Source: Conexibacter sp. DBS9H8
GTDB taxonomy: Bacteria; Actinomycetota; Thermoleophilia; Solirubrobacterales; Solirubrobacteraceae
Direction: 5' to 3'
Assembly (NCBI RefSeq): GCF_023330685.1
Contig: NZ_CP097128.1
Span: 1,798,001 to 1,862,000, forward strand
DNA: 64,000 bases
Below are positions 1-64,000 of this stretch, piece after piece (position 1 is the stretch's first letter; each line of letters begins with the position of its first letter). The position numbers and the translations under genes are program-made. The notes under the pieces are model-generated. The model saw only the letters and a list, made by a program, of their open reading frames with translations, searched no databases and was not told the DNA's origin.

Positions 1-516
1 GATGTCGGGGTTGGGTCCCAGGCCGGCGGCGGCGATCACCTCCGTGCCGTCGGGGAGATGCTGCTCATGGGCCTTCTCCGCACTGAAGGACGGGACCTCG
101 CCGCTGGCGAGTAGACGGCGCAGCTTGTCCTTGGCGGTGACGCACAGCACCCCGACCCCGGCCGCCCGGGCGGCGGCGTGGATCGTCTCGGCCTTCAGCA
201 GCCCCGGGTCCGTCACCTGGACCTCCGTCCCGTCCCTGGTCCGGTAGTGGTTCCCGGCGACGCCGTTGTGGGCCGCGCTGACGCCGGTGACGATCGCGAC
301 GTTGTTGGGGTTGGTGAAGGTCGGCACCTGGGCGCGCGCGTGCGTGTGCAGTCCCCCCGCTGCGATCACGGCGCTCAGCCGCGGCATCAGCCCGCGGGTG
401 AGGGCGTCATCGACGTAGGCCGGGTCCCACCCGTCCGCACAGACGGCCAGCACCGGCGTCTCGGGGATCCGGTAACGCCGGCCGTTGGCGGTGAAGCACG
501 ACGGGCTCACGAACAT
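1..516 (-). CDS. phnA: Phosphonoacetate hydrolase PhnA (3' part cut by window edge)
   Basis: This enzyme of the alkaline phosphatase superfamily splits the C-P bond of phosphonoacetate to give acetate and phosphate, using two metal ions. Only about 172 N-terminal residues are inside the window; the gene continues past position 1. The N-terminus has the family pattern, with a metal-binding Asp in CADGWD (about D28) and the nucleophile segment PTFTNPNN (about T68), both at the positions known for PhnA. The ATG at 516 has no ribosome-binding site. A TATAGT hexamer one base upstream of it would start transcription near the in-frame GTG at 510, so a leaderless start at 510 is possible. The gene is divergent from an FAD oxidoreductase, with paired operator-like sites between them, and the GntR gene nearby is the likely regulator. 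The family call is firm; the exact start is less so. Confidence 0.9.
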   Translation of the reverse strand, partial: MFVSPSCFTANGRRYRIPETPVLAVCADGWDPAYVDDALTRGLMPRLSAVIAAGGLHTHARAQVPTFTNPNNVAIVTGVSAAHNGVAGNHYRTRDGTEVQVTDPGLLKAETIHAAARAAGVGVLCVTAKDKLRRLLASGEVPSFSAEKAHEQHLPDGTEVIAAAGLGPNPDI

Positions 517-553
517 GACTATACAAGTTTCCCGAGTGTGGTTGTATAGACAA
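515..553. promoter_or_regulatory. Paired PhnF/GntR-like operators in a 38-bp divergent promoter
   Basis: Two inverted copies of one 12-mer lie here: TTGTATAGACAA at 542-553 on the plus strand and TTGTATAGTCAT at 526-515 on the minus strand. Together they form an 8-bp inverted repeat, CTATACAA (519-526) and TTGTATAG (542-549). The known mycobacterial PhnF (GntR/HutC) site is TGGTATAGACCA; the plus copy differs from it at two positions. One copy covers the phnA start codon and the other ends 1 nt before the ATG at 555. Each copy also contains the only -10-like hexamer (TATAGT or TATAGA), so a bound repressor would block both promoters. The GntR protein encoded at 1742-2527 is the inferred ligand-responsive repressor. 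Confidence 0.65.
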
Positions 554-554
554 G

Positions 555-1739
555 ATGCCGGATGTGCTGACACATCTCAAGGCCGACGTCTGCGTCATCG
601 GGGCCGGAATGGTCGGACTGGCCCACGCGATCGAGGCGCGCCGCCGCGGCTTCCGCGTCGTCGTTCTCGAGCGAGACAGCGCCGCCGTCGGCGCGAGCGT
701 GCGCAACTTCGGCCACCTCTTCTTCGCCTCCCAACCCGACGGACCCGCTCTCAGCCTCGCCCTCCGCTCGCGGGAACGGTGGTTGGAGGTCGCCGGCGCG
801 GCGGGCCTGACGCTGATCCCGGCCGGGACGCTGATCGTCGCCCGGGCCGAGGACGAGCTCGCCGTCCTCGCCGCGGCGGCCGCAGCCGAGCCGGCCCGCC
901 GGGCCCGCCTGCTCACCCCGATCGAGGCCGGCCGGCTCGCTCCGCTGCCCATCGACGGGCTCAGCGGCGCCCTGCACTCCCCACTTGACCTGCGGGTCGA
1001 TCCGCGGACGGCGGTCGCCCGCCTCGCCCACTGGCTCGACCGGGACCCGGAGGTGACGCTGTGCTGGAGCACGACGCTCGGCGCCGTCTCCTCCGGGGTG
1101 GTGGAGGGGTGGACGACCGACGGAGCCCGGACCCGCGTGCAGGTGACCGCACCGCGGGTGATCGTCTGTCCCGGACCGGACTACCGCACCCTCGCGCCCG
1201 AACTGGCCGCCGGTCTCGAGCCCCTCACCCGCTGCCGGCTGCAGATGCTGCGAGTCGGCGCCCCCGCGGGACGGCGGTACGCGCCCGCGCTGGCCACCGG
1301 CCTCAGCCTGATCCGCTATCCGGCGTTCGCCGATCGGCCCGAGACGGCGGCTCTCCGGGCCCGTCTGGAGGCCGAGCGGCCCGAACTGATCGAGCGGGGC
1401 ATCCACCTGCTCGTCACCCAACTGCCCGACGGCGACCTGATCGTCGGAGACAGCCACACCTACGCCGACACGCTCACCGCCTTCGGTGAGGAGACGATTG
1501 ACGTGCTGCTGCTCGCCGAGGCGGCCCGGTTGCTCGGGGTCGAGCGCCTGTCGGTACGGGAGCGGTGGCTGGGGGTCTACCCGAGTGTCGCCGCGGGCAG
1601 CGGCGGGGCGGGCGCTCCCTTCCGGGTCACCGCCCCGCTCGGGGGCGTACGCGTCGTCGAGAACGTCGCCGGGATCGGCATGACCCTCGCGATGGGATTC
1701 GCCGCCGAGGTCCTCAACGGGGTCGAGGCGGGCGGCTGA
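555..1739 (+). CDS. FAD-dependent oxidoreductase of phosphonate clusters (TIGR03364 type)
   Basis: This is a 394-residue DAO-family flavoprotein. The dinucleotide-binding motif GAGMVG lies at about residues 17-22, followed by the usual acidic residue at the end of the second strand (VVLERD), and the C-terminal FAD contact region is glycine-rich (VAGIGMTLAMGFA). The subfamily found beside phosphonatase genes is thought to oxidatively deaminate an aminophosphonate, such as an N-methylated or hydroxylated 2-aminoethylphosphonate. Here it is paired with phosphonoacetate hydrolase, so the chain would be aminophosphonate to aldehyde to phosphonoacetate to acetate plus phosphate. The aldehyde dehydrogenase that this needs is not in the window. 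The ATG at 555 has no visible ribosome-binding site and begins 1 nt after an operator copy. The exact substrate is inferred from neighbours only. Confidence 0.75.
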   Translation: MPDVLTHLKADVCVIGAGMVGLAHAIEARRRGFRVVVLERDSAAVGASVRNFGHLFFASQPDGPALSLALRSRERWLEVAGAAGLTLIPAGTLIVARAEDELAVLAAAAAAEPARRARLLTPIEAGRLAPLPIDGLSGALHSPLDLRVDPRTAVARLAHWLDRDPEVTLCWSTTLGAVSSGVVEGWTTDGARTRVQVTAPRVIVCPGPDYRTLAPELAAGLEPLTRCRLQMLRVGAPAGRRYAPALATGLSLIRYPAFADRPETAALRARLEAERPELIERGIHLLVTQLPDGDLIVGDSHTYADTLTAFGEETIDVLLLAEAARLLGVERLSVRERWLGVYPSVAAGSGGAGAPFRVTAPLGGVRVVENVAGIGMTLAMGFAAEVLNGVEAGG

Positions 1740-1741
1740 GC

Positions 1742-2527
1742 TCACTCGCCCGCCGCGCATCCGCGCGGGCGGTCGTCGGAGCCGTCCCGGACAGTGAGGG
1801 AAACCCCGGAACGAGGCAGGGTGACCCGGTGGTGCACGGTCAGGTTGAAGCGGTCGGCCCGGTAGCGGTCCGTCGACACCTCGACGGGGGTTCCCGCGCC
1901 GTCCCGGACCCGGCGGCGGACGCTCAGCAGGGGAGCGCGGCGACTGACGCCGAGCAGCCCGGCGATCTCGGACCCGGCGGCCGTCGCGGAGATCTGCTGG
2001 TCGGCCTCGGCGAGGCGGACCCCGCGCGCGGCGAGCTGCCCATACACCGACCCGCCGTCCAGGTCGAGGTCGGGCAGGAGACGCCCGACCGACTCGATGA
2101 AGGTCGACTCCTCCACCATCACCGGCTCACCGTCGAGGAGGCGGACGCGACGGTAGTGAAAGACGGGAGCGCCCGTGGGAACTGCGAGCAGCCCGGCGAG
2201 GCCCGGGGGACAGGGGCGGTGGGCGAGGTCGAGGGTGCGGGCGCCCGGAACCCGGCCGAGCGCGTCCGCCCAGGCGGTGAAGGACACCATCTCATCAAAG
2301 CTCTGAGACAGGGCCGGGGTGGCGACGACCGCGCGCCGGCCGCGTCCGCCGCGGATCAGGCCCTCGGCGCGCAGGGTCGCGAGCGCCTGGCGGACGGTCC
2401 CCCGGCTCACCCCGAAGCGGGCGGTCAACTCGGCCTCCGACGGGATCGCCGCCTCTGGCGGGATCTCACCGGACTCGATCCGCGCCCGCAGGTGCGCGGC
2501 GATCTGGGCGTGTTGGGAGGCGGACAT
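1742..2527 (-). CDS. GntR/HutC-family transcriptional regulator with UTRA domain
   Basis: This 261-residue regulator has an N-terminal winged helix (about residues 1-70) with the GntR signature IPSEAELTARFGVSRGTVRQ, followed by a UTRA ligand-binding domain (about 85-240) typical of the HutC subfamily, which includes PhnF. The start at 2527 is the ATG directly before the conserved helix-turn-helix; a longer upstream open frame has no family similarity. Its stop lies 2 bp from the stop of the FAD oxidoreductase gene, so the two are convergent. It most likely represses the phosphonate genes through the paired 12-mers at 515-553, which match the known PhnF half-site. An extra C-terminal tail of about 20 residues, rich in charged residues, is present. 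The effector is unknown, probably a phosphonate or a breakdown product. Confidence 0.88.
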   Translation of the reverse strand: MSASQHAQIAAHLRARIESGEIPPEAAIPSEAELTARFGVSRGTVRQALATLRAEGLIRGGRGRRAVVATPALSQSFDEMVSFTAWADALGRVPGARTLDLAHRPCPPGLAGLLAVPTGAPVFHYRRVRLLDGEPVMVEESTFIESVGRLLPDLDLDGGSVYGQLAARGVRLAEADQQISATAAGSEIAGLLGVSRRAPLLSVRRRVRDGAGTPVEVSTDRYRADRFNLTVHHRVTLPRSGVSLTVRDGSDDRPRGCAAGE

Positions 2528-2585
2528 CACCGCCGTAGTCTCGCTCACCGGCCCGCGGACGGCCGCTGTACTAGATTCAGCTGCG

Positions 2586-4313
2586 ATGGCACGCCTGACA
2601 GCGGGGATACGTGCGCGGACCGACCGCCTGATCGGCGCCGAGGCGGCCGAGACCCTCCACGGAGCCGCGACGCGGATGTCCAACCTGGGCCGCCGCGGCT
2701 ACAGCGAGGCCCGCGCAGTCCAGACCCTCCGCCGGGCCGGGGTGATCGGGCTCCATCCGGCTGAGACGCTCGCTGAGCTGCGCGCGATCAACGACTACGG
2801 GCAACTCGGGGCGCCGGTGCTCATCGCCGCCCTCAAGCACGGGGACCGGATCGGTCTCGTGGACGAGCTCGGCTCGCTCACCTTCGCCGAACTGCACGCC
2901 CGCTCGGACGCGCTCGCGGCGGCGCTCGCCCGCCGGGGCATCGGCGGCGATGACACCGTCGGGGTGCTCTGTCGCAACCACCGGGGCTTCCTCGACATCA
3001 CCTTCGCCGCCGCCAAGCGCGGCGCGCGCATCCTCTACCTCAACACCGACTTCAGCGGACCCCAGCTGCGCGACGTCTGCCGGCGCGAGCAGGTGAGCCT
3101 GCTCGTCCACGACGAGGAGTACGACCCGCTCGTCACCAGCATCCCCCATCCGAAGGGGACGGTGATCGCCTGGCATGACCGGCCCGTCGAGGACCGCGAC
3201 ACGCTCGAGGACCTCATCCAGACGGGCTTGTCCCTGCCGGCTGTCGGTGCGCCCGAGCGGCACGCCCGCATCGTCCTGCTCACCAGCGGCACGACCGGGA
3301 CCCCCAAAGGAGCGCCGCGGAGCGCCTCACGCAGCATCGCCCCGATCGGGGCGATGCTGTCGAAGGTGCCCTACCGGGCCGCGGAGTCGACCTATCTCGC
3401 CCCGCCGATGTTCCACGGGGTCGGTTTCTCGCAGATGTTGTTGTCGCTGTCGCTCGGCTGCACCTTGATCACCGAGCGCCGCTTTGACGCCGAGCGGGTC
3501 GTCGCCGCCGTCACCGCCCACCGGCCAACCGCGCTCGTGCTCGTGCCGGTGATGCTGCGCCGGATCGTCGGGGTGCTCGAGCGCCGCCTCAACCTCTATG
3601 ACCTCAGCTCACTGCGGATCGTGTTCGTCTCCGGGTCGGCTCTGGAAGCCGAGCTCGTCCGCCGTGCGCATGCGAGCATCGGCCGCGTCCTCTACAACTT
3701 CTACGGCTCGACCGAGGTCGCCTACGCGACCTTCGCCACCCCCGAGGACCTCGTCGCCGCGCCCGGCTGCGCCGGCCGGCCGCCGTTCGGCACCGTCGTG
3801 CGGATCTACGATGACGACGGTCGCGTGCTGCGGGAGCCCAATCGGGTCGGGCGGATCTTCGTCGGCAATTCCTTTCCCTTCGACGGCTACACCGGCGGGG
3901 GCTCAAAGCCCGTGATCGACGGACTGATGAGTACCGGCGACCTCGGGCACTTCGACGCCCACGGCCGGCTGTGGGTGGACGGCCGCGACGACGACATGAT
4001 CGTCTCCGGCGGCGAGAACCTGTTCCCGGGCGAGGTCGAGGAGCTGCTGGCGACCCATCCCGGGGTGGAGGAGGCGGCAGTGATCGGTGTCGAGGACCCC
4101 GAGTACGGCCAGCGGCTCGCCGCGTTCATCGTCCGCTCTGAGGGCTCGACCCTCGACGTCGACCAGGTCCAGGCCCACGTCAAGGGCAACCTCGCCCGGT
4201 TCAAAGTGCCCCGGGACGTGCACTTCCTCGACGAGTTGCCGCGCAACCCGACCGGCAAGGTGCTCAAACGCCGGCTCCGCGAGCTCCACCGCGAACTCGG
4301 CGCCGGCGGCTAG
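2586..4313 (+). CDS. Fatty acid / acyl-CoA ligase (FadD-like, ANL superfamily)
   Basis: This 575-residue adenylate-forming enzyme activates a carboxylic acid with ATP and CoA. The P-loop-like motif TSGTTGTPKG is present, then the A5 motif YGSTEV, the STGDLG and GRDDDMIVSGGEN segments (A7-A8), and the catalytic A10 lysine in NPTGKVLKR near the C-terminus. An N-terminal extension of about 80 residues before the ligase core resembles mycobacterial FadD2-type enzymes. The ATG at 2586 is preceded by TAGATT at 2572-2577 with an 8-nt gap and no ribosome-binding site, which suggests a leaderless mRNA. The gene is divergent from the GntR gene (58 bp apart). The chain length of the substrate cannot be told from sequence. 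Confidence 0.85.
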   Translation: MARLTAGIRARTDRLIGAEAAETLHGAATRMSNLGRRGYSEARAVQTLRRAGVIGLHPAETLAELRAINDYGQLGAPVLIAALKHGDRIGLVDELGSLTFAELHARSDALAAALARRGIGGDDTVGVLCRNHRGFLDITFAAAKRGARILYLNTDFSGPQLRDVCRREQVSLLVHDEEYDPLVTSIPHPKGTVIAWHDRPVEDRDTLEDLIQTGLSLPAVGAPERHARIVLLTSGTTGTPKGAPRSASRSIAPIGAMLSKVPYRAAESTYLAPPMFHGVGFSQMLLSLSLGCTLITERRFDAERVVAAVTAHRPTALVLVPVMLRRIVGVLERRLNLYDLSSLRIVFVSGSALEAELVRRAHASIGRVLYNFYGSTEVAYATFATPEDLVAAPGCAGRPPFGTVVRIYDDDGRVLREPNRVGRIFVGNSFPFDGYTGGGSKPVIDGLMSTGDLGHFDAHGRLWVDGRDDDMIVSGGENLFPGEVEELLATHPGVEEAAVIGVEDPEYGQRLAAFIVRSEGSTLDVDQVQAHVKGNLARFKVPRDVHFLDELPRNPTGKVLKRRLRELHRELGAGG

Positions 4314-4338
4314 GGCGACCACGGGCGGCCGCGCGTCC

Positions 4339-4890
4339 TCAGTCGCCGAGACGCACTTCCGCGCGGGGCTCGGGCGGGGATGCGAGCGGGTCGAGCTCCG
4401 GGGCGAGGTCGAGGGAGAGGAAGGCCACGTCCCGCCAGGCGCCCGCCTTGTAGCCGACCCGCTCGAAAACGCCGACGGTCCGGAAGCCGCAGCTGTGATG
4501 GAGGGCCATGCTCGCCGGGTTCGGCTGCGTGACACCGGCGATCGCGGTGCGCATCCCCTGGGCCCGCATCAACGCCAGCAGCGCGTCGTAGAGCCGGCGG
4601 CCGACTCCCCGACCGCGGTACACCGGGTGCACGTAGACGCTCACCTCCGCCGACCAGCGGTAGGCCGCCCGCTCCCGGTAGGGACCCGAATAGGCATACC
4701 CGGCGACCGTCCCGCCGTCATCGGCGACGAGGAAGGCGTGGGTCTGTGAGAGCTGGGCGATCTTGGCGGTGAACTCGGCGACGCTCGGGACGGAGATGTC
4801 GAAGCTGACTGCGCTGTCGATGACAAAGGGCCGGTAGATCTCGACACAGGCGGCGGCGTCGCGGTCCGGGTCGGCATGGCGGATCTGCAT
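4339..4890 (-). CDS. GNAT acetyltransferase, phosphinothricin-acetyltransferase-like
   Basis: This 183-residue single-domain N-acetyltransferase begins with MQIRHADPDRDAAACVEIY. It has the acetyl-CoA pyrophosphate-binding loop RGRGVGRRLYDALL in the middle, preceded by the beta-strand AEVSVYVHPVYRG, and the late segment NPASMALHHSCGFRTVGVF, both typical of the PAT/YwnH group that acetylates small amines such as phosphinothricin or methionine derivatives. The C-terminal 20 residues are an extra Pro/Glu-rich tail. The minus-strand hexamer TACCCT at 4904-4899 lies 8 nt before the ATG at 4890, without a ribosome-binding site, so the transcript may be leaderless. It stands alone, convergent with the acyl-CoA ligase. 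Confidence 0.82.
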   Translation of the reverse strand: MQIRHADPDRDAAACVEIYRPFVIDSAVSFDISVPSVAEFTAKIAQLSQTHAFLVADDGGTVAGYAYSGPYRERAAYRWSAEVSVYVHPVYRGRGVGRRLYDALLALMRAQGMRTAIAGVTQPNPASMALHHSCGFRTVGVFERVGYKAGAWRDVAFLSLDLAPELDPLASPPEPRAEVRLGD

Positions 4891-4986
4891 CGGTGTGGAG
4901 GGTAGAGGGACGCCGCGCGCACCGGCCCCGCGGACCCGCGTCTGCCCGGGGTGAGGCCCGCTCGACCGGACGAGGCTCCGCGGCAC

Positions 4987-4998
4987 TACAGTGCGGCC
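4987..4998 (+). promoter_or_regulatory. Leaderless promoter of the enoyl-reductase-like gene
   Basis: The hexamer TACAGT (4987-4992) sits 6 nt upstream of the ATG at 4999, so transcription would start at the initiator codon. A weak -35 candidate TCGACC is at 4962-4967. No Shine-Dalgarno sequence is present. Confidence 0.4.
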
Positions 4999-6204
4999 AT
5001 GCCCGCCGAGCGCGCCTACGACATCGTCCTGTTTGGGGCCACCGGGTTCACCGGCGGTCTCACCGCCGACTATCTCGCCGCGCACGCTCCCGCGGGAACC
5101 CGGATCGCCCTCGCCGGGCGCAACCCGGCCAAGCTCGCCGCCGTCGCCGAGCGACTCGGCGGGCTCTGTGCGCCGGGCGTGGAGGTGCCGGCGCTGCTCC
5201 CCGCCGACGCCGGGGACCCCGTGAGCCTCGCGCGGCTCGCCGCGGACGCCCGCGTGGTGATCAGCACGGTCGGGCCGTACCTGCGCTACGGGGAGCCGCT
5301 CGTCGCCGCCTGCGCCGCCGCCGGCACCGGCTACCTCGACCTGACTGGGGAACCCGAGTTCGTCGACACGATGTATCTGCGCTACCACGCCCAGGCGCTT
5401 GCCACCGGGGCACGGCTGATCCACGCGGCCGGTTTCGACTCGATTCCCCACGACCTCGGCGTCCTCTTCACCGTCGCCCAGATGCCGACCGGCGTTCCCC
5501 TTGCCGTCAACGGGTACGTGCAGGCGCGCGGCACGTTCTCCGGTGGCACCTACCACTCGGCGATCGGGGCGCTTGCGCGGGTGCGAGAGGCAGGCCGAAT
5601 CGCCCGGCAGCGGCAAGCCCTGGAGCGGGCGGGCGCGCCCGTTGACGGGCGGCGCGTGCGGGGAGCCGCACGGCCGCCCCACCGCGTCGAGGTGGCGGGC
5701 GGGTGGGTGCTCGCGCTGCCGCTGATCGACGCTCAGATCGTGTTGGCCTCCGCCCGCGCGCTGCCCGAGTACGGCCCGGATTTCCGCTACGGCCACTACC
5801 TCGCCGCCGGATCCCTCGCCAACGTCGCCCTCATCCTGTCGGCCGTAGGCGGCCTCGCGGTCGCCGCCCAGGCCGGGCCGACCCGTCGGCTCGCGCTGAA
5901 GCTCCGCCTCCCCGGCGACGGTCCGGATGAGGCGACCCGCGCCCGCTCACGCTTTCGGGTCACCTTCGCCGCCGAGGGCGGCGGTGAGACCCTCACCACC
6001 TGGGTCGCCGGCGGGGACCCAGGCTACGGCGAGACCTCGAAGATGCTCGCGGAGGCGGCCCTGTGTCTCGCCTTCGACGACGTGCCCGCCTGTGCCGGGC
6101 AGGTCACGACCGCCCAGGCGCTCGGGCGGCCGTTGATCGACCGGCTGATCTCCGCCGGGATCGAGTTCGGAACCGACTCGAGGCCCGCGGCGACGCCGGC
6201 CTGA
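4999..6204 (+). CDS. Saccharopine-dehydrogenase-like oxidoreductase (trans-acting enoyl reductase family)
   Basis: This 401-residue protein has an N-terminal Rossmann domain with the NAD(P)-binding motif FGATGFTG at about residues 11-18. It then follows the saccharopine dehydrogenase pattern VISTVGPYLRYGEPLVAACA, and GEPEFVD and HAAGFDSIPHDLG further on. Actinobacterial homologues include the trans-acting enoyl reductases that act with polyketide synthases in cell-wall lipid synthesis, and related proteins of unknown substrate. No polyketide synthase is nearby, so the role here is unresolved; lipid modification is a guess. The start at 4999 follows a TACAGT -10-like element by 6 nt. The gene is convergent with the DUF2231 gene. 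Confidence 0.8.
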   Translation: MPAERAYDIVLFGATGFTGGLTADYLAAHAPAGTRIALAGRNPAKLAAVAERLGGLCAPGVEVPALLPADAGDPVSLARLAADARVVISTVGPYLRYGEPLVAACAAAGTGYLDLTGEPEFVDTMYLRYHAQALATGARLIHAAGFDSIPHDLGVLFTVAQMPTGVPLAVNGYVQARGTFSGGTYHSAIGALARVREAGRIARQRQALERAGAPVDGRRVRGAARPPHRVEVAGGWVLALPLIDAQIVLASARALPEYGPDFRYGHYLAAGSLANVALILSAVGGLAVAAQAGPTRRLALKLRLPGDGPDEATRARSRFRVTFAAEGGGETLTTWVAGGDPGYGETSKMLAEAALCLAFDDVPACAGQVTTAQALGRPLIDRLISAGIEFGTDSRPAATPA

Positions 6205-6260
6205 CGCGGCGCGGCGCGGCGTGTCGGCCTCCCCTGCCCGCTGAGCCCGGCGCGACCGCC

Positions 6261-6890
6261 TCAGCGGCCGAGCGCGTGCAGCCGGCTCTCCCACACCGCC
6301 CGGGCGCCGAGATCGCCGACCCGGAAGACGTAGTAGGCGGAGACGACGGCGAGCAGGAGCAGCAGACCCTTGAGAGCGAGGTTGATCGCCGGCGTGCCGA
6401 GCGGCGCGTCGGCGAGCGTCAGGCCGGTCGGGTTTCCGGCACTGATCCGGTGGGAGGCGAAGTTGAGGATCAGAACCGCGGTGAACAGGGTGAAGACGAT
6501 CGCGAGGATATGGGCGGCTGCCTGGTGCTTGAGGATCAGGGTCAGCGCCTGGCCGTGCAGGTGCAGGAGCGCCAGCAGGGCGACGCCCGCCTGCATGGTC
6601 AGGAAGATCGAGGACATCGCCACGATCGCGCACAGACAGAGAAGGATCCCGTGGCGCTCATAGAACCGGGGCCGGGCGAGCATGATCAGCGCGCCGAGGA
6701 TCGACAGCGGGATGAGCACGACCGGCACGTGCAGGAAGAGCGGATGGGCGGGCAGGTCGTTGGAGATCGTGGAGATCTTGATCGGCACCGTGAGGAAGCC
6801 GAGGAAGGCGAGTCCGGTGAGCACGAACTCGGCGCGGCGCCAACTGACGCCCGTCAGCCGCAATGGCGCAGGAGAGGTGGAGACGGTCAT
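6261..6890 (-). CDS. DUF2231-type integral membrane protein
   Basis: This 209-residue protein has about five hydrophobic segments (near residues 22-38, 50-70, 82-105, 125-150 and 172-192). The conserved HPLFLHVPVVLIPLS segment following the first membrane helix is the mark of the DUF2231 family. Its function is unknown; family members are small membrane proteins, some with a fused haem or ferredoxin domain, which is absent here. The start at 6890 is the first ATG before the hydrophobic core. Upstream lies an unusually AT-rich stretch (about 6905-7010) that may hold the promoter. No operon partner is evident. Confidence 0.7.
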   Translation of the reverse strand: MTVSTSPAPLRLTGVSWRRAEFVLTGLAFLGFLTVPIKISTISNDLPAHPLFLHVPVVLIPLSILGALIMLARPRFYERHGILLCLCAIVAMSSIFLTMQAGVALLALLHLHGQALTLILKHQAAAHILAIVFTLFTAVLILNFASHRISAGNPTGLTLADAPLGTPAINLALKGLLLLLAVVSAYYVFRVGDLGARAVWESRLHALGR

Positions 6891-7081
6891 CGCCGTGCGA
6901 GTCTCGGGAAGGGGGCTAAGAGAGTTGTAAGGAAAACCTGAATAACTTCTCAGAATACCTGCAAATCGACTGAGTTCTTCGACTCTGCCTTATCAGGAAC
7001 CCAATCTTCGCGGCGGCGTGGCCGGGTGGGCGGGCCCCCCGGTGCGGGCGGCGGGCTTCGCCGGTGGCCGGGCGCCCCGCC

Positions 7082-7113
7082 GGGGGTGGGTGGTCCGGTG
7101 ACCACCCACCCCC
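7082..7113 (-). terminator. Hairpin terminator after the acyl-CoA dehydrogenase operon
   Basis: A perfect 14-bp stem (7082-7095 with 7100-7113) closes a 4-nt CGGT loop. It lies 16 nt past the stop of the minus-strand gene ending at 7130. No T-run follows, as is common for GC-rich actinobacterial terminators. Confidence 0.7.
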
Positions 7114-7129
7114 GCCACCGAGCCGATCG

Positions 7130-8374
7130 CTACTTGAGGTCCGCCGAGCTCTTGTGGAGCAGGTTGCGGGCGACCACGAGCTGCTGGATCTGCTGGGTCC
7201 CCTCGAAGATGTCGAGGATCTTCACGTCGCGGGCCCACTTCTCGAGCAGCTCCTCCTCCGCGTATCCGACCGCGCCGGCGAGCTTGACGAGGCGCAGGCA
7301 GATGTCGGTGGCCACACGGCCCGCCTTCGCCTTGGACATCGACGCCTCGACCGTGTTCGGCTTCTTGTTATCGGCCATCCAGGCCGCCCGCAGCGCAAGC
7401 AGGCGCGCGGCCTCCCACTCGGCCTCGAGCTCGATGAACTCGGCCGCCGCGGCCGACTGGGCGTGCAGCGGCGCGTCGTAGTCGATCTCCAGACCCGCGT
7501 CGGTGAACAGCTCGCGGGCCCGCTGGAGGGCGGCCTTGGCGACCCCGATCGACATCGCCGCGACGAGCGGACGGGTGTTGTCGAAGGTCTTCATCACACC
7601 CGAGAACCCTTCGCGGGCGGTCTGGATCTCCGGGGACCCGAGCAGGTTCTCCTTCGGAACCCGACAGTCGACGAGCGAGAAGTTCGCCGTGTCCGAGGCC
7701 TTGCAGCCGAGCTTCTCCTCGAGCCGGTCGAGGTGGAGGCCCGGGTTGTCGCGCTCGACGACGAAGGACTTGATCGCCCCGCGCCCCTTGGACCGGTCGA
7801 GAGTGGCCCAGACGACGATCAGCTCGGCCCGGTCACCGGAGGTGACGTAGATCTTCTCGCCGTTGATGACGTACTCGCCGGCCTCCTCATCGAAGGTGGC
7901 GGTCGTCCGGATCGCCGCCGAGTCAGAGCCCGCCTCGGGCTCGGTGATCGCCATCGCCGCCCAGCGGCCGCCGAAGCGCTCGAGCTGCTCGGGGGTCGCG
8001 ACCGCGGCGATCGCCGCTTGGCCGAGTCCCTGGCGGGGCATCGTCAGCAACAGGCCGACGTCCCCCCAGCTCATCTCGGTGACCGCGAGCACGGAGGCGA
8101 GGTTGCCCCCGTTCTTGATCGCGTTCGGATCCTTGGGAGCCGCTCCGCTGACAGAGCCGTTGCTCCCCGCGGTCGCTCCGGCGCCGCCGATCGCCCCCGG
8201 GTCGCCGGCGGCGATCCCGTCGAGCAGCGCGGCGAGGGCGTCGAGCTCCTTCGGATACTCGTGTTCGGCCCGGTCGTACTTGCGGCTGTTGGGGCGGAAG
8301 ACGTGCTCGGCGGCCTGGTTGGCCTGGTAGACGAGCGCGCCGAACTTCTTGGGAACTTCGAGACTGATGGGCAT
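7130..8374 (-). CDS. Acyl-CoA dehydrogenase (FadE-like, catalytic partner)
   Basis: This 414-residue flavoprotein introduces an alpha-beta double bond into acyl-CoA. It shows the substrate/FAD-binding segment AITEPEAGSDSAA, the strand VINGEKIYVTSGDRA, and the C-terminal catalytic-loop pattern IFEGTQQIQ, where the Glu corresponds to the general base of medium-chain enzymes. A 40-residue Gly/Ala/Asn-rich insert (about residues 53-92) interrupts the N-terminal helical domain and is unusual. The ATG overlaps the stop of the upstream dehydrogenase by one base (TAATG), so the two are translationally coupled. Actinobacterial steroid and lipid degraders often use heteromeric pairs such as FadE28-FadE29, and this pair may be similar. 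A hairpin terminator follows. Confidence 0.88.
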   Translation of the reverse strand: MPISLEVPKKFGALVYQANQAAEHVFRPNSRKYDRAEHEYPKELDALAALLDGIAAGDPGAIGGAGATAGSNGSVSGAAPKDPNAIKNGGNLASVLAVTEMSWGDVGLLLTMPRQGLGQAAIAAVATPEQLERFGGRWAAMAITEPEAGSDSAAIRTTATFDEEAGEYVINGEKIYVTSGDRAELIVVWATLDRSKGRGAIKSFVVERDNPGLHLDRLEEKLGCKASDTANFSLVDCRVPKENLLGSPEIQTAREGFSGVMKTFDNTRPLVAAMSIGVAKAALQRARELFTDAGLEIDYDAPLHAQSAAAAEFIELEAEWEAARLLALRAAWMADNKKPNTVEASMSKAKAGRVATDICLRLVKLAGAVGYAEEELLEKWARDVKILDIFEGTQQIQQLVVARNLLHKSSADLK

Positions 8375-9711
8375 TAGAGGACGAGCACTCCCTCGATCAG
8401 ACCCGCGGCGCGGAGGTCGCGATACCACCGCTCCACCGGGTGCTCCTTGGTATATCCGTGTCCGCCGAGCAGCTGGACGCCGTCCGAGCCGATCTGCATT
8501 CCGTACTTGGCCGTCAGCGTGCGGGCGAGGGCGACCTCCTTGCTGAAGTCCTCGCCGGCATCGACGAGTCCCGCCGCCCGATAGGTGACGAGTCGGATCG
8601 CGTCGAGTTCGATCGCGATGTCGGCGACCTTGAAGGCGACCGCCTGGCGGTTGGAGATCGGTTCGCCGAAGGCGACCCGCTCGTTGACGTAGGTTGTCAC
8701 GTAGTCGAGCACAGCCTGGCCGGTCCCGACCGCCAGGGCGCTCCAGCCGAGACGTCCGAGGGCGATCAGCTCTCGGTAAACATCCGGATCGCCGTCACCG
8801 AGCAGCGCGCCCGCGGGCACGCGGACGTCCTCGAGGATGACGCGGCCGGTCGCGGCGGCCCGCAGGCCCATCGCCGGCTCTGGGCTGACGCTGAGGCCGG
8901 GGGTCTTGGACTCGACGATGAACAGCGCCGGTCCCTGGCCATCGAGGTCGGCGGCGATGATGAACAGCTCATCCTCGGCCGCGCGCGGAACGAGCGACTT
9001 GACGCCCGAGAGGGTGTAGCCGTCCGCGGTACGGGTCGCCGTCGTGGCGAGCCGCAGCGGGTCGAACAGCGGCTGGGGCTCGCTGACGGCCACGGCGGCG
9101 GCCGGCGGATTGTCGGAGACGAACGCGGGCAGGTAGGTCGCCTGCTGGTCGGCGTCGCCCCACAGGCTGAGTGCCGTGGCGACGCCGGCGGGGGCGAGGG
9201 CCGCGACGGCGATGCCGAGATCGCCCTGGGCGAGCGCCTCGGCGAGCAGCACGGCGGTGACCGCCGAGCGTTCCTCGACGACACCGCCGAGGGCCTCGGG
9301 CACGCCGACGATGGCAACGCCGAGCTCGTTGGCCTGGGCGAGCAGCTCCGGCGGAGCGGCCAGCTGCTGATCCGCCTCGCGGGCGATCGGACGGATCCGT
9401 GCGAGGGCGAAGTCACGCACCGACTCGGTGAGCATCTGCTGCTCCTCCGTGGGCGTGATGTCGAAGAGCTCGCGGGGGCGGCTCGCGCGGGGCTGGCGCT
9501 GGGCGGCGGTGAGACGCGTCGTCGCCTGGAAGGCGCGGCCGGCGGCGCCGGCGGCTCGGACCGACTGGCGTGAGCCGGTGAAGAGGATCTTCTCGGCGGT
9601 CCCGCGGACGCCGAGCCGGTCGAGCAGGTCCGAGGACGCGAGCATGTTGATGGCCTGGAGCCCCCAGGCCATCCCACGCTCGGCCAGAGTGGGCTGATTC
9701 TGCTGGGGCAT
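8374..9711 (-). CDS. Acyl-CoA dehydrogenase-like subunit with truncated C-terminus
   Basis: This 445-residue homologue has an N-terminal extension of about 85 residues before the dehydrogenase fold. The substrate-binding segment is VAVSEPQPLFDPLRLA rather than the usual TEPxAGSD pattern. Later segments are typical (VNERVAFGEPISNRQAVAFKVAD, and LLGGHGYTKEHPVERWYRDLRA). The protein ends at LIEGVLVL, just where other members carry the EGT loop and a final helix, so the active-site end is shortened. This suggests a partner subunit rather than an independent enzyme. A TATCGT element lies 6 nt before the ATG at 9711, with an operator-like palindrome upstream. The following dehydrogenase gene overlaps its stop by one base. 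Confidence 0.82.
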   Translation of the reverse strand: MPQQNQPTLAERGMAWGLQAINMLASSDLLDRLGVRGTAEKILFTGSRQSVRAAGAAGRAFQATTRLTAAQRQPRASRPRELFDITPTEEQQMLTESVRDFALARIRPIAREADQQLAAPPELLAQANELGVAIVGVPEALGGVVEERSAVTAVLLAEALAQGDLGIAVAALAPAGVATALSLWGDADQQATYLPAFVSDNPPAAAVAVSEPQPLFDPLRLATTATRTADGYTLSGVKSLVPRAAEDELFIIAADLDGQGPALFIVESKTPGLSVSPEPAMGLRAAATGRVILEDVRVPAGALLGDGDPDVYRELIALGRLGWSALAVGTGQAVLDYVTTYVNERVAFGEPISNRQAVAFKVADIAIELDAIRLVTYRAAGLVDAGEDFSKEVALARTLTAKYGMQIGSDGVQLLGGHGYTKEHPVERWYRDLRAAGLIEGVLVL

Positions 9712-9717
9712 GAAAGA

Positions 9718-9754
9718 ACGATATCCCTGTTTGGTGTTACGTCAGTTGATGTAA
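9718..9754 (-). promoter_or_regulatory. Promoter and palindromic operator of the acyl-CoA dehydrogenase pair
   Basis: On the minus strand TATCGT (9723-9718) is 6 nt before the ATG at 9711, which fits a leaderless transcript. The 18-bp imperfect palindrome TTACGTCAGTTGATGTAA (9737-9754, 7 of 9 arm positions paired) covers the expected -35 region. The form is that of a TetR-type repressor site, but no such regulator gene is in the window. Confidence 0.4.
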
Positions 9755-9785
9755 TCCTGAACCGGGAGCGTATACGAGTCAGCTA

Positions 9786-9801
9786 TTACGCGGTTCTTAC
9801 G
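9786..9801 (+). promoter_or_regulatory. 11-nt-spaced TTACG direct repeats upstream of the response regulator
   Basis: TTACG occurs at 9786-9790 and again at 9797-9801, exactly one helical turn (11 nt) apart, about 25 nt before the response regulator start. OmpR-family regulators bind direct repeats with this spacing, so autoregulation is plausible. Confidence 0.35.
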
Positions 9802-9823
9802 GGTCGGCGATCATGCTGGCGAG

Positions 9824-10480
9824 ATGAGAGTGCTCGTGGTCGAGGATGAGCGGCGGCTCGCGGATGCGATCGCCCGCGGTCTGCGGCGGGAGGGCATGGC
9901 CGTCGACCTCGCCGGGGACGGGGACGAGGCCCTCCATAAGGCGCGGATCGTCCGCTACGACGTGCTCGTACTCGACCGGGACCTCCCCGGGATCCACGGC
10001 GACGAGGTCTGCCGGCAGGTGCGCGCCGCCCGGCCGGAGGCGGGCATCATCATGGTGACCGCGGCCGGAGAGCTCGACGACCTCGTCAGCGGGCTGTCGC
10101 TCGGCGCCGACGACTATCTCGCCAAGCCGTTCCGCTTCGCCGAGCTCGTCGCCCGCATCCGCGCGCTCTCGCGGCGGGCGGTGCCGAGCCGCCCACCCCT
10201 GCTCGTGCACGGGGACCTCGAGCTCGATCCGGCCCGCCGCTCGGTCACCCGGGCGGGGGAGCCCGTCGAGCTCGCCCGCAAGGAGCTTGCGGTCCTTGAG
10301 ACACTGATGTCAGCCGACGGCGCGACCGTCTCGGCCGAGGAACTCCTGGAGCGCGTGTGGGACGAGCACACCGACCCGTTCACCAACGTGGTGCGGATGA
10401 CGATCATGACCCTCCGGCGCAAGCTGGGGGATCCGCCGGTGGTCGAGACGGTGATCGGCGTCGGCTACCGCATGGCGTGA
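9824..10480 (+). CDS. OmpR/PhoB-family response regulator
   Basis: This 218-residue protein has a receiver domain (about 1-115) with the acidic pocket VEDE, the phosphoacceptor D51 in VLDRDLPG and the conserved K101 in AKPFRF. The C-terminal winged-helix domain (about 125-218) has the recognition region TNVVRMTIMTLRRKLG and ends in the usual VIGVGYRMA. It is the output half of a two-component system; the kinase follows directly, its ATG overlapping this gene's stop (TGATG). Direct repeats spaced by 11 nt upstream may be its own binding site. The stimulus is unknown; a TcrA/MprA-like role cannot be tested here. Confidence 0.92.
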   Translation: MRVLVVEDERRLADAIARGLRREGMAVDLAGDGDEALHKARIVRYDVLVLDRDLPGIHGDEVCRQVRAARPEAGIIMVTAAGELDDLVSGLSLGADDYLAKPFRFAELVARIRALSRRAVPSRPPLLVHGDLELDPARRSVTRAGEPVELARKELAVLETLMSADGATVSAEELLERVWDEHTDPFTNVVRMTIMTLRRKLGDPPVVETVIGVGYRMA

Positions 10481-11673
10481 TGGGCCGGCTGAGAACCCGG
10501 TCGTCGTTCACCATTCGGGCGCGTCTGTCCCTGCTGTACGGGGTGGTGTTCCTGATCAGCGGCGCGGTGCTGCTGTCCCTCGGCTACGTCTTCGTCCGCA
10601 GCAATCTGCTGCGCCGCGTCGACCTCCAGCGTGAGCTCGGCCTCAGCTTGCATCGCCACCATCCCGGTACCGGGGTCTTTCAGCGCGTCGTCTACAACGC
10701 GCTGCGGACCCAGTGGATCCACCAGACGCTCCAGCACCTGCTGCTCGTCTACGTGCTCGCGCTCACCGCACTGACCGTGCTCTCGGTCGTCGCCGGCTGG
10801 CTGCTGGCCGGGCGGGCGCTCGCACCGTTGCGGGCGATCACCGCGACCGCCCGGCGGGTCTCCGGGGAGAACCTCGGGGAGCGGATCGCGCTCACCGGTC
10901 CCCAAGACGAGATCAAGGAGCTCGCCGACACGATCGACCGGATGCTCAGCCGTCTCGATGGCGCCTTCGCCAGCCAGCGCCACTTCGTCGCCAACGCGAG
11001 CCACGAGCTGCGCACGCCGCTGGCGATCATGCGGACCGAGATCGATGTCGCCCTCGCCGACCCGGACGCCACCGCGGAGGAGCTGCGGGAGATGGGGGAG
11101 GCGCTGCGCGAGAGCATCGACCGGTCCGAGGGGCTGATCGCGGCGCTGCTCGCCCTCGCCCGCTCGGAGGCGGTTGCCGGCAGCGAACAGCGGGTCGAGC
11201 TCGACGTTCTCGCCGGCGACTGCGTCACCGACCTCAGCCGCCGCGCCGCCGCGGCGGGGGTCACGATCGACAGCTCAGGGCTCGAACCGGCCGTCGTGCA
11301 CGGCGACCCTGCGCTGCTGGAACGGCTGCTCGCCAACCTCATCGACAACGGGATCCGCCACAACCGGGAGGGCGGTCGGCTCACCCTGACGACGCTGACG
11401 GTCGCCGACCGGGTCCGGCTCGTCGTCGCCAACACCGGGGCGCTGATCGAGCCCGCCCAGGTGGCAACGCTCACCGAACCGTTCCGGCGACTCTCACGCC
11501 AAACCGCCGGATATGGGCTCGGGCTGTCGATCGTCGCCTCCGTCGTCGCCGCCCACGGGGGTACGCTCGCCTTCCGCGCCCCCGACGAGGGTGGCCTCGA
11601 GGTCACCGTCGAGCTCGCCGCCGAGCCGAGCGGTCGCAACGCGCGGGTCCGCCCGGTGTCGGTGCGCGGCTGA
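10480..11673 (+). CDS. Membrane sensor histidine kinase
   Basis: This 397-residue kinase has two membrane segments (about 16-38 and 86-112) around a short external loop of roughly 45 residues, then a HAMP linker (about 113-165). The phosphorylated histidine is H175 in ASHELRTPLA, the N box is LANLIDNGIRHN and the G2 box is GYGLGLSIV. The catalytic domain ends near residue 380. The small sensor loop suggests detection of a membrane or ion signal rather than a large ligand. It is translationally coupled to the response regulator and is its inferred partner. Confidence 0.92.
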   Translation: MGRLRTRSSFTIRARLSLLYGVVFLISGAVLLSLGYVFVRSNLLRRVDLQRELGLSLHRHHPGTGVFQRVVYNALRTQWIHQTLQHLLLVYVLALTALTVLSVVAGWLLAGRALAPLRAITATARRVSGENLGERIALTGPQDEIKELADTIDRMLSRLDGAFASQRHFVANASHELRTPLAIMRTEIDVALADPDATAEELREMGEALRESIDRSEGLIAALLALARSEAVAGSEQRVELDVLAGDCVTDLSRRAAAAGVTIDSSGLEPAVVHGDPALLERLLANLIDNGIRHNREGGRLTLTTLTVADRVRLVVANTGALIEPAQVATLTEPFRRLSRQTAGYGLGLSIVASVVAAHGGTLAFRAPDEGGLEVTVELAAEPSGRNARVRPVSVRG

Positions 11674-11764
11674 GGCGCGTCGGCCCCGTCGTCGGTCGCC
11701 GCGTGCGCTGAGCGTCGGTCGCCGCTTACGCCCAGTTGACGGTCCCGCCCATAGTCTCCGTCTC

Positions 11765-11884
11765 ATGCTGAACCGGCGTCCTTCAGGTGGGTTCGGGCGG
11801 AAAGATGGGACATCCCCGCGCTCCATCGTGTGCCCGTGCCACACCGACGTCCATCGGCTGCGACGGCGTGCGCCCCGTCGCTGA
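11765..11884 (+). CDS. Possible 39-residue leaderless small protein with a CPCH motif
   Basis: TAGTCT at 11752-11757 is followed after 7 nt by the ATG at 11765, the same arrangement as in front of several firm genes in this window. The frame encodes 39 residues with SIVCPCHTDVH in the middle and an Arg-rich end. A stem-loop begins at the base after the stop codon. The Cys-x-Cys-His motif could bind metal. There is no homology evidence, and short GC-rich frames arise by chance, so this is tentative. It could instead be part of a small regulatory RNA. Confidence 0.25.
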   Translation: MLNRRPSGGFGRKDGTSPRSIVCPCHTDVHRLRRRAPRR

Positions 11885-11964
11885 GCGGCGGCTTCCATCC
11901 TCCGCCGCCACGGACCCGGCGAGCGTGCGAACTCTGACTCCTGTTCGCACCGCTCGCCGGGGTC
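11885..11964 (+). ncRNA. Two consecutive hairpins with CU-rich loops (candidate RNA or terminator)
   Basis: Hairpin 1 pairs GCGGCGG (11885-11891) with CCGCCGC (11902-11908) around the loop CTTCCATCCT. Hairpin 2 pairs the 20 nt at 11913-11932 with 11943-11964 around the loop TCTGACTCCT. Both loops are 10 nt, and the segments CCTCC and TCCT resemble anti-Shine-Dalgarno sequences, a feature of some regulatory RNAs. They may simply terminate the histidine kinase transcript. Confidence 0.35.
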
Positions 11965-12130
11965 CGGCCCTCCCCACAGGCGGTTCGCCCGCTGGATAAC
12001 CCCGACGGGTGAAATGTCCGCCCTCGGGCGCTGTCGTCGGCGAGGTGGCGCTGGGACCATCTCTCCACGCGACGGGCGGCCGGACGGGGGTGAGTGTCCG
12101 GTGGGGTGGGCGTGGTGAATGGGGTCACCG

Positions 12131-12168
12131 GGCGGGTGGTCGCGCTGAGGGCGGCGCGGCCACCCGCC
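12131..12168 (+). terminator. 15-bp hairpin before acetoacetyl-CoA synthetase
   Basis: The arm at 12131-12145 pairs with 12154-12168 (one G-U pair) around an 8-nt loop. It lies upstream of the next gene's -10 element, so it probably stops read-through. No T-run follows. Confidence 0.45.
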
Positions 12169-12203
12169 GCACCGCCGGCGAGAGGGCCCGGGGCCGAAGG
12201 CGG

Positions 12204-12209
12204 GATACT
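12204..12209 (+). promoter_or_regulatory. -10 element, leaderless start of acetoacetyl-CoA synthetase
   Basis: GATACT ends 6 nt before the ATG at 12216, placing the transcription start at the initiator codon. There is no ribosome-binding site. Confidence 0.4.
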
Positions 12210-12215
12210 GGCGGG

Positions 12216-14204
12216 ATGGAATCGCGAGAGGTGCTCTGGACCCCCAGTGCAGACCGGGTCGCCCAGGCGCGGCTCACCGACTACGTGCAGTGGCTCGACC
12301 GCCGGCACGGCCTCCAGGTCAAGGGCTATGAGGACCTCTGGCACTGGTCGACCCAGGACCTCGACGGCTTCTGGGGCAGCATCAGCGAGTACTTCGGGGT
12401 GCGCTTCCACCGCAAGCCTGAACGGATCCTCGGTTCCGAACGGATGCCGGGCGCGCAGTGGTTCCCGGGCGCTGAACTCAACTACGCCGACCATATCTTC
12501 GCCGGGCGGGACCCGGGCCGGGTGGCGATCCGCCACGCCTCCGAGCTGCGCTCGCTCGATCACTGGACCTGGGGCCGGCTGGCTTTGGAGACCGCGCAGA
12601 TGGTCGCCCGCCTGCGTGTGCTCGGCGTCGGTCAGGGCGACCGCGTCTGCGCCTATCTGCCGAACCTGCCTGAGACCGTGGCCGCCTTTCTCGCCACCGC
12701 GTCACTCGGAGCGATCTGGTCGAGTGCGGCCCCCGAGTTCGGTGCGCGGGCAGTGATCGACCGGTTCGCCCAGGTCGCGCCGAAGGTCCTCCTCGCCGTC
12801 GACGGCTACCGCTACGGCGGCCGTGACTTCGATCGCCGCGGCGCCGTCGCGGAGATCGCCGCGGCGATCCCATCCGCCCCGGCGGTCCTCACCTTCGGCT
12901 ACCTGTACGGCGGCGGGTGGTCCGCTGAGCCGGAGCCCGAGCCGGAGACGGCGGCGCCCCCGAGGGTCGAACACGAACTCAGCTTCACGCCCGTGGCGTT
13001 CGACCACCCACTGTGGATCCTCTACAGCTCGGGAACGACGGGGCTGCCCAAGGCGATCGTGCAATCCCAGGGGGGGATCCTCCTCGAGCAGCTGAAGTTC
13101 GGCGGCCTCCACCTCGATGCCAGCGCGACCGACAACGTGTTCTGGTTCACCACGACCGGCTGGATGATGTGGAACCTGCTCGTCGGGGTGCTGCTGACCG
13201 ATGCGGCGATCGTGCTGTTCGACGGCAATCCCGGCTACCCCGACCTGCACAGGCTGTGGGAGCTCGCCGCCGCGGCGCAGATCACCACCTTCGGCACGAG
13301 TGCCGCCTACCTCAGCAGTTGCGCCAAGGCGCGGATCGAGCCGGCTCGGGGGCGGGACCTCAGCCGGCTCCGGGCGGTCGGCTCGACCGGCTCGCCGCTG
13401 TCGCCCGACGGATTTCGCTGGGTCTACGAGCACGTCGGATCCGACATCTGGCTCTTCAGCACGTCGGGCGGGACCGACGTCTGCACCGCGTTCGTCGGCG
13501 GGGTTCCGACGCTGCCGGTCAGGGCCGGAGAGCTGCAGGCGCGGGCGCTCGGGGCCGCCCTCGCCGCCTGGGACGAGAGCGGGCAGCCGGTCGTCGGGGA
13601 GGTCGGCGAGCTCGTGCTGACCCGACCGATGCCGTCGATGCCGGTCGCCTTCTGGGGCGATGATGACGGGGTGCGCCTGCGTGAGAGCTACTTCTCCACC
13701 TACCCGGGGGTTTGGCGGCACGGGGACTGGATCGAGCTGACACCGAGTGGCGGGGCGATCATCCACGGCCGTTCAGACTCGACGATCAACCGCGGGGGCG
13801 TGCGGATCGGGACGGCCGAGATCTACGCCGCGGTCCTCGCCTGCGACGCCGTGATCGATGCGCTCGTCATCGACCTGGGGACCGCCGCGGGCGACGGGAG
13901 CATCGAGCTGTTCGTCGTGCTCGCTGACGGCACCGAGCTCACCGACGAGCTGGTGCGGACCCTGACCGCCCGGATCCGGGAGACGACCTCCCCGCGTCAC
14001 GTGCCGGACCGGATCACCGCGGTCGACGCGGTGCCTCGGACCCTCTCGGGCAAGCTGCTGGAGGTGCCGGTCAAACGGATCCTCACCGGAACCCCGGTCG
14101 ACCGTGTGCTGAGCCGCGAGTCGCTCGCCGACCCGGCCGTCCTCGACGGCTTCCTCGCGGCGGCCCGGACCGCGCTTGCCGACCTGGCCCCGGATGGCTC
14201 CTGA
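12216..14204 (+). CDS. aacS: Acetoacetyl-CoA synthetase (acetoacetate-CoA ligase)
   Basis: This 662-residue enzyme activates acetoacetate to acetoacetyl-CoA with ATP, feeding ketone bodies or polyhydroxybutyrate breakdown products into central metabolism. Its length fits the family (about 650). The N-terminal segment SISEYFGVRFHRKPERIL and the following PGAQWFPGAELNYADHIF are characteristic. The nucleotide-binding motif is YSSGTTGLPKAIVQSQGG, the A8-like segment is HGRSDSTINRGGVRIGTAEIY, and the adenylation lysine lies in PRTLSGKLLEVPVKRIL. The ATG at 12216 is just upstream of the conserved N-terminus and downstream of a GATACT element. The cyclase-like gene overlaps its end by 11 nt. Confidence 0.92.
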   Translation: MESREVLWTPSADRVAQARLTDYVQWLDRRHGLQVKGYEDLWHWSTQDLDGFWGSISEYFGVRFHRKPERILGSERMPGAQWFPGAELNYADHIFAGRDPGRVAIRHASELRSLDHWTWGRLALETAQMVARLRVLGVGQGDRVCAYLPNLPETVAAFLATASLGAIWSSAAPEFGARAVIDRFAQVAPKVLLAVDGYRYGGRDFDRRGAVAEIAAAIPSAPAVLTFGYLYGGGWSAEPEPEPETAAPPRVEHELSFTPVAFDHPLWILYSSGTTGLPKAIVQSQGGILLEQLKFGGLHLDASATDNVFWFTTTGWMMWNLLVGVLLTDAAIVLFDGNPGYPDLHRLWELAAAAQITTFGTSAAYLSSCAKARIEPARGRDLSRLRAVGSTGSPLSPDGFRWVYEHVGSDIWLFSTSGGTDVCTAFVGGVPTLPVRAGELQARALGAALAAWDESGQPVVGEVGELVLTRPMPSMPVAFWGDDDGVRLRESYFSTYPGVWRHGDWIELTPSGGAIIHGRSDSTINRGGVRIGTAEIYAAVLACDAVIDALVIDLGTAAGDGSIELFVVLADGTELTDELVRTLTARIRETTSPRHVPDRITAVDAVPRTLSGKLLEVPVKRILTGTPVDRVLSRESLADPAVLDGFLAAARTALADLAPDGS

Positions 14205-14868
14205 GGAGCGCTCTGACGGTGCGCTGGCCCAGGCGGCCGGCCGCGCGGCCGGGCTCGTCGGTCGCTTCCTCAGTGAACTCGACGGGCAGCCGATCGCCGG
14301 CGCGCTCAGTCCGCTTGCCCAGCGCCTCGGCCTCACGCCCGAGGTCGACGGTCTGGCGGTCGAGACGACGCTGCTGTTCTCCGATCTCGCCGGATTTGCC
14401 ACCTGGGTGCTCGACGCCGGGGACGACCGTGCCCTTGAGCTTCTGCGGGCGCTTGGAACGGTCGCCGAGCCACTCATCGGCGCCCACCGCGGCCGCCTCG
14501 TCAAGCGGCTCGGGTCCGGTCACATGGCCGCCTTCCGGCGTCCCCGGGACGGCCTCGCCGCCGCCCTCGCGATGATCGACCGGACGACTCCGCTGGCCAC
14601 CGAGCCCGACCATCCCCGGCTCCGTATCGGCCTGCACGTCGGAACGCCCCAACGCGTCGACGGGGACTACTTCGGCCGTGACGTCAACATCACCGCCCGC
14701 CTCGCCGAGGCCGCCGCACCCGGTCAGATCCTCGTCAGCGGAGCGGTGCTCGGCGCGGTCGGATCCGACATGCTTGCCGGCCTGGTGATCGAGCGCCGCC
14801 CGCGCTTCCGGGCCAAGGGCACCCCCGCCGACCTCGACGTGTTCGCGGTCGCCGGCGCGGTGAGCTGA
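14194..14868 (+). CDS. Class III nucleotidyl cyclase-like protein with altered metal site
   Basis: This 224-residue cytosolic protein carries a class III cyclase homology domain from about residue 57 to 215. The first metal aspartate is present (D64 in LLFSDLAGF), and so are the transition-state residues N165 and R169 in FGRDVNITARL. The usual GDG that supplies the second metal aspartate reads GSG (residues 107-109), so Ser108 (codon 14515-14517) replaces Asp. Canonical two-metal catalysis is therefore doubtful, and the protein may be inactive, heteromeric or a nucleotide sensor. About 50 residues precede the domain with no transmembrane segment. Its start lies inside the acetoacetyl-CoA synthetase gene (11-nt overlap), so it is probably co-expressed with it. 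Confidence 0.75.
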   Translation: MAPEERSDGALAQAAGRAAGLVGRFLSELDGQPIAGALSPLAQRLGLTPEVDGLAVETTLLFSDLAGFATWVLDAGDDRALELLRALGTVAEPLIGAHRGRLVKRLGSGHMAAFRRPRDGLAAALAMIDRTTPLATEPDHPRLRIGLHVGTPQRVDGDYFGRDVNITARLAEAAAPGQILVSGAVLGAVGSDMLAGLVIERRPRFRAKGTPADLDVFAVAGAVS

Positions 14869-14941
14869 ACCCGTCACGTCTTATCAAGCTCTGAAGGTGC
14901 CCTGCTTCCGTAGATCGGGCCATCGACGTTCAGGAGCCCAC

Positions 14942-16111
14942 ATGCGACGGATCTCACTAGCCCTCCCGGTGCTCGCGGGCGCCATCGCCGGCGCGATCGT
15001 GGCGGTCGTCATCGGCACCGGCAGCTCGTCCAAGACGGTCACCCAGACGATCGTGTCGACTCCGGTGACCGCGCCCGCGGCGACCGCCGTCCCGACCTCC
15101 CAGTCCAACAACCGGTCCGGGATGACGATCAACCAGATCTACCGCCAGGACAGTCCCGGCGTCGTCGACATCACGGTGACCTCGGTGACGAACGCGGGCG
15201 CCGGATCGGGCTTCTTCGGGCTCGGCGGCCAGAGCCAGACCCAGGAGGACGAGGGTGCCGGGGTCGTCTACAACAAGCAGGGCGACATCATCACCGACGA
15301 GCACGTCGTCGCCGGCACCGACCCGAAGATCGAGGTGCACTTCCAGGATGGCGTCAACGCGCCCGCGACGATCGTCGGTACCCCCGACGCCTCGACTGAC
15401 GTCGCCGTCATCCACGTCAACGTCCCCACCTCCCAGCTGCACCCGATTCCTTTCGCCGACTCGAGCAAAGCTCAGGTCGGTGACCCGGTCGTCGCGATCG
15501 GCAGCCCGTTCAGCCTGCCCGAGACGGTGACCGCCGGGATCGTCTCCGCGGTCGGCCGGGCCATCCAGGCACCCAACGGGTACACGATCACGGGTGCGAT
15601 CCAGACCGACGCGGCGATCAACCCGGGCAACTCGGGCGGCCCCCTGCTCGACGCCAACGGCCAGGTGCTCGGTCTCAACGATCAGATCCAGACGAGCTCG
15701 GGCAGCAGCGCCGGGGTCGGCTTCGCGACGCCGGGCAACACCGACGTCCAGGTCGCCAACGAGATGATCGCCGGCAAGAAGGTGCAACACGCCTACGTCG
15801 GTCTGTGCGTCCAGAACCCGCTGACTGGGTCCGGTGCGCAGGTGGCCACGACCAGCGGGCAGAGCTGCCCGAGCGGTCCGGTCGTCGCCGGCGGACCGGC
15901 GGCCCGGGCGGGAATCAAGCCCGGAGATGTGATCACCGCCGTCAACGGGATCAAGATCAGCTCCTCCGACGACTTCGTCGCCGTCCTCAGCAAGTACTCA
16001 CCCGGTCAGACTGTTACGTTCACGGTAACCGTTCCGGGACACGGGTCGACACGGCGTACCATTCAGGTCACCCTCGGGAACCGGCCCGCGACCGCGCCCA
16101 CCTCGGGGTAG
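14942..16111 (+). CDS. HtrA/DegP-type membrane-anchored serine protease with PDZ domain
   Basis: This 389-residue protease has one N-terminal membrane anchor (about residues 6-25), a Thr/Ser/Pro-rich linker to about 60, a trypsin-like domain and a C-terminal PDZ domain (about 275-385). The catalytic triad is visible as H121 (ITDEHVV), D153 (STDVAV) and S231 (NPGNSGGPL). The substrate-carrying PDZ segment AGIKPGDVITAVNGIKISS is typical. It probably acts outside the membrane in protein quality control. A clear AGGAG ribosome-binding site (14932-14936) precedes the ATG at 14942, unlike many genes here. A tandem hairpin terminator follows. Confidence 0.92.
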   Translation: MRRISLALPVLAGAIAGAIVAVVIGTGSSSKTVTQTIVSTPVTAPAATAVPTSQSNNRSGMTINQIYRQDSPGVVDITVTSVTNAGAGSGFFGLGGQSQTQEDEGAGVVYNKQGDIITDEHVVAGTDPKIEVHFQDGVNAPATIVGTPDASTDVAVIHVNVPTSQLHPIPFADSSKAQVGDPVVAIGSPFSLPETVTAGIVSAVGRAIQAPNGYTITGAIQTDAAINPGNSGGPLLDANGQVLGLNDQIQTSSGSSAGVGFATPGNTDVQVANEMIAGKKVQHAYVGLCVQNPLTGSGAQVATTSGQSCPSGPVVAGGPAARAGIKPGDVITAVNGIKISSSDDFVAVLSKYSPGQTVTFTVTVPGHGSTRRTIQVTLGNRPATAPTSG

Positions 16112-16176
16112 CGCCGGGCTTCTTCACGCAGCACAGATTTCCGCGCCCACGCCACCCCCTGCCCCGGGCGCGGAAG

Positions 16177-16237
16177 GCGGCCGAAAGGCCGCGCGGGCCG
16201 GTCCGATCGCCCCATCGGGCCGGCCCCTCCTTCTTTT
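16177..16237 (+). terminator. Tandem hairpins with a T-rich tail after the HtrA gene
   Basis: The first hairpin pairs GCGGCC (16177-16182) with GGCCGC (16187-16192) around a GAAA loop. The second has a 13-bp stem (16195-16207 with 16214-16226, one G-U pair) around CGCCCC, followed by a pyrimidine run with TTCTTTT (16231-16237). This is the clearest intrinsic terminator in the window. Confidence 0.85.
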
Positions 16238-16278
16238 CCGGCCTCGCTGCTACCGGCCTCCCGGCTTCCGCATTCGGA

Positions 16279-18393
16279 TCAGGCGGCGGGGCTGCCGAGG
16301 GCAGCCCCGGCCGACGCCTGAGCGGCGGTTCGCTCCATCAGCTCCCGGTGCACCGAGCGGGTGCACCCGTGCCGACGTTCCCAGTGGCCGTCGGCGTCGA
16401 GCTCCCAGCTGTCGGTGTCGTCGGCGAAACAGCGATCGAGGGTGTCCTCCAGGTCGGCGACGAGCGGCGCCGCCTCGACCGGGGTGAGGAGTTCGACGCG
16501 ACGGTCGAGGTTGCGCGGCATCAGGTCCGCGGAACCGATGTACACCGTGTGCGTCACGCCCGCCCGGAAACTGAAGATCCGGCTGTGCTCGAGGAACCGT
16601 CCGACGACCGAGACGACGTGGATGTTCTCCGATACCCCGGGCACCCCCGGCCGCAGGCAGCAGATCCCGCGCAGGTTGAGTTCGACGGTCACACCGGCCT
16701 GGGAGGCTCGGTAGAGCGCGTCGATGCAGGCGCGGTCGACGAGCGAGTTCATCTTCATGCGGATGAGCGCCGGCTCGCCCGCGCGGTGTGCGGCGGTCGC
16801 CTGCTCGATGCACTCCAGCAGTGGGACCCGCATTGCGTCCGGGGCGACGAGCACCTTGTGCTGGCGGCTCGGATGGGCGTACCCGGTGAGCGCGTTGAAC
16901 AGCCCGGCCACCTCCGCGCCGATCTCCGGATCGGTCGTGAACAGGCCGAAGTCCTCATACAGCTTCGCGTTCTTGGCGTGGAAGTTGCCGGTGCCGATCA
17001 TCACGTAGTGGCGCACGCGGTCCCGTTCGCGGCGGACGACGAGGATCAGCTTGGCGTGCGTCTTGAGTCCGGGGATGCCGTGGACGACGTGGGCGCCGAC
17101 CTCCTCGAGCTTGCGGGACCAGCGGATGTTGCGGCGCTCGTCAAACCGCGCCTTGAGCTCGACCATGCAGACCGCCTGCTTGCCCCGCTCGGCGGCGGCG
17201 ATCAGCGCCGGCACGAGCGCCGAGTCGTCGGAGGTGCGGTACACGGTCATCTTGATCGCCAGCACGTTCGGATCGTCGACGGCCTGGGTGACGAACTGCT
17301 CCACGCTCGTCGCGAACGAGTGGTAGGGATAGTGGACGAGCACGTCCGCGTTGCGCATCGCCGCGAGCACGTCGGCGGGGCCGTCGGCCTCCTCGGCGTG
17401 GGGTCGGAAGGCCGGGTGGGTGAGCGGGGTCCACGGGGCGTGGCGCAGCTCGTCATGGCCCTCGACCCCGACGATTCCGAACAGGTCGCTGGGATCCAGC
17501 AGCCCGGTCGTCTCGTACACCTGGTTGGCGTGCAGGTCCAGCCACTCCATCAGCTGGCCGAGCATCTCCGGCTCGATGCCGGCGGCGACCTCGAGCCGGA
17601 TCACCTCGCCAAAGCGCCGCCGCCGCAGCTCGTTCTCGACGGCGGAGACGAGGTCGTCGGCCTCATCCGAGATCTCGAAGTCGGCGTCCCGGGTCACCCG
17701 GAACAGGCTGTGGGCGATCACCGCCATTCCGGGAAACAGGGCGTCGAGGTGGCGGGCGATGATCTGCTCGAGCGGGATGAAGACGTCCACATCCACCGCG
17801 ACGAACCGTTCGACGACCTCCTTGGGCACCTTCACCCGTGCGTACACGTCGGCATCGAGTTCAGGGTCGTGGAGATGGACGATGAGACTCAGGCTGAGGT
17901 TCGAGATGTAGGGGAACGGCCGGCCGTGACCGATTGCCAGTGGGGTCAACACCGGGAAGATCTGCTCTCTGAAGCGGGTGGCGACGACGTCCGGGTCAAC
18001 GCGCGGATCGTCGACGTCGACGATCGCGAGTCCGTGCGCCCCGAGCGCAGGCCGGATCTCCTCCGCGAACACGCGTGCGTGACGGGCGTCCTGTTCGCGC
18101 ACCTTCGCGGCGATCCGGCCCATCAGCTTCGTCGGTGGGATCCCGTCGGCCCCGCTGTGCATCGTCCGGGCCGCGATGTGCTCCTGTACGCCGGCGACGC
18201 GGATCATGAAGAATTCGTCGAGGTTGGCGGTGTGAATGGCGAGGAACTTCGCCCGCTCGAGCAGCGGCAGCCGCGTGTCCTCGGCGAGCTCGAGCACCCG
18301 CTCGTTGAAGTCGAGCCAGGAGAGCTCGCGGTTGAGGTACAGGCTTGGGTCGAGCCGCTCCCGTGCAGGGTGGGGGTGGGCCGAGGCGGACAT
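16279..18393 (-). CDS. ppk1: Polyphosphate kinase 1
   Basis: This 704-residue enzyme reversibly makes inorganic polyphosphate from ATP. It has the N-terminal helical domain (YLNRELSWLDFNERVLELA), the head domain and two phospholipase-D-like C-terminal domains. The autophosphorylated histidine is H446 in PGLKTHAKLI and the second active-site histidine is H603 in RFLEHSRIF. Length fits the family (about 690). TACCCT (minus strand, 18406-18401) lies 7 nt before the ATG, with no ribosome-binding site, so the mRNA is probably leaderless. It shares the window with an Ppx/GppA homologue and the Pst system, all of which handle phosphate storage, but it is not in an operon with them. Confidence 0.95.
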   Translation of the reverse strand: MSASAHPHPARERLDPSLYLNRELSWLDFNERVLELAEDTRLPLLERAKFLAIHTANLDEFFMIRVAGVQEHIAARTMHSGADGIPPTKLMGRIAAKVREQDARHARVFAEEIRPALGAHGLAIVDVDDPRVDPDVVATRFREQIFPVLTPLAIGHGRPFPYISNLSLSLIVHLHDPELDADVYARVKVPKEVVERFVAVDVDVFIPLEQIIARHLDALFPGMAVIAHSLFRVTRDADFEISDEADDLVSAVENELRRRRFGEVIRLEVAAGIEPEMLGQLMEWLDLHANQVYETTGLLDPSDLFGIVGVEGHDELRHAPWTPLTHPAFRPHAEEADGPADVLAAMRNADVLVHYPYHSFATSVEQFVTQAVDDPNVLAIKMTVYRTSDDSALVPALIAAAERGKQAVCMVELKARFDERRNIRWSRKLEEVGAHVVHGIPGLKTHAKLILVVRRERDRVRHYVMIGTGNFHAKNAKLYEDFGLFTTDPEIGAEVAGLFNALTGYAHPSRQHKVLVAPDAMRVPLLECIEQATAAHRAGEPALIRMKMNSLVDRACIDALYRASQAGVTVELNLRGICCLRPGVPGVSENIHVVSVVGRFLEHSRIFSFRAGVTHTVYIGSADLMPRNLDRRVELLTPVEAAPLVADLEDTLDRCFADDTDSWELDADGHWERRHGCTRSVHRELMERTAAQASAGAALGSPAA

Positions 18394-18406
18394 CGCCGTA
18401 AGGGTA
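18394..18406 (-). promoter_or_regulatory. Leaderless promoter of polyphosphate kinase
   Basis: The minus-strand hexamer TACCCT (18406-18401) and a 7-nt spacer put the transcription start at the ATG of the kinase gene (18393). No PHO-box-like repeats were seen here. Confidence 0.4.
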
Positions 18407-18473
18407 CGGTGCTGATCCCGGGTCGGCCGAGGTGGGTGGCCCGCTGGCCGGTCTGCCGGACCGGCCAGCGTGA

Positions 18474-18722
18474 TCAGGCCGCCGTGTCGGTGCCGGCCGC
18501 GTCAGCCCCGAGTCGCTCGGCGAGTGCGGTCGCGGAGGCGAGCGCCCGGGCCGGTTCGACGCCGGCTCGGGCGGCGAGCCAGGTGCAGATCGGAGCGGCC
18601 TGACGGGCGGAGGCGTGCGCGGCGACCCCTGCGAGGGCGAGGAGGTGATCGACCTCCTCCGGGCTCGGCGGGGCGATCTCCAGCTCGCGGGCGAACGCGG
18701 CGATCCATTCAGGGGCGGTCAC
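18474..18722 (-). CDS. Small DUF6457-type protein coupled to MobA
   Basis: This 82-residue helical protein begins with GTG at 18722, which overlaps the stop of the MobA gene (GTGA). It contains WIAAFARELEIAPPSPEEVDHLL and APICTWLAARAG, the pattern of the DUF6457 family that is found next to or fused to molybdenum cofactor guanylyltransferase in actinobacteria. Its function is not known; a helper of molybdenum cofactor maturation is likely from this constant linkage. An ATG start is not available in frame close by. Confidence 0.7.
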   Translation of the reverse strand: MTAPEWIAAFARELEIAPPSPEEVDHLLALAGVAAHASARQAAPICTWLAARAGVEPARALASATALAERLGADAAGTDTAA

Positions 18723-19303
18723 GGTGGACTCCAGTCTAGGCCGAGTTCGTTGAGGTCGTCGGGCGTGTCGGCGTCGCGGAGGCGGGCCGGGTCGAGGGCG
18801 TCGGTCAGCTCGACGCCGGGGCGAGCGAGCAGCGGGGCGAGGGACCGTTCGCCGGCGGCGACGAGGGCCTCGCAGGCGTCGATGTCGACCCGAGACCAGC
18901 GGGCACACAGCGGCTGGGCGCGACCGTCGAGGGTCGGGACGACCGACTGCTCGCCGGGCCAGCCCGCGAGCCGGGTGAGGGTGCTCGCGTCCAGGGCCGC
19001 GAGGTCGGTCGCGAGCACGAGCGCGTCGCCGGTCGCCCCCGCCGCCCGGAGAGCCCGGACCCCGTCGGCGATGGCCACGAGCGGGCCGGATCCGGGCGCC
19101 CGCTCCGGCGCGCAGGGGAGGCCCGAGACGCCGGGGCCGACCTCGAGGCAGACCGTGGCGACGCTCGACACCAGGGCAGCGAGGCGCACCGCGAGCGGCC
19201 GTCCCTCGATCCGGATCCGGGCCTTGTCAAAGCCCATCCGGCGGCTCGCTCCGCCGGTGAGGAGCAGCGCGCTGAGGGGTCTATCGTGTGAAGCCGATGA
19301 CAC
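18719..19303 (-). CDS. mobA: Molybdenum cofactor guanylyltransferase (MobA-like)
   Basis: This 194-residue nucleotidyltransferase attaches GMP to molybdopterin to form the guanine dinucleotide cofactor used by the formate-dehydrogenase-like enzyme encoded nearby. The signature LLTGGASRRMGFDKAR opens the protein, and the metal-binding segment VLATDLAAL (usual form xxxxDxP) and a QPLCARW segment follow. The start is a GTG at 19303 with CATACT 6 nt upstream, a probable leaderless start. Its 5' end overlaps the divergent fdhD start by a few bases, so each promoter lies within the other's coding sequence. Confidence 0.85.
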   Translation of the reverse strand: MSSASHDRPLSALLLTGGASRRMGFDKARIRIEGRPLAVRLAALVSSVATVCLEVGPGVSGLPCAPERAPGSGPLVAIADGVRALRAAGATGDALVLATDLAALDASTLTRLAGWPGEQSVVPTLDGRAQPLCARWSRVDIDACEALVAAGERSLAPLLARPGVELTDALDPARLRDADTPDDLNELGLDWSPP

Positions 19304-20106
19304 GTGCTGAGTATGGCCCCGAAACGATCGCCTTTCTCGGGCCCGACCGTGAGCGGGACTGGCTCGCGGTGGAGGAGCCGCTCGAGATTCGCGTGGGGGA
19401 GGAGCCGCTCGCGGTGACGATGCGCACCCCCGGCCACGACGAGGAGCTCGCGCTCGGGTTCCTCTACGGGGAGGGGTTGATCGACGCGCCGAGACCGGCG
19501 GGCCCGAGTGACGACTTCGCCGCCAACGTCGTCGTCGTCACCGGACCGCTTGCGCGCGAGCTCCCCGCGCGGCGGTTCTACACGACATCCTCCTGCGGGG
19601 TGTGCGGTAAGGGGGCGATCGAGCAGATCACCGTCCCGGCCGCGCGGGTGCGGCCGGGCTGGCCCGGCCCCCCGCTCACCCGCGCGCGGCTTGCGAGCCT
19701 CCCCGACCGGCTGGTCCAGCCGGGCTTCGCCCGCACAGGCGCACTGCACGCGACCGGTCTCTTCGATGCGACGGGCGAGCTGCTCTGTGTACGGGAGGAC
19801 GTCGGCCGTCACAACGCGATGGACAAGGTGATCGGGTGGGCGCTGTCGGAGAACCTGCTGCCGCTGCCGGCCCATCTGCTGTGCGTGAGTGGCCGCCTCT
19901 CCTTCGAGCTCGTGCAGAAGGCGGTGACCGCTGGAGCACGCGGGCTCGTCGGGGTCGGGGCGCCCACATCCCTCGCCGTCTCCCTCGCGCGGGAGTACGG
20001 TCTCACCCTCGGCGGGTTCGCGCGCGGGGGGTCGGTTAACCTTTACAGCGGTGCCGATCGCCTCGAGGAGGCGGACCGGGCTGAGTCAGAAGGAGGTCTT
20101 CCATGA
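19297..20106 (+). CDS. fdhD: Formate dehydrogenase accessory sulfurtransferase FdhD
   Basis: This 269-residue protein carries sulfur from a cysteine desulfurase to the molybdenum cofactor, which makes formate dehydrogenase active. The paired cysteines C100 and C103 in SSCGVCGKG are the catalytic motif, and AVEEPLEIRV near the N-terminus and REDVGRHNAMDKVIG are family signatures. The start is taken as ATG 19297; an in-frame GTG at 19288 would add three residues. The last codons overlap the next gene by 4 nt (ATGA), so FdhD is coupled to its client enzyme. Confidence 0.93.
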   Translation: MTRAEYGPETIAFLGPDRERDWLAVEEPLEIRVGEEPLAVTMRTPGHDEELALGFLYGEGLIDAPRPAGPSDDFAANVVVVTGPLARELPARRFYTTSSCGVCGKGAIEQITVPAARVRPGWPGPPLTRARLASLPDRLVQPGFARTGALHATGLFDATGELLCVREDVGRHNAMDKVIGWALSENLLPLPAHLLCVSGRLSFELVQKAVTAGARGLVGVGAPTSLAVSLAREYGLTLGGFARGGSVNLYSGADRLEEADRAESEGGLP

Positions 20107-22460
20107 GCAGGACGCCACAGGGCCACGACCACGGCGACGACCTACCCCGCCGGGTGAGCTCGCCCAAGCACGAGGCGGTCGGGCTGGCGGCTGTCGCCTC
20201 CTCGATGCAGAAGGGCGTTGCCGAGATGGGCGTCGGCCGAACCGCCCGCGCGCTGCTCGCCCTCAACCAACGGGACGGCTTCGACTGCCCGAGCTGTGCC
20301 TGGCCTGACCCCGCTCACCGGCACACGGCCGAGTTCTGTGAGAACGGGGCCAAGGCGGTGGCTGAGGAGGCGACGCGCTCCCGGGCGACCCCGGACATCT
20401 TCGCCCGGTACTCGATCGCCGAGATGCTCGAGCGCTCCGATCACTGGATCGGCAAGCTCGGCCGGCTCACCCAGCCGTTGTACGTCGGGCCGGGGGAGAG
20501 CCACTACCGGGCGGTCTCCTGGGAGGACGCGCTCGAGCTCGTCGCCGAGCGCCTGCGCGGGCTCGACGCTCCCGATCAGGCGATCTTCTACACGTCCGGG
20601 CGCACCTCCAACGAGGCGGCGTTCCTCTACCAGGCCTTCGTCCGCGCGCTGGGCACGAACAACCTGCCCGACTGCTCGAACATGTGCCACGAGTCGAGCG
20701 GGACCGCGCTCGGGCAGACGATCGGGATCGGCAAGGGGTCGGTCAGCCTCGAGGATCTTCACGTCGCCGACCTGATCGTCGTCGCGGGCCAGAACCCGGG
20801 CACGAACCATCCACGGATGCTCTCGGCGCTGGAGACCGCCAAACGCAACGGGGCCAAGATCGTCTCGATCAACCCGTTGCCCGAGGCCGGTCTGATCAAG
20901 TTCAACAACCCCCAGACGGCGCGTGGGATGCTCGGCGTCGGGACCGCGCTGGCGGATCTCCATCTGCCGATCCGCGTCAACGGGGACCTCGCCCTCTTCC
21001 AGGCGGTCAACCGCGAGCTCATCCGCCGGGGCGCGGTTGACCGCGCGTTCCTCGACGCGCACTGCAGCGGCTACGGGGCGCTCGCTACCCACCTCGAGGC
21101 CCTTGATGAGGCGACGGTGGCGGCCGCCACCGGGCTGGCGCCGGAGCAGATCGCCGCCTTCATCGAGCTCGCCGCCGCCTCCCAGCGCACGATCGTCTGC
21201 TGGGCCATGGGCCTGACCCAGCACAAGAACTCGGTACCGACGATCCGTGAAGTGGTCAACTTCCTGCTGCTCCGGGGCAACATCGGTCGCCCCGGCGCTG
21301 GGGTGTGCCCGGTGCGCGGGCACTCCAACGTCCAGGGCGACCGGACGATGGGCATCTTCGAGCGTCCGCCGGCGGCGCTGCTGGACGCGCTTGAGACGAC
21401 GCTGGGCTTCCCGATGCCCCGCGAGCACGGCGTCGACGTCGTGCGCGCGATCCGGGCGATGCGCGACGGTGAAGCGAGGGTGTTCATGGGGATGGGGGGT
21501 AACTTCCTCTCCGCCGCGCCGGACACCGCGGTCACCGCAGCGGCCCTGCGCAGCTGCGAGCTCACCGTCCATGTGGCGACCAAGCCGAACCGGGGACATC
21601 TCGTCCACGGCCGTGAGGGCATCATCCTGCCGACCCTCGGCCGGACCGAGATCGACCGCCAGGGCGGCGTGCCCCAGTTCGTCACCGTCGAGGACTCGAT
21701 GAGCGCGGTGCACGCCACCCGCGGCACCCTGGAGCCCGCCTCCGACCAGTTGCGCTCGGAGGTGCGGATCGTCGCCGAGCTCGCCGCGCTCACCGTCGGG
21801 GACCGCGGCCGCGTGCACTGGCGGGCCCTCGCCGACGACTACGGGGCGATCCGGGAGCTCATCGCCGAGGCGATCCCCGGCTTCCACGACTTCAACGGGC
21901 GGATCGCCGACGGCTTCACCCTGCCCCACCCGCCACGCGACGCGCGTCGGTTCGAGACGGCCTCGGGCCGGGCGGAGCTCACCGTCAACGAGATCACCGT
22001 GATCGAACTGCCTGAGGACGCTCTGCTGCTGCAGACGCTGCGCTCCCACGACCAGTACAACACGACGATCTACGCGCTCAATGACCGCTACCGCGGCATC
22101 CACGCAGGTCGTCGGGTTGTGATGGTGCACCCCGACGACATGGCCGAGCGCGGACTTGCTGAGGGCGACGTCGTCGATCTCGTCGGCGTCGCCGAGGACG
22201 GGGTGGAGCGCCGGGCCTCTCGCTTCCGCGTCCACGCCTACCCGACCGCCCGCGGATGCGCGGCCGCCTACTACCCCGAGACCAACGCTCTCGTCCCGCT
22301 CGACTCGGTCGCCGATGAGAGCGGCACCCCGACCTCGAAGTCCGTCGTCATCCGGCTCCTGCCCAGTGCGGTGCCCGCCGAGCTGTCGGGCGGAGAGCTG
22401 GCCCGTGAGCTGCATCCCGAGCTGGTCGGCGCGGGCGCTCCGCCGCTCGCCTCGGCCTGA
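20103..22460 (+). CDS. Formate dehydrogenase-like molybdopterin oxidoreductase (FdhF/YdeP family)
   Basis: This 785-residue oxidoreductase belongs to the TIGR01701-type alpha subunits. After an N-terminal segment with the conserved pair in FDCPSCAWPDP it has the molybdopterin domains, with the possible Mo-ligand region NMCHESSG, the MGLTQHKNSVPT segment, GVCPVRGHSNVQGDRTMG and the C-terminal dinucleotide-binding domain (LLLQTLRSHDQYNTTIY). There is no N-terminal 4Fe-4S domain like that of FdhF, and no beta or gamma subunit is next to it. It may oxidise formate or a related compound, or help in acid tolerance as YdeP does; the substrate is not proven. Coupling to FdhD supports the formate assignment. 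Confidence 0.82.
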   Translation: MSRTPQGHDHGDDLPRRVSSPKHEAVGLAAVASSMQKGVAEMGVGRTARALLALNQRDGFDCPSCAWPDPAHRHTAEFCENGAKAVAEEATRSRATPDIFARYSIAEMLERSDHWIGKLGRLTQPLYVGPGESHYRAVSWEDALELVAERLRGLDAPDQAIFYTSGRTSNEAAFLYQAFVRALGTNNLPDCSNMCHESSGTALGQTIGIGKGSVSLEDLHVADLIVVAGQNPGTNHPRMLSALETAKRNGAKIVSINPLPEAGLIKFNNPQTARGMLGVGTALADLHLPIRVNGDLALFQAVNRELIRRGAVDRAFLDAHCSGYGALATHLEALDEATVAAATGLAPEQIAAFIELAAASQRTIVCWAMGLTQHKNSVPTIREVVNFLLLRGNIGRPGAGVCPVRGHSNVQGDRTMGIFERPPAALLDALETTLGFPMPREHGVDVVRAIRAMRDGEARVFMGMGGNFLSAAPDTAVTAAALRSCELTVHVATKPNRGHLVHGREGIILPTLGRTEIDRQGGVPQFVTVEDSMSAVHATRGTLEPASDQLRSEVRIVAELAALTVGDRGRVHWRALADDYGAIRELIAEAIPGFHDFNGRIADGFTLPHPPRDARRFETASGRAELTVNEITVIELPEDALLLQTLRSHDQYNTTIYALNDRYRGIHAGRRVVMVHPDDMAERGLAEGDVVDLVGVAEDGVERRASRFRVHAYPTARGCAAAYYPETNALVPLDSVADESGTPTSKSVVIRLLPSAVPAELSGGELARELHPELVGAGAPPLASA

Positions 22461-22477
22461 ACGCGCGGCGCCTCTGG

Positions 22478-24088
22478 CTATCCGATCACGAGGGGGCGGC
22501 CGAAGACCCGCGCGAAGGCCTCGTCGTCACCGTAGCGCTCGACGCTCCAACGCGGCAGCGTGAGGTCGCCGTTCGCATGCAGATGGAGGGCGACGCCGTC
22601 GCCGTTGGTCTCCAGGCGCGCCTCACGGACCGATTGGTCGCGTCCGCGTTCGAGGTGTTCGGCGAGGCGCAGGATCATCGCGGCCCGGCCCAGCAGGGCC
22701 TCGTCACCGGTGTGGGCCAACCGAGCCCACTCACCGAGCTTGGGCAGTCCCTTGCGGTGGTAGCGGGCGATCTGGGCGATGAGCGCCCGCTCACGCGGGT
22801 CGAAGCCGGGCAGGTCGGCGGAGAGGATGAGATATCGCGAGTGCTTGTGGTGGTCGTCGTAGGAGATCGTCGCGCCGACGTCATGGAGCATCGCCGCCGC
22901 CCACAGCAGCTCACGCTCGCCGGGCTGGGTGTCGATCAGCCCGCCGTCGACCAGGGAGGCGTGCATCTGCAGGGCCAGGCGGGCGACGTGCTCGGTGTGA
23001 GGGAGGTCGGACTCGTACTGGATGGCGAGGTTGCGCACCCCCGCCTCCCGCACGTTCGCAAACAGCGGCTGATCCTCGGAGAGGATCGTGCGGGCGAGGA
23101 AGATCCCGTCCCGCAGGCCCGCCTCGGTCGCCTCCATCCCGGCGAACTCCCCGACGCGCATGACCGTCTCCAGGGTCAGTGCGGCGGCGAGGATGATGTC
23201 GGCACGGCCGGGTTTGATGCCGGGAACGGCCCGCCGCCGTGCCGTCGTCATCGTCGCCAGCTCGGCGGTGATCTCCTGGAGCTCCTCAGCGGTGATGACA
23301 AAGCCCTGGACGCCCAGGTCGATGCCCCCGCTGACGGTCGGGTACTGCGCCCGTTGGACCGCGGCGGCCAGGTTGCGCACCGCGCCGCCGGTGGCCACGA
23401 GCCGGCCGCCGCGTCCGCGGAGCCAGCCGATGTCTTGGAGCGACCGCTCGACGTGGGCCCGCAGGCGCTGGATGTCGCGCTTGCGCGGGCGCCCACAGCG
23501 TGCCCCGTCAGACTCGGCGAGGAAGCGCTCGGTCATCCGCACCGCCCCGAACGGGAGGGACACGAGCTCACCCTGGCGGCGGCCGGCCACCTCGATCAGC
23601 TGCAGGCTGCCGCCCCCGATGTCCAGGACGGTGCCGTCGCTCAGGGTCGTCGAGTTCACCGCCGCGACATAGCCGTAGTGGGCCTCCTGGACGGCTGAGA
23701 GCAGCTCGACCGCGAAGCCCGTCTGGGTGTTCACCTGTGCACGGAAGGCGGCCGAGTTGGCGGCGTCGCGGATGGCCGAGGTGGCAAAGACGTGGACGTC
23801 ACCGGCAGCGAGGGCGTTCGCGTGACAGAAGCGCCCGAACACGGTGAGGGTCTCCAGCCCGCGGGCCATCGCCGTGTCCGTGAGCGCGGGCGGGCCCGCG
23901 TCACCCCGCTCGAGCCCCGCACCGATCCGGACCGCCTCATACAGCTCATCGCTGCGCTTCCACCACGTGCCCGACGGCTCGGTTCCGTAGGAGTAGACGA
24001 CAAGACGCCAGGAGTTCGATCCCAGGTCGATGACCGCCGTCTGGGGCGGACGTTCACCCGCGCTCGCGCGGGTGGTTCTCCAGCTCAT
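22478..24088 (-). CDS. Ppx/GppA phosphatase with HD domain
   Basis: This 536-residue protein combines an Ppx/GppA actin-like ATPase fold (about 15-315) with a C-terminal HD-type domain (about 330-500). Motifs seen are TAVIDLGSNSWRLVVY, ATSAIRDAANS, VLDIGGGSLQLIE and the metal-binding LHDVGATISYDDHHKHSRYL. Such proteins hydrolyse polyphosphate from the ends and/or pppGpp to ppGpp. Together with polyphosphate kinase it could set the polyphosphate level. The start is ATG 24088; a longer upstream frame lacks family similarity. It converges with the molybdopterin oxidoreductase gene (17 bp gap). Confidence 0.88.
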   Translation of the reverse strand: MSWRTTRASAGERPPQTAVIDLGSNSWRLVVYSYGTEPSGTWWKRSDELYEAVRIGAGLERGDAGPPALTDTAMARGLETLTVFGRFCHANALAAGDVHVFATSAIRDAANSAAFRAQVNTQTGFAVELLSAVQEAHYGYVAAVNSTTLSDGTVLDIGGGSLQLIEVAGRRQGELVSLPFGAVRMTERFLAESDGARCGRPRKRDIQRLRAHVERSLQDIGWLRGRGGRLVATGGAVRNLAAAVQRAQYPTVSGGIDLGVQGFVITAEELQEITAELATMTTARRRAVPGIKPGRADIILAAALTLETVMRVGEFAGMEATEAGLRDGIFLARTILSEDQPLFANVREAGVRNLAIQYESDLPHTEHVARLALQMHASLVDGGLIDTQPGERELLWAAAMLHDVGATISYDDHHKHSRYLILSADLPGFDPRERALIAQIARYHRKGLPKLGEWARLAHTGDEALLGRAAMILRLAEHLERGRDQSVREARLETNGDGVALHLHANGDLTLPRWSVERYGDDEAFARVFGRPLVIG

Positions 24089-24213
24089 GACCGTTTCGCC
24101 GCAGATTCCATGGTGCTGCGATGATCCGGATCCGCTCGGACGAACAGGACCCCCCAGATCGCCGGAGCCTGCAAAGTGCGAGGTTTGACCTGCGGTGAGG
24201 CGGTGCGGTTGCG

Positions 24214-24891
24214 TCAGAGCCGGCCGTGGTCGCACAGGCCGTCATAGGTCACGGCGTCGTGCCAGCAGGCCCCCGCGAGGCGCCGCTCGAGGCGGTGGGT
24301 GAGCGCCGGCACCTCGATCACGGCCGGGGAGATGTCGAGCCGCACGACCGGTGCTCCGCTCCTGCGGGCGCGCCGGACGGCGCGCTCGAGCGACGGCGGC
24401 ACCCGCGCGAGCGGCCCGCGGAGCGGTTGCGTCTCCGCGGTCAGCCGCCCGTGGGTTCCCTGCACGTGGTGGCGCTCGGCGAACCAATCGAAGTGGGTGA
24501 GCAGGAGCATGCGCAACGCCGGCGTGTAGCGATAGGCGGGGGCGATGAACCCGTGGGCGTCGAGCTCGACGGCGGCCATCAGGCGGCGTCCGGCGAGCAC
24601 TCTCTGCGCGCAGTCATCGGGGTGTCGACGGCGAAACTCCGGGTCCCCCACGCCGGGATGGAAGCCGTGCTGGGCGACCGCGTCACCGCGGGCCACCCGG
24701 GCCCGCAGCCATGCGGCAAGGTGCGGGGAGCGGGTGGCAAACGGATGTCGATCAGCTGCGGGGACGACCGCCAGGGTGACGACGCCGACTCCGCGGGCGG
24801 TGAGCCACCGTCGCATCAGCCGGGCCGCGGCAAAGGTCCGCGGCTCGATCCCGTAGATCGTCACCGCCAGCAGTCCCGGGCCGTCGGTCAT
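24214..24891 (-). CDS. DUF2334 / polysaccharide-deacetylase-like protein
   Basis: This 225-residue protein follows the glycosyltransferase gene after 4 nt and is probably coupled to it. It has features of DUF2334 deacetylases: an N-terminal strand (LLAVTIYGIEP), a middle strand ending in DAVAQHGFHPG, which supplies candidate metal histidines, and GFIAPAYRYTPA, which resembles the F-x-x-P segment. The usual N-terminal catalytic Asp pair is not evident (YGIEP instead), so activity is uncertain. A role in processing a surface polysaccharide made with its neighbour is inferred. Confidence 0.55.
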   Translation of the reverse strand: MTDGPGLLAVTIYGIEPRTFAAARLMRRWLTARGVGVVTLAVVPAADRHPFATRSPHLAAWLRARVARGDAVAQHGFHPGVGDPEFRRRHPDDCAQRVLAGRRLMAAVELDAHGFIAPAYRYTPALRMLLLTHFDWFAERHHVQGTHGRLTAETQPLRGPLARVPPSLERAVRRARRSGAPVVRLDISPAVIEVPALTHRLERRLAGACWHDAVTYDGLCDHGRL

Positions 24892-24895
24892 CGGC

Positions 24896-25837
24896 TCAAG
24901 CGGCGGAGACGAGAGCCGCGGGCTCGTCCCGCCGTCCCGGCACGGTCCGCCAGATCGCAATGAGCTCGCCGATGGCGTCCGCCCACGTCCGCCGCCGGAC
25001 CGCGGTGAGGCCGCCGAGCGCGAGCCGCTCACGGAGGGCGGGGCGGCGGGCGAGCGTGACGAGGGCCTCCCGGAGGGCGGCGGGCTGAGGCGGGATGAGC
25101 ACGCCGGTACGCCCGGCCTCGATGATCCCGCAGGCGCCGGCATCCGCGCGGGCGATCACGGCGAGACCGGATGCCTGGGCTTCGACGACCGCGAGCGGGT
25201 AGGCGGATGAGGCGCCAAGATGGACGAGCAGGTCCGCGCTGGCGTACCGGGCTGCGCGGCCAAGCCCGGGGTCCCCCCCGAGACGGACGAGTTCGAGCCG
25301 TGGCTCGACGGCGAGGGCGGCCGCGAGCGCGTCCTCCCACCGGCCCGGTTGCGCGTGGTCGCCGATGATGAGGGTGAGGACGCCGTCGGAGGACCGGGGC
25401 GCCCACCGGGTCTCGTAGTGGCCGGGACCGAACGCCTCGGGATCGATGCCCGGCTGCCAGTGCCGACACCGCTGCGGCGGGGTTCCCCAGGCGAGGAGCC
25501 GGGTTGCGGCGAACGCGGATGTCGCGACGGCCACCGCACAGTCGGTCGGCTCGAGCCCGGGCACGACGTTGGGGTCGATCCCGACGATCGGGATGCCGAG
25601 CCGGCGCGCGTCGGCGGCCAGCTCGGCGCCGTCGATCGCGGCGCCGGCGTCACTCCCGATCACGCAGACCAGGTCGTGTCCAGGGCCGAGTGGCTCCTGT
25701 CCGCTGTGGCGTTCGACCCTGACGGTTGGGGTCGGGTGGCGCGCCAACGCGGCCGCGATCCGCGCCGGGAGCGTCGCGTCCACGGGATCGTCGGGGGCGA
25801 TGACCGCCACGTCGACGCAGGAGTGGCGATCGTGCAT
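24896..25837 (-). CDS. Glycosyltransferase, GT4-like
   Basis: This 313-residue protein has a GT-B fold pattern. Its C-terminal half holds YASADLLVHLGASSAYPLAVVEAQASG, where the usual E-G-F-x-x-x-x-x-E signature has partly degenerated (SSAYPLAVVEA), followed by AVIARADAGACGIIEAGRTGVLI. The N-terminal half is short for a GT4 enzyme. It probably adds a sugar to an envelope polymer together with the deacetylase-like protein downstream. The start at 25837 is preceded by a GATCAT hexamer at 6 nt. Donor and acceptor cannot be predicted. Confidence 0.65.
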   Translation of the reverse strand: MHDRHSCVDVAVIAPDDPVDATLPARIAAALARHPTPTVRVERHSGQEPLGPGHDLVCVIGSDAGAAIDGAELAADARRLGIPIVGIDPNVVPGLEPTDCAVAVATSAFAATRLLAWGTPPQRCRHWQPGIDPEAFGPGHYETRWAPRSSDGVLTLIIGDHAQPGRWEDALAAALAVEPRLELVRLGGDPGLGRAARYASADLLVHLGASSAYPLAVVEAQASGLAVIARADAGACGIIEAGRTGVLIPPQPAALREALVTLARRPALRERLALGGLTAVRRRTWADAIGELIAIWRTVPGRRDEPAALVSAA

Positions 25838-25929
25838 GCCGCGATGATCGTGACCTCCGCCGGCGCACCCGTGAAGAGGCGGCCAAGATCCTGTGATCAG
25901 CCGGTGAAGGCGCCGGCGACGCCGCCGGG

Positions 25930-26472
25930 TCAGGCGCCGGGGGGCGTGCGCAGGAAGCGGATCCCGGTGAGCACCGCGAGGACGGTCAGGCAGGTTGCGG
26001 ATCCGAGGCACCATTCGCAGTAGGCGTGGATGCTGAACGCCTCCCGGTAGGTGAGATACAGGCTGAAGAGGAAGCCGATCAGCGCCGTCCCGAAGCCGAT
26101 CAGCCGGCCCCACTCTCCGGGGATCCGCAGCGACACGAGGAGGATGAGGTAGCCGATCAGCCCGAGGATCGCGACGGGGATCCCGGCGAGGCTCGACCAC
26201 TGCGAGGACTGCACGGTCAGACAGGAGGAGTGGCCGTGGGACTTGCCGAAACAGAGCAGCGCGCTGAGACCGTAGAAGTGGATGTAGGTGAGGTAGCCGG
26301 CGTCGAGCAGGCCGATCACCGTGAAGACGACGATCGCGACGGTCAGCTTCGAACGAGCGGGACGCTCCGCCCGCGCCGCGCCGCGCTCGCCGATCCGCGG
26401 CTCGGGGCGCGTGGCGATCGGAGCCGGGGCCTGGAAGCGGGCCCGTCCGGTCGTCTTTGCCTGCGCCTTCAT
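25930..26472 (-). CDS. Vitamin K epoxide reductase (VKOR) family protein
   Basis: This 180-residue protein has a basic cytoplasmic N-terminus (about 1-40) and four membrane helices. The active-site CxxC is C152-C155 in HAYCEWCLGSAT, and the shuttle cysteines appear to be C74 and C84 in the external loop. The strongly conserved segment SSLAGIPVAILGLIGYL follows. Bacterial VKOR replaces DsbB: it reoxidises a DsbA-like protein and passes electrons to menaquinone, which supports disulfide bonds in secreted proteins. No DsbA-like gene is adjacent. An AAGGAG ribosome-binding site is present 8 nt before the ATG. Confidence 0.88.
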   Translation of the reverse strand: MKAQAKTTGRARFQAPAPIATRPEPRIGERGAARAERPARSKLTVAIVVFTVIGLLDAGYLTYIHFYGLSALLCFGKSHGHSSCLTVQSSQWSSLAGIPVAILGLIGYLILLVSLRIPGEWGRLIGFGTALIGFLFSLYLTYREAFSIHAYCEWCLGSATCLTVLAVLTGIRFLRTPPGA

Positions 26473-26705
26473 CGTTGTGCTCCTTCGCTCGCCGGAGGCG
26501 GACGGCCACACACGCCGCCCGGCCGGACGCCACTTCTGTGCGGAAGATAGCGCCTCACCCCGATTCCTCCTGAAGAGTTCTGCCGGGCCGACCGCGGCCG
26601 GTGGCGCCCCCTGGCCGGCGCTTCGGGCCCTCCGCGGCCGCAAAATGCGGACAGTTCGGGCGCGGCCCGGTCCCCGGCAGCTCGTGCGGGACCGCGGGGG
26701 TGAGG

Positions 26706-26718
26706 TAGAGTTCCGACC
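26706..26718 (+). promoter_or_regulatory. Leaderless promoter of the PhoB-like regulator
   Basis: TAGAGT (26706-26711) followed by 7 nt and the ATG at 26719 gives a leaderless start. The rest of the 246-bp divergent gap to the VKOR gene (26473-26718) shows no other feature that I recognise. Confidence 0.4.
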
Positions 26719-27627
26719 ATGTCGCCAGATACGAGCGACGCGCTGACGGGGCTCGTGGGCGCTACCACGGCGCAGCGCGCGCACAGTCGGCCTCGGCTTG
26801 CGATCATCGACCGCGACCCGGGCTTCCTGCAGGTGCTCACCAACCGCCTCGAGACGCTCGGCTGGGAGCTGCGGGCCCTCTCGACTCCGGTCACCGTGGA
26901 GGCTCTCGTCGGGATGCGGCTCAACGCGCTCGTCGTGGATCTCGCGATCCTCGGACCGTCGGGATGGGAGTACCTCGAGCGGATCTGCCTCCGTCTCCCC
27001 GGCCTCGCGGTGATCGTCTGCACGGGCCCCTCGAGCGTGGCTCAGCGCGTCCGCGGCCTGCGGCTCGGTGCGGATGCCTGGATGACCAAACCGTGCCATG
27101 CCGAGGAGCTCATCTGCGTGATCGAGGCGGCGATCCGCCGCCATCGGCGCAACGAGATGCCCGCGGTCGAGGAGGCCATCACCGTCGGGGAGATCGTCAT
27201 CCGCTCCGACCTCTACCAAGCCTACCGTGAGGGCCAGAGCCTCGAGCTCACTGCCCGCGAGTTCGAGATCCTCGCCCTGCTGGGCCAGTCTGACCGGGTG
27301 CTGCGCCGCGAGGAGATCTACGAACGGGTGTGGGGATACGCGATGGCGCATGGGGATCGCTCCGTCGACGTGTTCGTGCGCAAGCTGCGTCAGAAGCTCA
27401 AGACCGCCTCTCCGGAGTGGAGTTACATCCACACCCACTTCGGCGTCGGCTACCGGTTTGCCCCCGAGCGGGCCGACGGGGCAGAGGACGGGCCTGACAC
27501 GATCGAGGACCCGTCCGGGACGATCGAGCCGCGTCCCGACAGGCGCGACCTCGACGTCGCGGAGGGGGGCGGGCGGACATCATTGGACCGCCTCGACCCG
27601 CGCGCTGAGACCGTGGTTCACAGCTAG
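26719..27627 (+). CDS. Orphan PhoB/RegX3-like response regulator of the pst locus
   Basis: This 302-residue regulator has a receiver domain (about 25-140) with the acidic pair in IIDRDPG, phosphoacceptor D74 in VVDLAIL, T102 and K124 in MTKPC, so phosphorylation is possible. The winged-helix domain (about 150-255) contains the recognition helix region GDRSVDVFVRKLRQKLK and ends IHTHFGVGYRFAPE. An acidic disordered tail of about 45 residues follows. No kinase gene is adjacent; a PhoR-type partner must lie elsewhere. Its stop codon is inside the PHO-box-like repeat array that precedes its paralogue and pstS. Confidence 0.85.
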   Translation: MSPDTSDALTGLVGATTAQRAHSRPRLAIIDRDPGFLQVLTNRLETLGWELRALSTPVTVEALVGMRLNALVVDLAILGPSGWEYLERICLRLPGLAVIVCTGPSSVAQRVRGLRLGADAWMTKPCHAEELICVIEAAIRRHRRNEMPAVEEAITVGEIVIRSDLYQAYREGQSLELTAREFEILALLGQSDRVLRREEIYERVWGYAMAHGDRSVDVFVRKLRQKLKTASPEWSYIHTHFGVGYRFAPERADGAEDGPDTIEDPSGTIEPRPDRRDLDVAEGGGRTSLDRLDPRAETVVHS

Positions 27628-27654
27628 TTCACACTGGGTTCACTCCTGGATAAC
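27616..27654 (+). promoter_or_regulatory. PHO-box-like array of 11-nt GTTCAC direct repeats
   Basis: GTTCAC occurs exactly at 27616, 27627 and 27638, each 11 nt apart, and a weaker fourth unit GATAAC is at 27649. Streptomyces PHO boxes are built of 11-nt direct repeats with core GTTCACC, so this is a strong candidate for binding by the PhoB-like protein. It overlaps the stop of the regulator gene and ends 33 nt before the next start. A single GTTCAC is also at 28032, upstream of pstS. Confidence 0.75.
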
Positions 27655-27687
27655 GACTGAGGGCGCCCGTGATCGCAGCATCACGGC

Positions 27688-28047
27688 ATGACGATCGCAC
27701 CCTCTGACGACCACGTCCTGACCGTGGGTCCCCTGGAGGTGCGTCCGGCCGAACACCTCGCTCGGGCGGATGGGCACACGCTCACGCTGTCGCTGCGCGA
27801 GCTCCGCCTGCTCACCGAGCTCGCCCGCCGGCCGGATCGGATCGTCTCCCGTGAGGAGCTGTTCCGGGTCGTCTGGGATCGTGAGATGCGCCCCGGTGAT
27901 CGCTCCGTCGACGTCTACATCCGCAAGCTTCGGGTCAAGCTCCTCGAGGTCGTTCCCGGGTGGTTGTTCATCCACACCCACTTCGGCTTCGGCTATCGGC
28001 TCGCGCCCGAGCCCGATCGCGGCGCCTCTGCGTTCACAACTCAATAA
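27688..28047 (+). CDS. Receiver-less winged-helix regulator, paralogue of the PhoB-like protein
   Basis: This 119-residue protein consists of an OmpR-type winged-helix domain only. Its C-terminal half closely parallels the preceding regulator: GDRSVDVYIRKLRVKLLE against GDRSVDVFVRKLRQKLK, and IHTHFGFGYRLAPE against IHTHFGVGYRFAPE. There is no receiver domain, so it cannot be phosphorylated in the usual way. It could bind the same 11-nt repeats constitutively, or compete or heterodimerise with the full-length regulator. It lies between the PHO-box-like array and pstS and is probably the first gene of the pst transcript. Confidence 0.8.
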   Translation: MTIAPSDDHVLTVGPLEVRPAEHLARADGHTLTLSLRELRLLTELARRPDRIVSREELFRVVWDREMRPGDRSVDVYIRKLRVKLLEVVPGWLFIHTHFGFGYRLAPEPDRGASAFTTQ

Positions 28048-28143
28048 CAACTCGGCGCCGCTTGGGCTCCACACTCGGCGCTCGGAGGGCGTGAGCGGTG
28101 TGCGGACGCGCCTCCTCTTCTCCCTCGGCCCTAGGAGCCCCGT

Positions 28144-29172
28144 GTGCGCGTACGACGTTTCCGGCTGAGCGCCGCGACGATCCTCGCGGCGCTTGGGCTT
28201 GCCGCCTGCGGCAGCGCGGGTGGCGGATTCGCCGGGCTGGAGGGAGCGGGGTCGACCCTCGTCGCTCCGCTGTTGAACGTCTGGCAGCCTGAGTACGCGC
28301 GGTCGGGGGGCGTCACCGTCAGTTACGACCCGATCGGCTCGGGCGGCGGGATCGAGCAGATCACCGCCCGGACCGTCGACTTCGGGGCCAGTGACGCGCC
28401 GATGACCCCCGCCCAGGCGCGGGCGTGCGGAGCCTGCGTCGAGATTCCGTGGGCGCTGGCGGCGACCGACGTCGCCTATCACGTCGGTGGGGTTCCCAAC
28501 CGGCTGCGGTTCAGCGGCCCGGTGCTCGCGGCGATCTGGACCGGCGCGATCACCCGCTGGAACGCGCCGGCGCTCGAGCGGCTGAACCCGGGCGTGCATC
28601 TGCCGCCGACCCGGATCGTCCCGATCCACCGGACCGACGGGTCCGGTGACACGTTCGCCTTCAGCGACTATCTCTCGAAGGTGAGCCCGAGCTTCGCCAC
28701 GGCGATCGGACACGCCACGACCGTCAACTGGCCCGGAGGGATCGGCGCCGCGGGCAACGCCGGGGTCGGAGGCGCCCTCGCCGGCACCAACGGGTCCATC
28801 GCCTACATTGCGATCGCCTACGTGCTCGCCAACCACTTCGACTACGGACTGATCGAGAACGCCGCCGGACGCTTCCCGGTCCCCGGCCTCCCGAGCATCT
28901 CCGCCGCCGCGGCGGCGCTGACTGCGGTCCCCCACAGCGGCCGGGGCGGCATCTCGCTCACCGATCCTCCCGCCACCGCTCCGGGGGCGTACCCGATCTC
29001 CACCTTCACCTACGTGATCGTGCCGCGCGCCTCCCGGCGGGGCAGGGTCATCGTTCGCTTCATCGACTGGGCCGTGACCCGTGGGCAGCGCAGCGGGCCG
29101 GCGCTCGACTTCGCGCCGCTGCCTCGGCGGATCGTCGCCGCCGACCGCGCGGCGGCCGCGGCGATCCGGTAG
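28144..29172 (+). CDS. pstS: Phosphate ABC transporter substrate-binding lipoprotein PstS
   Basis: This 342-residue secreted lipoprotein captures phosphate for the Pst transporter. The signal peptide ends in the lipobox LAAC at about residue 22, and phosphate-binding segments are visible: GAGSTLVAPL, DFGASDAPM, and GSGDTFAFSDYL. The start is a GTG at 28144 behind a TAGGAG ribosome-binding site. pstC begins 8 nt after the stop. Expression from the upstream PHO-box-like repeats under phosphate starvation is inferred. Confidence 0.93.
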   Translation: MRVRRFRLSAATILAALGLAACGSAGGGFAGLEGAGSTLVAPLLNVWQPEYARSGGVTVSYDPIGSGGGIEQITARTVDFGASDAPMTPAQARACGACVEIPWALAATDVAYHVGGVPNRLRFSGPVLAAIWTGAITRWNAPALERLNPGVHLPPTRIVPIHRTDGSGDTFAFSDYLSKVSPSFATAIGHATTVNWPGGIGAAGNAGVGGALAGTNGSIAYIAIAYVLANHFDYGLIENAAGRFPVPGLPSISAAAAALTAVPHSGRGGISLTDPPATAPGAYPISTFTYVIVPRASRRGRVIVRFIDWAVTRGQRSGPALDFAPLPRRIVAADRAAAAAIR

Positions 29173-29180
29173 CGGTCCGG

Positions 29181-30149
29181 ATGGACCCGTCCACGGTCCC
29201 CGCCCCCGATCGCCTTCGGCTCACCGGGCGCTTCGGTGATCGCGTCGCTGAGCCGGCCCTGCGGGCCGGCAGCGCCGCCGCGGCGGCCGGTGTCGTCCTG
29301 CTCCTGCTGTGGATCGCCGCGACCGTCGTCAACCAGTCAGGCGCGGCGGTCGGGCAGTTCGGGCTCGGGTTTCTCCTCCATCAGCGCTGGGACCCGGTGC
29401 ACGGGATCTACGGGGCGCTCGACGACATCCTCGGTACGCTCGTCAGCTCCCTGATCGCGCTCGCGCTCGCGACACCGCTGGCGATCGCCATCTCGGTCTA
29501 TCTCACCGAGTTGGCACCGCCGTCCGTCCGTCGCCCCGTCGCGATCCTCGTGGAGCTGCTTGCGGCGATCCCGAGCGTCATTCTCGGGCTCTGGGGCATC
29601 CTCGTCCTCGGCCCGTTTCTCGCCGACGACCTCGAGCCGCTGCTGCGCTCCGCCTTCGGGTGGCTGCCGATCTTCGGCTCGAGCCCATCTCCCTTCGGCG
29701 TCCTCAACGCGGCGCTCATCCTGACGATCATGACGGTGCCGATCGTCACCACCGTGACACGGGAGATGTGCGCCGCCACCCCCCCCGAGCTCAAGGACGC
29801 CGCCTACGCGCTCGGGGCCACGCGGGCCGAGATGGTGACCATGGTCGTCCTGCCGGGGGCGCGCCGCGGGATTCTCGCCGGCGCCATCCTCGGCCTCGGC
29901 CGCGCCCTCGGTGAGGCGATCGCCGTCACGCAGGTGATCGGCAACGCCGATCAGTTCCGGGTCTCCCTGTTCGCCCCGGGTGGCACCCTGGCCGGGCAGA
30001 TCGCCGCTCAATACCAGAGCGCCAACCCGGGTCTCGGTCAATCCGCGGTGATGTATCTCGCGCTCATCCTGCTCGCCAGTTCCGTGATCGTCAACGGCGC
30101 GGCCCGCCTGATCGTCGCGCGCGCGGCCCGGCGGAGCGGGAGCGCCTGA
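29181..30149 (+). CDS. pstC: Phosphate ABC transporter permease PstC
   Basis: This 322-residue inner-membrane permease has six predicted helices. The ABC-interaction loop is found as ELKDAAYALGATRAEM followed by the LPGARRGILAGAILGLGRALGEAIAV segment, which is the EAA motif typical of phosphate permeases, and an early SAIPSVILGLWG-type helix (LLAAIPSVILGLWGILVLGPF). It pairs with PstA to form the channel. It is encoded between pstS and pstA with very short gaps. Confidence 0.93.
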   Translation: MDPSTVPAPDRLRLTGRFGDRVAEPALRAGSAAAAAGVVLLLLWIAATVVNQSGAAVGQFGLGFLLHQRWDPVHGIYGALDDILGTLVSSLIALALATPLAIAISVYLTELAPPSVRRPVAILVELLAAIPSVILGLWGILVLGPFLADDLEPLLRSAFGWLPIFGSSPSPFGVLNAALILTIMTVPIVTTVTREMCAATPPELKDAAYALGATRAEMVTMVVLPGARRGILAGAILGLGRALGEAIAVTQVIGNADQFRVSLFAPGGTLAGQIAAQYQSANPGLGQSAVMYLALILLASSVIVNGAARLIVARAARRSGSA

Positions 30150-30150
30150 G

Positions 30151-31047
30151 GTGCCCGACACCGAGCTGCATCCGCTCGGACGGTTCGCTCCCCCGCCCGG
30201 GATGCGGCGCCGGCGCTGGCTCGACCGGGGCTTCACCGCGGGGGCGACCGCCGCGGCCCTCCTCGCCGTCGCCGTCCTTGCGCTGGTGATCGCGTCCGTG
30301 CTGATCAACGGGGCGCCCGCGCTGTCATGGCGGTTCCTTACCCACAACCCCCACACCTCCGCGTTCGGGGTCAACACCGGCGGGATCGCCAACGCGATCG
30401 TCGGCAGCGCCATTCTGATCGCGCTCGCGTCTGGGATGGCCGTGCCGGCGGGCATTCTCGTCGGCGTCTTCAGCACGCAGTTCGCCGGGTCGAGGACGGC
30501 GCGGTCGATCCGCTTTGCCCTTGACGTGCTCAACGGCGTCCCGACGATCGTCACAGGTGTGTTCGTCTTCGGGGTGCTCGTCATCGGCGGACGCCAGTCC
30601 GGCTGGGCCGGGGCGGTCGCGCTCGCGATCGTTGAGCTGCCGATCGTCGGCCGCTCGGCCGAGGAGGTCCTGACCCTCGTCCCCGAGCGCCTGCGGGAGG
30701 CCGGTCTCGCCCTCGGTCTGCGCCGCTGGCGCATCATCGTCTCGATCATCCTGCCGACCGCGGTCGGCGGCCTGCTCACCGGCGCGGTGCTCGCGGTGGC
30801 CCGCGTGGCCGGGGAGACCGCCCCGCTCATCTTCACCACCTCCTTCGCCGGGCCGGGGCTGAGCGTCAACCCGGGGGGTTCCCTCGCCAACCTTCCCGTG
30901 ACGATCTTCGATCTCTCCGAGTCGCCCTCGCCGACGAGCCATGCCCAGGCGTGGGCGGCCGCGCTCGTTTTGATCCTCGGCGTCCTCATCCTCAGCCTCA
31001 TCGCGAGGGTGCTGCATGACCGCAGCGTCGCGGCGCTGCGGCGCTGA
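30151..31047 (+). CDS. pstA: Phosphate ABC transporter permease PstA
   Basis: This 298-residue permease begins with GTG one base after the pstC stop. About six membrane helices are visible. The EAA loop reads LREAGLALGLRRWRIIVSII, then LPTAVGGLLTGAVLAVARVAGETAPLI, the PstA signature, and the early NGVPTIVTGVFVFG segment. A Pro/Arg-rich cytoplasmic N-terminus of about 25 residues precedes the first helix. Confidence 0.93.
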   Translation: MPDTELHPLGRFAPPPGMRRRRWLDRGFTAGATAAALLAVAVLALVIASVLINGAPALSWRFLTHNPHTSAFGVNTGGIANAIVGSAILIALASGMAVPAGILVGVFSTQFAGSRTARSIRFALDVLNGVPTIVTGVFVFGVLVIGGRQSGWAGAVALAIVELPIVGRSAEEVLTLVPERLREAGLALGLRRWRIIVSIILPTAVGGLLTGAVLAVARVAGETAPLIFTTSFAGPGLSVNPGGSLANLPVTIFDLSESPSPTSHAQAWAAALVLILGVLILSLIARVLHDRSVAALRR

Positions 31048-31138
31048 TCGACGCCGCCCCGTACACCTGCGAACATCCCGCGGTGACCGAGTCCGTGGGC
31101 CGCCCCGGCGCAGCCCACCGTGGCCGGATGCCGCCACC

Positions 31139-31972
31139 ATGAACCCTCCGTTTCCCGATCCCGGCCTGGGTCTCCCTGGCCCCGCCACGATGCCCGAGCC
31201 GGGGCCAGGCGTCGCGGCCGCCCCACGGGTCGAGGTCGCCGGTCTACGGGCCTTCTACGGGGATGTCGAGGCGCTCGCCGGGGTTGATCTGGAGGTGCCC
31301 GCCAACGCCGTGACGGCACTCATCGGAGCGTCGGGGTCGGGCAAGACGACCCTCCTGCGCTGCATCAACCGGCTCCATGAGGAGGTGCCCCGTGCGCGAC
31401 TGGAGGGCCGGGTGACCGTCGACGGGATCGACGTCTACGGCCCGGCGATCGAGCTGCCGGCGGTCCGGCGGGTCGTCGGCATGGTCTTTCAGCGGCCGAC
31501 CCCGTTTCCGAGCATGTCGGTCTATGACAACGTCGCCGTCGGCCTCCGGCTCGCCGGGGCGCGTGGCCCGGCCGTCCGGGAGACCGTCGTCGCCGCCCTC
31601 GAGGTGGTCGGCCTCTGGGACGAGCTCGGCCACCGCCTCGGGGTGCCGGCGGTCAGCCTCTCCGGCGGCCAACAGCAGCGCCTCTGCATCGCCCGGGCCC
31701 TTGCGCCCGACCCGGCGGTCATCCTGATGGACGAGCCCTGTTCCGCTCTCGATCCGATCGCGACGCTGCGCATCGAGCGGCTCATCGGCGAACTCACGGC
31801 GAACCACACGATCGTCCTCGTGACCCACAACATGCAGCAGGCGGCGCGGGTGGCCGACACGATCGTGTTCATGATGGACGGGCGGGTGATCGAGCACTCG
31901 CCCGCGCTCGAGCTGTTCACGCGGCCGCGGGACGTGCGGACCGAACGCTATGTCACGGGCAACTTCGGCTGA
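31139..31972 (+). CDS. pstB: Phosphate ABC transporter ATP-binding protein PstB
   Basis: This 277-residue ATPase powers phosphate import. The Walker A motif is GASGSGKTT, the phosphate-family segment is GMVFQRPTPFPSMSVYDNV, the signature is LSGGQQQR, and the Walker B is VILMDEPCSALDP, followed by the switch histidine in VTHNMQQAARVAD. The N-terminus has about 28 extra Pro/Gly-rich residues. The start chosen is ATG 31139; an in-frame ATG further on (MPEPGPG) would remove much of that extension. It lies 91 nt after pstA. Confidence 0.93.
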   Translation: MNPPFPDPGLGLPGPATMPEPGPGVAAAPRVEVAGLRAFYGDVEALAGVDLEVPANAVTALIGASGSGKTTLLRCINRLHEEVPRARLEGRVTVDGIDVYGPAIELPAVRRVVGMVFQRPTPFPSMSVYDNVAVGLRLAGARGPAVRETVVAALEVVGLWDELGHRLGVPAVSLSGGQQQRLCIARALAPDPAVILMDEPCSALDPIATLRIERLIGELTANHTIVLVTHNMQQAARVADTIVFMMDGRVIEHSPALELFTRPRDVRTERYVTGNFG

Positions 31973-31982
31973 GGGGGCGTGG

Positions 31983-32660
31983 ATGGCTCAGGGGATCCGC
32001 CAGGAGTTCCGTGACGAACTCCACCAGCTCGAGGCCCAGGCGATGGGCGGACTCGACCTTGTCGTCACCCAGCTCGACCGCGCCCTCGAGGCGATGAAGT
32101 ACCAGGACGTCGAGCTCGCCGGGATGGTGATCATGGACGACGATCGCATCGACGGCCGCTACCTGGAGGTCAACCAGGGGGTGCTCGGCCTGCTCGCCCG
32201 CCAGGCCCCGGTCGCCACCGACCTGCGGGTCGTCGCGGCGCTGCTCCACATCATTCGCTGTGTCGAGCGGATGGGCGACCAGTGCGTCAACATGGCCAAA
32301 CTCGTCCCGCTGTCGGGGTTCGAGGCGCCCAAGGACAAGGTGATCCTCGATCACATCGAGAAGATGGGGATCTGCGCCCGCCAGCAGGTCGGCTTCGCCC
32401 GGGAGGCGTTCCAGAGTCGCCACGTCGAGCTCGCCCAGGACCTCGTGCGCCAGGACGCGGAGATCAACCGGCTCAACCGGGCGATCTTCCAGCGCGCGGT
32501 CGCGGTGGGAGACGACCCCGAGGTGCGAGAGTGGGCGATGTTCATGGTCCTCGTCGCCCGCTGTCTCGAGCGGGTCGGGGACAACACGGTCGACATCGCC
32601 GAGCAGACCGTCTTCGTCGTCACCGGTCTGTTCCGCGAGTTCACCCACAACGAGGGCTAA
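31983..32660 (+). CDS. phoU: Phosphate transport accessory protein PhoU
   Basis: This 225-residue protein has two PhoU helical repeats. The metal-binding signatures are seen in repeat 1 (MIMDDDRIDGRYLEV, where the usual form is D-x-x-D) and at VVAALLHIIRCVERMGDQCVN, with the second repeat ending RCLERVGDNTVDIAEQTVF. PhoU restrains phosphate uptake through PstB and keeps the Pho kinase inactive when phosphate is plentiful. It begins 10 nt after pstB. A structured, possibly terminating, region follows. Confidence 0.93.
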   Translation: MAQGIRQEFRDELHQLEAQAMGGLDLVVTQLDRALEAMKYQDVELAGMVIMDDDRIDGRYLEVNQGVLGLLARQAPVATDLRVVAALLHIIRCVERMGDQCVNMAKLVPLSGFEAPKDKVILDHIEKMGICARQQVGFAREAFQSRHVELAQDLVRQDAEINRLNRAIFQRAVAVGDDPEVREWAMFMVLVARCLERVGDNTVDIAEQTVFVVTGLFREFTHNEG

Positions 32661-32684
32661 AGCGAACGCCGCCACGTGGCGCAG

Positions 32685-32731
32685 GCGCCGGAGATGACTC
32701 TGGCCACGCGGCCAATGATCGGCTCCGGCGC
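32685..32731 (+). terminator. Nested hairpins after phoU
   Basis: An outer 9-bp stem (GCGCCGGAG 32685-32693 with CTCCGGCGC 32723-32731) encloses an inner hairpin TGGCC-ACGC-GGCCA (32701-32714). It may end the pst-phoU transcript, but no T-run follows and the next gene starts only 19 nt later. Confidence 0.35.
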
Positions 32732-32749
32732 ACCCGCGAAGCTCCCGTC

Positions 32750-33538
32750 ATGGGTGAGAGGACGGGTGAACGGACACGGCAGATCGTCGCCTTCGGCGGC
32801 GGCGGGTTCTCGATGGAATGGGGCAACAGTCTCCTCGACGACCATGTTCTCGCGCTCACCGGGGCCGTCCGGCCACGTGTGTGTTTCCTACCCACCGCCT
32901 CCGGGGACGCCGACCACTACGTCGTGCGGTTCTACCGGGCGTTCCCGGCAAGCCGGTGTGAGGCCTCCCACATCTCCCTGTTCCGCCGTGAGACCGGGGT
33001 CGAGGACCCGCGGGCGCACCTGCTCGCCCAGGACGTCATCTACGTCGGCGGCGGCTCGCTCGTCTCCCTGCTCGGGACCTGGCGTGCGCACGGGCTCGAC
33101 GCGATCCTCCGTGAGGCGTGGGAGGCGGGGGTGATCCTGTGTGGCGGATCGGCCGGGGCGCTCTGCTGGTTCGCTGAGGCGCTGTCGGGCTTTCATGAGG
33201 GGCCCGCGCGCCGGATTGAGGCGCTCGGCCTGCTGCCGCACTCGATCGCCGTTCACTACTACGAGGAGGCCGGCCGGCGCAGCGACTTCCTCACCGGGGT
33301 CGCTGCGGGGATGCGCGACGGCTACGGGGCGGGGGATTCGGCTGCGCTGCACTTCATCGGGACCGAACTGCATGAGGTCGTCAGCTCGCGGCCCCAGGCG
33401 CGGGCGGTCCGGGTCGGTGTCGCCCGTGATGGCCGGGCTGAGGAGCAGGAGCTCGTCGTCCGCTATCTCGGCGCACGGCGAGAGTCCGCCGGCGCTCCGG
33501 TGCAGGTGCCCGCGCAGCCGATCGCGGTCGCGGCGTGA
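32750..33538 (+). CDS. Peptidase S51 family protein, copy 1
   Basis: This 262-residue protein has the S51 (peptidase E / cyanophycinase-like) fold. It carries the opening segment IVAFGGGGFSMEWGN, the strand VCFLPTASGDADHYV, DVIYVGGGS, and the nucleophile elbow CGGSAGALCW with S134; the later HYYEE region may supply the histidine. Substrates of this clade are unknown, perhaps Asp-containing dipeptides. It follows phoU and is coupled to a second copy by a GTGA overlap. No cyanophycin synthetase is present, so a cyanophycin role is not supported. Confidence 0.8.
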   Translation: MGERTGERTRQIVAFGGGGFSMEWGNSLLDDHVLALTGAVRPRVCFLPTASGDADHYVVRFYRAFPASRCEASHISLFRRETGVEDPRAHLLAQDVIYVGGGSLVSLLGTWRAHGLDAILREAWEAGVILCGGSAGALCWFAEALSGFHEGPARRIEALGLLPHSIAVHYYEEAGRRSDFLTGVAAGMRDGYGAGDSAALHFIGTELHEVVSSRPQARAVRVGVARDGRAEEQELVVRYLGARRESAGAPVQVPAQPIAVAA

Positions 33539-34371
33539 CCGGCCCGGGCGATCCGCCGGCGGCCGCCCGCGCCTGGGACTCCCGGCGGATCCTCGCGATG
33601 GGGGGCGGAGGCTTCACGATGGGTGAACGGGCGTCCGGTCTCGACCGTCTCGTGCTCGAGCTCACCGGCCGCCCGGTGCCGCGGATCTGTTTCCTTCCCA
33701 CCGCCTCGGGCGATCCGCGTGAGCAGATCACCCGCTTTCATGAACGCTTCGACACCTGGCCGTGTCAGCCCTCGACCCTGTCGCTGTTTCATCTCGGACG
33801 CGACCGGGTGGACCCGGCGACCCACCTGCTCGCCCAGGACGCCATCTACGTCGGCGGCGGCTCGATGCGCAACATGCTCGCGATCTGGCGGGAGCACGCG
33901 ATCGACGCGGTGATGCGCACCGCCTGGGAGCGCGGGATCGTTCTCGCCGGTCTCTCGGCCGGGGCGATGTGCTGGTGTGAGGCCGGCGTGTCGATGAGCG
34001 GCGGGGCGCCCGAGGTCGTGCGCGGGCTCGGCCTGCTCCCCGACAGCCTGTCGGTCCACCGCTCCAGCGAGCCCGAGCGGCTGCCCGCCTACGCAGAGGC
34101 GGTCGCCACCGGGGCGCTCGCGCCCGGGTACGCCGTCGACGACGGCGCCGCGCTCGTCTACCACGGCCCGCGCCTCGCCCGCTGCGTCCGCTCCAGTCCC
34201 ACTGCCGCGGTCGAACGGATCGAGGCGGACGGAGAGGGTGGTATCCGCCGGACCCCGCAGCCCGTTCACCTGCTCGGCGGAGCCGGTGCCGGACGGCCCG
34301 GGTCAGCCGACGACTCCGACGGTGTCGCCGAGCTGCGGGCCCTTCGGGCCGGCCGCCACCGCTGGGACTGA
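33535..34371 (+). CDS. Peptidase S51 family protein, copy 2
   Basis: This 278-residue tandem paralogue starts with GTG inside the stop of copy 1 (GTGA). It retains RILAMGGGGFTMGE, ICFLPTASGDPREQ, DAIYVGGGS and the nucleophile S141 in LAGLSAGAMCW. The last 50 residues diverge into a Gly/Asp-rich tail. The two copies differ clearly outside the motifs, so the duplication is not recent. They may form a heteromer or act on different peptides. Confidence 0.8.
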   Translation: MTGPGDPPAAARAWDSRRILAMGGGGFTMGERASGLDRLVLELTGRPVPRICFLPTASGDPREQITRFHERFDTWPCQPSTLSLFHLGRDRVDPATHLLAQDAIYVGGGSMRNMLAIWREHAIDAVMRTAWERGIVLAGLSAGAMCWCEAGVSMSGGAPEVVRGLGLLPDSLSVHRSSEPERLPAYAEAVATGALAPGYAVDDGAALVYHGPRLARCVRSSPTAAVERIEADGEGGIRRTPQPVHLLGGAGAGRPGSADDSDGVAELRALRAGRHRWD

Positions 34372-34444
34372 GGGCGCTTCGGAGCCGCCTGGGTTGAGCC
34401 GATCCGGTGACGTCACCAGCGCAAGGCCTCGGGCCGGGGCGGGG

Positions 34445-35410
34445 TCAGGCGGCGGCGAGCATGATCAGACTGTCGGCGGGGGAGAGGATCGGGTCGGTTC
34501 CGATGCCGAGATCGACGCGCCCCTCCCGGTAGATCCCGAGGACGAACCCGTCACTCTCGACACGGGCGGCCGACAGGGCCCGGCCGACGAGGGCGGATCC
34601 GACGGGCTGCTGGACCATCCGATAGTTCGTGCCGTCGACGAGGGAGAGCAGCACGTCCCCGGCCTGGGGTGTCTCCAGGCTCTTGGCGAGCGTGTGGCTG
34701 ACGAGCTCATCCGCCGACAGCGTGTGATGGACGCCGAGCTCGGCAAGGGCACGGGAGACGTGGCTGGAACGGGTGAGCGCATAGCTCTCCAGCGACGGAG
34801 CGAGGTGGTGCAGGGCGACGGCGCAGACGAGCGCGTCGGCGTCACTGTCACAGGCGATCAGCGCCCGATCGGCCCGCTCGGGGTGAGCGGAGGCGATCAC
34901 CTGCTCATCGGCGGGGTCACCGGCGATGTAGGTGACGCGGTCGTCTAAGTCGCCCGGCTTGGTCGGGGCGACGAGGACGACGGGCACACCGGTGGCGAGC
35001 AGCTCGTTGAGTGCTCGGGTGACGATCGCGTTGGCGCCGAAGATGACGGTAAAGGGCGTGGTGGGCAGACGTGAGTCCATGCCGAACAACCTCCGGAGGT
35101 GGGTGAGGATGGCGGAGCTCGTCCAGATCGCGAACACCGCCCCGAGGGCGGGGATCGCGGCGAGCATGACGACGTTGGCGATCACCCGTCCGGCCGTGTT
35201 GTGGGGGGTGACATCCCCGTAGCCGACCGTCGTCGCGGTGGTGATCGCCCAGTAGAGCGCCGTCCCGAAGCTGATGTGCTGGGTGAGTGAGAAGCCGGCC
35301 GCGCCGAGGACGAGCACGGCGACGACAAAGCCGAGCAGGGCCGCGATGCTGCGCCGGGACAGGGTTTTGACGAGACGCGAGGCGATCAGCAGCAGCGGCA
35401 CGGCGACCAT
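34445..35410 (-). CDS. Potassium channel with TrkA-N (RCK) domain
   Basis: This 321-residue protein has two membrane helices (about 20-42 and 78-100) around the pore with selectivity filter TTATTVGYGDVTP. A cytoplasmic RCK domain follows (about 115-235; FTVIFGANAIVTRALNELL), in which the usual GxGxxG nucleotide loop reads GANAIV and so is incomplete, and then a TrkA-C-like tail. It likely gates K+ flow across the membrane. The ATG at 35410 is chosen; an in-frame TTG at 35434 would overlap the divergent promoter. It converges with the S51 pair. Confidence 0.87.
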   Translation of the reverse strand: MVAVPLLLIASRLVKTLSRRSIAALLGFVVAVLVLGAAGFSLTQHISFGTALYWAITTATTVGYGDVTPHNTAGRVIANVVMLAAIPALGAVFAIWTSSAILTHLRRLFGMDSRLPTTPFTVIFGANAIVTRALNELLATGVPVVLVAPTKPGDLDDRVTYIAGDPADEQVIASAHPERADRALIACDSDADALVCAVALHHLAPSLESYALTRSSHVSRALAELGVHHTLSADELVSHTLAKSLETPQAGDVLLSLVDGTNYRMVQQPVGSALVGRALSAARVESDGFVLGIYREGRVDLGIGTDPILSPADSLIMLAAA

Positions 35411-35430
35411 CCTAGGCTCCGGGTCGGCGG

Positions 35431-35457
35431 TCAAGGTCGCCTCGTTCCCGCCGATGA
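35431..35457 (+). promoter_or_regulatory. Sigma-28-type promoter of the murein-hydrolase / glycosyltransferase run
   Basis: TCAAG (35431-35435), 14 nt, then GCCGATGA (35450-35457). The -10 octamer is identical to that of the flagellin promoter and differs from the enterobacterial FliA -10 (GCCGATAA) at one base. The ATG at 35471 is 13 nt downstream, with GGAG between. Confidence 0.7.
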
Positions 35458-35470
35458 CGGGAACTGGAGC

Positions 35471-36286
35471 ATGAGCATCACCGACGCGCTCACCCGAATC
35501 GCCGACATTCAGCAGCAGTTCGCCGCCCTCAACGCCGGCCCGGCCGCGCTCGCCGCCGGTCCGGGCGCCGTCGCCGTCGCCGCCGCCGGGGCGAGCGCCG
35601 GCGCCGCGACGGCGGGCAACGGCGCGCCGACTGCGATGACCCCGACGCCGTCGACCGTGACCGGGATGCCCCAGAGCGCGGCCGCGTTTGCCGCCGCTCT
35701 GGCTGCTGCTCAGGCCGCCGGGGCCCAGCCCTCGGGAACCCCGATGTCGGCCGGCGCCCTTGCCTCCGGGCTCGGGACCCTGATCGGCGCTGGTGCGGGC
35801 ACCGGCACGGCCGGTTCGCTGTCTGGAGGGGTGGCGCCCGCCGCGGTCGCCCTGCCTCCCGCGGCGACCGCCCAGCTCACCGGCGCCCAGCAGCAGTTCG
35901 CCTCCACGCTCGTCGCCCAGACCGGCCTCAACCCGGCGGTCGTCAGCGCCTGGCTGCTCGCGGAGGAGAGCGGCTCAGCCGCGCAGGCCCGGCAGGCGGC
36001 CAACAACAACGACTGGCTCAACGTCGGCTACACCGACAGCGGCACGGTCGGGGCCGCGGATGCCGTGTGGTCGAACCCTGTCAGCGCGGCGACCGCGACC
36101 GCCCAGTGGCTCGAGGGGCAGGCGTCGATCCCCGGTTACGCGACGGCCTCCAGCGGCATCCAGGCGATCCTCTCGACCGTCGGTGCCTCTCCCCAGGCTC
36201 AGATCAGTGCCCTGCAGTCCTCGGGCTGGGCCTCAAGCCGGTATCCGGATCTCCCGTCGCTCTACGCGCAGGTCACGGGGGGCTGA
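35471..36286 (+). CDS. Flagellum-associated murein-hydrolase-like protein
   Basis: This 271-residue protein begins MSITDALTRIADIQQQFAAL, the N-terminal pattern of actinobacterial flagellar-locus peptidoglycan hydrolases. An Ala/Gly/Thr/Pro-rich linker (about 22-130) follows, then a lysozyme-like domain (about 135-270) with FASTLVAQTGLNPAVVSAWL, a Glu pair in AEESG and NNNDWLNVGYTDSG. It has no signal peptide, so it may be exported by the flagellar apparatus like FlgJ. A sigma-28-type promoter directly upstream supports a motility role. The catalytic class (glucosaminidase or lytic enzyme) is not certain. Confidence 0.6.
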   Translation: MSITDALTRIADIQQQFAALNAGPAALAAGPGAVAVAAAGASAGAATAGNGAPTAMTPTPSTVTGMPQSAAAFAAALAAAQAAGAQPSGTPMSAGALASGLGTLIGAGAGTGTAGSLSGGVAPAAVALPPAATAQLTGAQQQFASTLVAQTGLNPAVVSAWLLAEESGSAAQARQAANNNDWLNVGYTDSGTVGAADAVWSNPVSAATATAQWLEGQASIPGYATASSGIQAILSTVGASPQAQISALQSSGWASSRYPDLPSLYAQVTGG

Positions 36287-36289
36287 GAG

Positions 36290-37843
36290 ATGGCGATGAC
36301 CGAGGCGACGCGCACGCACGCCGCGCTGGCCAACCTCGAGGAGCTCGCCGAAGCTCCGGAGCTCCTCGCCGCCTGGTCGGCGTGCGTGGGCCCCCATGAC
36401 CCCGTCACGCTCGTCGTCGTTCCGGGGGGCTGGGATCCCGAGCGGGTCCAAGCCGAGGCGCCGGCGCTGTTCGCCCGAGCCGGCCTGGATCAGGGCGAGG
36501 CATCCCCGGATATCGTCGTGATGACCGGACCGCTCGACGAGGTCGACTTCATCCGGCTGTCGGGCAGCTGCACGGCCATCTTCGGGGCCGCGCCCGTGCC
36601 GGCGGAGCTCGCGGAGCTTCCGCGCATCGGCGCCGACGAGCTCCCGGAGTGGACGGCGGCACGCACGGCGCCGGACGCCGACGACGCGACGGTGTGCGCC
36701 CAGGATGTGCGGGTCATCTCCGAACGTCCGGGCGTCAACGTCATCGGCTATGTGAGCGGATCGCTGGGGCTCGGCATCGCCGCCCGGGCGACGATCGCGG
36801 CGCTGCTCGCCGCCGATGTCGATGTCGCGGTGGTCGACGTGTCGCTCGGGGCGCGCTCGAACGCCGACACGTCCTACCACCACCTGCGGGTCGACAACCT
36901 CCAGTCCCTGCCTCACGCGGTGAACCTCATCCACTACAACCCGGACGACGCCTCGGTGCTCTGGGAGCGGTTCCCCGCCTGGTTCGCGGGTGGGGTCAAC
37001 TGCATCGTCCCCTTCTGGGAGCTGGTGGACCTCCCGCCGGGGTGGCTCGCACCGCTGGCCCGCTACGACGTCGTGCTCGCCCCCACCGCGCACATCGCCG
37101 CCGCGGTGAGTCGGGCCGTGTCGGTGCCCGTGCGCCGCTTTCCGATGGCAGCCGACGTCGGTCACGTTCCCGCGATCGATCGCTCCGAGTTCGGGATTCC
37201 CGAGGGGAAGGTCGCCTTCGCCACGAGTTGGGACACCAACAGCGGCCTGGAGCGCAAGAACGGTACCGGCGTGGTCCGTGCCTTCGCAGCCGCACTCGAC
37301 TTCGGCGCCGACGCGGTGCTGGTGATCAAGCTCAACGGGGACGTCACCGACCCGCTGTTCCTGCGGGAGCTGTCCAGACTGCCCGCGGACCGGGTCGTGG
37401 TGATCTCCGACTACCTCCCCTACAGCCGCGTGCTGGGGCTCTATGCCGCCTGTGACGCCTACATCTCCCTGCATCGCGCGGAGGGACTGGGGCTGGGCAT
37501 CCAGGAGGCCATGCAGCTGGGCAAGCCGGTGATCGCCACCGGCTGGTCGGGGAACATGGATTTCATGGACGAGGAGTGCGCCGCCGTGGTCGATTTCCGC
37601 CTCACCCCGGTCGTCGACGGCCACCCCTGCTACTCGCCGCCGCAGTATCCGGGCGGGGGACTCTGGGCCGAGCCCGATCTTCTCGTCGCCGCGCGCCACA
37701 TCCACCGGCTGGCCGGCGACGCGGCCGCCCGGACCCGGCTCGGGGCCGCCGCGCGGGGCCGCGGGCGCGCCTATCGCGAGCAGTGGCTCAGGACCGCCCC
37801 GCGACAGCTCGCGGCGGTGTCCGGCGCGCTGCGCCGACGCTGA
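36290..37843 (+). CDS. Glycosyltransferase family 4 protein
   Basis: This 517-residue enzyme has an unusual 120-residue N-terminal region before the GT-B core, in which NVIGYVSGSLGLGIAARATIAALL begins the first Rossmann domain. The C-terminal domain shows WDTNSGLERKNGTGVVRAF and the donor-binding signature HRAEGLGLGIQEAMQLGKPVIA with the two glutamates of the E-x7-E motif. It starts 3 nt after the murein-hydrolase gene, so both share the sigma-28-type promoter. Modification of flagellin or of a related surface glycan is inferred from this linkage. Confidence 0.85.
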   Translation: MAMTEATRTHAALANLEELAEAPELLAAWSACVGPHDPVTLVVVPGGWDPERVQAEAPALFARAGLDQGEASPDIVVMTGPLDEVDFIRLSGSCTAIFGAAPVPAELAELPRIGADELPEWTAARTAPDADDATVCAQDVRVISERPGVNVIGYVSGSLGLGIAARATIAALLAADVDVAVVDVSLGARSNADTSYHHLRVDNLQSLPHAVNLIHYNPDDASVLWERFPAWFAGGVNCIVPFWELVDLPPGWLAPLARYDVVLAPTAHIAAAVSRAVSVPVRRFPMAADVGHVPAIDRSEFGIPEGKVAFATSWDTNSGLERKNGTGVVRAFAAALDFGADAVLVIKLNGDVTDPLFLRELSRLPADRVVVISDYLPYSRVLGLYAACDAYISLHRAEGLGLGIQEAMQLGKPVIATGWSGNMDFMDEECAAVVDFRLTPVVDGHPCYSPPQYPGGGLWAEPDLLVAARHIHRLAGDAAARTRLGAAARGRGRAYREQWLRTAPRQLAAVSGALRRR

Positions 37844-37857
37844 GTCTCCACCGCCGC

Positions 37858-37884
37858 TCAAGGATGCGCGGGAGCGCCCGATCT
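37858..37884 (+). promoter_or_regulatory. Sigma-28-like promoter of the DegT-family gene
   Basis: TCAAG (37858-37862), 14 nt, then CCCGATCT (37877-37884), which keeps the CCGAT core. The ATG at 37896 is 11 nt downstream, as in the other two glycosylation transcripts. It is the weakest of the six members. Confidence 0.5.
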
Positions 37885-37895
37885 TCCTGGGTGCG

Positions 37896-39149
37896 ATGCT
37901 TCTCTCCTCCACCACGCCGATCCGGGGCGTCCGCAGCTCGCGTGCGCGCACGGCTCTGAACACCGTGACGCTCGGCACCTTCGAAGCGACCCCGGCGGCC
38001 CGTCGCTATGTCGATGACGTCCTCACGACGGGTCGGCTCTCCTACGGCCCGTACTCCAGGCGGTTCGAAAGTGAATTCGCCGCGATCCACCAGTCCGCGT
38101 CCGCGGTGGTGTCGAGCAGCGGTACGGCCGCCCTGCAGGTCGCCCTCCAGGCCATGAAGGAGGTCGACGGCTGGGCGGATGGCGACGAGGTGATCGTCCC
38201 GGCGGTGACCTTCGTGGCCACGGCGAACATCGTGTTGCACAACAACCTCAGGCCGGTGCTCGTCGACGTCGAACCGGACTTCTACGGCTTGGAGCCGGCC
38301 GCCTTCGAGGCGGCGATCACTCCGCGCACGCGAGCGGTCATCCCGGTGCACCTGTTCGGCCAGCCCTGCGACATGACCGCGATCATGGCCATCGCGAGCC
38401 GCCACGGACTCCGCGTCCTCGAGGACAGCTGCGAGACGATGTTCGCCCGTCACGCGGGTCGTATGTGCGGGTCCTTCGGTGACGCCGCCGCCTTCTCGAC
38501 CTACATCGCCCACCTGATCGTGACCGGCGTGGGCGGGTTGACGACGACGTCGGACGCGGACCTGGCGGCCATCACCCGCTCGCTCATCAATCATGGCCGT
38601 GACGGCATCTACATCTCGATCGACGACACGGGATCCAGCCGGGTCGAGCGGGAGATGATCGTCGACCGCCGCTTCCGCTTCGACCGGGTCGGGCACTCGG
38701 CCCGGATCACCGAGCTCGAAGCGGCCCTGGGTGTGGCCGCGCTGGAGACGTGGGAGGAGATGGTGGCCATCAGGCGCACCCACGGCGCGTATCTCACCGC
38801 ACGCCTGAGCGAGGTGAGCGACCGCATCCAGATCCCAGCACGGCGGCCCGAGACCGACCACTCGTTCATGATGTTTCCGCTCGTCCTCCATGACGAGCCC
38901 AAGCGCGAACTCGTGCAGCACCTCGAGTCCACGGGAATCGAGACGCGGGACATGCTCCCGATCCTCACCCAACCCGTCTACCGAGACGGGAACCTGCTCG
39001 ACGCGACACCCGGCCGCCACCCGACCGCGGAGTGGATCGACCACTCGGGGTTCTACGTCGGCTGCCATCAGGGCCTGGGCGCCGAGCAGCTCGAGCACCT
39101 GGCTGACACGATCATCGCGTGGTGTCGGACGGCTCCTCTGAGTCGATGA
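37896..39149 (+). CDS. DegT/DnrJ/EryC1 family sugar enzyme with His at the PLP-lysine position
   Basis: This 417-residue protein has the fold-type I aminotransferase pattern: SSSGTAALQVALQAM for cofactor phosphate, VPAVTFVATANIVLHNN, VIPVHLFGQPCDM and LRVLEDSCETM. Where aminotransferases have the PLP-binding lysine it reads FSTYIAHLIVTGVGG, with H206 (codon 38511-38513). The dehydrases ColD and RfbH (E1), which use PMP and remove a sugar hydroxyl, also have His there. A sugar 3-dehydrase-type or related step is therefore more likely than transamination. It is flanked by glycosyltransferases and overlaps the next gene by 4 nt (ATGA). Confidence 0.8.
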   Translation: MLLSSTTPIRGVRSSRARTALNTVTLGTFEATPAARRYVDDVLTTGRLSYGPYSRRFESEFAAIHQSASAVVSSSGTAALQVALQAMKEVDGWADGDEVIVPAVTFVATANIVLHNNLRPVLVDVEPDFYGLEPAAFEAAITPRTRAVIPVHLFGQPCDMTAIMAIASRHGLRVLEDSCETMFARHAGRMCGSFGDAAAFSTYIAHLIVTGVGGLTTTSDADLAAITRSLINHGRDGIYISIDDTGSSRVEREMIVDRRFRFDRVGHSARITELEAALGVAALETWEEMVAIRRTHGAYLTARLSEVSDRIQIPARRPETDHSFMMFPLVLHDEPKRELVQHLESTGIETRDMLPILTQPVYRDGNLLDATPGRHPTAEWIDHSGFYVGCHQGLGAEQLEHLADTIIAWCRTAPLSR

Positions 39150-40726
39150 CGGAGATCCTGGGCTGGGCCAGCGTGCTCGGCGACCGTGGCGGATACGGGA
39201 ACGCGGCGCGCAACTTCGTGCGCGGTCTCCGTGACGCCGGGTCCCCGCCGGCGCTGGCGCAGATCGGCCCGACCGATCCCGACATCGGTGAGCGGGATCA
39301 GCAGCTGCTGCGGGACCTCGCCCACGGGGACCTCGCGGGCGTCGACACGATGGTCGCCCACGTGCCCCCGCCGATGCTCGTCGACCTCGTCCCCCGGCTG
39401 CGCGCGGTCGCGGGCACCCCGGTGGCCGCCTGCACGATCGCCGAGACCGACCGCCTGTCCGCCGAGTGGGCCGCCGCCTGCAACCTGGCCGACGAGGTGT
39501 GGGTCCCGACCACCTTCAACCTGCTCACCTTCGCCGCCTCGGGCGTCGACCCGCACAAGCTGCGCCTTGTGCCCTACGGGATCGATGGCGAGGCGTGGGA
39601 GCCCCTCGGGCTGGTGAACCGCAGCGTCGCGCCCGACGACCACTTCGTGTTCCTCTACACGTTCCAATTCGACTGGCGCAAGGGCTTCGATCTGCTGCTG
39701 GCGTCCTACCTCCAGGAGTTCACGCGAGCGGATCCGGTGACCCTCGTGCTGAAGATCTTCGAGCCGCCGGGGGCGGTGCGGAGCATCCGCGCGCGTCTCG
39801 CCGAGTCGATCCTCGACCGGGTCGACCTGCTCTCCGAGGACCTGCCGCGGGTGGTCATCATCGACGAGGCGCTCGAGCGCGAGGCGCTCGCCGCTCTGCA
39901 CCGGCGGGCGGACCTCTACATCTCGACGGACCGGGCCAACGGTTGGGGCATGCCCTGCATGGAGCAGATGGCGATGGGCAAGGCGGCGGCCTGCATCGAC
40001 TGGTCCGGCAGCACCGAGTTCATGCACGCCGACAACGCACTGCTCATCCCCGCGCGCGTTCCGCTCGTGCCGGTGGACGCCCGCCTGCAACGCGAGCGTC
40101 CCGATTACCGCGGACAGCGCTGGGCGGAGGCGAGCGAGGCCGACGTCCGGGCGGTGATGCGGTCCGCGTTCGCCGGGGAGGTGGACCTGGCTCGCCTCGG
40201 TGCGGCGGCACGAGCGGAGATCCTCGAGCGTTGGTCGCTCGCGGACTCGGCACGCTGGATCGCCGGCCGGGACGCCGGGGCCTACACCCCCGCCCCCGGA
40301 CTGGCGTCGCGGCTGCGTCCGATGGTCGGGCTGAGCGAGCATGGCGTGTACGCGAACCCCCACCCCCGGATGCTCGCCTGCGACGCCGCGCATCTCTCCG
40401 ACGCCGACCTGGCTGGGACACTGAGCGCCTACGCCGCGGCCTTCCCCGCCGACACCCCGGTGGCGCTCGTGCTCGCCGGTGATCCGGCGCGCATCACAGG
40501 TCGGGTGATGGCGGCGTTCCAGGCGATCGGCGTCGACCCCGACGACATCGCTGACGCCGTCGTCGGGGCCGAGATCGGTGATGTGCTGGCCGATCCGCGG
40601 CTCGTCGGCCTGATCGGCGCCGGCCGTTGGCCCGATGGCCTCACCACGGCTTGCGCCGCCGACCCCGAGGCACTGCGCGCCGCGCTGGACCGCTCAGCCC
40701 CGCCGGTGTTCGCCTCGCTGCCCTAG
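39146..40726 (+). CDS. Glycosyltransferase family 4 protein
   Basis: This 526-residue protein begins with ILGWASVLGDRGGYGNAARNF, a typical GT4 acceptor-domain opening. The middle has FLYTFQFDWRKGFDLLLASYL and the donor signature ISTDRANGWGMPCMEQMAMGKAAA. The last 120 residues form an extra domain rich in Ala and Asp. The ATG at 39146 overlaps the DegT stop; a GTG at 39119 would add nine residues. The stop is followed closely by a truncated gene on the opposite strand. Flagellin or surface glycan assembly is inferred. Confidence 0.82.
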   Translation: MTEILGWASVLGDRGGYGNAARNFVRGLRDAGSPPALAQIGPTDPDIGERDQQLLRDLAHGDLAGVDTMVAHVPPPMLVDLVPRLRAVAGTPVAACTIAETDRLSAEWAAACNLADEVWVPTTFNLLTFAASGVDPHKLRLVPYGIDGEAWEPLGLVNRSVAPDDHFVFLYTFQFDWRKGFDLLLASYLQEFTRADPVTLVLKIFEPPGAVRSIRARLAESILDRVDLLSEDLPRVVIIDEALEREALAALHRRADLYISTDRANGWGMPCMEQMAMGKAAACIDWSGSTEFMHADNALLIPARVPLVPVDARLQRERPDYRGQRWAEASEADVRAVMRSAFAGEVDLARLGAAARAEILERWSLADSARWIAGRDAGAYTPAPGLASRLRPMVGLSEHGVYANPHPRMLACDAAHLSDADLAGTLSAYAAAFPADTPVALVLAGDPARITGRVMAAFQAIGVDPDDIADAVVGAEIGDVLADPRLVGLIGAGRWPDGLTTACAADPEALRAALDRSAPPVFASLP

Positions 40727-40837
40727 CGCGCCGATTCGCAGCTCGACGTCGCCGCAGGTCTCGGCGAGCGCGCTGGCGAGGCAGGCGTCGAGGAAGTCGG
40801 GCCGGAAGGCCGGCAGGAGGATCGACACGCGTGGCAT
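40694..40837 (-). pseudogene. Truncated GT2 glycosyltransferase remnant
   Basis: The ATG at 40837 is coupled to the stop of the preceding GT2 gene (TGATG). The frame starts with PRVSILLPAFRPDFLDACL, which is the classic GT2 N-terminus, and keeps similarity through ALAETCGDVELRI, about 35-40 residues. It then runs into sequence shared with the end of the convergent plus-strand gene and stops at 40694. A full GT2 domain needs over 200 residues, so the 3' part has been lost, probably when the two operons were joined here. Confidence 0.7.
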
Positions 40838-42666
40838 CAGCGCACCGACCCGGCCCCGGTCGCCAGCCCCGCCTGCGCCCGGCGCGGCCCGCCGCGCCAC
40901 CCCGCGAGGACCTGTGCGATCGCCTCGGGTGCGCAGGCGGCCACGACACGTCGCGCCCGATCGGCGCGGGCCGGCGCGGACCGATCGGCGCTCGCGAGGG
41001 CACGCCGGAGCTCAGCGGGTGTCTCCAGGCTCACCGAATGAGGGTCGAGACCGAGCACGTGGGCGGCCGGACCACCGGGTCCGGCCCCCACCACGGCCGC
41101 CCCGACGCCCGCGGCGACGAGCAGCCGCCGTTCGCAGACGTCCCACGGGTCGAGGCTGAGCACGACGTCCGCTTCCGCGGCGAGCGTCGCAAACCTCGTC
41201 TCATCGGCACAGGGGCCGAGCAGCTCGGCCCCGGGGAGCCGAGCGGCCAGCTCGGCGTCGAGCCCGCGAACCGTGGCGGCGGGCAGGATCCGCAGCTCGA
41301 TCCCGCCCGGCAGCCGCGACAGAGTCGCCAGCGTCGCGTCGGCCTGGGCGGGGAGGTGGGTGGGGAGGAGGGCGAGGATGCCCGCCCCGCCCCCGCCCGG
41401 CGGGTGGGGGGCAACCGTCGGGGGCACGAGCTCGAGCCGGGCGGGCGCGATCCCCGCCGCAGCCGCCGTGGCGAGCATCGCCGGGCTCGGGCACCAGACC
41501 GCCGTGGCGCCGGCGAGGTCGGGGCCGAGCCGACCGCCGAGCAGCCGGACGGTCAGCGGCGAGCCGGGCAGGTCAAGGGCGGGGCCCGCGGTACCCACGC
41601 GGATCACCGGTACCCCGGTCGGCAGGCTCGCGCGCCGGGCCCGCTCGGCGGCCTGCGCCGCCGCGCCGGTGCCGCGGGCGACGAGCAGGCTGGCGGGGAG
41701 ATCGACGGCCGCGGGCGTCCAACCGGTCGCCTCGAGGCTGAGCAGCAGGGCGCGGGTTTCGTCACCGAGCGGCCCGATCCCCGCGGGGGCGCCGAGCACG
41801 AGCACGTCACCGACCGCGGCGGGATCCCGGGCCGGTGGGTGACGCTCGAGCCGGGCGTCCCAGACGGCGGCGGCGAGGTCGTCGTCGGGCCCCAGCAGCG
41901 TTCCCCAGCGGCTGATGAAGCGGCGGTCGTTGCCGGCCATCCGGGCGGCCCGCTCCGGGGTCAACCACTGGGCGGCGCCCTGTCCGCGGGAGGCGCCCTC
42001 ATGGTGGATGATGCTGACGTCGCCGCGGTAGACGATCCGGCCCCCGACGCTGCGCAGCTTCAGGCACAGGTCGACGTCCTCGAGCCCGTCGACGTAGCCT
42101 TCGTCGAAGCCGCCGACGGAGGCGAAGGCGCTCGTCGAGACGGCGACACAGGCGGCGGTGACGCAGTCGGCCTCCCAGCGGCCGGTACTCGCCGCGAGCT
42201 CTCCCTCACGGTGGTGGAGGACGTGTTCGGCCATCGCGGCGCCGCCGTGGGCCGGGGAGGCGAGGAAGGCGACCCCGGCGTGCTGGAGGGTGCCGTCGGG
42301 GTAGAGCAGACGACAGCCGGCGGCGGCGACGCCCGGCTCGCGGGCCTGCTCCGCAAGGGTCTCCAGGGCTCCCGGAGCCACCTCTGTGTCGTTGTTGAGG
42401 AAGACGAGGACGTCCCCGGAGGCGAGGCGGGCCCCGTGGTTGCAGCCCGCGGCGAAGTGGACGTTCTCCTCCAGCAGGCTGACGGTCGCCCGGTCCGTCC
42501 AGCCCACCAGCAGCTGCCGGGTGTCGTCGGGGGAGGCGTTGTCGACGATCACCAGCTCCCAGTCGTCGCCGAGCCGGGTTCCGAGACAGCGCTCGAGGGA
42601 GGCGAGGCACGCCTCCGTGCGGGCACGCTGCCCGTAGGTGACGATGATGATCGAGCTCACCGGCAT
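40837..42666 (-). CDS. GT2 glycosyltransferase with a second GT-like half
   Basis: This 609-residue protein has an N-terminal GT-A domain (about 1-260): SIIIVTYGQRARTEACLASL, the metal-binding FLNNDTEV and EDVDLCLKLRSVGG, all typical of rhamnosyltransferase-like GT2 enzymes. Residues from about 290 form a GT-B-like half with weak signatures (WCPSPAMLATAAAAGI, ADVVLSLDPWDVCERRLLVAAG). The ATG at 42666 overlaps the end of the triple glycosyltransferase by 10 nt. A longer upstream open frame is an artefact of high GC. It is the second gene of the minus-strand glycosylation operon. Confidence 0.82.
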   Translation of the reverse strand: MPVSSIIIVTYGQRARTEACLASLERCLGTRLGDDWELVIVDNASPDDTRQLLVGWTDRATVSLLEENVHFAAGCNHGARLASGDVLVFLNNDTEVAPGALETLAEQAREPGVAAAGCRLLYPDGTLQHAGVAFLASPAHGGAAMAEHVLHHREGELAASTGRWEADCVTAACVAVSTSAFASVGGFDEGYVDGLEDVDLCLKLRSVGGRIVYRGDVSIIHHEGASRGQGAAQWLTPERAARMAGNDRRFISRWGTLLGPDDDLAAAVWDARLERHPPARDPAAVGDVLVLGAPAGIGPLGDETRALLLSLEATGWTPAAVDLPASLLVARGTGAAAQAAERARRASLPTGVPVIRVGTAGPALDLPGSPLTVRLLGGRLGPDLAGATAVWCPSPAMLATAAAAGIAPARLELVPPTVAPHPPGGGGAGILALLPTHLPAQADATLATLSRLPGGIELRILPAATVRGLDAELAARLPGAELLGPCADETRFATLAAEADVVLSLDPWDVCERRLLVAAGVGAAVVGAGPGGPAAHVLGLDPHSVSLETPAELRRALASADRSAPARADRARRVVAACAPEAIAQVLAGWRGGPRRAQAGLATGAGSVR

Positions 42667-45600
42667 GCCGGCACCTCCGCCCGTGGACGGCGACCGGCGA
42701 GCAGCGCGGGGAGCTCGTTGACGCCGAGCACCGGCGTGCCGGCCGCTTGGGCGGCGCGGACGTGGCCGGCGCTGGCGGGGTGCAGGACGACCAAGGCGTC
42801 GACGCTCGCGTGCAGGGACCCGCCGCTGAGGTCTCGGGCGGCACGGCTGAGGACATGCACGTCCGCGCAGCGATCGAGATCGACGTCCGCGCGGGCGGCG
42901 GCCGCGAGCACGTGGGCCTCGAGGGCGGCGGAGTCCCCGGCCGCGTCCGGGTCCGCGAGGAGCAGCAGGTGAGCGTCGCCGTCGGTCTGCGTAGCCGCCG
43001 CCCACGCCGCGAGGAGGGCCGCCAGATCGTCTCGGCCACGCCAGGCCGGGACGGCGAGCAGTCGCAACGAGCGGTCGGTGCCGGGGGGCCGGGGCTCCCT
43101 GCCGGCGCGGGTGCGGGCGGGCGCTGCACCCGGGCTCCGCTGGGCGAGGGCGACGATCCGCGCCTCGGCGCGGGCGGCGACGCGATCCCAGCTGAGCGCC
43201 TCCGCCGCGGCGCGCGCCGCCGCGCCGCGGGCCCGGCGTCCCGCCGGGTCGGCGGCGACGCTGGCGAGCGTCCGGGTGAGGGCTTCGACGTCGGGATCGA
43301 GCAGCCACGGGGTGCCCTCGGGGACGAGCTCCCCGAGCTGGGCGGCGGGGAAGCCGGCGCGCCGGGCGGGAATCCGCCAACCCGCCGCCGGAGGGCAGAA
43401 CTCGTCGGTCGGACCGCCGGCGGTGCAGATCACCGGCAGGCCACACGCCATCGCCTCGAGGACGGGCATCGCGAACCCCTCCCCCCGGTAGGGGTGCACG
43501 AGCACGTCACAGGAGCGGTACAGGTCGGCGAGCTCGGCCGGGCTCAGCTCGGTGTCGATCAGCTCGATCCGCGCCCGTGCGCCGGCGCTGACGTGGGCTC
43601 GGATCGGGTCGCGCATGGGGTCGGCCGGACCGCCGGCGCGGTAGATCCCGTCGGCGCCGAAGTCCTTGATCACGAGCACGACGTCCTCGCGCCCGGCAAA
43701 CGCCCGCTGCCACGCCGCCAGGAGCACGTCCGGGCCCTTGCGGTAGATCAGCCCGCCGACGAACAGGAACCGCACGGGCTCGGCGGACGCCGGAGGTGAG
43801 GGGTCGGTCGTCGGTGCGCGGGCGGGCCGGGTCGCGTCGGCGGGGGAGAAGAGCTCGAGGTCGACGCCGTTGGGGATCACCTGCACGCGCTCGGCCGCGA
43901 TGCCGCCGTCGAGGTACATCCGGCGGACGTACTCGCTCGGCACCCACAGCTCGTCGACGTGGTCGGCGATCGGCTCGAGCCAGGCGCGCGGGACCGCCCC
44001 GAACTCCCAGGGCAGGATCACGCAGAGGGCACCCGCGGGGGCGGGGGAGAGGTCCGGCGGCCACTGATGGCGGACCTCGACCGCCGCGGTGTGAGGCAAC
44101 GGCGCGTCAAGGCTCTTCCCATCGGCCTGGACTCGCTGGAGGGCGACGGTGAGCCGTTCGGTGATCTGGTCGTTGACGATGGACAGGCTGGTCGGCGCCC
44201 CGAACGCGCCCTGCCAGCGGACGGTCGGGCCCTCGGGACGGTCGTCGGTGTCGCCGCGTTCGCCGCGGTAGTACCGCTCGAGGGTGTCGACGTAGGCGTC
44301 GAAGCTCGCCGGCGGACCGATGCCGCGCTGGAGCCGCTCCAGCAGCCCGGGCTCGAGCGTGAGACGGTCGAGCGCTCCGGCGAGGCTCGCGGGATCGAGG
44401 GCGGTGAAGACGAGCCCGTCGACGCCGTCGGTGACGACCTCGGCGAGACCGCCGAGCCGCGGAACGATCAGCGGTAGGCCGGCGGCCCGGCACTCGGCGG
44501 CGGCGAGCGGGGCGCAGTCCCACCACAGGGACGGGAGCGCGGCCGCATCGACATCGGCGAGGAGTTCGGGCAGTTGCGCCGGCGTGAAGGGACCGCACAG
44601 TTCGACCACCCCACGGGTGTCGATCTGCGCGAGCGCCTCGACCATCGCCGGAGCCGTCTCCCCGATGATCTTGACCCGGACGGGCGCCCGGGTGAGCTGG
44701 GCGGCGGCGGCGAGCAGCTGCGGGCCCTTGTGCGGGTAGGCCGAGCCGAGGAAGGCGACGGTGAGCTGGTCCCCGCGCCGTCCCGGCCGGCGCCGGGATC
44801 CGACCCGCTGCCAGATCTCCTGCTCGTGGGGCATTGCCTGGGGAACGACGTCGATCATCTCCGCCGGGTAGCCCGCGTGGACGAGGGTGCTGCGGACCGC
44901 CGTCGACACGGCGAGAATCCGGTCGAGGCCGAGCCGGGCCCGGGAGCGGATCCCGTCGAGGCGGCGCTGGTGGGGGCGTGGGTCCTCCACACCGGTGCAG
45001 CGGGCACACCGGGATCCGTCGCCGGGGCCCGGACAGATCCCGCCCCCACCGTCCATCAGATATCCGCGCGGACAGATGAGCCAGTAGTTGTGGGTGCTGA
45101 AGTAGGCGGGCAGGCCGCGGACGGCGGCGGCGTCGATCAGCGCCGCACCGAGGTTGTGCAGGTTGTGGAAGTGGACGACGTCGGGCCGATGGCGGTCGAG
45201 GGCGGCGGAGAACCGGCTGGTGATCTCGGGGTCGTCGAGCTCACGATCCGGGCGGGCCATGTCAAAGAGACCGTGGGGCCGGTTGTGCACGCCGATGAGC
45301 CGCACGCCGTCCTCCTCCCACTCCACCGTCTCATAGGGCACCCGCGAGGGGGTGAGCGCCGTCGCGGCATGAAAGACGGTCACCTCCCACCCGCGGCGGG
45401 CGAGCGCCTTGGCGGCCAGTCGGGGAACGGTCGTGCCGCCCCCGGGGTCCTTCCAACCAAATGCGGTCATCATCAGCCGGCCCCGCGAGGGCGACCGCGG
45501 CGGCCGGGGCGGGGCAGGGAGGGCGGCGGCGCGGGCGCGCAGGCGGGCGGCGAGGCCGGGGACGGGAACGGCGCGGCGCTCGAGCCGCCCGGCGATCTGC

Positions 45601-46424
45601 TCGAGGGCCCGCCGGGTGGCGGTTGCCGGTTCCAGGACCGCCCAGTCGAGCTCGGGGCAGAGTTCGCGCAGGTCGTGACGGTGCAGCGCGTCGGCGAGGA
45701 TCCCCTCAAGGTCGGCCTGCTCGGCGGCCCGTCCGGCCGTCTCATCGGAGGCGTTCCCACCGTGGCGGCGCACGGCGACGAGCGGCCCGCCGGGGCAGTG
45801 GCGGAAGCGGAAGTGCGGGGCGGCGCGGAGCCACAGGTCGAAGTCGTTGGCGATCGGGAAGCGGCCGTCATAGCCGCCGATCGCCGCGTACACGCGGCGG
45901 TGCACCATCCGCGTCGGGTCGACGATGTGGTTGTGGCCGAACAGCAGCGCGGCGAGCAGCTGCCGGGGCGCCAGCTCCCGGCTCGGCCAGTGGCCGATCG
46001 TCGCTCCGGTCGCGTCGATGATCGTCGCGTCGCCGTGCACGATCGCGGTGTCCGGGTGACGGTCGAAGATCGCGACCTGGCGGCTGATCCGCCCGGGGAG
46101 GGCGACGTCATCATCCCCGAGCATCGCGATCAGCTCACCCGCGGCGGCGTCGACGATCGTGTTGTAGGCGGCGGCGATCCCACGGTTGTCGGGGTGACGC
46201 ACGATCCGCAGGCGGGGATCGGCGCCGAGGCGGGCGAGGATCGCCTCCGTCCGCGGGTTGGCGCCACCGTCGAGAACGACGAGCACCTCCAGCGACGGGA
46301 AGTCCTGTTCCAGGGCGCTGGTGACCGCCGCCTCGAGGAAGGTGTCGCGGGTGTAGGTGGCGACGCCGAGGGTGACGCGAGGCGGGCCGTCGGGCCGCGG
46401 TGACGGGGTGGTGATCGAGGACAC
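42657..46424 (-). CDS. Triple glycosyltransferase fusion (GT2-GT4-GT4), 1255 residues
   Basis: Three glycosyltransferase units are joined. Residues about 16-290 are GT2 (VTLGVATYTRDTFLEAAV, metal motif GDDDV at 103-107). Residues about 316-690 are a GT4 (FGWKDPGGGTTVPRLA, HKGPQLLAAAA near 565, LAAAECRAAGLPLIVPR near 640). Residues about 735-1095 are a second GT4 (GGLIYRKGPDVLLAAW near 890, GEGFAMPVLEAMACGLPVI near 981-999). A final region (about 1118-1250) resembles another partial GT-B domain. The start is GTG 46424, 11 nt after a sigma-28-type -10. Such a protein could build a multi-sugar chain in sequence. It is the first gene of its operon and stands next to flagellin, so flagellin is the inferred acceptor. 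Confidence 0.85.
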   Translation of the reverse strand: MSSITTPSPRPDGPPRVTLGVATYTRDTFLEAAVTSALEQDFPSLEVLVVLDGGANPRTEAILARLGADPRLRIVRHPDNRGIAAAYNTIVDAAAGELIAMLGDDDVALPGRISRQVAIFDRHPDTAIVHGDATIIDATGATIGHWPSRELAPRQLLAALLFGHNHIVDPTRMVHRRVYAAIGGYDGRFPIANDFDLWLRAAPHFRFRHCPGGPLVAVRRHGGNASDETAGRAAEQADLEGILADALHRHDLRELCPELDWAVLEPATATRRALEQIAGRLERRAVPVPGLAARLRARAAALPAPPRPPRSPSRGRLMMTAFGWKDPGGGTTVPRLAAKALARRGWEVTVFHAATALTPSRVPYETVEWEEDGVRLIGVHNRPHGLFDMARPDRELDDPEITSRFSAALDRHRPDVVHFHNLHNLGAALIDAAAVRGLPAYFSTHNYWLICPRGYLMDGGGGICPGPGDGSRCARCTGVEDPRPHQRRLDGIRSRARLGLDRILAVSTAVRSTLVHAGYPAEMIDVVPQAMPHEQEIWQRVGSRRRPGRRGDQLTVAFLGSAYPHKGPQLLAAAAQLTRAPVRVKIIGETAPAMVEALAQIDTRGVVELCGPFTPAQLPELLADVDAAALPSLWWDCAPLAAAECRAAGLPLIVPRLGGLAEVVTDGVDGLVFTALDPASLAGALDRLTLEPGLLERLQRGIGPPASFDAYVDTLERYYRGERGDTDDRPEGPTVRWQGAFGAPTSLSIVNDQITERLTVALQRVQADGKSLDAPLPHTAAVEVRHQWPPDLSPAPAGALCVILPWEFGAVPRAWLEPIADHVDELWVPSEYVRRMYLDGGIAAERVQVIPNGVDLELFSPADATRPARAPTTDPSPPASAEPVRFLFVGGLIYRKGPDVLLAAWQRAFAGREDVVLVIKDFGADGIYRAGGPADPMRDPIRAHVSAGARARIELIDTELSPAELADLYRSCDVLVHPYRGEGFAMPVLEAMACGLPVICTAGGPTDEFCPPAAGWRIPARRAGFPAAQLGELVPEGTPWLLDPDVEALTRTLASVAADPAGRRARGAAARAAAEALSWDRVAARAEARIVALAQRSPGAAPARTRAGREPRPPGTDRSLRLLAVPAWRGRDDLAALLAAWAAATQTDGDAHLLLLADPDAAGDSAALEAHVLAAAARADVDLDRCADVHVLSRAARDLSGGSLHASVDALVVLHPASAGHVRAAQAAGTPVLGVNELPALLAGRRPRAEVPACR

Positions 46425-46435
46425 CGTGTCCTCAG

Positions 46436-46462
46436 TGGTCGGCCGCTTCGAGGTCTCCTTGA
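46436..46462 (-). promoter_or_regulatory. Sigma-28-type promoter of the triple glycosyltransferase operon
   Basis: On the minus strand TCAAG (46462-46458), 14 nt, then GCCGACCA (46443-46436). The GTG start at 46424 is 11 nt further. The same strand layout and spacing occur at flagellin, fliO and cheW. Confidence 0.65.
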
Positions 46463-46488
46463 GTGGCGGGGCCCGGGGCCGGCGGGCT

Positions 46489-46532
46489 CCTGAGGCACCT
46501 CAGGGGTGGGGCGCCAGCGGCGCCCCACCCCT
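46489..46532. terminator. Overlapping hairpins between flagellin and the glycosyltransferase operon
   Basis: A perfect 14-bp stem (46502-46515 with 46519-46532) has only a 3-nt AGC loop. A second 7-bp inverted repeat (CCTGAGG 46489-46495 with CCTCAGG 46498-46504) shares three bases with it, so the two structures compete. They lie in the 305-bp gap 46425-46729, which otherwise holds the sigma-28-type promoter and the flagellin terminator. Confidence 0.5.
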
Positions 46533-46684
46533 GTTCCGGTTCCCTCGATGAACGCGGAGACGGTGCTGTATGTGATCCCGCCGACGCAGGGCGGGAATGT
46601 GTGTGTCCCAGAGGGTCGGGCACGCCTGCCGCCTCTGAGCTTGGTCGCCGGGCGCCGGGGTGACGGACACGCATCACCCCGGCG

Positions 46685-46717
46685 CGGCCCGGCGGAGCCT
46701 TGAGGACGCCGCCGGAC
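46685..46717 (-). terminator. Flagellin terminator
   Basis: CCGGCGG (46688-46694) pairs with CCGCCGG (46708-46714), extended by GG/CC beyond one mismatch, around a 13-nt loop. It lies 13 nt after the flagellin stop. Confidence 0.6.
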
Positions 46718-46729
46718 CGGGCGAAGGGC

Positions 46730-47557
46730 TTACAGGTTCTGGATCAGCTTGAGAACCTGCTGGGGGGCCTGCTCGGCCTGGGAGAGCATCGAGATTCCCG
46801 ACTGTTCCAGGATCTGCTGCTGGGTGAAGACCGAGGTCTCCGCCGCCATGTCGACGTCCTGGATCGTCGACTGCGCGGCCGACAGGTTCTCCGAGTAGGT
46901 GGAGAGGTTGTTGAGCGTGTAGGAGAGACGGTTCTGCACCGCACCGAGGGAGGAGGCGGACTCCGACACGTCGTTGATCAGACCGTCGATCGTCGACAGC
47001 ACGTTGGACGCCCCGAGGGCTCCCGCGGTGTTGGCGAGCGTGCTGACCCCGGCGGTGATCGAGCTGAGGTTCGTCAGGTTGACGCTGATCGTGTCCCCGT
47101 CGTTGGCGCCGACCTGGAAGGTCAGGGTCGCCTGGCTGCCGTTGAACAGGCTGATGCCGTTGAACTGCGACTGGTTCTGGATGTCGCTGATCTCCGCGGC
47201 GAGCTGACCCACCTCGGAGACGATCGCGTTCTGGTCCTGGGTGTTGAGCGTGCCGCCGTTGTACTCGACCGCGAGCTCACGGACCCGCTGGAGGACCTGC
47301 TGCACGTCGTTGAGACCGCCGTCGGCCGTCTGGACGAGGGAGACCGCGTCCTGGGCGTTGTTGGAGGCCTGGTTGAGGCCGTTGACCTGGCCGGTGAGGT
47401 CCGCCACGATCGAATAGCCGGCGGCGTCGTCGGCGGCGGTGTTGATCCGCAGGCCCGAGGACAGGTCGGTCGTCGCGGTGCTCAGCGCGTTCTCGGTCTG
47501 AGTCAGGTTGTTCTGGGCGATCAGCGCCTCAGAGTTGGTGTTGATGAACAGGGACAT
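46730..47557 (-). CDS. Flagellin
   Basis: This 275-residue flagellin has only the conserved D0/D1 parts. The N-terminus FINTNSEALIAQNNLTQTEN and SSGLRINTAADDAAGYSI, and the C-terminus with VQNRLSYTLNNL, QDVDMAAETSVF and the ending LKLIQNL are standard. The central surface region (about 140-190) is short and rich in Asn, Ser and Thr, so few but plausible sites exist for O-glycosylation. An AAGGAG ribosome-binding site precedes the ATG, and a sigma-28-type promoter is about 70 nt upstream. It is transcribed alone, as expected of a highly expressed filament gene. Confidence 0.97.
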   Translation of the reverse strand: MSLFINTNSEALIAQNNLTQTENALSTATTDLSSGLRINTAADDAAGYSIVADLTGQVNGLNQASNNAQDAVSLVQTADGGLNDVQQVLQRVRELAVEYNGGTLNTQDQNAIVSEVGQLAAEISDIQNQSQFNGISLFNGSQATLTFQVGANDGDTISVNLTNLSSITAGVSTLANTAGALGASNVLSTIDGLINDVSESASSLGAVQNRLSYTLNNLSTYSENLSAAQSTIQDVDMAAETSVFTQQQILEQSGISMLSQAEQAPQQVLKLIQNL

Positions 47558-47626
47558 GTCGATCTCCTTGATCGCGTGTGGGTTGTCGTCCCGAGGCTGG
47601 ACTCCGTGTCCGCCTCTTGCCCTCCA

Positions 47627-47653
47627 TCATCGGCCGGTGTCGTCGCGACTTGA
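47627..47653 (-). promoter_or_regulatory. Sigma-28-type promoter of flagellin
   Basis: TCAAG (47653-47649), 14 nt, then GCCGATGA (47634-47627) on the minus strand. This is close to the FliA consensus TAAAGTTT-N11-GCCGATAA. The 5' leader would be about 60 nt and has a good ribosome-binding site. Confidence 0.75.
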
Positions 47654-47679
47654 GCGACGAATACGACCGCGGCCCGCGC

Positions 47680-48132
47680 TCAGCGAGCGGGCCGTCCGGC
47701 GTCCTCACGGGCGGCGCGCAGCGCGTCGGCGCGCGCTCGCAGCTCGGCGGCGAGCAGCGCCCGCCAGACCGCGACGGCGCAGCCCCAGGCGATCACGTAC
47801 CCGCAGACGCCGGCGATCAGCGCCCGCTCGGCTGCCATGACGAGGGGGACGCTCGCCTTCAGTGAGAGCATCAGGGCGAGTCCGAAGGCGCCGAGACCGA
47901 CGCCCGCTTTGATCTGGGTGACGCTCGCTCGGGCCCGGGGGTGGCCGGCGACGCTCGGGAGCGCCCCGGCCTCGGGTGCGGCCCCGCGCCTGCCCTTACC
48001 CTTACCCTTGTTCTTGCTCTTGCTCCTGTTGCCCGACGATCCCTTGCCCGTCCCCGCCCGGGACGCCTTGGTCGCCGCGACCGGTGCGGCGGTGGGATCG
48101 GTGGCCTCCTCCTCCTCTGCGGGACGGCTCAT
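47680..48132 (-). CDS. Small two-helix membrane protein with Lys-rich N-terminus (flagellar locus)
   Basis: I do not recognise this 150-residue protein. An acidic start (residues 4-11) is followed by a Lys/Gly/Arg-rich stretch (about 30-50), then two predicted membrane helices (about 76-96 and 104-126) and a charged helical tail. Its ATG overlaps the flhF stop (ATGA), so it is the last gene of the flagellar export operon. Many flagellates have the MinD-like flhG at this place, but no ATPase motif is present here. It could help place or anchor the flagellum; that is inference from position only. Confidence 0.65.
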   Translation of the reverse strand: MSRPAEEEEATDPTAAPVAATKASRAGTGKGSSGNRSKSKNKGKGKGRRGAAPEAGALPSVAGHPRARASVTQIKAGVGLGAFGLALMLSLKASVPLVMAAERALIAGVCGYVIAWGCAVAVWRALLAAELRARADALRAAREDAGRPAR

Positions 48133-49673
48133 GACAGCAGCAGTTGCGCGAGCGCGGCCGGGTCGGTGCCGATCAGCGCGCGACGGTGGTCGGCGGCGGC
48201 GGTGAGGTAGGCGATCGGGAGGCCGGAGGAGGCCGCGAGCTCGATGCCGACTCCGAACTGGTCGCTCTCGTCGGCGTGGCTGATCAGCAGGCCGGTCGGC
48301 GCGAGGCCGCCGAGTCCCGCCAGGAGGCGGGCGGCGGCGGCGCCGCCGAGATGGGCGCCGAGGGTCAGGTAGACGGCGTCCGGGGCGATCGCCGCCAGCC
48401 GGGCGGCGAGCGCGCCGACCGCCTCCGGGTCGGCGGGGGACACCGACGGCGTGTCGATGATGACGACCCCGTCCTCCCGTTCACGGGCGACCCGGGCAGC
48501 CGCGGCTGCCTCCGCCCGGGCGACCGCGCCGCGACCGCCGGCACCGATCCGGGTGAGCGGGATACCGTCCCCGGCGAGCAGTTCGCCCAGGCGGCGAGCG
48601 GTCGCCGGGGCGTCGAGGGAGGCGACCGACACCGGCAGGGTCGAGTGGCGACGGTACGCGTCGGCGAGGGCGGCGACCGCGACCGTCTTCCCGGAGCCGC
48701 CGGCGCCGACGAAGGCGATCGCGCCGCCCCCGGAGGGAAGGACCGGAGCGGGAGGGAGTCGGCGGGCGAGTTCCTGGCGGACTGCGCCGCGGAGGCCACC
48801 CGGCGCGGCGGCTCCGTGGGCGCCGGCGGCTTCGATCAGGGCGGCGGCAAAGGCGCTTGAGGTGCCCAACGCGGTCAGCTCGGTGTGAACGGCCTGCGCG
48901 GCGACGCGGTCGACGCCGAACGGCTCGAGGCGGTGCCGGACCGTGCTCCGGCGAGCCCCACGCGGCCGGGCCGCCGAGGCTCGCCGGCTCCCGCCGTCCG
49001 CCGCCGGGATCACGGTGGGGGTTGGGTCGAGGCGGGGCTCGGCCGCGGGGGCCGTCGGCTCGATGGCGGACTCCGCCGAGCGGGGCGTCGCGTCGACCCG
49101 GATGTCCACTGCGGGGAGCGGCGCCTCGACGACCACGTCCACCGCGACGGGGCCACCCTCGACGACAGCGACGGCCGGAGCGACCTCCGGGGTCGCCTCC
49201 GGCTCGACCGCCGAGGCGGCCCAGGCCTGCACCGCCTGATCGAGCCGGCTGGAGAAATCACTCGGTGCCGGCAGACCCGGCAGTGACGGCAACGACGGGA
49301 GAACCGGCGGGGCGGGGGCGAGGGCGAGACCACTGAGCCGCGGGAGCTCGAGTGGCAGCCCGCCATCGTCTCCGCCGGATGGGAGCGAGGCGGGCGCGGC
49401 GTCATCGTCGGCGTCGTAGAGATCGACGGCGGGACCGCCCGCCCGGGCCTGGACCTCGATGAAGCGCGTGGCGAAGAAACCGCCGACCCCGCCGATCAGG
49501 CCCTCACGCTCGCGAAGGATCACCGCGTTCTCCCCGAGCTCTCGGCGGATTCGTGGCAGCAGCTGCTCGAGGTTCTTGCCACGGTAGGTACGAACCGGAG
49601 AGCCGGGGCGGTCCGGGAGCCAGCGGCTCGGGGCGCGGTCGGCGGCGTCGGTGGGGCGGTCGATGATGCTCAT
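48129..49673 (-). CDS. flhF: FlhF-like SRP-family GTPase with degenerate G motifs
   Basis: This 514-residue protein sits directly after flhA, the usual place of flhF. Residues 27-75 match the FlhF N-terminus (RTYRGKNLEQLLPRIRRELG), then a long Ala/Pro-rich linker (about 85-240) leads to the NG domain (about 255-514). The P-loop GAGGSGKT (323-330) is intact. However, the DTYR segment reads DAPA, DTAG reads DTPS (407-410), and the TKLD base-specificity motif reads SHAD (465-468). GTP hydrolysis and guanine recognition are therefore doubtful. FlhF normally guides the number and place of flagella. It overlaps flhA by 4 nt. Confidence 0.8.
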   Translation of the reverse strand: MSIIDRPTDAADRAPSRWLPDRPGSPVRTYRGKNLEQLLPRIRRELGENAVILREREGLIGGVGGFFATRFIEVQARAGGPAVDLYDADDDAAPASLPSGGDDGGLPLELPRLSGLALAPAPPVLPSLPSLPGLPAPSDFSSRLDQAVQAWAASAVEPEATPEVAPAVAVVEGGPVAVDVVVEAPLPAVDIRVDATPRSAESAIEPTAPAAEPRLDPTPTVIPAADGGSRRASAARPRGARRSTVRHRLEPFGVDRVAAQAVHTELTALGTSSAFAAALIEAAGAHGAAAPGGLRGAVRQELARRLPPAPVLPSGGGAIAFVGAGGSGKTVAVAALADAYRRHSTLPVSVASLDAPATARRLGELLAGDGIPLTRIGAGGRGAVARAEAAAAARVAREREDGVVIIDTPSVSPADPEAVGALAARLAAIAPDAVYLTLGAHLGGAAAARLLAGLGGLAPTGLLISHADESDQFGVGIELAASSGLPIAYLTAAADHRRALIGTDPAALAQLLLS

Positions 49674-51796
49674 GTGTGGACGACTCCGATCGTTTCGACG
49701 CTGACACCGGCTGCGATCTCGTTGTAGGAGCAGACGGCAAGGTGGGGGAGGGCGTGCTCGACGAGACGTCGGATGTGGCGGCGGACCCGGGCGGAGCAGA
49801 GCAGCACCGGACGCGCCCCAAGGCGGGCGTTGGCCTGCTCGGCCTGCTGGCGCAACGCCGTCAGCATCGCCTGGGCGCGGGCGGGCTCCATCGCCAGCAG
49901 CTCGCCCTCGGTCGTCTGGGTGAGCGCGGCGACGACCTCCGCCTCGACGGCCGGGTCGAGCGTGATCGCGTGCAGGGTCTGGTCGACCCCGAGGTAGGGG
50001 GCGGTGATCGATCGGCCGAGCGCCTGGCGGGCGTACTCGGCCAGCAGCACCGGGTCCCGGGTCAGCCGCGCCTTGTCCGAGACGGCCTCGACGATCGTTG
50101 ACAGGTCGCGGATCGACACGCCCTCACCGAGCAGGCACTGGAGGACCCGCTGGATCTCGCCGAGGCTGAGGATGTCGGGGACGACCTCATTGACGACCGC
50201 CTCATTCGTCGTCTTGAGCTGGTCGAGGAGCTGGCGCACGTCCTGGCGGGTGAGCAGCTCCGCCGCGTGCCCTCGGATCGTCTCGGTGAGGTGCGTGACG
50301 ATCACCGACTCACCGTCGACGACGGTGTAGCCGGCCGCCTCCGCCGCGGGCCGCTGACCCTCGTGGATCCACAGGGCGGCCATGCCGAAGGCGGGCTCGA
50401 CGGTCGGGATGCCGTCGACGCTGCCGACGACGTCGCCCGGATCCATGGCAAGCAGATGGCCGGGCAGGACCTTGCCGCGGGCGACCGCGACCCCGCGCAC
50501 CTTGAACTCGTACTCGTGGGCCTCGAGGTCGAGCTCGTCGTGGATTCGCACGCGCGGGATGACCATTCCCATCTCCGTTGCGATCTGACGGCGGATGAGC
50601 GACACGCGGCCCGCGAGCGTGCCGCCGGCACCGCGGTCCACGAGCGGCACGAGCCCGAAGCCGACGCTCAACTCGAGCGCGTCGATCGCGAGCTCCTTGA
50701 GCACCGTCTCGCGCGCGACTCCGTCGCCGAGGGCACCGGCGGCGGGCGGGGCGATCCCCGGTGTCGCCGGCCCGGCCGCCGGCGACACCGCCAGCAGGCT
50801 CTCGGGCACCCCGTGCTTGGTCACGTAGCGGCCGACGAAGATGAGCATCACCCCGATCAGCAGGAACGGGATCTTCGGCAGGCCGGGGACCATCGCGAAG
50901 GCGCAGATCGCCGCCCCGGCGACGATCGGAGCGCGCTGCTGGCTGAGGATCTGCCCGGCGATCTCCGAGCCGAGATCACGCTGGCTCGCGCTGCGGGTGA
51001 CGAGGATGCCGGTGGCGACCGAGATCAGCAGCGCCGGGATCTGGGCGGCGAGACCGTCGCCGACGGTCAACATCGAGTACGTGTGGATCGCCGTGCCGAA
51101 GGAGTCATGGTGGATCAGCACGCCCATCACGATCCCGCCGATCAGGTTGATCAGGGTGATCAGCACGGCGGCCATCGCGTCGCCGCGGACGAACTTGGAG
51201 GCGCCGTCCATCGAGCCGTAGAAGTCCGCCTCGCGGGTGATCTCCTGGCGCCGGGCGCGCGCCTCCTGGTCGGTGATCAGACCGGCGTTCATGTCGGCGT
51301 CGATCGCCATCTGCTTGCCGGGCATCGCGTCGAGGGTGAAGCGGGCGGACACCTCCGCGACCCGGCCGGCGCCGTTGGTGATGACGACGAACTGGATGAC
51401 GACGAGGATGAGGAAGATGATCAGACCGATCAGGACGTTGTTGCCGACGACGAACTGGCCGAAGGCGTGCACGACCGAGCCGGCGTTCCCGGTCGACAGG
51501 ATCCGCCGGGTGACGCTGACGTTGATCGCGAGCCGGAACATCGTCGTCAACAGCAGCAGCGACGGGAAGACGCTGAACTCGAGCGCTTTGTTGACGTACA
51601 TCGTCACCACGACGATCACGAGTCCGCCGGAGATGTTGAGGGTGATCAGCAGGTCGAGCAGGGTCGGCGGCAGCGGCACGACGAGCATCGTCACGATCGT
51701 CACGACGGCGACGGCGGCGAGCAGGTCCGTGTGCGCGAGCACGCGCGCGAACCCGCGCGGGGCGGCGGCCGGGGTGGGCAGGCCGGTGGCGCTCAT
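49670..51796 (-). CDS. flhA: Flagellar export apparatus protein FlhA
   Basis: This 708-residue integral membrane protein forms the nonameric gate of the flagellar type III export system. The N-terminal half carries about eight helices and the FHIPEP family segment LTTMFRLAINVSVTRRIL, NNVLIGLIIFLILVVIQFVV, and DAMPGKQMAIDADMNAGLI. The C-terminal half (about 340-708) is the cytoplasmic substrate-docking domain. Start and stop both overlap neighbours by 4 nt (ATGA with flhB upstream and flhF downstream). Length fits the family (about 690). Confidence 0.96.
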   Translation of the reverse strand: MSATGLPTPAAAPRGFARVLAHTDLLAAVAVVTIVTMLVVPLPPTLLDLLITLNISGGLVIVVVTMYVNKALEFSVFPSLLLLTTMFRLAINVSVTRRILSTGNAGSVVHAFGQFVVGNNVLIGLIIFLILVVIQFVVITNGAGRVAEVSARFTLDAMPGKQMAIDADMNAGLITDQEARARRQEITREADFYGSMDGASKFVRGDAMAAVLITLINLIGGIVMGVLIHHDSFGTAIHTYSMLTVGDGLAAQIPALLISVATGILVTRSASQRDLGSEIAGQILSQQRAPIVAGAAICAFAMVPGLPKIPFLLIGVMLIFVGRYVTKHGVPESLLAVSPAAGPATPGIAPPAAGALGDGVARETVLKELAIDALELSVGFGLVPLVDRGAGGTLAGRVSLIRRQIATEMGMVIPRVRIHDELDLEAHEYEFKVRGVAVARGKVLPGHLLAMDPGDVVGSVDGIPTVEPAFGMAALWIHEGQRPAAEAAGYTVVDGESVIVTHLTETIRGHAAELLTRQDVRQLLDQLKTTNEAVVNEVVPDILSLGEIQRVLQCLLGEGVSIRDLSTIVEAVSDKARLTRDPVLLAEYARQALGRSITAPYLGVDQTLHAITLDPAVEAEVVAALTQTTEGELLAMEPARAQAMLTALRQQAEQANARLGARPVLLCSARVRRHIRRLVEHALPHLAVCSYNEIAAGVSVETIGVVHT

Positions 51797-52863
51797 ACCG
51801 CGACCTTTCGCCGCGCGGCCATCCGGTAGACGAAGGCGAGGACCTCCGCGACGGCGGCATACAGGTCGGCGGGGATCATCTGGTCGACCTCGACGACCCG
51901 GAACAGCTCCCGTGCGAGCGGCTTGTTCTCGACGATCGGAATCGCGTGCTCGTTCGCGATCCGCCGGATCGAGAGGGCGACGTTGTCCTGGCCCTTGGCG
52001 ACGACGACCGGGGCGGGGACGTCCCCGCTGTACTGGAGAGCGACGGCGAAGTGCGTCGGGTTGGTGACGACGACGTCGGCCCGCGGGACGGCGGCCATCA
52101 TCCGCGCCCGGGCGGCTTGGAGCTGGCGGCGGCGGATCGCCGACTTCACCTCGGCCGGGAGGTCGTGGGCCTTGAACTCGTCGCGCACCTCCTGCTTGGT
52201 CATCTTCAGCGACTTCTCGACCTGGCGGCGCTGCCAGGCGTAGTCGATCACGCCGATCAGCAGGTAGCCGGCCCCCGCCCGGAGGGCGAGTCCGGTGAGG
52301 TTGGTGCGCAGCATTACCGCGAGCGCGCCGGGGCCGGTCCCGACGCTCGCCTGGATGTGGGTCATGTCCGGGACGAGCGTGAGCGCGATCAGCGAGCCGA
52401 CGACGGCGACCTTCGCGATCGACTTGGCCGTCTCAAAACCCGCGCGGGGCCCGAAGATCCGCTTCGCGTTGGTCAACGGGTTGAGCTTGGAGAAGGTCGG
52501 CTTGAGCGCCTTGGGGCTGTACTTGAGGCCGGCCTGGGCGACGTTGACGATGACCGCGGCGGCGAGGCAGACCCCGGCGATCGGGGCGACGGCACCGATC
52601 ACCGTGCTGGCCAGCAGCGACATCAGGCCGTGCAGCCCGGCGCCGGTCATGACGTTCGCCGGACGGGCGATCTGTCCGAAGATCGCGACCATCGCTGCGC
52701 CGGTCGAGTGGGCGATCGCGCCGCTGAAGGCAAGTACGGCGATCAGGCCGGCGCTCACCACGACGGCGCCGCTGAGATCGGTGGACTTGGCGACCTGGCC
52801 CTTCGCCCGTGCCTCACGGCGGTGCTTGGCGGTCGGCTTCTCGGTCTTGTCGTCGTTTGCCAT
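51793..52863 (-). CDS. flhB: Flagellar export switch protein FlhB
   Basis: This 356-residue protein has four membrane helices and a cytoplasmic C-terminal domain. The autocleavage site NPTH, which sets export specificity between rod/hook and filament proteins, is intact in VVVTNPTHFAVAL. The N-terminus (DKTEKPTAKHRREARAKGQV) and SRP-like EVRDEFK segment are typical. Its stop overlaps the flhA start; fliR ends 4 nt upstream of its start. Confidence 0.96.
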   Translation of the reverse strand: MANDDKTEKPTAKHRREARAKGQVAKSTDLSGAVVVSAGLIAVLAFSGAIAHSTGAAMVAIFGQIARPANVMTGAGLHGLMSLLASTVIGAVAPIAGVCLAAAVIVNVAQAGLKYSPKALKPTFSKLNPLTNAKRIFGPRAGFETAKSIAKVAVVGSLIALTLVPDMTHIQASVGTGPGALAVMLRTNLTGLALRAGAGYLLIGVIDYAWQRRQVEKSLKMTKQEVRDEFKAHDLPAEVKSAIRRRQLQAARARMMAAVPRADVVVTNPTHFAVALQYSGDVPAPVVVAKGQDNVALSIRRIANEHAIPIVENKPLARELFRVVEVDQMIPADLYAAVAEVLAFVYRMAARRKVAV

Positions 52864-52867
52864 GGCG

Positions 52868-53662
52868 TCAGATCGTCTGCAGGAAGGTGGTCATCGCGTT
52901 CTGCAGGGCGCCCGACATCCAGCCGGCGATGAGGGGAAGGGAAACGCCGACGAGCAGCAGCGAGACCCCGATCTTCACCGGGAAGCCGACCGCGTAGACG
53001 TTCAGCTGCGGGGCGACCCGGGAGACGAGGCCAAAGGCGATGTCGGCGATGACGACGGCGAACATCACCGGAGCGATCACCTCGACCGCGCCGAGGAAGA
53101 CGACGCCGACCATCGCCTCGGCGCCACCGATCAGGCCGCGGAGCTGGCCGTCGCTGAGCGGGGCGGCGAGCGGAGCGACCCGAAAGGTCGCGTCGATCCC
53201 GCGCAGCGTCCAGGCGTCGCCGCCGACGGCGAGGAACAGCGCCATCCCGATCATGCTGTAGACCGTCGTCAGGGTGCCGCCCTGGTTGCCGAAGATCGGA
53301 TCGATCTGGGAGCCGAAGCTGAACCCCGACAGGCTGTCGGCGAGCACCCCGGCTCCGGTGATCGCCGCGAACACGCAGCCGATCGCCAGGGCGAGCGCGA
53401 GGCCGACGATGAAGTTGACGAGGATCAGTCCGACGATGGTGACCGTTCCCGTCGGAATCGTCTCGCCGTGCGCGGCGACGGTGGTCAACCCGAGCGCGAG
53501 GGCGACCGCGAGCACCCCGCGGGCCTGGGGGATCAGCAGCTTGGAGGAGAACACCGGTGCGAGCAGGAACAGGGGGGTGATCCGGGCAAGAACGAGGAAG
53601 AACGCGGTGACGTGCCCGGCGCTGATGAGATCGAGCGCGTGGGCGAGGGTGGTGAGGTTCAC
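52868..53662 (-). CDS. fliR: Flagellar export protein FliR
   Basis: This 264-residue membrane protein has about six hydrophobic segments and family features such as FFLVLARITPLFLLAPVF near the N-terminus and APQLNVYAVGFPVKIGVSLLL near the C-terminus. It forms the export gate core with FliP and FliQ. The start is the GTG at 53662, which overlaps the fliQ stop (GTGA). Confidence 0.94.
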   Translation of the reverse strand: MNLTTLAHALDLISAGHVTAFFLVLARITPLFLLAPVFSSKLLIPQARGVLAVALALGLTTVAAHGETIPTGTVTIVGLILVNFIVGLALALAIGCVFAAITGAGVLADSLSGFSFGSQIDPIFGNQGGTLTTVYSMIGMALFLAVGGDAWTLRGIDATFRVAPLAAPLSDGQLRGLIGGAEAMVGVVFLGAVEVIAPVMFAVVIADIAFGLVSRVAPQLNVYAVGFPVKIGVSLLLVGVSLPLIAGWMSGALQNAMTTFLQTI

Positions 53663-53931
53663 GGGCTCACCAGTTGCGGGATCTGCTGCCACAGGCTGCT
53701 CGCATAGTGGACGAGCTGGTCGAGCATCCACGGGCCGAGCAGGGTGATCAGCAGCGCGAGGGCGATGATCTTGGGGATGAAGGAGAGGGTCTGCTCCTGC
53801 AGGGAGGTGACCGCCTGGAACAGGGAGACGGCGAGACCGACGGCGAGACCGGCGAGGAGGATCGGACCGCCGAGCTCGAGGGCGAGCGTCATCGCCTGGT
53901 TGGCGAGACTGACGACCGTGTCCTGGTTCAT
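53659..53931 (-). CDS. fliQ: Flagellar export protein FliQ
   Basis: This 90-residue protein has two membrane helices in the expected hairpin, with ILLAGLAVGLAVSLFQAVTS followed by LQEQTLSFIPKIIAL, the hallmark of FliQ. Four copies join FliP and FliR in the export gate. It lies 25 nt after fliP and overlaps fliR. Confidence 0.95.
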   Translation of the reverse strand: MNQDTVVSLANQAMTLALELGGPILLAGLAVGLAVSLFQAVTSLQEQTLSFIPKIIALALLITLLGPWMLDQLVHYASSLWQQIPQLVSP

Positions 53932-53956
53932 CGGGTCAGGGGGGCCGGCATCGGGA

Positions 53957-54592
53957 TCAGTGGAAGCTCGCCACGAGTGCGCGGGCGATCAGATCCCAGC
54001 CGTCGACGAGGACGAACAGGAGGATCTTGAACGGCATCGAGATGAACGTCGGTGGCAGCATCATCATCCCCATGCTCATCAGCGTCGAGGAGACGATCAG
54101 GTCGATGATCAGGAACGGCAGGAAGATCAGGAAGCCGATCTGAAAGGCCTGTTTGAGCTCGCTCATGATGAACGCGGGGACCAGCACCCAGGTCGGGACC
54201 TGCGCTTCGGTCTGGGGGGTGTTGATGTGCGACAGCCCGACGAACAGGGACAGCTCCTCATTGCCGGTCTGCTTGAACATGAACTCGCGCAGGGGCTGCT
54301 CGGCGCGGGTGATCGCCTGGGTCGTGGAGATCTGGTTGTGCTCGAGCGGCACCCAGGCGACCCGCTTGATCTGGTTGAGGGTCGGCATCATCACGAAGAT
54401 CGTCAGGAACAGGGCGATGCCGACGAGGACCTGGTTGGGCGGTGAGCTGGTCGTGCCGACCGCGGTCCGGATGAACCCGAGCACGATCAGGATCCGGGTG
54501 AACCCGGTGACGGTGAAGAGGAGCGCGGGGATGAGGGACAGGCCGCCGACGAGCAGCAGGATCTGCACCGCGCTGGAGGAGCCGAGCTTCAT
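53957..54592 (-). CDS. fliP: Flagellar export protein FliP
   Basis: This 211-residue membrane protein is the core of the export gate. Signatures include LLFTVTGFTRILIVLGFIRTA, NQVLVGIALFLTIFVM and the later SELKQAFQIGFLIFLPFLIIDLIVSS and MGMMMLPP. The chosen ATG overlaps the fliO stop (ATGA). The N-terminal region before the first conserved helix is short, without the cleavable signal seen in enterobacteria. Confidence 0.95.
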   Translation of the reverse strand: MKLGSSSAVQILLLVGGLSLIPALLFTVTGFTRILIVLGFIRTAVGTTSSPPNQVLVGIALFLTIFVMMPTLNQIKRVAWVPLEHNQISTTQAITRAEQPLREFMFKQTGNEELSLFVGLSHINTPQTEAQVPTWVLVPAFIMSELKQAFQIGFLIFLPFLIIDLIVSSTLMSMGMMMLPPTFISMPFKILLFVLVDGWDLIARALVASFH

Positions 54593-55125
54593 CGCTGGGT
54601 AATCCGCCGGAGCGTGTCGAGGGCGCGGGCACGGCCATCGGGGTCGGTCACCCCGCGCAGGCCTCCGAGGCCAAGCCCGAGGCCACCGAGGCTGAGCGGG
54701 CTGGGGCGCCCGGCCCCGGGCGTGCCGGGCGGGGAGACCGGCAGCCCCGCCTCCACCGCCTCGTCTTCGCTGAAGCGGTGGATCGAGGTGACCGTGTGCG
54801 CCCCGACGCCGAGCAGGTGCAGCTCGCTGCCGACGCGGACGAGCGCGACCGACTGTCCGGCGCCGAGGGGGAGGGAGGCGATGCGCTCGAGCCCCTCGCC
54901 GGCGCTCACGAGATCGCGGCCCTTGAGCTTGCGGATCAGCCAGGTGAGCCCGTAGATGACCGCGATGACGATCGCCAGGGCGACGACGGTGCGGAGAATC
55001 CCGCCGCCGGCGCCGGCGCTCACGTGCGCGGCCGCGGTCGGGGTGAGGTGGATCCGCGTCGCCTCAAACCCCGTGTCGGGGGCGGGGACGGGGATATGGG
55101 CGTGGGCAGGGGCGTGCGACTTCAT
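54589..55125 (-). CDS. fliO: Flagellar protein FliO
   Basis: This 178-residue protein has a His/Pro-rich external N-terminus (about 1-40), one membrane helix (about 44-64) and a cytoplasmic domain with the FliO pattern LERIASLPLGAGQSVALVRVGSELHLLGVG. FliO helps FliP assemble. The Gly/Leu/Pro-rich segment (about 130-160) is unusual. It is the first gene of its operon and is preceded by a sigma-28-like promoter. Confidence 0.85.
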   Translation of the reverse strand: MKSHAPAHAHIPVPAPDTGFEATRIHLTPTAAAHVSAGAGGGILRTVVALAIVIAVIYGLTWLIRKLKGRDLVSAGEGLERIASLPLGAGQSVALVRVGSELHLLGVGAHTVTSIHRFSEDEAVEAGLPVSPPGTPGAGRPSPLSLGGLGLGLGGLRGVTDPDGRARALDTLRRITQR

Positions 55126-55162
55126 GACGAGCCTGACTCCATCGAGGGGGAGTCGGCCCGTG

Positions 55163-55189
55163 TGATCGGCCGGGGCGGGCGGGACTTAA
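55163..55189 (-). promoter_or_regulatory. Sigma-28-type promoter of the fliO operon
   Basis: TTAAG (55189-55185), 14 nt, then GCCGATCA (55170-55163) on the minus strand. The fliO ATG at 55125 is 37 nt further, with GGAG between. It lies in the 125-bp gap after cheY. Confidence 0.6.
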
Positions 55190-55250
55190 GTCACCGCGGG
55201 CGCACGCGATTGACGGCCACCGCGGCGAGTGGCGTCACGGCGGCAGGTGC

Positions 55251-55610
55251 TCAGGCGAGCGCCTTGCCGACCGCCTCGAGGACCCGTGCGGCTTGGAACG
55301 GCTTGACGACGAAGTCCCGCGCCCCGAGCTTCACCGCCTGGAGGACCTTTCCCTCCTGGCCCAGCGCCGAGCACATCACGACCTTGGCGGCCGGGTCGAT
55401 CGCCATGATCTCGGCGAGCGCGGCGAGGCCGTCCTTCTCCGGCATCGTGATGTCGAGGGTGGTGAGCTCGGGCTTGAGCTCCTGGAAGCGGTTGACGGCT
55501 TCGGCGCCGTTCCCCGCCTCCCCGACGATCTCGTGCCCTCCGGAGGTGAGGGCGTCAGAGAGCATCTTGCGCATGAACGCGGCATCGTCGACAACGAGCA
55601 CTCGGGCCAT
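55251..55610 (-). CDS. cheY: Chemotaxis response regulator CheY
   Basis: This 119-residue single receiver domain has the acidic residues D8-D9, phosphoacceptor D53 in LDITMPEKDG, the T/S81 switch position (CSALGQ) and K103 in VVKPF. Phosphorylated by CheA, it binds the motor switch through FliM. It begins 2 nt before the end of fliN and is the last gene of the chemotaxis operon. Confidence 0.93.
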   Translation of the reverse strand: MARVLVVDDAAFMRKMLSDALTSGGHEIVGEAGNGAEAVNRFQELKPELTTLDITMPEKDGLAALAEIMAIDPAAKVVMCSALGQEGKVLQAVKLGARDFVVKPFQAARVLEAVGKALA

Positions 55611-55611
55611 G

Positions 55612-56562
55612 TCAGTGGGGTCCTTTCAGGATCGGTTGCGCTTCGGGTTCAGACAGGGAGGAGATGCCGGCAAACGCGAGTGAGCTGGTCTGGCGCAGGC
55701 TCGCGTGGGTGACCGATTCGACCTCGATCGCCCATTCGCCGTCCTCGGTGATGAGCAGGCGCCCGTGCCCGAAGCAGAGCCCGTTGACGAACAGGTCGAC
55801 GGGAGCCTCGGCGGTGCGGTCGAGTTCGACGAGGGCGCCGGCGGGGAGCTCGATCGCCTCACCGAGGGCCATCTCGGCCCGGCCGAGCTCGGCCCAGACC
55901 CGCAGCCGGGTGCCGCTGAGCGCCTCGCCGACGGAGATCGGCCGGGCATCGGCATGTTGGGGGTGGCCGCCGTTGGCCGCGTCGACGGCGACCTCGAAGC
56001 TGCGCTCCTCGATCGCCCGGGCTATCCGCACGACGAACGCGCTCGGCACGAGCTGGATGAGCCGGCAGCCCTCCCCGGCGATCGTGAAGGTCGTGCTCGC
56101 CGAGTACGGCGCCTGCCCGTAGATGTCGCGGATCTCGGCGGTGCTGTTGAGCAGGCGCACGTCCGGCGGGGAGATCGCGATCTCCTGGCCGATCACGACG
56201 CTCGTCGCGGCGGCCGCGGCGGCGAGGGTCTGGTTGGCCGCCTCACCGACCGCGGACATCTCGAGCTCACTGAGCGGGCCGTCCGGTTCGGGGGGTACGC
56301 CCATCGCCCCCGCGAGCGCCCGCGCGCACGGTTGGCTCATCAGGAAGATGTTCGCCCCGGTGACGCCGTCGACGTAGCTCACCGACGCGGCGAGGGCTGG
56401 CTCGGGCAGCCCGGTGAACGGGCTCGACGCGTCCGGGATGACGGTCACCTCACCGCGCTCGACGGTGCCGGGGGCGAGCATCTCGAGGGTCCGGGCGACC
56501 GCTTCCGCGGTCGCGGCACCGAGCTGGGTGAGCGCCTGGCGCTGGGGCAGGATGGCGGCCAT
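55612..56562 (-). CDS. Flagellar motor switch protein FliN/FliY type (CheC-like plus SpoA domains)
   Basis: This 316-residue protein is longer than enterobacterial FliN (about 137) and resembles Bacillus FliY. The N-terminal two thirds are CheC-like, with LSELEMSAVGEAANQTLAAA, where the E-x-x-N motif of the CheY-P phosphatase occurs. The C-terminal SpoA domain (about 215-290) has LRVWAELGRAEMALGEAIEL and VDLFVNGLCFGHGRLLI. It would both form the C-ring and help dephosphorylate CheY. The ATG overlaps the fliM stop by one base (TGATG). Confidence 0.9.
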   Translation of the reverse strand: MAAILPQRQALTQLGAATAEAVARTLEMLAPGTVERGEVTVIPDASSPFTGLPEPALAASVSYVDGVTGANIFLMSQPCARALAGAMGVPPEPDGPLSELEMSAVGEAANQTLAAAAAATSVVIGQEIAISPPDVRLLNSTAEIRDIYGQAPYSASTTFTIAGEGCRLIQLVPSAFVVRIARAIEERSFEVAVDAANGGHPQHADARPISVGEALSGTRLRVWAELGRAEMALGEAIELPAGALVELDRTAEAPVDLFVNGLCFGHGRLLITEDGEWAIEVESVTHASLRQTSSLAFAGISSLSEPEAQPILKGPH

Positions 56563-57527
56563 CAGTCGAGGCCCTCGGCTCCGAGGATCTGCACGGCGCG
56601 GCGGGCGCCGCGGACCCCCGGCTTGGCCCGTCCGAGCCGGGTGTTCTCGGCAAACAGGGAGATCCCCGCCTCGGCCCGGCCGCCGAGGCGCACGATCGAG
56701 CCCGGCCCGAGGGAGAGGATGTCGGCGATCTCCAGGTCGACGGCGGCCACCTCGGCGCGCAGGGTGATCGGCGCGGCGGCGAGGGCCCGCCCCATCCGCG
56801 TGTCGATCCCCTCCGCCCCGGAGGTCGTGTCCCGCCCGGCCACCCGGTCGGAGATCGGGTCGATCGCCTGCCACGGGATGAGCAGGGAGATCGAGCTCGA
56901 CCGCCGGTTGAGCCGCGCCTCGATCACCGCGGCGAACGTCGGCTCGGAGACCGAGGCGATCGCCGAGCTGTCGGTGTGGGACTCGATCTCACCGAGGCTG
57001 AAGCTCACGCCGCCGAGGTCGCGCCAGACGGCCGAGAGCTGGCTGACGAGCGAGGTGAGCAGCCGGCGGGTGAGGGCCCAGTCGATCTCGGAGAAGCGCC
57101 GCTCCCGCGGGGCGCGGTCGGCGCTGCCTCCGAGCAGGCACTCGATGCCGGCGAGGGCGAAGACGGATTCGACCATCAGCACCATCCGGGTGGCGATCGG
57201 GTCGGCCTCGAGGGTGACGGCGATCGAGTGGCTGGGCAGCAGCGCCTGGGCGGCGGACCAGGTGAGCTGCATCGTGTTGATCGTCTCGAACTCGACGGGG
57301 GCGCGCAGCTCCGCCGACAGCCGGGTACCCGCGGTCGCACAGAACGTATCGAGCGCGCGGGCGATGCGCCGCTGGTGGTCGGAGCTGAACTTCGTCGGGC
57401 GCGAGAAGTCGACCGAACGCAGCCGCGGCTGGCGTCGGGGGGTGCCGGCGGCCTCGGGAACCTGGCCGGAGCGGGCGGCTTCGAACAGTGCGGTGATCTG
57501 ATCGGGGCTGAGCGAGTCCGAGCTCAT
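56562..57527 (-). CDS. fliM: Flagellar motor switch protein FliM
   Basis: This 321-residue switch protein begins with the CheY-P binding motif LSPDQITALFEAA. The middle domain (about 40-230) has PTKFSSDHQRRIARALDTF and FALAGIECLLGGSAD, and the C-terminal SpoA domain (about 245-310) includes LRAEVAAVDLEIADILSLG. It connects CheY-P to rotor direction. Its start overlaps the cheD stop (ATGA). Confidence 0.94.
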   Translation of the reverse strand: MSSDSLSPDQITALFEAARSGQVPEAAGTPRRQPRLRSVDFSRPTKFSSDHQRRIARALDTFCATAGTRLSAELRAPVEFETINTMQLTWSAAQALLPSHSIAVTLEADPIATRMVLMVESVFALAGIECLLGGSADRAPRERRFSEIDWALTRRLLTSLVSQLSAVWRDLGGVSFSLGEIESHTDSSAIASVSEPTFAAVIEARLNRRSSSISLLIPWQAIDPISDRVAGRDTTSGAEGIDTRMGRALAAAPITLRAEVAAVDLEIADILSLGPGSIVRLGGRAEAGISLFAENTRLGRAKPGVRGARRAVQILGAEGLD

Positions 57528-58012
57528 GCGAGCACCGCCCGGCCGAGCACGAGCAGGACGTTGCGCTCGAGGCCGGCCATCTGGGAGGTGACCTCGCCGC
57601 CGACCTGGACGCGGGCGGTCCGCCCCCGAATGCCGCCGACGTCGGTGGCGCTGATCGGGATCCCCGCGCTCGTCAGCGCGGCGGTCACCGCCTCGGCGTT
57701 GCGGGCCCCGATGTCAAGCCCGGTCGCGAACATCCGCGCGCCACCGATCAGGACCGCCCGCAGCCGCCGGCGTCGCGCCCCGGCGCCGAGGACGGCGGCG
57801 AGGAGGGCCGGGACGGCCGTGTCCGCATATTTGCCGGGTTGGTCGCTTCCGCCGCCGGGGCTGGTGGAGAGGACGACGTGGGCAAGGCCCGCCACCGGCG
57901 CCTCAGAGTCACAGAGCGCGAGGGCGATACAGGATCCGAGTCCAACGACGGCGAGCTCGTCTCCCAGCGTGTCGGCGACCTTCAGTTCACCCATGCGCAC
58001 GTTCGCGAGCAT
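57524..58012 (-). CDS. cheD: Chemoreceptor glutamine deamidase CheD
   Basis: This 162-residue enzyme deamidates receptor glutamines and binds CheC. The catalytic cysteine is C28 in GLGSCIAL, and the histidine is in LAHVVL. The Thr that lies six residues before the Cys in Thermotoga CheD is Val here. GGARMFATGLDIGARNAEAV is a family segment. It follows cheC by 4 nt, as is usual for this interacting pair. Confidence 0.92.
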   Translation of the reverse strand: MLANVRMGELKVADTLGDELAVVGLGSCIALALCDSEAPVAGLAHVVLSTSPGGGSDQPGKYADTAVPALLAAVLGAGARRRRLRAVLIGGARMFATGLDIGARNAEAVTAALTSAGIPISATDVGGIRGRTARVQVGGEVTSQMAGLERNVLLVLGRAVLA

Positions 58013-58016
58013 CGGG

Positions 58017-58616
58017 CTAGGCGCCGCCGGAGGCGAGGCCGAGCGGGGCGAGGAGGTGGCTGATCGCGTCGGCCTCGGCGATCAGCAGGAAGCTGATCGC
58101 GCACGGCTCGCCGGCGACGTCGAGTTCGGAGTCCAGCAGCAGGGCGGTGTCGTCGGCCCCGGCGGCCTGGGCGAGCATCGAGGCGACGACGGCGCCGAGC
58201 ATGTCGGTGGCCGAATGGGGCGGGCAGGGGAGGAGCTCATGGCCGGTGATCGCGCCGATCGCGCTCAGGTAGCCGGCCCCGAGGATGTTCCCGATCTCAC
58301 ACAGCGCCGAGTCGCCGATCTCACTGTCCGGTTCGACGCCGAGCAGGCCACACAGCGCGGCTGCGCCGGCCTCATCGATGAGCAGCAGGACGGCGCCGCT
58401 GATGTCCCCGTCGACGGGCAGGGCGACGGCGGTCACCGTCTCCGACGGCTCCCCGACAGCGTCGACGGCGTCGGCAAACGGGAGGGCGAGGGCCCGGGGC
58501 ACCGACAGCCCGATCTCGCGGCCGAGCATCTGGGAGAGGGAGGTCGCCGCCGTTCCGGAGGCGATGTTCGCCAACTCCCTGAGGGCGTCGAGCTGGCTCT
58601 CGTTGTACGTGGTCAC
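58017..58616 (-). CDS. cheC: CheY-P phosphatase CheC
   Basis: This 199-residue protein has both active-site E-x-x-N motifs: RELANIASGTAATSLSQML near the N-terminus and CEIGNILGAGYLSAI in the second half. CheC removes phosphate from CheY and is stimulated by CheD. It sits between cheA and cheD, as in Gram-positive adaptation systems. Confidence 0.92.
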   Translation of the reverse strand: MTTYNESQLDALRELANIASGTAATSLSQMLGREIGLSVPRALALPFADAVDAVGEPSETVTAVALPVDGDISGAVLLLIDEAGAAALCGLLGVEPDSEIGDSALCEIGNILGAGYLSAIGAITGHELLPCPPHSATDMLGAVVASMLAQAAGADDTALLLDSELDVAGEPCAISFLLIAEADAISHLLAPLGLASGGA

Positions 58617-58624
58617 GAATGCTC

Positions 58625-60580
58625 CTATCCGTTGGTTCGCGACGGGGCCGGTGGGGCGGGAGGGGCCGCCGCGCCGGATCCGAGGTTCGGGATCAGTGCG
58701 TCACAGTCGACGATCAGGGCGATCTGGCCGTCCGCGAGGACGGCCCCGCCGGAGACGGGCTGGCCCTCGGTGGCGACCGGCGGCAGCGGGCGGGTGACGA
58801 GCTCGCGCTGGCCGACGAGCGCGTCGACGGTGAGCCCGACACGGCCGGTGGCACCGCGGACGATGACGACGAGATCCTCGGTGCCCGTCGGTGTCTGCCC
58901 GAACGTGGCGGCCCCGTCGAGCAGGGGGATGATCCCGTCGGCGAGGGCGAGGACCCGGCGGCCGGTGACCGAGCGGACGTTCTGCTCGCTCAGGCGCAGC
59001 GCGCGTTCGACGCGATCGATCGGCAGCGCGAAAGAGGCTCCGGCGATGTCGACCTGCAGGACGGAGACGATCGCGAGGGTGAGCGGCAGGCGGATCTGGG
59101 CGCTTGTGCCTGCCCCGCGGGTCGACTCGACGAGCACCTCGCCGCCGAGCTCGCGGACCTTCGCCCGCACCGCGTCCATCCCGACGCCGCGACCGGAGAT
59201 GTCCGAGGTCGTCTCCGCGGTCGAGAAGCCGGGGGCGAAGAGCAGCTCGATCGCGGCTCGCGTGTCGATCGAGGCGACCGCATCGGGGTCGATCAGCCCG
59301 GCCGCGGCCGCCTTGGCGGCGACGGCTTGGGGGTTGATCCCGCGCCCGTCGTCACGCACCTCGATGACGACGCTGCCGCCGCTGTGGCGGGCGGCGATGG
59401 TGAGCCGGCCGAGCCGCGGCTTGCCCGCCGCCTCCCGTTCGGCCGGCGGCTCGAGGCCGTGGTCGAGGCTGTTGCGGACAAGGTGGACGAGCGGATCCCC
59501 GAGCGCATCGACGACGCTGCGGTCAAGCTCGGTGTCCCGGCCGAGCAGGTCGAGCTCGACCTCCTTGTTCAGCTTCGTGCTGAGGTCTCGGACGAGGCGG
59601 GGGAAGCGCATGAAAACGACGTCGACCGGGATCATCCGCACCTGCATCACCATCGACTGGAGGGCCTGGGAGGAGCGGGTGAGGTTCTGCATCGCGCTGT
59701 TGAGCGCGGCTGAGCCGAGCCCCTGGGTGTGCACCTCCACAGCCGTCCGGTGGATCACCAGCTCTCCCATCAGGTGCATCAGCTGGTCAAGCCGTTCGGC
59801 GTCGACTCGGACGGTCTGGGCGCTGTGGTTCGCGTAGACGGCATGGGGGCGCGGCCCCGGCGTCTGCGCGGCCTCCTCTGCGGCGGGAGCGGCGGCCGGC
59901 CCGGTGGTGACAGGAGCCGGCGACGCTCCCGGCAGCTCACCGGTGTGCTCGGTCACCTCGACGGCGGCAACGTCGGAGACGCGGGTGATCGCGGCGGCGA
60001 GCTCGCTCGGAGCCTGCTCGGTCGTCACCCACGCTTCGATCTCCAGGCCCTTGAAGGTGTCGAGATCGTCGGGGCCGGGGAGGCTCGAGTTGATCGCCCC
60101 GTGCTCACCGAGCGCGGCAAGCACCATGTGAGCGCGGACGGCCGGCATCACGGTCGCCTCGTCGAGGGAGACGAGCACGTGCATCACCTGGCCGGCGGCG
60201 GTCGTCCGCACGAGCCGGGCGAGACGGTCGATCAGCAACGCCGGATCGAGGTCCTCGCGACCGACCTCCTCGATCGAGTCGACCGCCGCCGACAGCGCGT
60301 CGAGGCAGGCGAGAACGGCGTCGACCGCGTCCTGGGAGAGCCCGCCAGAGCGCTGGCGCAGCAGCTCGAACACCTCCTCCATCTCATGCGTCAGCGCGGC
60401 GATCTGGGCGAACCCCATCGTCGCCGACATCCCTTTGAGCGAGTGAGCGATCCGGAAGATCTGATCGACGGTCTCACGGTCGGCCGGGTCGTTCTCCAGG
60501 GCGACGACGGCGAGGTTGAGGTCCTGGAGATGCTCGCGGGACTCGGCGAGGAACATCGGCATGTATTCGGAGGTGTCCAT
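58625..60580 (-). CDS. cheA: Chemotaxis histidine kinase CheA
   Basis: This 651-residue kinase has the HPt domain with phosphorylated H46 (RIAHSLKGM), an HPt-CheY-binding linker (about 110-250), dimerisation helices (about 270-335; RVDAERLDQLMHLMGELVIH), the ATPase domain with LVRNSLDHGLE and DDGRGINP, then SGRGVGMDAV, and a C-terminal CheW-like domain (about 515-640). The start ATG 60580 overlaps the cheR stop (TGATG). It transmits receptor signals to CheY and CheB. Confidence 0.96.
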   Translation of the reverse strand: MDTSEYMPMFLAESREHLQDLNLAVVALENDPADRETVDQIFRIAHSLKGMSATMGFAQIAALTHEMEEVFELLRQRSGGLSQDAVDAVLACLDALSAAVDSIEEVGREDLDPALLIDRLARLVRTTAAGQVMHVLVSLDEATVMPAVRAHMVLAALGEHGAINSSLPGPDDLDTFKGLEIEAWVTTEQAPSELAAAITRVSDVAAVEVTEHTGELPGASPAPVTTGPAAAPAAEEAAQTPGPRPHAVYANHSAQTVRVDAERLDQLMHLMGELVIHRTAVEVHTQGLGSAALNSAMQNLTRSSQALQSMVMQVRMIPVDVVFMRFPRLVRDLSTKLNKEVELDLLGRDTELDRSVVDALGDPLVHLVRNSLDHGLEPPAEREAAGKPRLGRLTIAARHSGGSVVIEVRDDGRGINPQAVAAKAAAAGLIDPDAVASIDTRAAIELLFAPGFSTAETTSDISGRGVGMDAVRAKVRELGGEVLVESTRGAGTSAQIRLPLTLAIVSVLQVDIAGASFALPIDRVERALRLSEQNVRSVTGRRVLALADGIIPLLDGAATFGQTPTGTEDLVVIVRGATGRVGLTVDALVGQRELVTRPLPPVATEGQPVSGGAVLADGQIALIVDCDALIPNLGSGAAAPPAPPAPSRTNG

Positions 60581-61431
60581 CAGCTCTTGCGGTAGATGAA
60601 CGGGTACGCGGAAGCGAGCCCGAGCTCGGCGGCGTGGGCGACCCGCTCGGTCGAGCCGACCATCAGGAAGCCGCCGGGGCGCAGGGCGCTCGCCAGCCGG
60701 GCGTGCAACTGATCGCGGATCGGTTCGTTGAAGTAGATCACGGTGTTGCGACACAGGATCAGGTCATAGGAGCCCGGCCGGGGGGACATCGTCAGCAGAT
60801 CCCCGAGCTCGAAGCTCGTCATCGCCATCAGCCCCGGCTTGGCCTGCCAGTTTCCCTCGGTCTCCGCGAAGCCGGCGAGCAGCTTGGCCCGCGGGGCGCT
60901 GCGCGCGTCCTCCTCACTGAACCGGCCCCGCCGCGCCCGGGCGATCATGCGCCGATCGATGTCGGTGCCGTGGATCGTGACGCGCAAGCGCGAGCCCGCG
61001 CCGGCCAGGTGACAGAGGGCGGCGAGCGTGTACGCCTCGGCGCCGTAGGAGCAGCCCGCGCTCCAGGCGTTGATGCCTCCCCGCTCGGCGAGTGCGGGGA
61101 TCAGCTTCGCCTCGATCAGGTCCCACTGCTCGGGGTTGCGCCACAGCTGGCTGACGTTGATCGTCACCCGGTCGAGCAGTTCGCTGAGGTGGGTGGCGTC
61201 GCCGCGGAGCGCCGGGAAGCTGTCGCGCAGGTCGGTGACCCCCCGCTGGGCGTAGAACGAGCGCAGGCGCCGTTCCATCTGCGGCCGCTTGTACTGGAGC
61301 AGCTCGATGCCGCAGAGCTGCTGGAGGAACAGGCAGAAGTCGACGTAATCGTCGGAGGTCGCCGGGCGCGGGCGCGGGTAGGTGCGCCGGTTGGCCCCGG
61401 TGCGGGCGGGTCCGTCGGTGCTGAGGCTCAT
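60580..61431 (-). CDS. cheR: Chemoreceptor methyltransferase CheR
   Basis: This 283-residue enzyme methylates receptor glutamates with SAM. The N-terminal helical domain (about 25-80) precedes the SAM-binding domain: NAWSAGCSYGAEAYTLAAL is the glycine-rich SAM motif, and LILCRNTVIYFNEPIRDQL is the conserved motif with the catalytic region. It is coupled to cheB upstream (ATGA) and cheA downstream. Confidence 0.95.
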   Translation of the reverse strand: MSLSTDGPARTGANRRTYPRPRPATSDDYVDFCLFLQQLCGIELLQYKRPQMERRLRSFYAQRGVTDLRDSFPALRGDATHLSELLDRVTINVSQLWRNPEQWDLIEAKLIPALAERGGINAWSAGCSYGAEAYTLAALCHLAGAGSRLRVTIHGTDIDRRMIARARRGRFSEEDARSAPRAKLLAGFAETEGNWQAKPGLMAMTSFELGDLLTMSPRPGSYDLILCRNTVIYFNEPIRDQLHARLASALRPGGFLMVGSTERVAHAAELGLASAYPFIYRKS

Positions 61432-62477
61432 CGGGCTTCCTCTCTGATCGCATCAACCAGTTCGGTCAAGGAGAGAACCTCGTCGGCGAGATCGGCCTCG
61501 ACGACGGCGCGCGGCATCCCGTAAACGGTGCAGCTCTCCTGCTCCTGCACGAGCACGCGCCCGCCGTGACGCTTGACCGCGCCGGCGCCGAGCAGCCCGT
61601 CCTCCCCCATCCCGGTGAGCACGACGAGCAGGGTGCGCTCGCCGAACACGCGAGCCACGTCAGCGATCGTGAGATCCGCCCGCGGACGCAGCGCGCCGAT
61701 CTCCGGCTCGTCACTGAGCTGGGTGCGTCCGGAGTCGTCGAGACGCAGGTGCCGGCCGCCGGGAGCGAGCAGCGCGACGCGCGGGTCGAGGATTTCACCG
61801 CCGACCGCCTCCTGCACGGTGAGGGCAGACGCCTGGTCGAGCCGGGCGGCGAGGGACCGGGTGAAGTTCGGCGGCATGTGCTGGACGATCAGCGTCCCGA
61901 CCCCGAGGTGATCGGGCAGGCGGGGGACGAGCTCCGCAAGGGCCCGCGGCCCTCCGGTGGAGGTGGCGATGATGACCGCACGGGCGTGTTCGGTCCGCAG
62001 GCTCGCGCCGCGCAGGCGGCCGCGGTGCACTCTCTCGCCGGCGCCGGCCCGTCCACCGAGCAGTCCGGAGGTCGCCGCCTTGACCTTCTCCACGAGCTGG
62101 GTGGCGAACCCGTCGAGACCCTCGCCCGCCGCCGGTTTGGGCACGAGGTCGAACGCGCCCTCAGCGAGGGCGTCAACGGCCCGCGCACCCTGGCTGGGGA
62201 AGAAGGCCGAGACGACGACAACCGGCAGCTGCGGTGCGCTGGCCTGGAGTCGCTTGAGGACGCCGATCCCGTCAAGACCGGGCATCGTCAGGTCCAGCAT
62301 CAGCGCGTCCGGACGCTCCCGCTCACAGACCGCGAGCGCCTGGTCGCCGTCAGCGGCCGACCCGACGACGCGGATGCCCGCGCGGGTCAGTGACGCGGAG
62401 ACGATCTGGCGCATCAGCGCGCTGTCGTCGGCGACGACAACGCGGGCGGGTGGCGGCTCGGTGTCGAGGACAGGCAT
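61428..62477 (-). CDS. cheB: Chemoreceptor methylesterase CheB
   Basis: This 349-residue protein joins a receiver domain (phosphoacceptor D62 in LMLDLTMPGLDG) to a methylesterase domain. The catalytic triad is visible as S173 (IATSTGGPRA), H200 (VQHMPPNF) and D293 (GMGEDG). It removes receptor methyl groups for adaptation. It follows cheW by 27 nt and overlaps cheR. Confidence 0.95.
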   Translation of the reverse strand: MPVLDTEPPPARVVVADDSALMRQIVSASLTRAGIRVVGSAADGDQALAVCERERPDALMLDLTMPGLDGIGVLKRLQASAPQLPVVVVSAFFPSQGARAVDALAEGAFDLVPKPAAGEGLDGFATQLVEKVKAATSGLLGGRAGAGERVHRGRLRGASLRTEHARAVIIATSTGGPRALAELVPRLPDHLGVGTLIVQHMPPNFTRSLAARLDQASALTVQEAVGGEILDPRVALLAPGGRHLRLDDSGRTQLSDEPEIGALRPRADLTIADVARVFGERTLLVVLTGMGEDGLLGAGAVKRHGGRVLVQEQESCTVYGMPRAVVEADLADEVLSLTELVDAIREEAR

Positions 62478-62504
62478 GCGCGGACGGGACGGTGGCGGCC
62501 CGGG

Positions 62505-62945
62505 TCAGGCCGCGACGAGGTGGTCCTGAGGGGCAAAGATCGTCGAGGGTCTCAGCAGGACGACGAGCCGGTCCCCGAGTTTGGCGATCGACTCGATCAG
62601 CTCGCTGTCGGCGCCGGGCACCTCCTCATATCGGTCCGCCTCGACGGTGAGGACCTCCTCGACCTCGTCGACGATCACCCCGGCGATCTCCGTGCCCGCC
62701 TCAACGATGACGATCTTGGTGATCTCGGTGAGACCGGCCTCCAGGCCGAGCCGGGCGGCGAGGTCGTAGACGGGGACGATCCGGCCGCGCAGGCTGATCA
62801 CCCCGCGCACCCATGGGATCCGGGAGGCGACCGACCGCGGTTCGTTGTAGCGGATGATCTCGTGCACCTGCTCGATCGGCAGCGCGTACTGCTCGGACCC
62901 GAGGGTGAACACGACAAGTTGGCGGGCGCGGCTGGCGTCGGGCAT
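62505..62945 (-). CDS. cheW: Chemotaxis coupling protein CheW
   Basis: This 146-residue SH3-like adaptor links receptors to CheA. Signatures are VVFTLGSEQYALPIEQVHEI and WVRGVISLRGRIVPVYDL. It is the first gene of the chemotaxis-flagellar operon. An AGAAGGA ribosome-binding site precedes the ATG, and a sigma-28-type promoter is about 55 nt upstream. No receptor (MCP) gene is in the window. Confidence 0.95.
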   Translation of the reverse strand: MPDASRARQLVVFTLGSEQYALPIEQVHEIIRYNEPRSVASRIPWVRGVISLRGRIVPVYDLAARLGLEAGLTEITKIVIVEAGTEIAGVIVDEVEEVLTVEADRYEEVPGADSELIESIAKLGDRLVVLLRPSTIFAPQDHLVAA

Positions 62946-63000
62946 CGGTCGTCCTTCTGTGAACGGTCATCGCGCCGGTCTCGGTGGCGCTTTCCCCCGG

Positions 63001-63027
63001 TGTTCGGCGCGAGCGACGGTTGCTTGA
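63001..63027 (-). promoter_or_regulatory. Sigma-28-type promoter of the cheW operon
   Basis: TCAAG (63027-63023), 14 nt, then GCCGAACA (63008-63001) on the minus strand. It begins one base before the start codon of the divergent glycosyltransferase. A less regular candidate at 62994-62967 is also possible. Confidence 0.6.
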
Positions 63028-64000
63028 ATGACCGGACCCGTGTGCCGCCCCCTGTTCACCCCGTCTTTGCCGCGCCGGCCGCGTGTGATCGCCGACGGCT
63101 GGTACAGCTGGGTCGGGCAGCCGGACGGGCCCCATCCGTGGACGGCCCTCACCGCCGTGCTCGCCCGGCTCCCCGAGCCGGTCGCTCGCTGGTTGCCCGC
63201 GGCCGGGTGGCGGCGCGGCCTTGTCCTCGCCGGGCTCTCCGGGTGGGCGGATGCGGTCGCCGTCAACCGCTATGACCCGGGGTGGCGGACGCTGTTGATC
63301 TCCCGGGCGCTGCTGGGCCGGCGGCGCAAGCTCGTCGTCCTGCAGTTCTTCGATCATCCGCCGCGCGGGTGGACCGGGCGGCTGATCGCCCGCGTCGAGT
63401 CGTGGGCGCTGGGCCGCAGCCTCGCCGTCGCTCAGGTGCTCACGCCCGCCGAGCGTGCGGTCTATCCGTCGCGGTTCGGGCTCGAGCCGGATCGGTTCGT
63501 CCTCATCCCCTTTGCCGCCCGGGTGAGTGAGGTGGGGACACCGCCGCCCCGGCCTCGCGCCGCGGGCCCGGTGCTCGCCGCCGGCCGCGCCCACTGTGAC
63601 TGGGAGACGCTGTTCGCCGCAGCGGCCGGCCGTGGCTGGGACCTCGAGGTCGTCGTCGGCGCCGCGGACCGGGTGCGGGTCGAGGCCCTCAACGCGCAGA
63701 CCCGGGCGGGGGCGCACATCAGCGTCGAGCTCGACGCCGACACCGTCAGCGCACTGCTCGACCGGGCGACGATCTCGGTCATCGCCGTCACCGACGGGCT
63801 CGTCGGGCGGGGTCACATCCGCCTCGCCGCGGCGACGGACGCGGGGGCGGCGATCGTCGCCTCCGACGTGCGCAGCCTCGAGGGGTACGTCCGCGCGGGA
63901 GTGACGGCCGAACTCGTCCCGCCGGGCGATCCGCTCGCCCTTCGTCAGGCGGTGGAGGGCCTTCTCGCCGCCCCCGAGCGGCGCGCTGCGCTCGCTGGCG
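63028..64000 (+). CDS. Glycosyltransferase, GT4-like (3' end beyond the window)
   Basis: About 324 residues are visible, and the gene continues past the right edge. The N-terminus has SLPRRPRVIADGWYSWVGQ, a Trp/Arg-rich acceptor domain (about 20-165), then AAGPVLAAGRAHCDWETLFAAAAG begins the second Rossmann domain and LLDRATISVIAVTDGLVGRGHIRLAAATDAGAAIVA resembles a degenerate donor-binding site with GRGH in place of EGF. The start ATG 63028 is preceded only by the -35 region of the opposite che promoter. Its position next to the che operon suggests a surface or flagellar glycan role, but there is no sigma-28-type element on its own strand. Confidence 0.65.
   Translation, partial: MTGPVCRPLFTPSLPRRPRVIADGWYSWVGQPDGPHPWTALTAVLARLPEPVARWLPAAGWRRGLVLAGLSGWADAVAVNRYDPGWRTLLISRALLGRRRKLVVLQFFDHPPRGWTGRLIARVESWALGRSLAVAQVLTPAERAVYPSRFGLEPDRFVLIPFAARVSEVGTPPPRPRAAGPVLAAGRAHCDWETLFAAAAGRGWDLEVVVGAADRVRVEALNAQTRAGAHISVELDADTVSALLDRATISVIAVTDGLVGRGHIRLAAATDAGAAIVASDVRSLEGYVRAGVTAELVPPGDPLALRQAVEGLLAAPERRAALAG

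Follow-up and report, generated by a model that had tools for sequence, protein, structure and literature searches.

The window, the whole 64,000-nucleotide stretch of the Conexibacter sp. DBS9H8 genome analyzed here, raises the question of whether a recurring promoter-like motif in front of motility and glycosyltransferase genes marks a sigma-28 regulon and, if so, which sigma factor would read it. The pattern YYAAG-N14-SCCGA (the loose pattern) matched six times in the window, versus a mean of 0.79 and a maximum of 3 in 100 dinucleotide shuffles. At all six sites (35431+, 37858+, 46462-, 47653-, 55189-, and 63027-), exactly 14 nt separate the AAG and CCGA boxes, and the CCGA core ends 15-73 nt upstream of a start called for the same strand. 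The coordinates, the letters, and the placement upstream of genes on the correct strand, all claimed in an earlier note on this DNA, were thereby confirmed. The sites and the genes behind them are given below, with matches to a tight pattern, THAAG-N14-GCCGAHBA, indicated.

35431..35457, + strand: putative promoter TCAAG-N14-GCCGATGA, upstream of the 271-aa gene; core end to start, 17 nt; tight-pattern match
35471..36286, + strand: protein without known family, 271 aa
36290..37843, + strand: glycosyltransferase (Glycos_transf_1), probably in a common operon with the 271-aa gene
37858..37884, + strand: weaker promoter-like site TCAAG-N14-CCCGATCT, upstream of the DegT gene; doubtful
37896..39149, + strand: DegT/DnrJ/EryC1 aminotransferase
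39119..40726, + strand: glycosyltransferase
42657..46424, - strand: glycosyltransferase, 1255 aa, with two GT4-type stretches and one GT2-type
46436..46462, - strand: putative promoter TCAAG-N14-GCCGACCA, upstream of the multi-domain glycosyltransferase; tight-pattern match
46730..47557, - strand: flagellin (fliC)
47627..47653, - strand: putative promoter TCAAG-N14-GCCGATGA, upstream of flagellin; tight-pattern match; present in part of the relatives
48129..55125, - strand: export operon fliO, fliP, fliQ (by position only), fliR, flhB, flhA, and an SRP54-type GTPase (flhF-like)
55163..55189, - strand: putative promoter TTAAG-N14-GCCGATCA, upstream of the fliO export operon; tight-pattern match
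55251..62945, - strand: chemotaxis/switch operon cheW, cheB, cheR, cheA, cheC, cheD, fliM, fliN-like, and cheY-like
63001..63027, - strand: putative promoter TCAAG-N14-GCCGAACA, upstream of cheW; tight-pattern match

The product of 35471-36286 had previously been called a murein hydrolase, a name we do not retain, as searches of Pfam (E up to 0.01) and PHROGs (E up to 1) gave no match. The DegT site CCCGATCT is the weakest of the six and is absent from the tight-pattern matches; taken singly, it could be a chance match.

Could the whole set have arisen by chance, as matches picked by eye in a GC-rich genome? The genome-wide count of the loose pattern speaks for this, with 72 matches versus 90 for a backward control. 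The pattern is therefore not diagnostic by itself; it failed the genome scan proposed earlier as a test of its specificity, and we rejected it as a genome-wide marker. The distribution of the matches argues the other way. The 54-kb flagellar cluster holds nine of the 72 (binomial P 1e-6), all of them between called genes, whereas 46 of the 63 matches outside the cluster fall inside called ORFs and 17 between them. Outside the window, three of 66 loose-pattern matches lie in the adjoining 24.5 kb of the cluster (P 0.01). The tight pattern, which was defined after the window had been seen, gave 13 genome matches versus 2 controls, and eight of the 13 lie in the cluster, which makes up 1.5% of the genome; of the eight tight matches outside the window, three lie within the same 24.5-kb stretch (P 2e-5). 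With the tightened pattern, the expected enrichment before motility genes was thus borne out. Together with the shuffles and a partial conservation in relatives described below, the clustering and the tight-pattern excess refute chance for the whole set, and we give that explanation almost no credence.

Past the window, three further sites lie upstream of fliJ, flgB-like, and flgF-like genes. Across the nine cluster sites, the -35 letters are T (9), C (8) or T (1), A (9), A (9), and G (9), and the -10 letters are G (8) or C (1), C (9), C (9), G (9), and A (9). In enteric bacteria, FliA (sigma-28) recognizes a -10 element GCCGATAA at a 14-nt spacing after TAAAG and serves flagellin and chemotaxis targets. 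The cluster sites carry the features of the FliA/WhiG promoter class, namely a GCCGATAA-like -10, a TAAA(G)-like -35, and the 14 nt of TAAAG-GCCGA, and deviate from the consensus consistently by C instead of A in the -35 (TCAAG for TAAAG). The likeness to the FliA consensus asserted in the earlier note therefore holds, the layout being equal with TCAAG replacing TAAAG. No motif was found upstream of fliD or of the sigma gene S2 introduced below. Chemoreceptors were considered as an independent target set and dropped: a single MCP scored above the cut-off in the genome, the pattern scan upstream of it was empty, and by eye it has GCCGATCA with the core 11 nt upstream of one possible ATG, but no good -35. 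Elsewhere in the genome, a tight site at 2875943+ is followed 55 nt past its core by the start of a methyltransferase gene, and a loose-pattern site at 2434316+ lies 12 nt upstream of a multi-PAS GGDEF gene.

Two proteins of the genome exceed the cut-off of the FliA/WhiG family model TIGR02479 (189.6 bits), S1 with 287.9 and S2 with 197.7 bits. None of the 14 genome matches to this model lies inside the window, so the earlier statement that the window has no sigma factor gene holds for FliA/WhiG relatives, and the factor implied to lie elsewhere has two candidates, one of them in the same cluster: S2 (genome 1880828-1881652) is located 19 kb beyond the window end. Within the order, S2 is present in 10/10 flagellated versus 2/25 non-flagellated genomes (Fisher P 4e-7), and it lies 4-34 kb from flhA in all eight relatives having both on one contig. 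In a class sample of 150 genomes with flhA as the marker of flagella, an S2-type sigma was missing in 13 of 24 flagellated genomes and present in six of 126 without flhA, in a survey that scored, for each genome, the top 16-17 candidates of a first look and could miss S2-type copies. S2 is hence not the flagellar sigma class-wide.

We consider it highly probable that the sites are sigma-28 (FliA/WhiG-type) promoters with S2 as their most likely main reader. RNA polymerase with a FliA/WhiG-family sigma would read a T(C/A)AAG -35 and, 14 nt on, a GCCGA(T/C)NA -10; this promoter type, common to the export, rod/hook, chemotaxis, and flagellin operons, would switch them on jointly, and the glycosylation genes for flagellin are probably switched on by the same type. 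On the best reading of the sequence, S2 would be a dedicated flagellar sigma that reads a single type of promoter at early as well as late genes, and S1, which is WhiG-like, would be a second, class-wide factor that may read some of these promoters too. The sigma-28 regulon proposed in the earlier note is supported by spacing, -10 element, the flagellar, chemotaxis, and glycosyltransferase genes behind the sites, and partial sharing by relatives, with the DegT site as its doubtful member. The proposed sharing of one promoter by early and late genes is visible before the early fliO, flgB-fliF, and fliJ operons and the late flagellin; a single-tier flagellar hierarchy is what the DNA alone would suggest. 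The match to FliA-type promoters and the likely sigma gene in the cluster point to a known kind of switch in a little-studied group.

S1 could instead be the main reader, held by a dimeric single-motif RsiG at high c-di-GMP, with S2 having a minor or other role. S1 is the better family match by the scores above, and the genome encodes a single-motif RsiG anti-sigma that matches solved RsiG chains and has the full E-X3-S-X2-R-X3-H-X3-D motif (read by eye), a presumed partner of S1 in Conexibacter sp. DBS9H8. The site before the GGDEF gene echoes the DGC/PDE targets of WhiG predicted in Rubrobacter, as described in the available text of PMC8325347. However, S1 occurs with or without flagella (10/10 flagellated and 19/25 non-flagellated order members, P 0.15); S2, by contrast, follows the presence of flagella and is encoded within the cluster. 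In the class sample, S1 was matched in 124 genomes and RsiG in 122; both occur in most of the class irrespective of flagella. We regard S1 as main reader as rather unlikely. To the arrangement in which both sigmas read the same promoters, S1-RsiG setting a c-di-GMP floor and S2 amplifying it, we give somewhat under an even chance. S1 and S2 resemble each other in the stretches that read the promoter (DELRxxDWxPRS; TLREIGExLGVTESRV), but the proteins are only 37% identical and their recognition-helix stretches differ (SRVSQLHTKA in S1, SRVCQIHAQL in S2).

Relatives bear on the reading of the sites as sigma-28 promoters with S2 as main reader. Among nine flagellated order relatives, a strict site lies upstream of fliC, fliO, cheW, flgB, and flgF in 14 of 34 first-gene instances, leaving 20 with no strict match; the operon-internal fliP, motA, and flgK have one in 0/19; flgG, operon-internal in Conexibacter sp. 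DBS9H8, has one in 2/7 instances, and fliJ had a strict match in 0/5 order relatives. In the flagellar stretches of 11 S2-bearing flagellates, NNAAG-N14-GCCGA gave 101 matches versus 30 on reversed sequence. The signal was weak overall in the 13 S2-less flagellates (28 versus 20; cheW, 0/4), which speaks against S1 as main reader. In its favor, five of 12 T(A/C/T)AAG-N14-GCCGA matches in these genomes precede cheA- or flhB-looking genes (named by eye), so that S1-type factors may read the signal too. Weighing against the main reading, one S2-bearing flagellate (G145) has the tight motif without genome-wide excess (3 matches, 4 controls), and the 25 order members without flagella also show a motif excess (89 versus 39 controls). 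In named genomes, TCAAG or TAAAG-N14-GCCGA occurs within ~115 nt upstream of 17 of 59 flagellin loci, a set that takes in non-actinobacterial records. Whether TCAAG or TAAAG forms the -35 does not follow S2 presence cleanly, since either variant occurs in genomes with S2 and in genomes lacking it, and the idea of such a connection was dropped.

The c-di-GMP contact separates the two sigmas. In WhiG-RsiG complexes, as described in PMC8325347, G61 of WhiG contacts c-di-GMP. This glycine is kept in 30/30 S1-type and 0/17 S2-type sigmas examined; S1 reads KGR and S2 KYR, suggesting that S2 has probably escaped RsiG. The glycine is also kept in the S2-less flagellates, in all 16 sigma copies retrieved from 12 genomes and that of the 13th, and 12 of the 13 have RsiG, which was not found in G131. 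These two observations favor a tentative, doubtful scenario for Thermoleophilia, in which the RsiG-WhiG-c-di-GMP switch initially controlled flagella and has kept this role in the flagellates that lack S2; within the order, S2 would have taken over with the promoter code kept and the c-di-GMP contact lost, uncoupling swimming from RsiG. The weak promoter signal in S2-less flagellates disfavors it. FlgM was rejected as the anti-sigma, the best match in the genome reaching 14.6 bits versus a Pfam cut-off of 25; a divergent FlgM could lie below this cut-off, which was exceeded in 2 of 26 genomes searched. Short FlgM-search matches in three relatives, G035, G106, and G017, were inspected and led nowhere.

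A 2013 review describes WhiG roles in the motility of simple motile actinobacteria as still without analysis (PMC4255298, available text), and for the 2021 RsiG paper, the available text places the promoter work in Rubrobacter (PMC8325347). The literature matches listed included no experimental work on these promoters in the class. Whether swimming is under c-di-GMP control via RsiG or the flagellar sigma has escaped is directly testable, since the genome and its relatives supply a concrete set of promoters, a candidate for the flagellar sigma, and a prediction at the level of one residue (G61 loss).

Compared with the enteric FliA regulon, the -10 GCCGATAA, the 14-nt spacing, and the flagellin and chemotaxis targets are the same, whereas in Conexibacter sp. 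DBS9H8 the -35 is mostly TCAAG (8/9 cluster sites), FlgM is absent above the Pfam cut-off, and export, basal-body, and hook operons also carry the motif. Actinoplanes missouriensis, with FliA1-3, likewise has multiple FliA-family sigmas in a motile actinobacterium but is a filamentous zoospore former (PMC11064477, PMC13293333, in their available text) and, in the available text of PMC8325347, is reported without RsiG. The WhiG-RsiG system, to the extent described in the same text, shares the WhiG-like S1, the single-motif RsiG, and the promoter consensus. However, its studied targets are type IV pili, DGC/PDE genes, or sporulation, whereas here the motif serves flagella and is accompanied by a flagella-linked S2 without the c-di-GMP contact residue.

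All six sites that the earlier note had proposed in the window, which precede a 271-aa gene, DegT, a glycosyltransferase, fliC, fliO, and cheW, were recovered at exactly the positions assigned to them. The loose pattern behind them, YYAAG-N14-SCCGA, matches the window six times, whereas 100 shuffles gave a mean of 0.79 and a maximum of 3. Across the genome (a single contig of 3,636,119 bases, the window being bases 1798001–1862000), it matched 72 times versus 90 for a backward control, in which the pattern is reversed, and so it is not specific as the genome-wide marker it had been meant to be. A tight pattern, THAAG-N14-GCCGAHBA, gave 13 matches genome-wide versus 2 in controls, with 8 of the 13 inside the 54-kb flagellar cluster (P = 3e-12). 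As this pattern was tightened after the window had been seen, figures independent of the sites behind it come only from outside the window: of the matches there, 3 of 8 tight ones (P = 2e-5) and 3 of 66 loose ones (P = 0.01) lie in the adjoining 24.5 kb.

The 72 loose matches were placed relative to genes with a crude GC-frame gene caller, whose calls near the ends of the 3-kb loci are incomplete. By these calls, all nine matches of the flagellar cluster are intergenic, and the 63 outside it comprise 38 in same-strand ORFs, 8 in opposite-strand ORFs, and 17 in intergenic DNA. At seven of the nine cluster sites, the core ends 12 to 73 nt upstream of the called start; for the other two (fliJ and flgF-like), with starts located by script, the motif begins 38 and 37 nt upstream of the ATG. 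The distance from GCCGA to the start is just 12 to 17 nt at several operons (e.g., window 46436–46462 and genome 1874587–1874613), which suggests nearly leaderless transcripts there, and 73 nt at flagellin.

Beyond the window, sites precede three further operons of the cluster.

Site 1868765, - strand: fliJ, followed by hook and stator genes
Site 1874613, - strand: flgB-flgC-fliE-fliF-fliG-fliH-fliI
Site 1881671, + strand: flgF-flgG-flgN-like-flgK-flgL-fliW-csrA

Family searches back FliJ, FlgD, FliD, FliG, MotA, an FlgEFG-type protein, and FlgB, the last scoring 56.9 bits, just short of the 59.05 cut-off; the remaining names come from reading translations and from gene order. With these sites, operons for export, the basal body, the hook, chemotaxis, and the filament all share a single type of promoter sequence. 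The motif was not found upstream of fliD or of the gene for S2, a sigma factor described below. An HD-domain (HD-GYP-like) protein encoded between fliD and flgB (C1:1874644–1875792, - strand) is a candidate c-di-GMP phosphodiesterase. As read from the translation, csrA closes the flgF operon directly downstream of fliW (C1 ~1886555, + strand), and flagellin may thus also be controlled post-transcriptionally.

The FliA/WhiG-like factor that had been expected outside the window was located, since TIGR02479 returned two members above its cut-off.

S1, 2212514–2213311: WhiG-like sigma, 265 aa, 287.9 bits
S2, 1880828–1881652: second sigma, 274 aa, 197.7 bits, inside the flagellar cluster

The flgF-operon site follows the end of the S2 gene by 18 nt. 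We surveyed 150 genomes of the class with completeness of at least 80%, 35 of them from the order, class and order being taken as grouped by kinship in the genome collection. flhA was matched in 24 of the 150 (E up to 1e-60) and S1 in 124 (threshold 1e-25), where a few of the matches are partial or cross-matches; an S2-type sigma, defined as scoring better to S2 than to S1, was present in 17, with a second copy in G017 and G053. Within the order, S2 accompanies 10/10 flagellated genomes versus 2/25 others (Fisher P = 4e-7), and S1 10/10 versus 19/25 (P = 0.15). The link between S2 and flagella is looser class-wide (11/24 flagellated, 6/126 others). Two order members, G115 and G136, carry an S2-type sigma and no flhA match, and the 20 kb surrounding that sigma gene gave no match to the flagellar queries; G115 has a tight-pattern site upstream of a gene whose product has a membrane-sensor-like N terminus. 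That the sites belong to the FliA/WhiG (sigma-28) class is nearly certain; judged from sequence, the sigma that reads them has a clear candidate, whose identification is likely to be right.

Nine flagellated relatives in the order were scanned for T(A/C/T)AAG-N13-15-GCCGA between 220 nt upstream and 60 nt downstream of estimated starts, excluding genes with the start cut off and leaving near misses uncounted (e.g., GGCGA before fliC in two relatives). Strict matches preceded first genes in 14 of 34 cases (fliC 4/8, fliO 4/9, cheW 3/4, flgB 1/6, and flgF 2/7). In the same genomes, none preceded fliJ (0/5), fliD (0/5), or the operon-internal genes fliP (0/9), motA (0/6), and flgK (0/4); flgG, though operon-internal, had matches in 2/7. 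Among named genomes, TCAAG or TAAAG-N14-GCCGA lay within ~115 nt of flagellin at 17 of 59 loci and was absent from 42. In fetched stretches of unequal length, 11 S2-bearing flagellates gave 101 matches to NNAAG-N14-GCCGA versus 30 on reversed sequence; for 13 S2-less flagellates the counts were 28 versus 20. The tight pattern totaled 70 matches versus 17 controls in the 10 flagellated order genomes and 89 versus 39 in the 25 others (Mann–Whitney P = 0.002 on matches between the groups; 0.005 without the genome studied here), with no difference in control counts (P = 0.65). The excess is absent from G145, which is flagellated and S2-bearing (3 versus 4). An S1 regulon unrelated to flagella would fit the excess in non-flagellated genomes.

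The closest matches of the window's flagellin are three metagenome records from Solirubrobacterales or Actinomycetes (62–68% identity), followed by Thermoleophilia, Conexibacter, and Patulibacter records, which points to a Thermoleophilia-type actinobacterium. Around it lie glycosyltransferases and a DegT aminotransferase, some with sigma-28 sites (window 35471–46424; C1:1878412–1880655), possibly a flagellin glycosylation island. In the relatives' fetched stretches, the large glycosyltransferase had no match and DegT one distant match (30% identity).

Overall, the regulon is real and of an ordinary type, in an understudied class; its twist is the presence of two sigmas, one keeping the contacts for RsiG, the anti-sigma that binds WhiG with c-di-GMP, and one not. 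A single-motif RsiG homologue is encoded at C1:2460552–2460767 (- strand; 68.6 bits), with a complete c-di-GMP motif of the H form by eye, and RsiG (PF22802) occurs in 122 of the 150 class genomes. According to PMC8325347, c-di-GMP in solved RsiG–WhiG complexes is contacted by K57, G61, and R62 of Streptomyces venezuelae WhiG. Our comparison covered 31 of 38 sigma loci: K-G-R stands at these positions in 14/14 S1-type proteins, and the glycine is kept in 0/17 S2-type proteins (Y 11, S 4, M 1, and T 1), the most divergent being alignment-dependent. A further 16/16 S1-type copies from 12 S2-less flagellates kept the glycine (KGR 15, RGR 1). The other contact positions compared did not separate S1 from the S2 of the genome studied here. 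Loss of the glycine in S2-type and its retention in S1-type proteins suggest that S2 may be free of RsiG. A loose-pattern site (2434316–2434339, + strand) lies 12 nt upstream of the gene for a 1123-aa multi-PAS GGDEF protein, a diguanylate cyclase; it hints that c-di-GMP genes might belong to the regulon, with possible c-di-GMP feedback. Such membership is predicted in Rubrobacter (PMC8325347).
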